Source: Entrophospora sp. SA101
Taxonomy: Eukaryota > Glomeromycota > Glomeromycetes > Entrophosporales > Entrophosporaceae
Length of the DNA stretch: 32,057 bases
Direction: 5' to 3'
NCBI GenBank assembly: GCA_958430865.1
Contig: CAUDNR010004285.1
Location: forward strand, 13,772 to 45,828
Position numbers and translations under genes: made by a program. Shown here one piece after another: positions 1 through 32,057 of this stretch; positions within the stretch are counted from its first letter, which is position 1, and the number at the start of each line of letters is the position of its first letter. The notes beneath the pieces are model-generated. The model was given only the letters and a program-made list of their open reading frames with translations, was not told where the DNA came from and did not search any database.

Positions 1-448
1 TAGATTAATTTGGTATAAATATCTCATTTTTGAATCTGAGGGTCGAAACCCACTTTTTCCTAGAACAGCCCCCATATAATGACCTGATGAAAACATTTTG
101 CAGAGTTTGAAATAAATCCAACATATTGAATATAGATGTCAGATTTAATAAAATATTCTTTCTTGCATGGAAGAAAATCACTTGAATCCAAGGCCCTTTC
201 TATTCTTTAGTTGCACCAATAACACATTTATCAAAGTATTGTATGTTTTTGTGGACTGAATGAATTACCTGAGCTAAAGCATTAAGCTATCACCTCCACT
301 GGAATATGATGATTATGGCTCTTTTGAATTCCACAACTTGCTAAGCAAACTCGTGACAAGTAGCTCAGGTAACCCCCCTATCAACTCAAAACCAATACAA
401 TGAAGAATGATACCTGGCAAAGATCATTATTTGAAGCCAAGAACCTGA
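1..448. other. Outer arm end, no gene seen
   Basis: AT-rich sequence with no recognisable coding region. A short dyad GGGTCGAAACCC near 41-52 resembles a Pol III B box, but no A box or tRNA fold accompanies it. The mirror copy is 31610-32057. Confidence 0.6.
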
Positions 449-1190
449 ACAAAATTAGATGATGTTCTAATATAAGCTTTTTGCATTGTAAAAGTAAATT
501 ATAATATAATATAATACTTACAAACTGGTTACTATAAAGGAAATTAATTTATAATAAAATATGCCTTGAGAAATAAAAAATAGATTTAATTAGATGATGT
601 TTTAATAAAAATTATTGTGTTTTAAAATTAAATTTATCATATAACTTATCCACTGGTCATTATAATTTTGTGGTGTAAGAATTAATTATAGTATAATACT
701 TGCTTCCTAATTATTATAAAAATAAATTTATTTAATTAGTGATGTTTTAATAAAATTTATTTTATATCGTAAAGGTTAATCTATAATATAATACTTACAA
801 TCTATTCAGTATAGGAAGCAAAATTTTTAATTTATTTACATAATAGAATTTATTTGTTGATTTATATATATTACAATACTTACTCCCTGATTATTATAAA
901 GAAATAAAAATAAATTTAATTTAGATGATGTCTCAATAAAAATTATTTTGTGTTGTAAAAATTAATTTATAATATAATTCTTACCATCTGGGTATTAAGA
1001 AATAAAAATATTATTATTTAATTAGATGATTTTTTTTGATAATTACCTTGCATTGTAAAATTGATTTACAGTATAATACACTTACTTCCTGATTATTTAT
1101 TATAAAAACAACAAAAAACTATTTAATTAGATTGTGTTGTAAAAATTAATTTATAACTATTCATTTATAAATAATTTTACTTTAAATTAA
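449..1190. repeat. Degenerate AT-rich tandem repeat, left arm
   Basis: About six imperfect copies of a roughly 110-150 bp unit. Each unit carries, in order, ttaattagatgatgtt, a tgttgtaaaaattaattt-like block, ataatataatacttac and ctggttattataaag. The same family appears at 17036-17200 and is interrupted by a MITE at 17203-17520. No coding potential. Confidence 0.75.
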
Positions 1191-1780
1191 TTACCCTCAT
1201 TATTATTTTCATTGATAAATAAAGAAAAAAAAAAAAATAGAAGAGGGAAGTGAAGAAGATATTAATATTGACAATAATAATATTATTAATAATATGTGAA
1301 AATATAAAATAGATCAGAATAACCAAAGAATAAGAATGCTTATTTAATGACTTCTCTTAAAATCACTGATGATTTATCTTACAATTTTTTTTTTTAATAT
1401 AAATTATAAATTAATATTATTTCATCAAAATAAATAAAATACTAATAATCTTTTTTAATCCCTTCTTTGAATACGGATACTTTTCCTCTGCTATTATTAA
1501 AATATTTATGATGATTATACAATGTATTTGATGTTATTATTGATGGTAGTAGAAGTAGTAAAAAAATGTCTAGGAATAAACAAACTTAACAATAAATTTG
1601 TTTACAGTCACATGCAGAATTATTCTTTAATCATTATTATATTATTATTAATATATTATTCTTATTATTGATTTTTTTTTTTACATTAAAACATTCTACC
1701 TAAATTGACATAATGATTTTGAAGTGACTATATTACCTATGGCTGCAGAGCAAATAAGTTGCTTTTTTCCTAGACTGTTA
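1191..1780. other. AT-rich spacer, no gene seen
   Basis: Low-complexity AAT/ATT runs and poly-A or poly-T tracts without a plausible reading frame. The mirror copy is 30278-30867. Confidence 0.6.
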
Positions 1781-1965
1781 CCTACTTATAGTACGATTGG
1801 TTTGCATTTTCATCATACTTTGAGGTATGACGAGTTTGCATTTGCGTTGTACTTTTAGGCTTGAAGAATTCGTGATTGTTTTTTTCATTTGAGGACCCAT
1901 TCTGGATTTATGGAAGAATCCACATTCGATGTATGATTAGTTTGCATTTGCGTCATACCTTTAAT
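1781..1965. repeat. 35-bp 'GTTTGCATTTGCGTCGTAC' repeat units, left arm
   Basis: Three degenerate copies of a unit like TACGAnTnGTTTGCATTTG followed by CGTCGTACTTTTAGG lie at about 1787-1822, 1824-1860 and 1928-1965. A weaker fourth is near 2228-2290. The unit is itself near-palindromic (TACGAC..GTCGTA). A related pair in opposite orientation sits in the central region at 10880-10985, also next to a GTTACCTACTTA-type end. Short frames crossing the array are repeat shadows. The mirror copy is 30093-30277. Confidence 0.6.
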
Positions 1966-2300
1966 CATGTAGGTTATGCTGATTTGAGTTTGACTTCGAT
2001 TCCCACTTTGGGTCCCGATTTGGATTACAATTGGTTTATGAATTCGTCGTCATTTTTGAGGCCATTATAGTGGAGCATTAGTGATGACACGAAAATGTTG
2101 ATGAAAAAAAGTACACTTTTAGTGATCATTATTGACATCCATAACGATGGACTTTTGGTGACGCTGTTGACTTCAATACTAGGATTCGAAAAAAAAAAAT
2201 GCTTTGACGTACTACTGATTCAAAAAAGTTGTTTGCACTTTGCGTATCACTTTTATGTATTACTTTGGATCATACTTTTATGTAATAATTTTTGATTTGA

Positions 2301-2800
2301 ATTTTTCTACATTTATTGTAAGAGACAACAAAAAAATTACTTCTTACCTAAGGTGAATGGTTAGTTGAATGTAGTATATCTCCTCCTGCCAAAGGCATCT
2401 AACTTTAATCCATTCAGAAAGAAGGACAATAATCAAATATTGGATCCTCATCAAGAATCTCCTTACTATTACTAATTTGAATACATTTAGATTGAAATTT
2501 GCAATTCTTTTTAACATCAAAACTCAGTAATTACTTTTTACAGAAAATATTATAAATGTATCATGATGACGCTTTCAAAAATATGTGATATCCAAATTAG
2601 ATTAAATAATATATAAATAGAAGATATATATGATTGGTAATTAAATAAAATAATTTATATTAATTAATTTTATAAAATAATGTAACTCAATTGCGATGTG
2701 AAAAAAAAGCAAAAAAAAAAGTATATTTCAATGATATGTTGTTCCTGTATGTTTGATCTAGTAATAATTTTAAAATTTTAGTATTTCAAAAAATTAAAAA
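2301..2800. other. AT-rich spacer, no gene seen
   Basis: No credible coding frame, repeat array or RNA gene recognised. The mirror copy is 29258-29757. Confidence 0.55.
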
Positions 2801-2999
2801 TGGCAACAATAATTGGCAACAACGAACGACCAGCAACCTTGCAACAACAAAGGACCAGCAACCATCTTCATTACCTTCATTACTATATTACTATAATTGC
2901 AATAATTATCTAGTTTTTTTTTTGATACTTGTCATTAAACTTGCAACAACGAACGAGCGGCAACCTTGTAACAACGAACAACCAGCAACCTTGCAACTA
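2801..2999. repeat. CAACAACGAACGACCAGCAACCTTG-type minisatellite, left arm
   Basis: Degenerate copies of a roughly 25-bp unit built from CAACAACGAACGA, CCAGCAACC and TTG. They form two blocks (2801-2873 and 2940-2999) separated by AT-rich DNA. The mirror at 29059-29257 reads GGTTGCTGGTCGTTCGTTG. Confidence 0.7.
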
Positions 3000-3025
3000 T
3001 TCTTTATTCATGTGTCCTTAATAGT

Positions 3026-3470
3026 ATAGGGTTATTTATACCGACCCGTAGCCTAAAAGAAGTTGAGCTTCCGTTCCTTCGATGCAAGGTATCACATAAG
3101 GTGGAGTGGCTTCAGACGGGGCTCCATTTTATATTTATGCCGGGACTCATTGTGATTTTAACTTTTTTTTATTTTGTTTTTTATTTTATCTTTGTTTTAT
3201 TTTGATTTTGTCAGTTTTTATTTTATTTTTTTATTTGTTTTTTTTTTCTTTTTCTTTTGAAAATCAAATAATGAGTTTCGTAGCAATCCCTTGGACGCAT
3301 TCAAGTGTTAAGGACATTTCAATTAAATTCCACTCACAAAAATACTATGTGGAGTTACAACTATTAATTAATTCTCGAGTTGATGAATAAAAGGTAGTCG
3401 TGGTAGCAGACCTAACCAGAGCTCGTCTCGGAGGGTTGCTTTTACGTGGAGTTGAATATAACTTCATGAC
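3026..3470. repeat. GC-elevated block of probable repeat origin, left arm
   Basis: Two islands (about 3026-3150 and 3270-3470) are clearly richer in G+C than the surrounding DNA. A T-rich stretch at about 3165-3260 separates them. They look like segments of a dispersed element, but I recognise no protein domain, A/B box or LTR. The open frame across 3106-3390 is mostly a hydrophobic translation of the T-rich spacer and I do not accept it as a gene. The mirror copy is 28588-29032. Confidence 0.35.
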
Positions 3471-4807
3471 ATTGACTAATCTTTTATTTTAAACTCTGCA
3501 TCTTCTATGTCTTTTATTAAACATGGGACATGCAATATTTTTACTATGTGAAAATTCTTTACGTGTGCACCGCTCATTAGCATAATTTTAATAAGTTACT
3601 TTTGATCAAAACATCATCTTAATTTACAAAATTCATAATATATCAAGGATCTAGTAGGTATCTATGCATATAATGTTTAGAACCTATTAAAATTCAAATA
3701 ATTTAATCGAAAATCAGGTATATAGCATAATGTAAGTTAAGTAGTTAAACGCATATATTCACAATTACAACTTGATTACTTGGATCAGGATGGTCAGTGT
3801 TTTTTGATTGATATTCTTTGAATTGATTTTATGTCTTCATATATAGAATTGTAACAATAGAATAATATCGGTTTATTTATATTCCTCTATTACCAATTGT
3901 CCAAGATCTTAAACCCGGGGTTCTAGGTTTTCTTTATATATCGACAAGAAATATTATATGACACTCACTCCTCTCATAAAATAAAAGTAAATGAAAAGAT
4001 AACCACTACTACTCAAACTCATATATTTGTACAAGGGGAAAGAGTAAAGCACCATCAACAACATAGTAACCTACAATTATATATCTGCTATTGTCATCGA
4101 ACACATGAGTAATCGTGAAACTACTCGCATAAGCAGTTAAAAAAAGTATCAACATTTACATCGTCATTAAAAACACGATCAATTGTAGAAGCATCTATAA
4201 AACAAGGCAGTGACATTCCTGGATAATTATTTGCATTGTTTGTTGACAATGTTGACTGTTATCATTTGCAATGTTTACAATGTTGATTAATGATCGCTTC
4301 CATTTGATGATAAATGTTTATTTAAACTTTTTTTCCGAGCTAATTTTTATTTATAATATTAAATGTGCGCTAGTCACAATTAGATGATTATCGTTGTTAA
4401 TCTACAATGTGGGTGCAATTTCAATGCGTTGATAAATTGTTGAAAGGCTATTGATTGTTTATAAGTTGTGTACACACTGCCATTTATCATCTAAAGAATA
4501 AAACAAAACGTTTACCCAATCTGTATATTTTTCTAAAATACAAATCCCCAATTCCTCAATGTCCAACAACAACTATACACATCCATCCAATTATCTATTT
4601 ACAAAATCTTAAACAAGAACCCAATTAGCAAAGATGCTTTGAACCTATGTTTTGAAATTGTCAAGAAAATCTTAGATATATGATCCATCACATAGTGATA
4701 GAGTTGCAATATTGACGAGATAACAAAATAGAAAATTATCAATTGATACAAAAATGTTTTAATGGCAATGTTGACAATTATCTAAATAAGCAATTATACA
4801 GTATAAT
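3471..4807. other. AT-rich arm interior, no gene seen
   Basis: No credible coding frame. It contains short direct repeats of a TTGACAATGTTGA / GCAATGTTTACAATGTTGA type near 4225-4290. The 3' part may hold further decayed MULE sequence upstream of the recognisable relic. The mirror copy is 27251-28587. Confidence 0.5.
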
Positions 4808-5707
4808 AAGTGGGCATGGCGTTGGAAACGTCAAATAATGATAGGTGGTATCAAAACAACATTGCGCTTAGAAGTCTATCACGCAATCATCAAGAAAAAA
4901 AATTATCATTCTAATTCAAGTCTTGTTGAGGTGTTTGAAAGAATTAAAAATGACATATATAAAAATGGTGTCTTCATATTTTTATTGATACAATATTTCT
5001 ACAACTGAAGAATTATGTATCGATAATTCTAATTATATTTTTGATGTAAGAGGTTCTTCATTACGTGAATTAATCTTGGCGGCTAAAGAAAATCCATTGG
5101 AAATTTGGAAATTACATTATTATAATTCAAATAAAAACCAATACGTCCTTATTTTTGTCGATGGTTCGTATGTGTATACTTGCATACTCCTGTCAAATTG
5201 TGGAATAGTATGCGGACACTTTTTTATAGTTTTAAGAAGAGTAGCAAACTCTTGAAATTTCATACAAGTATGATTGCAAAAGGATGGTTTAAGGATCTAA
5301 TAGATGATGTTAAATTGAAAAAGGAAAATATCTTGAGTAGTAATTGTATTAGGACTTACAATGAACCAAAACTATTTGTAGAAGCATTTGATGAAAGTTC
5401 AAAAAAAAATAAAACACCAGCGATTATCGAAGGAAATAAAAATAAAAAAGATAACAGCTTCTGTTAAATTTAGAAAAGATGTGAAAATTGTTGAAGAAGA
5501 TAAAGAAAAATATCTATTAGTAGAAAAGGTACTCAAAGGTGTGTATTGAAAATAACAGAAGAAAATGAGATTAAAAATCCTTTGAAAGTAAAAACTAAAG
5601 TGTGTACTCCTCAAAAAGTCCATTATGCTAGATCAAAAAGTAATAATAATGATGGTGATGATAATGATAATCACGCTCCAAAGATTATGTATATAAAATC
5701 TGTTTAA
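4808..5707 (+). pseudogene. MULE (Mutator-like) transposase C-terminal relic with SWIM-type zinc finger, left arm
   Basis: Three reading frames join into one MULE-like C-terminal region. Frame A (4808-5008) reads KWAWRWKRQIM..IKTTLRLEVYHAIIKK..SLVEVFERI, matching the 'STQRVESFNAIIK..L' segment after the catalytic core. Frame B (4998-5255) reads FVDGSYVYTC..NCGIVCGHFF, the SWIM finger. Frame C (to 5467) reads KFHTSMIAKGWFKD, the usual sequence after the finger. A lysine-rich tail (about 5560-5707) resembles the NPL..K..P basic tail of these proteins. Breaks: a stop at 5006-5008, two frameshifts, and Tyr in place of the first SWIM Cys. The DDE catalytic part is not recognisable upstream. It is a dead fragment of a once autonomous element, duplicated with the arm. 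Assignment is by remembered family pattern. Confidence 0.62.
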
Positions 5708-7309
5708 CGATCAAAAAATGAAAGAAATTAGAAAAAAAAAATATTGGAGTTTTTAGTGATTATCCACTCACAAGATGTTTTTTTATACCAAATATCAGTT
5801 TCATCCAATGTGGGTTAACATGCAAATAAAAATTTTTAGGAGCACCAATAGGATGTTTTTGAAAGATGTTTGTTGATACCATTGATTAATTTTGATTCTG
5901 ATGGAAGACAAATACTTTATACAGAATCTCCTTTAATTCCACGTTGATTGTTTTTGCTACGATAACGGCGAAAAAGTAAACTAATACCATCATGTAGAGA
6001 TTGAAATTGATCCATACAAAGGTAATAACAATTGTCTATAGTGTAATTCGCTTGCCAAATGGCCTTTATTTAAAAGTGCAATAGGAGTATAGGAAATGGA
6101 TTTGATGGTGATTCTTCTGAGATTTGAATTTATCCCAAATTTTCATAAAAGGATCGTCAATTAACTCTACAATTATGGTGCAATTTATAAGATACATAAA
6201 GATATGATGTTCGAGGGACAGTAGTTGGTGCGTCTTTTTTTTTTTTTGAAGACACAATTCAAAATTATAGTCACAAAATTCAAACAATGAATGACCAAAA
6301 AATCTGTTCAAGTAGATCGTATAGAGTATAATGATGAATGAAAGTATTTTCATTGGAACTTTTAATTATAGGTAATGGAAGAAAGTTCTCCATTTTCAGG
6401 ATCAGATTAATTAAAGAATTCGTTAATAATCTGGTGAATATTGCTAATTATAAGGATAAAAGGTAAATATATTTTTTCTTTATTCTATAAAATCATTACA
6501 TTATTTATTATTATTATTAATTTCATATTTTTAATAATTTCTATTAATCTTGTCCCGATTTGATGAAGGAATAACTTGCATCAATGTAAAAGTTCATCGA
6601 AAATAAAGATTTTTTTTTTGCATAAAACCTACCCGTTGGAATAATTTCGCAATTTCCAGGAAAGGAATTTATTTTCTTATTTTCAAGTATATTGATTGTT
6701 CCTTTATAAGTAAATTAATATTAGTTTATTTTACAAAAACGACAAAGTGCAATAATGATTATATCAAAATAAAGCTTGCTTACTGCATAGGAGCTACACA
6801 CAAATAAGTCCAAAGAGAATATTATTATATACTAATTAATTCTCATTGTTTGGTCAATTACAAATACATTGTAGTTCTATGGGAGAAACTTCATCCTATC
6901 TTATTTCTCTTTAAAGGGATCTTCCCTTATTCAACCAAAGCAAGCAAGTAAAATCAAATTTATTTTCACTCCTTCCACTTGCGAATGTATCCATTCTTGA
7001 CAGGCAAATCTGAAAAGGATGTGTATGATGCAATTATTAACACATTCTTTCCAGTCTTTTTTGTCATTTTGTTCAAGGTTTCAGGGGTCCGACTGGATCA
7101 TTGACATTCCTAACGTCTTTCTATACTCTATTGTGGAGTATCATCTCAGGAAATGCAAAGAAAAATACAAGGTAGAAATCTAACACTATTTATAATAAAT
7201 TAAAGTACTATCATCTAGGTTCCAGTTCCATCGAATCAAGATTATTTTTTCTTGAATATTAATTAAATATTCTAAAGAGAAGGGTCTCTCTTTCAAAGAA
7301 CGTTCTCAA
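5708..7309. other. Arm interior, no gene recognised
   Basis: AT-rich DNA. On the minus strand at about 6964-7130 two overlapping frames stay open in a less AT-rich stretch (one reads SDLPVKNGYIRKWKE then stop). This may be a decayed exon of an unknown gene but matches nothing I know. The mirror copy is 24749-26350. Confidence 0.5.
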
Positions 7310-7965
7310 TAGAGATGGGCAAATGGCGTATAGTTGAACACTATACGACACTATACAATACTTTACGTATAGTGCGTATAGTACGTATAGTACGTATAGT
7401 AGTGTTGAATTTTGATTGGGTGATTTTCCAATGTAATACAAAACTGAATAATAATAATAATAAGAAAAAAAAAATAATTTTGCTTATTACGATAAGCATA
7501 AATCTTTAATTTATTCAACCTACACTTTTTTAGGTTTTTATTTATGAATCATTAATTATATTGAATGAATTAAATATCATAAAAATCAAAACTTCTTTCA
7601 TTTTTATTTGATTCTTCAATTATGTTGTAATTTACCTGTACACCAAGTATTTGAAGTATTAAAATGTTCTCCAAAATAATTTCTTTTGATTTTAATTGTG
7701 GCATTTGGACAAAGACGTAAATGTTTTTCACATCTAGATATTGAACTAGAACATTAATATTAAAATGTTGCCAAATTGCAGGCAAGTTTAAAATATATAT
7801 TTATTGTGAGAAGAGTATTAATGTGTAACATCACATCTATTATTTGGCAATAACCTAAACAGGAATTGATTTACATTTACTACTATATTTTTCTAGAACT
7901 ATACGCACTATACGTATCACTATACGTATAGTATTATACGTATAGTACTGATCTGCCCATCTCTA
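7310..7965. mobile_element. hAT-like deletion derivative at the inner edge of the left arm
   Basis: The element begins TAGAGATGGGCA and ends TGCCCATCTCTA, a 12-bp terminal inverted repeat of hAT type (YARNG start followed by TGGGCA). Subterminal regions are packed with palindromic CTATACGTATAG / GTATAGTGCGTATAG repeats, as expected of transposase-binding arrays. A minus-strand frame at 7570-7785 has a pattern loosely like the hAT dimerisation region (NVLVQYLDV..IYVFVQM), with no usable ATG. Flanking 8-mers gttctcaa and gttattat agree at 5 of 8 positions, so a target duplication is not proven. TA also flanks both ends, so a Tc1/mariner-type MITE is the alternative. Relative to the right copy it lacks 36 bp between direct repeats of ATTGAAG. 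Confidence 0.6.
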
Positions 7966-8003
7966 GTTATTATTTATTTCATTATTGTTAAAATTGGTCA
8001 CGT

Positions 8004-8245
8004 GAAATTCGCGAATTTGGTGGTGTGGTAGCTAAATGGTCAAGAATTCCTTTGAATAATATCATGACTTGATAAATTTTATTAAAGAAGTAGAATCATT
8101 AAACATCCAAAATAATTTAAAAGAAAGAGAGAAGGAAAATAAAGCCAAATATACTTACGAACTTCTTTATGAAAAAGTAGATCGCGGAAGATTAAGGTTA
8201 GGGAACATTCTCAAAGCGAGAAGTATTGTTATATATGATAATTGA
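8004..8245 (+). pseudogene. Unrecognised coding relic with one frameshift
   Basis: Frame 1 (8004-8072) reads EIREFGGVVAKWSRIPLNN and stops. An overlapping frame (8069-8245) reads on as LINFIKEVESLNIQNN then a Lys/Glu-rich stretch with LLYEKVDRGRLRLGNI. The two together look like one ancient coding segment. No ATG and no family recognised. It begins about 40 bp inside the left arm boundary, in single-copy DNA. Confidence 0.3.
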
Positions 8246-8898
8246 TAATTACTTTTAATCAAATGTAAAACATGATATTTTACTAAATCATATATTTAAA
8301 AACTTTTTTTTTAAACATGTGATTATAGTCGATCAATGCAAAAAGATACTTAAAGTTATGATTTTATTCAATTTCAATTCTCGAAGATGCTCTGTAATAA
8401 TTATAGGTCTTCGTAATACCAAACATATCTTGGGGTTTTTTAGGAATTCTGATCTAAGATTTTCTGACGAAGGCTCAAGATATTTCACGACACAAAATTT
8501 CACATTTATGTAGACATAGACATCAGTTATTTTGATTTTTAATTTCGCAAGTGACCGATATCCATTACCTGATACAATTTATAATGAACATATTTATTAT
8601 TACAATTGGATTATAATATAAGAAAATCAATTGCAGATTAGATTCCAAAAGCACATTTTAGAATTAGAAGCATAATATCATTTATTTGATTTATAATTGC
8701 TTCGCATCTACTTCGTGGCCATACTATTTATATAACACTTCGATATCCCTGAGGGTTGATATCTTTTTTATTTTTCCGTAATGTATAATTTAGCTTTTTT
8801 CTGCTTCAGGCATATAGTATAGAAACAATATATTTGATTCTTTTCATTTTTATTACAAGATTTTTAAACATTAATGAAATGTAGCTGATAAATTATAT
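8246..8898. other. AT-rich spacer, no gene seen
   Basis: No supported gene. The 64-codon frame starting near 8319 has no family resemblance and no coding context. Confidence 0.5.
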
Positions 8899-9039
8899 TA
8901 TCAGGTAGGTCCTATATAATCACTAGCAGAAATAAACAAACTTATTTTTTGTAACTTTATATTATAATCATGTGATACAATAATTTTAGAAAAAAAAAAA
9001 TATATATTTCTACCAGTAATACATCAGACCTACCTGATA
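8899..9039. mobile_element. Small MITE-like element, copy A
   Basis: 13-bp terminal inverted repeats TATCAGGTAGGTC / GACCTACCTGATA enclose 115 bp of AT-rich DNA. The 3' half shares tataatcaYgtgatac and ccagtaatacRtcRgacc blocks with copy B at 10656-10761. Both copies are followed by CAAGAACAAA, so the true unit extends beyond this terminus. No coding capacity. Confidence 0.65.
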
Positions 9040-10349
9040 GCAAGAACAAAACGCGCATTAAAAACGTAATGGATACATACAAGAAAATTGCTTGTTACAC
9101 GCTATCGTAAAGAAAACAAGCCTTGGCTTGAGAACAAATTTCGACTTGATAAACCCATATTAAGTAAAACCTAAAAACCGTTCGCTGGTAAAGGCTTATT
9201 TAGCCTGATCCATTCAATTTATCAATTATTTCGCTCCCCCACATAATAATGGTTATAATAATAATAACAATAACAACAATAACAGTAATAATTGTCATAA
9301 ACATCAATAAATATGAATCAATAAATATTAAATACATTTCAAAATTTACTTTATTACTCATAGTATCATTATACTTGTTACAAATTCATGTTTCTCGGGA
9401 TTATGAAATATTATAAAAACCTACCAAACGATGGCCACCAGCCACTAACAAGACAATTCTTTTCGATAAACTGGAAGAACGTCAAAGAAACCAGTAATAA
9501 GAAAGAAAACGGATAATCGAAACAAAGATTTGGAACAGAAGAAAAGGAATATTTAAAAATTCATAAATCAATGTTAGGATCATCCAATGATCAAAGAAAT
9601 GGGTATTAAAAGGAATTCAAAAGGGTATAGGCCCACAGTTCTACTTTTACTGAGAGAAAAGAGAGACTGACAAGAGAAAAGCAAGGAAGGATCAACTCTA
9701 GGCCAAGAGGATCGAAGAACTACAAAACAAAATTTATATAAAAAGAAACGATGAAAAATGTGAACGATATAACAATATAACAATATAACAATAAAACAAT
9801 GTAAAAACTTAGCGAATTTCCAAGAAAAGCCCATAGAAGTTCCAACTAAAGAAATTAGTACATAAAAATATTAATAAATGAAAATAAAGAAAATGACAGC
9901 AAAATAATAATAAAATAATCCCGAGAACATTTCAAAATTAAAGGAAAGAAAGAAAAAATTGATAACAACAAATTTTCATGAGAAAAAAAAAAAATAAAAA
10001 AAAATAACAACATTTCAATAAAATATAAATATCATATGTATATATATTAATAAAATGGTACTTTCTAGAAAGATTTGCTTTTTTTTTCTTTAATATATCT
10101 CTATATGGATACAGTCAGAACTAACTTGTTAAGACGATGTTTGATAAAACGAATATACATGATTACTTCGGTTTAGAGTTCTGGCTGTATTAGGAGAGAT
10201 TAACATCATTATTCCCTTCTTTAAGGACGTGTAGTTTTTTAATTATTATCATATGGACAGTGAGTGAGTGAACTGTGTCCCAAAGGATTAATTGTTCTCA
10301 TGGCTCAAATAGTAGGTGTCAATTCCAAATGAGGGAAAAATAAGGAACA
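9040..10349. other. AT-rich spacer with microsatellites
   Basis: Holds AAT/AAC microsatellite at about 9246-9300 and a short TATAACAA repeat at about 9768-9800. No gene recognised. The minus-strand frame at 9580-9834 translates this repeat and lacks any domain. Confidence 0.5.
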
Positions 10350-10571
10350 ATGACATCAATATTTAATGTCAAAAATAGACAAAATTGGTTTCACAACTTT
10401 ATTTATGAGCACCCAAATAAAACAAATTCAATAATTGAAAAATAGTTTAATGAAAATAAATTATACACTGATGTAAAAAATGTGTTTTTGTGTAGAACCA
10501 AACATCAAAAAGAAGTTAATGCACATGCATTTATTGTATCTTCTCATTGTCCATTTTTAGCAATGCATTAA
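10350..10571 (+). pseudogene. BTB/POZ-domain N-terminal fragment with internal stop
   Basis: An ATG at 10350 opens a 74-codon frame broken by TAG at 10443-10445 and closed by TAA at 10569-10571. After the TAG it reads FNENKLYTDVKNVFLC then EVNAHAFIVSSHCPFLAM. This is the classic BTB start: a YTDV strand, then the xAHxxIVSSxCPFL helix of fungal BTB/Kelch and BTB/TLDc proteins. The rest of the domain is missing. A MITE-like element and a pogo-like end follow at once, which may explain the truncation. Confidence 0.5.
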
Positions 10572-10655
10572 ATGATCAAAGAAGTGAATATCATATTGTC
10601 AAAATGTTTCAAACCATAAACCTCGATAAGTCGGACGCACCAATCAATTGTAAAT

Positions 10656-10761
10656 TATCAGGTAGGTCTATATTATAATCACGTGATACGATCAGCCGTT
10701 TGATAATAATATATTTGAATTAAAATTATTTCTGCCAGTAATACGTCGGACCTACCTGATA
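10656..10761. mobile_element. Small MITE-like element, copy B
   Basis: Same 13-bp inverted termini as copy A (TATCAGGTAGGTC / GACCTACCTGATA), same orientation, 35 bp shorter inside, again followed by CAAGAACAAA. Just upstream (about 10620-10640) lies cctcgataagtcgga, which resembles the end of a pogo-like transposon. Confidence 0.65.
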
Positions 10762-10879
10762 ACAAGAACAAATTCTAACGCCCAAAAAAGGCACACGATA
10801 TTTTATTTGTGTATAAACATATAGATTATTGACTTTAAATACTGATACCACCTGCACTTTCTTGAAAAGCTTTGGTAAC

Positions 10880-10985
10880 AGTCTAGTAAGTAGGTAGCAG
10901 TCTCGAAGTACGACGCAAATGCAAACTCGTCGTACCTAAAAATACGATACAAATGCGAACCAATCGTAATTCCTAGTAAATACAT
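10880..10985. repeat. Central copy of the arm's 35-bp repeat
   Basis: In reverse complement it reads TACGATTGGTTCGCATTTG, TACGACGAGTTTGCATTTG and GTCGTACTT, matching the units at 1787-1860 in order, including the adjacent GACTGCTACCTACTTA end. It is an older, diverged copy (roughly 80-85% by eye). The minus-strand frame across it is a shadow. Confidence 0.6.
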
Positions 10986-11676
10986 AGTCTAGCTAAGTAG
11001 TAGTTACATAATCCATTAGATTAACTACTACTCGATTGATCTTACATGAAAAAGAACTCTTAATCGTTAATTAATAAAAAAAAAAGGGACGACAAATAAT
11101 GTCATTTCCAAGATAATTACAACAATTATTATTTACAATTTTTACATATGATATATAATAAATTTGTTAACACGTCAAACTTTCATACTTGTTAATCGGG
11201 AATAAGCATTTTAATAAACTAGATAAATCAATTATTGAATTACTCGAAATAATCAAGTTTGCAAGTAGATTAATCACTGAAAAACCTTTATTATACATAG
11301 AGGATGACTTTAAGAACTATAGTTGTAATCAGTGTATGGAATTCAGTTGGGGAGATAATGCAATATAAAAAACCAGCAAAATAGATATCAATAGATAATG
11401 AATACATTTAATTTTAATAACAAAAAACATGCACAACTAAATTTGCATTATGACGAATTCCATATACTGGTTGTAATAGATACTTAAATACATTATGTTC
11501 AAGAGGAATCATAAGTTAGCATTTTAGAAAATTACAAATAAATATTATCTTTCTTCCACCCGGGTGACCCGGATGCACCCAAACCGGTTCCAATCCCTAA
11601 TTTATTAATATCTTCCTTTTTTTTTATAAATGGGGGGGGGGGGTTTAAATTAGTTGTAGTTAGATAACAAGATGGA
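10986..11676. other. AT-rich spacer with a GC island and poly-G tract
   Basis: No gene seen. At 11557-11596 a short GC-rich stretch (cacccgggtgacccggatg and following) stands out, and 11632-11643 is a run of 12 G. Both are unusual in this AT-rich setting. Confidence 0.5.
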
Positions 11677-11862
11677 TTGGATAGTTGGATTGAACATTTT
11701 TTTGGATATATGAAAACCGTTTGTTGCGTTGTTTACTCCAGACTATTCAAAACCCGCGCCACGCGCGTAATAAAAAATCACGAATGTCATTCACTGAAAG
11801 AACCTGGAATTATCAACGAAGAAGATGAAGGAGAAAAAGAAGAAGAAGCAAGATTTAAGTAA
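11677..11862 (+). CDS. Possible small acidic-tailed ORF, doubtful
   Basis: An uninterrupted 61-codon frame follows the poly-G tract and opens MDSWIEHFFGYMKTVCC. It ends in a strongly acidic segment (NEEDEGEKEEEARFK). Codon use looks more coding-like than the surroundings, with a GC-rich middle (acccgcgccacgcgcg). No domain, no recognisable promoter, and the start is only the first ATG. It could be a terminal exon or a transposon scrap. Confidence 0.2.
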   Translation: MDSWIEHFFGYMKTVCCVVYSRLFKTRATRVIKNHECHSLKEPGIINEEDEGEKEEEARFK

Positions 11863-12233
11863 TATTTTTGGTTCTCATGGTAATCCGGTGTAAAAATATA
11901 TTGCATTACTTTTATTTTCTATTATAATAAAATTCAAGGAAATCACAATTATTTGTAGGAGAATTTACAATGACAAAGTTTCTGTACCGTAAAATGTTCT
12001 TAAATGGTAGAATAACTATAATATAAATCTTCAATTTCAAGTAATAATCATATTGAACTGAATGTTATGATGAAAAGATCCAAATCACGACCTCAATATA
12101 TAAGCAAAGTTTCTTTCAAATTATTTACTCAAAAGCTCAAACATGCTCATTAAAATCATTTTCTTCCTCTTTATATTAATGGTAACATTATGACAATTTG
12201 TATATTACAACTGTTTCCAGTAAATAATATATA

Positions 12234-12239
12234 TTTATT
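12234..12239 (-). terminator. Candidate polyadenylation signal of the deiodinase-fusion gene
   Basis: AATAAA on the minus strand, about 70 nt downstream of the stop codon at 12309. Confidence 0.4.
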
Positions 12240-12308
12240 AATGGATAATATAAACAGATATGAAATTATTTTTTCACAATTAAATTGAGAGAGCTCATTG
12301 TATAATTT

Positions 12309-14778
12309 TTAAATAAGAATATCCAAGCAATTGACTAGATCTGTTGTATCATAGCGTGCTTCTTTTGGCATTCCAACAAGTTTCAAAATACCATCTACAA
12401 TTACAAAAAATCGGAATGGCCAAGGTGAATATAACTTCAAAAAAATATTATCCATTGTATCAGCCAGCACAGGAATCTTCAGATTAGTAGCTTTAACCAT
12501 CTCATGTGCAGCTGCTAATCGTTCTTCCAATGTACGGTGTTCTTTAACATCAACGATATTACCAATTGGCCAAACATCACTGGCATGTGCTTCACGAATT
12601 TGAATCATGTAGAAGTCTGCATTTCCTTGATATTTCTTATAAATGTCATTGAGCACATGAGATATATAACGATATAAAGGACAAGTGTGTGATCCACCAA
12701 GAAGGACAAAAGGTCGTCCTGGTTTATAAAGAGAATGCAATTGAATTATTTTTGGTGGTGAACTGATAGTTTCAACATTCATTGTTGTAGTGTTTAGGGA
12801 AACCAGTGGACAATTGGGCGCTGGCATTCCTTCTTTGAGATCTCCAACAGAAGCAATGTTGTTGCGAACATACAATTGAGTGTTATAAAATTCAGGATCA
12901 TCTGAAAAAAATAAAAAAAGAAAATTAATGAATAGTGCTAAGAATAATATAATGACAAAAAAAAAGGAGAATGTCTTTTCACCTTGATAAAGTTGTGGAG
13001 CACGTCTTAATAATTGTACAGCTTCATCTGAGTAACCAAACTCTCGAACCAACTCATATTGCATTTGGTCAGTGACATCCATCCAGTCCTTGCCAGATGT
13101 GGGATCGCTTCCAACTTTGTAATATTGTTGTTGCATTTCTGGTGACAGCCTTCGCTTTTCTTCCTCATGTAATAAATTCAACATCTCTTCTTTTGTTGTT
13201 GGAAGTATTGGTAATACAGTAACAGGATTAGTTGTGATATCTTTTTTTGTAGTAACTTTTTCATTTACTGGATCCAAGTATTCCACAAAATTATGTTGTT
13301 TATCATGAAGCAAGTTGGCCATTTTGATACACTCAAAACACAAGTCATAATCAAAACATGTTGAACAGTTAAACCTATTAGTAAAGCAATACAAGTAAAT
13401 TGCATTAGTGAAACAAAATAAATATTTTGATAATTTCTAAAAAAAAACTGGCCAAGTTAATTATTTTGCTTTACCTTGCACCTTTCCATTCTTTTTTACC
13501 ACAATAATTACAAGCAATACCAACATGAGATTTGCCTTGCATATGTATTTCAGGAACTTGCATCTGCAGATATTGTGTAAGTGGTGGCAATGCACTGAAT
13601 TCTAGACGTCCACTGGTTTCTTGAAACATTCCTCCACGTAATTTAAGTACAAGATGCAATGTGGACTCCTTTTGAACATTGTAATCACTCAAGATACGTC
13701 CATTTAACATTTGCTTGCCAGCAAAAATCATACATTGGTGATCAGGAGGAATGCCTTCTCTATCTTTTATCTTTTGTTTTATATTATCAATGGTATCACT
13801 TTGATCTACCTCCAGAGTAATAGTTCCTCCAGTAATTGTTTTCACAAAAATTTGCATTACTCTAAGTACAAGATCCACTGTGGACTCATTTTGAATATTG
13901 TAATCACTCAATGTACATCCATCTTCTAATAGCTTGCCAGCAAAAATAAGATGTTGTTGATCAGGGGGGAAATTGGTTTTACCATATATCATTTTTTTTG
14001 TAGCATCAATGGTATTACTTGTTTCTACTGACAGATCAATGATTTTTCCAGTTTTTGTTCTCACAAAAATATGATGATCCTTTTTCTTTGGAAATATGTG
14101 CAATTCTGATTCTTGTTGTTTTTGAATGTCACAATTTCCCAAGATGCCAACATTATTCAATTGGTTTCCATTAAAAACATGATATTCTGTAATCTCATCA
14201 GTTTGTTCCTTTTTCTTTGAAGTCAAGAACAATTTTGACTCCTTTTGAATCTTAAAGTCTTCCATGATGCTAGTATCTTTCAATTCTTTTTCGTCGAATA
14301 AAAGAACCTGCTCATAAATAGGAATACCTTTGGAATTCGCAATCATTCTTTTAACATGAATAGCAGTGCTTCTCTCAGTCACATAAAGTTCTATAATTTC
14401 ACCAGTTTGCATTTCCACATAAATTTTAAATGGAATCAATTTTGTTTCAACTAAGTCTCCTTCCTATTGTAATAATAAAAATAATTATTCACCAACATTA
14501 CTTATGAGCAAGTCTTTTACATTTCATAAGTATTTTTAAAAATAAACACCCACCTTTAATCCTAACTTTTTAAGAGTATCAGCATATTGTATGTCCTGTT
14601 CATTATATACAAGTTTATAGTCATATGTTTTTTCTTTTCCAAGATATTCTTTAGTGGACTTCAGCAATAACTCTATAGTAGTGTCCAATGTCACATGTGC
14701 TTTATATATAGAGCCCAGGGGAGCTTTAACACGAATAGAAAAAATTGGAGGGAGATTTGGCACAGAAATTAAACGCAT
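12309..14778 (-). CDS. Ubiquitin-like repeats / ZZ zinc finger / deiodinase-like fusion protein (4 exons, 732 aa)
   Basis: Exons 14778-14554, 14463-13475, 13374-12983 and 12901-12309 join in frame across GT..AG introns of 90, 100 and 81 bp (733 codons with stop). Residues 1-84 and 86-155 are diverged ubiquitin-like folds and 165-199 is a half repeat. Residues 205-277 are a closer one, and 278-353 is a full 76-residue ubiquitin ending LKLRGG. It keeps Lys6, 27, 29, 48, 63 and Ile44 but has Gly11 and Arg33. Residues 388-432 are a ZZ finger (Cys393, 396, 408, 411, 417, 420; His428, 432), split by intron 2. Residues 554-732 match iodothyronine deiodinase (thioredoxin fold): GSHTCPLY with Cys609 at the selenocysteine position, [10 protein letters not shown], and ADTMDN. 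The 81-bp intron lacks a stop, so retention would insert 27 hydrophobic residues. The role is unknown; ubiquitin-linked redox or dehalogenation chemistry is inference. Confidence 0.85.
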
Positions 14779-14832
14779 TCTTTCGTAAAATTACTTTTTA
14801 AAATTGTATTAATGTTTTAATTTTTATCCCGA

Positions 14833-14840
14833 TTTATATA
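14833..14840 (-). promoter_or_regulatory. TATA-like box of the deiodinase-fusion gene
   Basis: TATATAAA on the minus strand, about 55 nt upstream of the ATG at 14778. In AT-rich DNA such a match is weak evidence alone, but its place is right. Confidence 0.35.
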
Positions 14841-15406
14841 AATTACACGTTGCAGTATAATGGATTGATCGATAAATATTTATCTCAAACCTATAATAAT
14901 GAATCTTACCATATTAATTTTATAATGTTGGTTCAATGAATGCCCTCTTGAATCTGAAAAAGGGTACATTTTAAACATTTCGGCATTTCGACATCAATTT
15001 AGATTTTCTACAGCCTGAATATCGAATGACGAAAATTTTCAACAAAAGCTCAAAAAATTTCAACTAACAACTTTATAAAAATTCTATTATTTTTTTAAAA
15101 TCAAAATTTCTAGATAATACAGAAAATATATATGCAAATTATAGAACCTAAGCTATCGAAAATATAAACGTTTCTTCCGTGTACTATATCCCGAGAACTT
15201 TACACAGAGTACATCCCCATAGAGAATTCATTAAATATAAATTGGTTATTTAAACTTATAATTATGCTACAGCTCTAGCCATCTGTAGGTGGTGGTGCAT
15301 TGGAGGTCACAAAGTCCATATTCTTTGAGTTATACTATGGCATGCCATGCTGGACAAAAGTTTACTACATTTTGTTGTAAAAAATTGCAACGTTTTGTTG
15401 CAATTA
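14841..15406. other. Upstream spacer, no gene seen
   Basis: AT-rich intergenic DNA between the fusion gene and the GAATC repeat. No supported feature. A short tttgttgtaa / gttttgttgcaa repeat occurs near 15370-15402. Confidence 0.5.
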
Positions 15407-15540
15407 TAGATGGGTAAGGCTCCGAACGAATCGAATCGAATCACCCTCAAATTCGATTCGATTCGATTCGATTCGTAGTCAATTTGATTCAATTCGAATT
15501 CAAAAAAAACAGGATTCGAATCGATTCGAACCAAACCAGT
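15407..15540. mobile_element. hAT-like terminus with GAATC subterminal repeats (partial)
   Basis: TAGATGGGTAAGG is followed directly by cgaacgaatcgaatcgaatc and then inverted attcgattcgattcg runs. hAT-derived MITEs often carry such a TAGnnGTGGG-like end followed by (GAATC)n. I found no matching opposite terminus, so it is probably one end or a solo fragment. The minus-strand frame across it is a repeat translation. Confidence 0.4.
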
Positions 15541-15982
15541 TTCCTAAAAATTTTTTAACGTCATATTAAATTTATATTTTTAATTTGATAATTTAAATTT
15601 ATATTACACGGTGAATCTCAATTAGTGTGCCTCAATTTAATGAATACTAATGGATTGAGGTCTAAGAATGGTTTAATGATAATAAAATTCTTCTTGATAT
15701 GATATTTATTCGAATTTTTAATAATAACGGTTTCTTGATATTAATATTAATGGTCGTGTGACCTATATTATTAATAATGAGTAAAAAATATAAAATAAAA
15801 AATATTTTTGTATAGTGCAAGACACCTAGTCCCACAATTTTTTATTGTTCTTGTAGATCCTTCTCTAACTCCAAAAATGGAAATGTAACACCAAAAAAAT
15901 AAGCCGTAATTTTGAAGCTAAGACCTTTCTCTACAAAGTTACGATTTCATTTTGTTGATATGTCACAGCATTGCGCAGTTAG
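15541..15982. other. Spacer up to assembly gap, no gene seen
   Basis: AT-rich DNA without a supported gene. The last 100 bp before the gap are slightly more GC-rich and could be edge of an exon, which cannot be judged across the Ns. Confidence 0.45.
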
Positions 15983-15992
15983 NNNNNNNNNN
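15983..15992. other. Assembly gap (10 N)
   Basis: Ten undetermined bases about 40 bp from the geometric centre (16029) of the window. The true gap size is unknown; fixed-length N runs are a scaffolder convention. Linkage between left and right halves therefore depends on scaffolding. Confidence 0.98.
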
Positions 15993-16055
15993 CACGTTCT
16001 GGCTCAGGCAGCAAACATAGCAACTGCTGAGAAAACGTTACCGGAAGGGAAGTAA
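15993..16055 (+). CDS. Possible 3' end of a gene cut by the gap
   Basis: The first 63 bases after the gap translate without interruption as HVLAQAANIATAEKTLPEGK and stop. The base composition is markedly richer in G+C than anything nearby, as in coding DNA here. Only 20 residues are visible and no family is recognised. Confidence 0.25.
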   Translation, partial: HVLAQAANIATAEKTLPEGK

Positions 16056-16176
16056 GAAAACTTGCCCTGTAAATAATTAAATAGCTTGAGCACTATAGTG
16101 AAAGAAAGTAAGTAATCAAAGAATTAAATAATTGGATACTGCCAGAAAACGGAATAAATATTAGTATAAATAAAAA

Positions 16177-16912
16177 TCAAGAGATTTGTGTGAGATGCGG
16201 AATTTTGATCTCACAATGTATAAGTTTTTCTTGGTGAAGTGTTTTTAAACCTGAAATACAGTAATATTATAAAGTTTTTTAATTTTATCATTCCATCCTT
16301 TCTGTCTTGCATAATTTGATTTTAATTATTTTTTAAAATCTCCTTCAGCTGCATATCTCATTACAAGAGCACATTCTTTTGTATTTGGATCTTGTGAAAT
16401 GCCATATATATTAGCAACACCCTTGTGATAAGGTCCTATAAATTTAATGTGATTTTGAAGCTTTATGAAAATCAATAAAAAATTAATATATTATCAATTA
16501 ATTATATCAAATTATTTACCTCCTTTAAAAACTCATCAGAAATATTTTGAGAGTTTTTAAATTTTTTTAATGCTACACTACCATTATCACTAATATATCT
16601 AGGACCATTTAACCATTAACGCTTGTACACAATTGCAAAATCACCTTCACCTATTCCTTCTTCAACTGCAAGTTGGTCATAAGGAATCCATTCAAGATAA
16701 TGATAACTATCAAGTCCTTTTGCTTCAAGCTGTGTATTTCTGATTATTTCATCTAATTTGTCATTACCACTACTAGTCCAACTTTGAGCTAACAATTTGG
16801 GATCACATGATTGACACCACTGGTAATTAGTATTATATCTTAAACAAACAATACAAGTTCTGTATACTTTTTTTTCTTTCTTTAAACCCCTTAGTGTTAT
16901 CTTAATATTCAT
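16177..16912 (-). pseudogene. Glomeromycete-type protein kinase pseudogene
   Basis: The ATG at 16912 opens a protein with TCIVC..WCQSC (two CxxC pairs), then NDKLDEIIRNTQL, LEWIPYDQL and a glycine-rich loop IGEGDFAIVYK. This is the N-terminal layout of the expanded Rhizophagus/Gigaspora kinase family. A TAA at 16616-16618 interrupts it. The same frame continues as WLNGPRYISDNGSVALKKF (ATP-binding Lys) and NSQNISDEFLKE. A 59-bp GT..AG intron (16461-16519) follows, then NHIKFIGPYHKGVANIYG and YAAEGDFKK. A second TAA lies at 16326-16328, with LKSNYARQKGWNDKIKKLYNI beyond it. After a frameshift come SGLKTLHQEKLIHCEIK and a TGA at 16177. Catalytic-loop HRD is HCE and no DFG remains. Two stops, a frameshift and a missing C-lobe mean it is inactive. 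Confidence 0.8.
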
Positions 16913-17035
16913 TATAAAAAATTAAAAACAAAATAATTATTTTTTCAATATAATAAATATAGACATTCATTTGAAATTTATAAAAAGATAAATTTATAAA
17001 TTATCTCACCTTAATTGCTATTATAAATGCAAAAA

Positions 17036-17200
17036 ATAAATTTATTTAATTAGACAATGTGTTGTAAAAGCCATTTTATAATATAATATAATATTTACCA
17101 GCTGGTTATTATGAAAAAAATAAAGAATATTTAATTAGATGATGTTATAAAAATTTATTTTGTGTTGTAAAAGTTACTTACATGCTGATTATTATGTTAT
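17036..17200. repeat. Central copies of the arm's AT-rich tandem repeat
   Basis: Two units with the order ttaattagaYRatgt, tgttgtaaaagYYa, ataatataatatttac and ctggttattatga match the family at 449-1190. The second unit is split by the MITE at 17203-17520 and resumes at 17521 (aataaatttattaattgatgtttta). They lie just upstream of the kinase relic. Confidence 0.65.
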
Positions 17201-17202
17201 TA

Positions 17203-17520
17203 TCCCTTAAATTGGCTATCGTACAAATTTGTACGATTAAATTTTTTTATATAAAAAAATTTTTCTGATCATCACGCTTTCTAATTAACAAATGATATTT
17301 GAGATTCTATACATTGATCTATATATAGAAATTCGGCCATTATTATTATGGGTTTTGTAAAACTGTAAAAAGTCTACAATGCCCGTGTCGATCATTACCT
17401 TAAAAATTGATATATTCATAATAAAATTTTTTATTGTGCGATTTGATTGGTGGAATTTTGTAATTTACCAATAAAATTTTTCGAAATTCCCTTATTCGAA
17501 AATGTGGACAGTTTAAGGGA
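17203..17520. mobile_element. TA-flanked MITE (Tc1/mariner-like termini)
   Basis: Inverted ends TCCCTTAAATTG and CAGTTTAAGGGA (11 of 12 paired) are flanked on both sides by TA, the target duplication of Tc1/mariner and pogo elements. The 318-bp interior is noncoding and contains a perfect GTACAAATTTGTAC palindrome. It sits inside a tandem-repeat unit whose uninterrupted neighbour shows the empty site. Confidence 0.7.
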
Positions 17521-17650
17521 TAAAAAAAATAAATTTATTAATTGATGTTTTAAAGCATGGTGGACATTCTTATAATTGGTAATGATTTTCGTCGATCAGA
17601 TTACACAAAAAAGAAAATTTAGATTACACATAAATTTAGAGAAGAGGCTT

Positions 17651-17790
17651 CAGTGTCTGAAATTGAGTGCAGGAGTTTGTGTTACATATTGAATTTAGCC
17701 AATCAACGTTAAATTTTCTACCAGAAGGTCAAATTTGATTGGCTAAATTCAATATGTAACACAAACCCCCGCACTCAATTTCAGACACTG
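17651..17790. mobile_element. Hairpin MITE with 56-bp arms
   Basis: 17651-17706 and 17735-17790 are reverse complements with only two mismatches over 56 bp. They enclose a 28-nt spacer. Ends are CAGTGTCTGAAATTG / CAATTTCAGACACTG. The CAGTG end would suit a hAT-type MITE, but no 8-bp target duplication is evident. Confidence 0.75.
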
Positions 17791-17831
17791 ATGCTAAGGC
17801 TCTGCCAATTTTCAGTTTAAGAAAAAACCAG

Positions 17832-17876
17832 CCGATAAGTTTTGAAGCTTGAGTCATGAACAATAAAACTTATCGG
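17832..17876. repeat. 12-bp-stem hairpin
   Basis: CCGATAAGTTTT (17832-17843) pairs with AAAACTTATCGG (17865-17876) across a 21-nt loop. No U-tract or RNA gene context; possibly another tiny element. Confidence 0.5.
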
Positions 17877-18329
17877 TTAAATTTTTTAAAATGATATAAT
17901 TTTTTTTTGTTTTAGTATTTTGAAGTTGACCAATTGTTACTATAAGCAATTAATGATTATAGATGATCTGCACCGTAATAGATATGGAAACTATGACATG
18001 AATTTCAAAATCCAAATTTGTAGAAGATCTGCTACTTTGTCACGTGAATATTCGGTAAATCGTGAAAATAATCGGTAAATCACGGTTTAGATGGTTGCCG
18101 AAATTTCAAATAACATAATAAAGTTACATAACTTTAAATCATTATAACTTTTTTTTTACTAAATAACTCAAAAAAAATTTCTATTACATTATTTTTCATG
18201 TCCAGAAGATTGCAAAAATAGAGAGTTTTTGGTAAAATAGCCCATATTTAGTGAAGTATCAGCATTTAAAGATTGGCAACATTTTGTGATGTCTTTAGAT
18301 GATCGGCACTATAGCACCTCCAAAATAGT
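17877..18329. other. AT-rich spacer, no gene seen
   Basis: Contains related pieces tagatgatctgcaccgtaat (17961-17980) and tagatgatcggcactatag (18297-18315), hinting at a dispersed repeat. cacgtgaatattcggtaaat / gaaaataatcggtaaatca is a short direct repeat near 18042-18082. No gene. Confidence 0.45.
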
Positions 18330-19215
18330 AAAAATCAATAAAATTGACAACTTTGAACCTTTATAAAAAAATTCTCTAATAATATAAGTAAAAAAAACTC
18401 ACTGATAGGCTATTAATTGAGTGTTTTTAAATACAATTGCGGAAAGATTATTCACATAGCTTGCTTGGTTACCAAGCCTTTACATTTTAAATTCCCATTT
18501 TTTATAGTAAAAACCAATAAAATTGACAACTTTAAGCCTTTATAAAATTTATTTTTTACCAATATAAATGAAAAGAACTCTTTGATAGGCTATTAATTGA
18601 GTTTTTTGAAATAGAACTTGTTTGGTTATTGAGCCTCTACGTTTTAAAGTTTATCTAAATTTCCATCATTAATAGTAAAATCAACAAAATTGATAACTTT
18701 GAACCTTCACAAAAAAATTTTTTACTAATATAAATGAAAAAACTCTCTGATCGGTTATTAACTGTGTGTTTGAAATATAATCGCGGAAAGATTATTCCCA
18801 CGACTAGTTTGGTTATTGAACCTTTAGATTTTGAAATTTATCTAAATTTCCATTGTTTATAGTAAAATGACAACTTTGAACCTTTATAAAAAATTTTTTT
18901 ATTAATAAAAATGAAAAAACTCTCTGATCGGTTATTAATTAATTGTGTTTGGAAATACAATTGCGGAAAGGTTATTCCAACAGCTTGTTTGGTTTTTGAG
19001 CCTTTAGATTTTAAAGTTTATCTAAATTCCATTTTATAGTGAAATTAACAAAATTGATAACTTTGAACCTTTACAAAAAAATTTTTTACTAATATAAATG
19101 AAAAAACTTTCTGATAGGCTATTAATTGAGTGTTTGGAAATACAATCGAGAAAATATTACTCTCATAACTTGCTTGGTTATTGAGCCTTTACGTTTTAAA
19201 GTTTATCTAAATCTT
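18330..19215. repeat. Five-copy satellite-like array, unit about 178 bp
   Basis: Units start at 18330, 18509, 18677, 18864 and 19041 (lengths 179, 168, 187, 177 and about 175). Each runs aaaatcaacaaaattgacaa, ctttgaacctttataaaaa, ctaatataaatgaaaa, gataggctattaattgagtg, cggaaagattatt, cttgcttggttattgagcct and ttttaaagtttatctaaat, ending tatagt. No reading frame is conserved between units. Confidence 0.85.
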
Positions 19216-19319
19216 CAACGATTGTTTTGATGATATATGTGTGTAACATTAAAAAATCCGCACATAATAATTTTCTATATTGACCTGAACTATGTTTGAT
19301 GATCAACCATTGTGACCAA

Positions 19320-19450
19320 CCCCAACCTTATACGTAAACTTACATAGATTTGACTAAGGTAAAAAGCCTTGACGTAAAGTAAACATTTGACATAAGTGAA
19401 ACGCTGATGTGAGTAAAAAACTCTTGACGTAAGTAAAAAAACACTTATCT
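19320..19450. repeat. Degenerate TTGACGTAAGTAAA minisatellite
   Basis: Four or five loose copies of a ttgacgtaaGtaaaaaa-like unit of about 25-30 bp. A related motif occurs at 23828-23901. Confidence 0.45.
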
Positions 19451-20200
19451 AAAAAAAACAAGTAAATAAATAATATTATTATTTAGTTATAATAATATAT
19501 GTATATTTATTGTGTTTAAATTGATATTTTATTAGCCTTCAAAGCAATTACCAAAGAATTTTCACTTGTGTCATTTTTGACTTAACGGCAAATGGATTGA
19601 TGCTACATGTGTAACGGCTGGTTTTTTTTTTCCATAAATCAAATTTTTTATAATAGAAAGAAAGCATTTACTTTCAAAGGTATTGGCGATTCGGTTATAA
19701 ATTAGTATTACAATTAGTATTAGTGGAATGCAAATGTCGATCGTTTCACATATCTTATTTTCTTTAAATGAATATACTAATACATATATATTAATATCAA
19801 TAATCTGACATAAAATTTGTTATTGTAACGTGCTTTTCATGAAAAGATGATTATTCTAGAAAAATGATTACAAATTTGGTTAGTAACTTCGCTTTTATTC
19901 CATTAGAGAGTTTGGTAAAAAACTAATAAATATTTTTACTATAATCGTGAGAAAGGAACATGCTTATATTAATCAAACAAATGGTCCGGTTCATGCTCAA
20001 AAGTATGTGTACCCAATCCAAAAAATATATTATTTTCCTATTTAGCGCAAATGATTTCTAAGCTCCGTCGTCGTCATTATAAAATATTAACGATTGTAAC
20101 AAACAAAACTTACAACTGTTTTTTCTGAAAACTAGCTTTATTTGTAAAATAGATTGTAGTATTGTTTCATTTTTTTTTCACACGTAAATCAAGAAAATCT
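19451..20200. other. AT-rich spacer, no gene seen
   Basis: No supported gene or element between the minisatellite and the promoter region of the secreted-protein gene. Confidence 0.5.
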
Positions 20201-20218
20201 GCTTATGAAGAAAACCGA

Positions 20219-20226
20219 TATAAATA
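20219..20226 (+). promoter_or_regulatory. TATA-like box of the secreted-protein gene
   Basis: TATAAATA lies 165 nt upstream of the ATG at 20391. It would leave a 5' leader of roughly 130 nt made mostly of the AATCAAA repeat. Confidence 0.35.
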
Positions 20227-20238
20227 TGGACGTTGGAT

Positions 20239-20371
20239 CATTAAAATCAAAAAATCAAAAATCAAAAATCAAAAATCAAAAAAATCAGAAAATCAGAAAA
20301 AATCAAAATCAAAATCAAAATCAAAAAATCAAGTCAAAAATACAACTAAAAAATCATCAATCAAAAAAAAA
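20239..20371. repeat. AATCAAAA microsatellite in the putative 5' leader
   Basis: About twenty iterations of AATCAAA/AAATC with occasional AATCAGA, ending 20 nt before the start codon of the secreted protein. The plus-strand frame across it is a Lys/Ser-rich shadow. Confidence 0.7.
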
Positions 20372-20390
20372 TAGCAAGTATTAGACGAAA

Positions 20391-20687
20391 ATGAGCCGTT
20401 CAATTCATCTTTTTATTTTTGGTTTCTTGTGCCTCTTGGCCTTCATCATCTCTAGCGTCTCTGCTGGTGTCTGCACTCCTGACCCCAACTGTGATTGCGA
20501 AGCAGCAAACATCACTGGCTGTGATCCAAACGGATGTATAGGTTCAGGTCTCCGCTGTGGCAGTGAATTAGGATGCAATCTTGGTAATGATATATATCAA
20601 TGTTCTCCTGAGGGAAACTTTTGTCATATTGGTAATTGCAAAAACGGCTGTGTATTTGGTAGTCCTAGCAGTCAATGCCAAAAATAA
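20391..20687 (+). CDS. Small secreted cysteine-rich protein (98 aa, 12 Cys after the signal peptide)
   Basis: Single-exon ORF with a textbook signal peptide: MSRSIH, a hydrophobic core at residues 7-20, and a likely cut after SVSA (residue 25). The mature 73 residues contain 12 cysteines at 28, 34, 36, 44, 49, 56, 62, 71, 78, 83, 87 and 96, enough for six disulfides. Gly and Asn are frequent and there is one N-glycosylation sequon (Asn40-Ile-Thr). No enzyme motif. Size, secretion and cysteine density fit the small secreted proteins that include symbiosis effectors and antimicrobial or protective peptides, but no specific family is recognised. Base composition is much more GC-balanced than its flanks, arguing for a functional gene. 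The start is the only ATG that preserves the signal peptide. Confidence 0.78.
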   Translation: MSRSIHLFIFGFLCLLAFIISSVSAGVCTPDPNCDCEAANITGCDPNGCIGSGLRCGSELGCNLGNDIYQCSPEGNFCHIGNCKNGCVFGSPSSQCQK

Positions 20688-20794
20688 ATGTCAATTAAAA
20701 TTTTTTATTTTTCATTATTATGTATTATTATTTTTTTATCATTTGTTAGTTATTTTTATTTTGATTAGGTTCTATGTTGATAATTTTTAAAATC

Positions 20795-20800
20795 AATAAA
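20795..20800 (+). terminator. Candidate polyadenylation signal of the secreted-protein gene
   Basis: AATAAA about 108 nt downstream of the stop codon, followed by a T-rich stretch at 20809-20829. Confidence 0.45.
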
Positions 20801-21342
20801 ATAACAATTGTTTTTGAACCTTTTTTTTCATCGACTTACGCTTATCACAATTTTGATAATGTAGGATTTAGGATTTGTGACAATTTTTTTTAATGCCTTG
20901 TTCATAGATTATGCAAAATATTTTTCTATAATCTTAAAAGATGTAAAATATTTCCAATTTGATTATATGATACGGTACTCCTAAATTTTGTATGACTTCT
21001 GAAAACATATAACTCTAGTATTTTAAATTTAAACTTCATAGATTGATAGATTTGCCCTCTAGCTTTAATGTAATGGAAAGATTTTTGGGGAAAAAATCAT
21101 TTATTGTAGAGTTCTTATATTCACAAAGAATTTCGCCGCGAAAATCCTGACTAAATTCAAAGTAGATTGCGAGATTATTTCTAAGCTAATTCATTTTACG
21201 TACGTGTTTAAATGAATTATTATTTTAATTCTATATTGAAATGTAAAGTAATGCTTTACAACTCCTCCTAAATATCAAAATAGTCTATTAAAAAAATGTA
21301 AAAGACTCTAAACCATCAAGATTTTGTTGATAACAACTCTTT
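20801..21342. other. AT-rich spacer, no gene seen
   Basis: No supported feature between the secreted-protein gene and the acidic frame at 21343. Confidence 0.5.
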
Positions 21343-21554
21343 AAACTTTAGAAGAAACAGTTTACGACTCAGTGATAATAATTGATTCAGAAGATGAATC
21401 TGAATTACCATCCGACAACGAATTAAATGGTGAAATTTGGTATGATGATGCTTTTGATAATGATTTTAACTATCAAGTGTTTGACAAATTGCAAATTCGT
21501 CAAGTTCTAACTCAAGAAAATCTATTATTATTAATAAATAATTTTTTAAAATAA
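21343..21554 (+). CDS. Open acidic frame, possible exon or relic
   Basis: Open without an ATG from 21343 to a TAA at 21554. It reads EETVYDSVIIIDSEDESELP, then an acidic stretch and LTQENLLLLINNFLK. VIIIDSEDE has the form of a SUMO-interacting motif (hydrophobic core followed by acidic residues). It may be an internal or terminal exon of a gene whose other parts I could not find, or a transposase scrap. Family unknown. Confidence 0.25.
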
Positions 21555-23567
21555 TTTTTTTCTAATTACATGAATTATGTGAATTTTGGAAATTCTCTTA
21601 AAAAAAATGATTTCATTTTTTGGATAAATTACAAAATTTTGCAGCGCAGCGCAGCAATAGGAGATTCCACGCTATTACTATTACTATTACATTAATTGCT
21701 TTTTTTTTTGGAGGATTATTATTATGGAGATCAATATCCTTTATATGGAATATATTAAAGAGTTCGAAATAATCACAGATATAATTTTGGCAACTATTTA
21801 TGGCATTACAGCACAGTGATGATCGTTTATTTTATTATCAAGAAGGCAAACAACTATATTCTGCACCATACTAAATTAATATAAATTATGCATGATTTCT
21901 TTGGATATGGCGTAAAATTTAATTGTTTCTGCTTCTCGTTTCTTCGTATTATCCATTATTTGAGGTTCAGAGAAAGACCAGATTCGGAACCGTTTAAAAA
22001 TGGCTGTATAATGAATTTATGAAGTGTCACGAATAAAATTTCAATCTATAACGATTACAATTTTTTTTTTATCGACAAATAACCATGTCTGTAATAAGTG
22101 ACATCTTTGCTCCCTTAAGTAAATTTAAGTTACAATCTCTAGATTATCCACCAACAATGAACTTTTTAAAATTCAATCGGAAAAGGCAGATTACGAATGT
22201 CTTGTGAGTTTGTTAAAAGAAGTGAAAATCGAGATCATAGACAGACAGCTCTCAAATATTTGGATTTGTTGGTAAGAATGTTAATGTGAATTATGTTTAT
22301 AATCAAATGTATATTACTGCTTAAACTTTTGCCATCAAGCAGTCGTTATTACTCATATAATATTTCGTTAGTCGGATATTTTGATTTTTTCATTGATTGA
22401 TTTATTGACTGAATATTAAATATTCACTATCAAATATCTTGTGTAACCAAATCGAAACGAGATTTCCTACGTCATCTATTTGTTTATTTCTAAATTAATT
22501 ATTTCATTTAAAATTGAAGAGCCTTCAGAGGAGAAAGTAATAAATAATACAATAATAATAAGAATGGAAGAGTCTTCTGTTGCTTATATTTTGAAGAAAA
22601 AAAAAGTAAAAAGGCAGTTCTAAAAAGTCAAGCTGGATATGGAACTTGATAGAAGAAACTGAAAAATAATCTAAAGACGCTATTGTCAATTTAATGCCTC
22701 CGAAGCTTCTGATATTGTAATGTTGTAGTACATGGTGTTGAATCTACATCTAACTATATTACATAACTTGTTGTAAATACAATAATTTCAAAAAGAAAAC
22801 TCTTATCCACTTTATTTGAAAAGGTTGTTTTTTTTTGAAAAAAATATTGATATTAACAATGATCAAACAAATATCTGAATATTTTAATTATTCACCAAAT
22901 GATCATAACAATAATTGATTGAATGAATATCAGAATATTCAGTGGGTATAACCTCTATACTTACTAATTAATATTACAACTTTATGAGAAATTTTAAAGG
23001 TAAATGTAAACCAATGGTTTGTTTTTTATTATTAAAAATTTATTTGAATAATCATGAGATTTATTAGAGACAGAGTCTTTTTTAGATGGTAATTTGCTAC
23101 TTTATTAAAATTTTAGAAGGCATTGTTATTGATTTGAAAATTTAGCATCTCATTCATTTAAATATATACTTGTTTTTTCATTTAATAGATATGTTCTAAT
23201 TAATTGTTTGAGTACGATGTCCAGGATTGCTTTATCAATATCATTTCTTATAGTCCATCACAAACAGAACATTTAAACATAATTGCCTCGAATAAAAGTG
23301 GCGTATTAAAAGAAGAGATAGTGGCAGTAGCAGTAGCATAAGAATGAAATCGTAACGGTATATTATAAATATTCTTATTTATATATACTCTCTTGCAAAA
23401 TTTTTATTTATGTTTATCATAAAGTTTGGGTTTTTTTTCTAATTTTGGATCTATATACACATGACTTTTAATTTTGTAATGTAAGAACAAGTTACATCAT
23501 CAATATTAGTTAATCTTAAAGTTGAGTGGTAATAAAATGAAAAATAAAATAAATAGTAAAACAAGAA
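21555..23567. other. Long AT-rich region with only unrecognised coding scraps
   Basis: No gene supported. Short frames that look faintly coding occur at about 22086-22280 (MSVISDIFAPLSKFKLQS..) and 22690-22740, each ending in stops within 70 codons. No domain recognised. I treat the region as decayed. Confidence 0.45.
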
Positions 23568-23700
23568 TACAGTTGAACCTTGATAAGCCGAACCACTATA
23601 AAATCGATTTTCGCTTTATAATAATGCAAAATTGGTTAACCAATAAAATTATCTTGTTAAGCCGAATTCCAATATAATTTGATAAACACGAGCTTAAGAT
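23568..23700. mobile_element. pogo/Tigger-like transposon terminus (one end only)
   Basis: TA followed by CAGTTGAACCTTGATAAGCC is typical of pogo/Tigger-type ends. An internal echo ttgttaagccgaattcc lies 85 bp further in. No opposite terminus seen downstream, and no transposase frame. A diverged relative (cctcgataagtcgga) occurs near 10620. Confidence 0.4.
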
Positions 23701-23827
23701 TTGATGTTAATGATTATAAACTAATTTAAAGTTCCTCTTACAATTACCTTAAAAGTAAATATTTACACATGAATATTTATCATCATCAATATACACTACC
23801 ACATTCATCATCAGGAAATTAATTTAG

Positions 23828-23901
23828 CGTAAACTTGCATAAATCTTACGATACCGACGTAATATTGTGCAAATCTTACAGTGCCGACGTAAGTTTTACA
23901 C
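23828..23901. repeat. 30-bp tandem repeat, 2.4 copies
   Basis: Units at 23828-23857 and 23858-23887 (cgtaaacttgcataaatctt.. and cgtaatattgtgcaaatctt..), with a partial third. They share an aaatcttac core and a ccga end. Confidence 0.6.
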
Positions 23902-24076
23902 TTTTTTATTATTAAACTTACAATTGACACGTGTAAATTTTTTTTATATTTTCCGGATGATAGTATTGCTATGAATATTTTGTTGATGGGTCAACTAAAT
24001 GGCTGAATTTTTCAGGGGGCAATTGTTCAGTTTATTTCTTGGGATGAATGTAGCTAAGGCTCCGATCAGGTTGAAT

Positions 24077-24748
24077 TAGAGATGGACAGATCAATACTAT
24101 ACGTATAGTGCGTATAGTTCTAGAAAAATATAGTAGTAAATGTAAATCAATTCCTGTTTAGGTTATTGCCAAATAATAGATGTGATGTTACACATAAAAA
24201 TTAATACTCTTCTCACGATAAATATATATTTTAAACTTGCCTGCAATTTGGCAACATTTTAATATTAACGTTCTAGTTCAATATCTAGATGTGAAAAACA
24301 TTTACGTCTTTGTCCAAATGCCACAATTCAAATTAAAAGAAATTATTTTGGAGAACATTTTAATACTTCAAATACTTGGTGTACAGGTAAATTACAACAT
24401 AATTGAAGATTTCATCAAAGAAGCTGATGAAAATTTTATTGAAGAATCAAATAAAAATGAAAGAAGTTTTGATTTTTATGATATTTAATTCATTCAATAT
24501 AATTAATGATTCATAAATAAAAACCTAAAAAAGTGTAGGTTGAATAAATTAAAGATTTATGCTTATCGTAATAAGCAAAATTATTTTTTTTTTCTTATTA
24601 TTATTATTATTCAGTTTTGTATTACATTGGAAAATCACCCAATCAAAATTCAACACTACTATACGTACTATACGTACTATACGCACTATACGTAAAGTAT
24701 TGTATAGTGTCGTATAGTGTTCAACTATACGCCATTTGCCCATCTCTA
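24077..24748. mobile_element. hAT-like deletion derivative at the inner edge of the right arm
   Basis: Second copy in inverted orientation, with termini TAGAGATGGACA and TGCCCATCTCTA. It keeps the 36-bp segment lost on the left, so its plus-strand frame 24237-24488 is longer (83 codons, no ATG, ending ERSFDFYDI). The inner flank ggttgaat is unrelated to the left copy's inner flank and makes no target duplication with its own outer flank. Differences between the two copies are confined to the inner part of the element (24077-24440). Confidence 0.6.
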
Positions 24749-26350
24749 TTGAGAACGTTCTTTGAAAGAGAGACCCTTCTCTTTAGAATATTTAATTAAT
24801 ATTCAAGAAAAAATAATCTTGATTCGATGGAACTGGAACCTAGATGATAGTACTTTAATTTATTATAAATAGTGTTAGATTTCTACCTTGTATTTTTCTT
24901 TGCATTTCCTGAGATGATACTCCACAATAGAGTATAGAAAGACGTTAGGAATGTCAATGATCCAGTCGGACCCCTGAAACCTTGAACAAAATGACAAAAA
25001 AGACTGGAAAGAATGTGTTAATAATTGCATCATACACATCCTTTTCAGATTTGCCTGTCAAGAATGGATACATTCGCAAGTGGAAGGAGTGAAAATAAAT
25101 TTGATTTTACTTGCTTGCTTTGGTTGAATAAGGGAAGATCCCTTTAAAGAGAAATAAGATAGGATGAAGTTTCTCCCATAGAACTACAATGTATTTGTAA
25201 TTGACCAAACAATGAGAATTAATTAGTATATAATAATATTCTCTTTGGACTTATTTGTGTGTAGCTCCTATGCAGTAAGCAAGCTTTATTTTGATATAAT
25301 CATTATTGCACTTTGTCGTTTTTGTAAAATAAACTAATATTAATTTACTTATAAAGGAACAATCAATATACTTGAAAATAAGAAAATAAATTCCTTTCCT
25401 GGAAATTGCGAAATTATTCCAACGGGTAGGTTTTATGCAAAAAAAAAATCTTTATTTTCGATGAACTTTTACATTGATGCAAGTTATTCCTTCATCAAAT
25501 CGGGACAAGATTAATAGAAATTATTAAAAATATGAAATTAATAATAATAATAAATAATGTAATGATTTTATAGAATAAAGAAAAAATATATTTACCTTTT
25601 ATCCTTATAATTAGCAATATTCACCAGATTATTAACGAATTCTTTAATTAATCTGATCCTGAAAATGGAGAACTTTCTTCCATTACCTATAATTAAAAGT
25701 TCCAATGAAAATACTTTCATTCATCATTATACTCTATACGATCTACTTGAACAGATTTTTTGGTCATTCATTGTTTGAATTTTGTGACTATAATTTTGAA
25801 TTGTGTCTTCAAAAAAAAAAAAAGACGCACCAACTACTGTCCCTCGAACATCATATCTTTATGTATCTTATAAATTGCACCATAATTGTAGAGTTAATTG
25901 ACGATCCTTTTATGAAAATTTGGGATAAATTCAAATCTCAGAAGAATCACCATCAAATCCATTTCCTATACTCCTATTGCACTTTTAAATAAAGGCCATT
26001 TGGCAAGCGAATTACACTATAGACAATTGTTATTACCTTTGTATGGATCAATTTCAATCTCTACATGATGGTATTAGTTTACTTTTTCGCCGTTATCGTA
26101 GCAAAAACAATCAACGTGGAATTAAAGGAGATTCTGTATAAAGTATTTGTCTTCCATCAGAATCAAAATTAATCAATGGTATCAACAAACATCTTTCAAA
26201 AACATCCTATTGGTGCTCCTAAAAATTTTTATTTGCATGTTAACCCACATTGGATGAAACTGATATTTGGTATAAAAAAACATCTTGTGAGTGGATAATC
26301 ACTAAAAACTCCAATATTTTTTTTTTCTAATTTCTTTCATTTTTTGATCG

Positions 26351-27250
26351 TTAAACAGATTTTATATACATAATCTTTGGAGCGTGATTATCATTATCAT
26401 CACCATCATTATTATTACTTTTTGATCTAGCATAATGGACTTTTTGAGGAGTACACACTTTAGTTTTTACTTTCAAAGGATTTTTAATCTCATTTTCTTC
26501 TGTTATTTTCAATACACACCTTTGAGTACCTTTTCTACTAATAGATATTTTTCTTTATCTTCTTCAACAATTTTCACATCTTTTCTAAATTTAACAGAAG
26601 CTGTTATCTTTTTTATTTTTATTTCCTTCGATAATCGCTGGTGTTTTATTTTTTTTTGAACTTTCATCAAATGCTTCTACAAATAGTTTTGGTTCATTGT
26701 AAGTCCTAATACAATTACTACTCAAGATATTTTCCTTTTTCAATTTAACATCATCTATTAGATCCTTAAACCATCCTTTTGCAATCATACTTGTATGAAA
26801 TTTCAAGAGTTTGCTACTCTTCTTAAAACTATAAAAAAGTGTCCGCATACTATTCCACAATTTGACAGGAGTATGCAAGTATACACATACGAACCATCGA
26901 CAAAAATAAGGACGTATTGGTTTTTATTTGAATTATAATAATGTAATTTCCAAATTTCCAATGGATTTTCTTTAGCCGCCAAGATTAATTCACGTAATGA
27001 AGAACCTCTTACATCAAAAATATAATTAGAATTATCGATACATAATTCTTCAGTTGTAGAAATATTGTATCAATAAAAATATGAAGACACCATTTTTATA
27101 TATGTCATTTTTAATTCTTTCAAACACCTCAACAAGACTTGAATTAGAATGATAATTTTTTTTCTTGATGATTGCGTGATAGACTTCTAAGCGCAATGTT
27201 GTTTTGATACCACCTATCATTATTTGACGTTTCCAACGCCATGCCCACTT
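26351..27250 (-). pseudogene. MULE transposase C-terminal relic, right arm
   Basis: Identical mirror copy of the relic at 4808-5707, with the same stop, the same frameshifts and the same altered SWIM cysteine. The lesions therefore predate the arm duplication, or both copies were made from one already broken template. Confidence 0.62.
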
Positions 27251-29058
27251 ATTATACTGTATAATTGCTTATTTAGATAATTGTCAACATTGCCATTAAA
27301 ACATTTTTGTATCAATTGATAATTTTCTATTTTGTTATCTCGTCAATATTGCAACTCTATCACTATGTGATGGATCATATATCTAAGATTTTCTTGACAA
27401 TTTCAAAACATAGGTTCAAAGCATCTTTGCTAATTGGGTTCTTGTTTAAGATTTTGTAAATAGATAATTGGATGGATGTGTATAGTTGTTGTTGGACATT
27501 GAGGAATTGGGGATTTGTATTTTAGAAAAATATACAGATTGGGTAAACGTTTTGTTTTATTCTTTAGATGATAAATGGCAGTGTGTACACAACTTATAAA
27601 CAATCAATAGCCTTTCAACAATTTATCAACGCATTGAAATTGCACCCACATTGTAGATTAACAACGATAATCATCTAATTGTGACTAGCGCACATTTAAT
27701 ATTATAAATAAAAATTAGCTCGGAAAAAAAGTTTAAATAAACATTTATCATCAAATGGAAGCGATCATTAATCAACATTGTAAACATTGCAAATGATAAC
27801 AGTCAACATTGTCAACAAACAATGCAAATAATTATCCAGGAATGTCACTGCCTTGTTTTATAGATGCTTCTACAATTGATCGTGTTTTTAATGACGATGT
27901 AAATGTTGATACTTTTTTTAACTGCTTATGCGAGTAGTTTCACGATTACTCATGTGTTCGATGACAATAGCAGATATATAATTGTAGGTTACTATGTTGT
28001 TGATGGTGCTTTACTCTTTCCCCTTGTACAAATATATGAGTTTGAGTAGTAGTGGTTATCTTTTCATTTACTTTTATTTTATGAGAGGAGTGAGTGTCAT
28101 ATAATATTTCTTGTCGATATATAAAGAAAACCTAGAACCCCGGGTTTAAGATCTTGGACAATTGGTAATAGAGGAATATAAATAAACCGATATTATTCTA
28201 TTGTTACAATTCTATATATGAAGACATAAAATCAATTCAAAGAATATCAATCAAAAAACACTGACCATCCTGATCCAAGTAATCAAGTTGTAATTGTGAA
28301 TATATGCGTTTAACTACTTAACTTACATTATGCTATATACCTGATTTTCGATTAAATTATTTGAATTTTAATAGGTTCTAAACATTATATGCATAGATAC
28401 CTACTAGATCCTTGATATATTATGAATTTTGTAAATTAAGATGATGTTTTGATCAAAAGTAACTTATTAAAATTATGCTAATGAGCGGTGCACACGTAAA
28501 GAATTTTCACATAGTAAAAATATTGCATGTCCCATGTTTAATAAAAGACATAGAAGATGCAGAGTTTAAAATAAAAGATTAGTCAATGTCATGAAGTTAT
28601 ATTCAACTCCACGTAAAAGCAACCCTCCGAGACGAGCTCTGGTTAGGTCTGCTACCACGACTACCTTTTATTCATCAACTCGAGAATTAATTAATAGTTG
28701 TAACTCCACATAGTATTTTTGTGAGTGGAATTTAATTGAAATGTCCTTAACACTTGAATGCGTCCAAGGGATTGCTACGAAACTCATTATTTGATTTTCA
28801 AAAGAAAAAGAAAAAAAAAACAAATAAAAAAATAAAATAAAAACTGACAAAATCAAAATAAAACAAAGATAAAATAAAAAACAAAATAAAAAAAAGTTAA
28901 AATCACAATGAGTCCCGGCATAAATATAAAATGGAGCCCCGTCTGAAGCCACTCCACCTTATGTGATACCTTGCATCGAAGGAACGGAAGCTCAACTTCT
29001 TTTAGGCTACGGGTCGGTATAAATAACCCTATACTATTAAGGACACATGAATAAAGAA

Positions 29059-29257
29059 TAGTTGCAAGGTTGCTGGTTGTTCGTTGTTACAAGGTTGCCG
29101 CTCGTTCGTTGTTGCAAGTTTAATGACAAGTATCAAAAAAAAAACTAGATAATTATTGCAATTATAGTAATATAGTAATGAAGGTAATGAAGATGGTTGC
29201 TGGTCCTTTGTTGTTGCAAGGTTGCTGGTCGTTCGTTGTTGCCAATTATTGTTGCCA
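29059..29257. repeat. Minisatellite, right arm
   Basis: Mirror copy of the minisatellite at 2801-2999. Confidence 0.7.
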
Positions 29258-30092
29258 TTTTTAATTTTTTGAAATACTAAAATTTTAAAATTATTACTAG
29301 ATCAAACATACAGGAACAACATATCATTGAAATATACTTTTTTTTTTGCTTTTTTTTCACATCGCAATTGAGTTACATTATTTTATAAAATTAATTAATA
29401 TAAATTATTTTATTTAATTACCAATCATATATATCTTCTATTTATATATTATTTAATCTAATTTGGATATCACATATTTTTGAAAGCGTCATCATGATAC
29501 ATTTATAATATTTTCTGTAAAAAGTAATTACTGAGTTTTGATGTTAAAAAGAATTGCAAATTTCAATCTAAATGTATTCAAATTAGTAATAGTAAGGAGA
29601 TTCTTGATGAGGATCCAATATTTGATTATTGTCCTTCTTTCTGAATGGATTAAAGTTAGATGCCTTTGGCAGGAGGAGATATACTACATTCAACTAACCA
29701 TTCACCTTAGGTAAGAAGTAATTTTTTTGTTGTCTCTTACAATAAATGTAGAAAAATTCAAATCAAAAATTATTACATAAAAGTATGATCCAAAGTAATA
29801 CATAAAAGTGATACGCAAAGTGCAAACAACTTTTTTGAATCAGTAGTACGTCAAAGCATTTTTTTTTTTCGAATCCTAGTATTGAAGTCAACAGCGTCAC
29901 CAAAAGTCCATCGTTATGGATGTCAATAATGATCACTAAAAGTGTACTTTTTTTCATCAACATTTTCGTGTCATCACTAATGCTCCACTATAATGGCCTC
30001 AAAAATGACGACGAATTCATAAACCAATTGTAATCCAAATCGGGACCCAAAGTGGGAATCGAAGTCAAACTCAAATCAGCATAACCTACATG

Positions 30093-30277
30093 ATTAAAGG
30101 TATGACGCAAATGCAAACTAATCATACATCGAATGTGGATTCTTCCATAAATCCAGAATGGGTCCTCAAATGAAAAAAACAATCACGAATTCTTCAAGCC
30201 TAAAAGTACAACGCAAATGCAAACTCGTCATACCTCAAAGTATGATGAAAATGCAAACCAATCGTACTATAAGTAGG
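30093..30277. repeat. 35-bp repeat units, right arm
   Basis: Mirror of 1781-1965 on the opposite strand. Confidence 0.6.
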
Positions 30278-30867
30278 TAACAGTCTAGGAAAAAAGCAAC
30301 TTATTTGCTCTGCAGCCATAGGTAATATAGTCACTTCAAAATCATTATGTCAATTTAGGTAGAATGTTTTAATGTAAAAAAAAAAATCAATAATAAGAAT
30401 AATATATTAATAATAATATAATAATGATTAAAGAATAATTCTGCATGTGACTGTAAACAAATTTATTGTTAAGTTTGTTTATTCCTAGACATTTTTTTAC
30501 TACTTCTACTACCATCAATAATAACATCAAATACATTGTATAATCATCATAAATATTTTAATAATAGCAGAGGAAAAGTATCCGTATTCAAAGAAGGGAT
30601 TAAAAAAGATTATTAGTATTTTATTTATTTTGATGAAATAATATTAATTTATAATTTATATTAAAAAAAAAAATTGTAAGATAAATCATCAGTGATTTTA
30701 AGAGAAGTCATTAAATAAGCATTCTTATTCTTTGGTTATTCTGATCTATTTTATATTTTCACATATTATTAATAATATTATTATTGTCAATATTAATATC
30801 TTCTTCACTTCCCTCTTCTATTTTTTTTTTTTTCTTTATTTATCAATGAAAATAATAATGAGGGTAA

Positions 30868-31609
30868 TTAATTTAAAGTAAAATTATTTATAAATGAATA
30901 GTTATAAATTAATTTTTACAACACAATCTAATTAAATAGTTTTTTGTTGTTTTTATAATAAATAATCAGGAAGTAAGTGTATTATACTGTAAATCAATTT
31001 TACAATGCAAGGTAATTATCAAAAAAAATCATCTAATTAAATAATAATATTTTTATTTCTTAATACCCAGATGGTAAGAATTATATAATAAATTAATTTT
31101 TACAACACAAAATAATTTTTATTGAGACATCATCTAAATTAAATTTATTTTTATTTCTTTATAATAATCAGGGAGTAAGTATTGTAATATATATAAATCA
31201 ACAAATAAATTCTATTATGTAAATAAATTAAAAATTTTGCTTCCTATACTGAATAGATTGTAAGTATTATATTATAGATTAACCTTTACGATATAAAATA
31301 AATTTTATTAAAACATCACTAATTAAATAAATTTATTTTTATAATAATTAGGAAGCAAGTATTATACTATAATTAATTCTTACACCACAAAATTATAATG
31401 ACCAGTGGATAAGTTATATGATAAATTTAATTTTAAAACACAATAATTTTTATTAAAACATCATCTAATTAAATCTATTTTTTATTTCTCAAGGCATATT
31501 TTATTATAAATTAATTTCCTTTATAGTAACCAGTTTGTAAGTATTATATTATATTATAATTTACTTTTACAATGCAAAAAGCTTATATTAGAACATCATC
31601 TAATTTTGT
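30868..31609. repeat. Degenerate AT-rich tandem repeat, right arm
   Basis: Exact mirror of the array at 449-1190, read on the opposite strand. Confidence 0.75.
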
Positions 31610-32057
31610 TCAGGTTCTTGGCTTCAAATAATGATCTTTGCCAGGTATCATTCTTCATTGTATTGGTTTTGAGTTGATAGGGGGGTTACCTGAGCTACTT
31701 GTCACGAGTTTGCTTAGCAAGTTGTGGAATTCAAAAGAGCCATAATCATCATATTCCAGTGGAGGTGATAGCTTAATGCTTTAGCTCAGGTAATTCATTC
31801 AGTCCACAAAAACATACAATACTTTGATAAATGTGTTATTGGTGCAACTAAAGAATAGAAAGGGCCTTGGATTCAAGTGATTTTCTTCCATGCAAGAAAG
31901 AATATTTTATTAAATCTGACATCTATATTCAATATGTTGGATTTATTTCAAACTCTGCAAAATGTTTTCATCAGGTCATTATATGGGGGCTGTTCTAGGA
32001 AAAAGTGGGTTTCGACCCTCAGATTCAAAAATGAGATATTTATACCAAATTAATCTA

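Follow-up and report, generated by a model that had tools for sequence, protein, structure and literature searches.

An assembled stretch of 32,057 bases from Entrophospora sp. SA101 (C1779:13772-45828; the whole of the stretch that was analysed, here called the window) reads as two mirror-image arms around a core. We consider it likely that this palindrome is a false inverted duplication, generated while DNA from single nuclei was amplified, merged and scaffolded, and not a structure of the chromosome. This reading follows from a gap of 10 N between the arms, from exact duplications elsewhere in the assembly (some involving essential genes, and one of these inverted), and from the published account of the probable source data set, which describes nuclei amplified by MDA and a duplication-prone workflow. 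A sequence-only reading of the window had offered a recent inverted duplication, gene conversion between the arms and an assembly artefact as its possible origins; on the evidence just named the artefact is favoured, and recent duplication and gene conversion are not. The interest attached to a stable giant palindrome, proposed as a notable feature, finds no support. The guess that the DNA came from a coenocytic fungus proved right, as the organism is an arbuscular mycorrhizal fungus.

Mirror-image arms and the dispersed element at their inner ends

The claim that mirror-image arms are present holds for the assembled sequence. The identical part of the left arm (1-7620, plus strand) and that of the right arm (24438-32057, minus strand, reaching the contig end) are reverse complements of each other over 7,620 BLAST columns, with 1 mismatch and 0 gaps. 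Comparison of the window with its own reverse complement placed the sole mismatch at position 971 (A/T) and gave a longest exact mirror run of 6,649 bases. The length and identity of this match exclude a chance origin. Outward, the left arm is cut off by a run of N and the right arm by the contig end, and the arm length is thus at least 7.6 kb.

No intact gene had been recognized in the arms, and our searches agree with this: the longest ATG-initiated frame of the 7,620-bp arm encodes 95 aa, and a Pfam search of 4 arm reading frames gave no match. Searches of the whole window for tRNAs and against Rfam returned 0 matches. What had been said of the arm content has to be amended in one respect, in that the arms consist in part of dispersed repeats; in a search of the whole assembly, these two copies were the only ones, among the matches listed, to match over the arm length. 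The left flank of the palindrome, for its part, has copies elsewhere that are ~95% to ~100% identical over long stretches, including one in C584 with 3 mismatches in 6,680 (99.96%). A range of identities of this kind would also be seen with real duplications of different ages.

Inward of the identical part, the arms continue to align (7613-7917 against 24409-24099) at 96.8% identity by BLAST, and over these ~300 bp they differ by 36, 6 and 26 bp in length and by a few substitutions. The inner junctions had been placed at 7965 and 24077, and the homology stops exactly there, on the left and right respectively, where two inverted copies of a dispersed element end. Given the differences at position 971 and in the inner half of the element, the arms are not letter-for-letter copies over the whole of their homology.

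The element appears to be MITE-like, to judge by its termini and its abundance. Its left copy (7310-7965, plus strand) has the inverted ends TAGAGATGGGCA and TGCCCATCTCTA, and the inner end of the right copy (24077-24748, minus strand) differs by 1 base. We compared both with 17 copies taken from other contigs. Copies elsewhere are roughly 90-99.7% alike, which makes it plausible that two real, separate copies stand at the inner ends of the arms. In its outer part (7310-7620) the element does not differ between the arms, whereas the inner parts of the left and right copies show gaps as well as 4 mismatches over 297 aligned bases. Among the 17 copies, the one in C1137 is closest to the inner part of the right copy, with 1 mismatch in 339 aligned bases. 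The right copy thus corresponds to the left copy in its outer part and to a different family member in its inner part, and it is within a dispersed repeat that identity between the arms gives way to difference. A real duplication mediated by the element would also leave a switch of this kind.

The gap and the edges of the window

The core between the element copies (7966-24076; 16,111 bp including the gap) had been taken for unique DNA. The contig sequence shows 10 N at 15983-15992, ~40 bases from the window centre (16029). There is no continuous sequence from arm to arm, and the palindrome rests on an unsequenced join. Judged from run length, the 10-N runs here and in C1663 (20801-20810) look like scaffold gaps.

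The two halves of the core share no long stretches of similarity and meet only at the gap. No contig bridging the gap was found among the best 40 of 1,089 candidates; C1861 and C653 contain pieces from either side of it, but no match in them extends over the gap. When the core's right end was the query, the best 40 of 381 candidates comprised its own contig and the short dispersed element, with no second copy carrying another flank; one search of this type failed to list the window's own contig, so that such searches can miss copies.

The core holds a cellular gene (ubiquitin-ZZ-deiodinase). Introns aside, 15-residue words in the reading frames of the window cover two proteins of Entrophospora sp. 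SA101 in full, P0001 (657 residues) and P0052 (350 residues).

A run of 1,555 N (contig 12217-13771) immediately precedes the left arm, and the last base of the right arm is the contig end, 45828; the contig extends further on the left side. Inspection of the outer flanks therefore met the run of N on the left and the contig end on the right, with no second outer flank visible. Because these two features set both edges, the coordinates of the window mirror each other exactly. The pairing of positions i and 32058-i pointed out in the sequence-only reading is a real mirror match over 1-7620, but its exactness at the edges is an edge effect.

Among the contigs seen, N stood at the contig start in 10 of 19 and at the contig end in 0 of 21. 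This pattern suggests that stretches were withheld, so that the window edges say little; the longer runs of N are probably such withheld stretches, with trailing N removed. An argument from the assembly graph, namely that both arms end at one repeat edge, was dropped as proof, as the placement of N makes the edges uninformative.

Exact duplications and the source data set

We then looked at duplications in other parts of the same assembly (G000; 101.3 Mb in 2,123 contigs). Eight contigs (C1151, C1341, C1915, C1663, C1672, C1222, C973 and C1364) were taken because each contained equal-scoring long matches to pieces of the window at least twice. All eight proved to carry duplications, a proportion that is no unbiased rate given the choice by equal score. 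The 9 same-contig pairs in them are 99.9-100% identical over the 1.1-2.0 kb read, lie 13-62 kb apart and are all direct repeats. Further probes matched in 4 of the 9 pairs and gave spans of >10 kb in C1341 and C1672 and of ~30 kb in C1151, these spans resting on spot probes with the DNA between them unread. Additional equal-scoring pairs, all direct by score, were present in C1827, C1404, C1312 and C1584. Between two contigs, C1739 and C79, 2,163 bases were identical in opposite orientation.

The borders of these duplications varied. In C1663, the 10-N gap separates the start of one copy from that of the other, and the duplication opens with a short diverged stretch and is identical thereafter. 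In C1151 (205,922 bases), the 242 bases that precede the second copy contain no N, and thus not every duplicate starts at a gap. The start of C1222 is N, and the position one spacing further on gave no match. C1840, an inverted candidate by score, was rejected as a second large palindrome, since a mirrored probe pair gave no match and its centre is not self-complementary.

Essential genes served as a control. MCM (PF00493) gave 18 matches, which the contigs divide into four genes. Two of these genes (C25/C542 and C1068/C2070) were present on two contigs, and each exon found scored equally on both. The second-largest RNA polymerase subunit (PF00562) also gave 18 matches. It was found in three equal-scoring copies in C1359, two on the plus and one on the minus strand, in two equal-scoring, inverted copies in C459 (30,439 bases), and as one match each in four further contigs. 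Equal scores do not prove identical DNA for these MCM and PF00562 copies, except for the stretch read in C459, where the inverted copies were identical at 301 of 301 bases compared. For such a gene to form an exact inverted pair in one short contig is unexpected in a genome, and is expected with false duplications.

The published account of the SA101 data (Montoliu-Nerin et al., 2020; PMC6987183), in which the strain is named Claroideoglomus claroideum/C. luteum, includes a workflow prone to duplication. The DNA came from single nuclei amplified by MDA. In workflows 1 and 2, each nucleus was assembled separately and Lingon then merged the assemblies; in workflow 3, the nuclei were assembled together. 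Scaffolding of SA101 was done with Chromosemble on a Nanopore assembly. In workflow 2, duplicated genes rose as nuclei were added, and the authors advised against merging normalised assemblies of single nuclei, which are prone to duplication. Table 1 of that paper gives seven assemblies, of which 2n alone, with 130.41 Mb and a largest contig of 338.42 kb, has room for the 101.3 Mb of G000 and for a contig as long as C1151. By elimination, G000 would be this assembly 2n; another, later assembly is possible. The duplications that we observed resemble those of workflow 2 in strain and in the presence of extra copies, including copies of genes expected once. They differ in that the source's account of this workflow reports duplicated genes and not palindromes, whereas here an inverted copy stands on one scaffold, and in that the identity of G000 with 2n was arrived at by elimination. 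A literature search on false duplication in mycorrhizal fungi found nothing.

Origin of the palindrome

A false inverted duplication could have formed as follows. One genomic stretch, the arm, would have entered the final assembly twice, once with the first half of the core and once with the second. The second attachment would have arisen within the dispersed short inverted-repeat element, either by an inverted template switch of phi29 during MDA or by a mis-merge of contigs from different nuclei, and the two pieces would then have been joined across the 10 N.

The inverted pair of elements ~16 kb apart is a plausible site for an inverted MDA chimera. In a study of MDA chimeras, 406 of 475 were inverted, 337 of these 406 joined segments <10 kb apart, and complementarity of 2-21 nt primed >70% of the junctions (Lasken and Stockwell, 2007; PMC1855051). 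The window may share with those chimeras an inverted joining of segments begun at complementary sequence, although the inverted element copies in which its switch lies could also serve a real rearrangement; it is unlike them in scale, with an element of ~0.66 kb in place of 2-21 nt and a distance of ~16 kb in place of one that is mostly <10 kb. Moreover, since MDA chimeras are mostly inverted and the 9 same-contig pairs are all direct, MDA alone does not explain the assembly, and the merging or scaffolding of redundant contigs is favoured over it. We infer both a cause shared by this pair and the other duplications and the step that made it, which may have been an MDA switch or a merge of redundant contigs that came from different nuclei.

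The alternative that survives best is a real and very recent inverted duplication, in which a break beside the right element copy was repaired from the inverted left copy over at least 7.6 kb outward, by break-induced replication or fold-back type repair. The position of the copy junction inside inverted element copies, with their inner halves different and everything outward identical, is what such repair would produce; inverted repeats that are diverged and lie far apart can drive rearrangements (PMC10164571), and the ~95 to 100% identity of the left-flank copies elsewhere is in keeping with it. The inverted duplications attributed to fold-back or inverted-repeat-mediated events (PMC3907307, PMC10622511, PMC10164571) likewise comprise a mirror copy and a spacer with the junction at inverted homology. 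Those accounts, however, concern rearrangements of chromosomes, whereas the present palindrome is known from assembled sequence alone and its continuity is broken by a gap. We regard a real duplication as unlikely because of this gap between the arms, because exact duplications in the assembly extend to essential genes, with one of them inverted in a 30-kb contig, and because the authors of the source paper describe duplication as an assembly problem (PMC6987183). There is a similarly small chance that a very young, element-templated inverted duplication took place in this coenocytic fungus as one of many; such events might be frequent and so explain the many exact local duplications.

It is less probable still, and in our view quite improbable, that the arm exists in two real copies, each attached to its own half of the core, at separate genomic places or in different nuclei, and that the error is confined to the join across the 10 N. 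The dissimilarity of the core halves over long stretches, their meeting only at the gap and the difference between the arms at position 971 would fit two such places. This arrangement would nevertheless require a real recent duplication in addition to a wrong join, and the matches listed include the arm just twice, each time on this contig, and show no second outer flank. A linear plasmid, or a large element (mobile or linear) bearing long terminal inverted repeats, would explain why the window starts and stops at the arm ends, but we set it aside as extremely improbable, as these edges are a run of N and a contig end, the contig continues leftward, no further complete arm copy was among the matches listed in this draft genome, and the core carries a cellular gene.

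If, as we favour, the palindrome is a false inverted duplication, it gives reason for caution with this assembly: exact copies recur in it in both direct and inverted orientation, including copies of genes expected once, and palindromes, segmental duplications and gene-copy numbers should not be read from it. Were the palindrome real, it would mean that in an arbuscular mycorrhizal fungus inverted transposon copies drive large inverted duplications.

RNA polymerase gene copies elsewhere in the assembly

A profile search for the RNA polymerase second-subunit gene (PF00562), one of our essential-gene controls for false duplication, returned equal-scoring copies within two other contigs of the assembly. 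Those at 13533–25578 of contig C459 are inverted and were identical at all 301 bases of the stretch compared; contig C1359 contains three.

Repeats of the window

Most matches in one assembly search with pieces of the window arose from a satellite-like repeat family, present at 453–1175 and 17016–17180 and matched in many contigs, which was also behind many of the matches in the search for a contig bridging the 10-N gap of the core. A dispersed short element of about 151–177 bp (23804–23979) gave assembly matches that were mainly 94–98% identical, with 33 other contigs among the matches listed. The core also carries an element of ∼324 bp (17199–17522) with inverted ends TTATCCCTTAAA ... TTTAAGGGATAA, and copies 99–100% identical to it were found in at least eight other contigs. 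This suggests either a MITE-like element with recent activity, or copies made uniform by assembly.

Coding potential of the arms and the core

Broken frames on the + strand of the arm (4872–5467), with a mirror copy in the other arm, gave no match in a Pfam search; we take them to resemble the end of a transposase-like gene at which a SWIM-type zinc finger is encoded.

Pfam and database matches identified a − strand gene in the core (12309–14463) encoding ubiquitin repeats, a ZZ finger (scoring slightly below the Pfam cut-off) and an iodothyronine-deiodinase-like domain, a set common to several of its 58 database matches. The named matches were from arbuscular mycorrhizal fungi, with the sole exception of Reticulomyxa filosa. 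The deiodinase-like domain has Cys in the motif GGSHTCPLYR, at the position of selenocysteine in vertebrate deiodinases.

An open frame on the + strand (20385–20687) encodes a cysteine-rich product of 98 residues, counted from the first Met, with no match in a Pfam search. Its hydrophobic N-terminal start resembles a signal peptide, and from these sequence features the product is a candidate small secreted protein.
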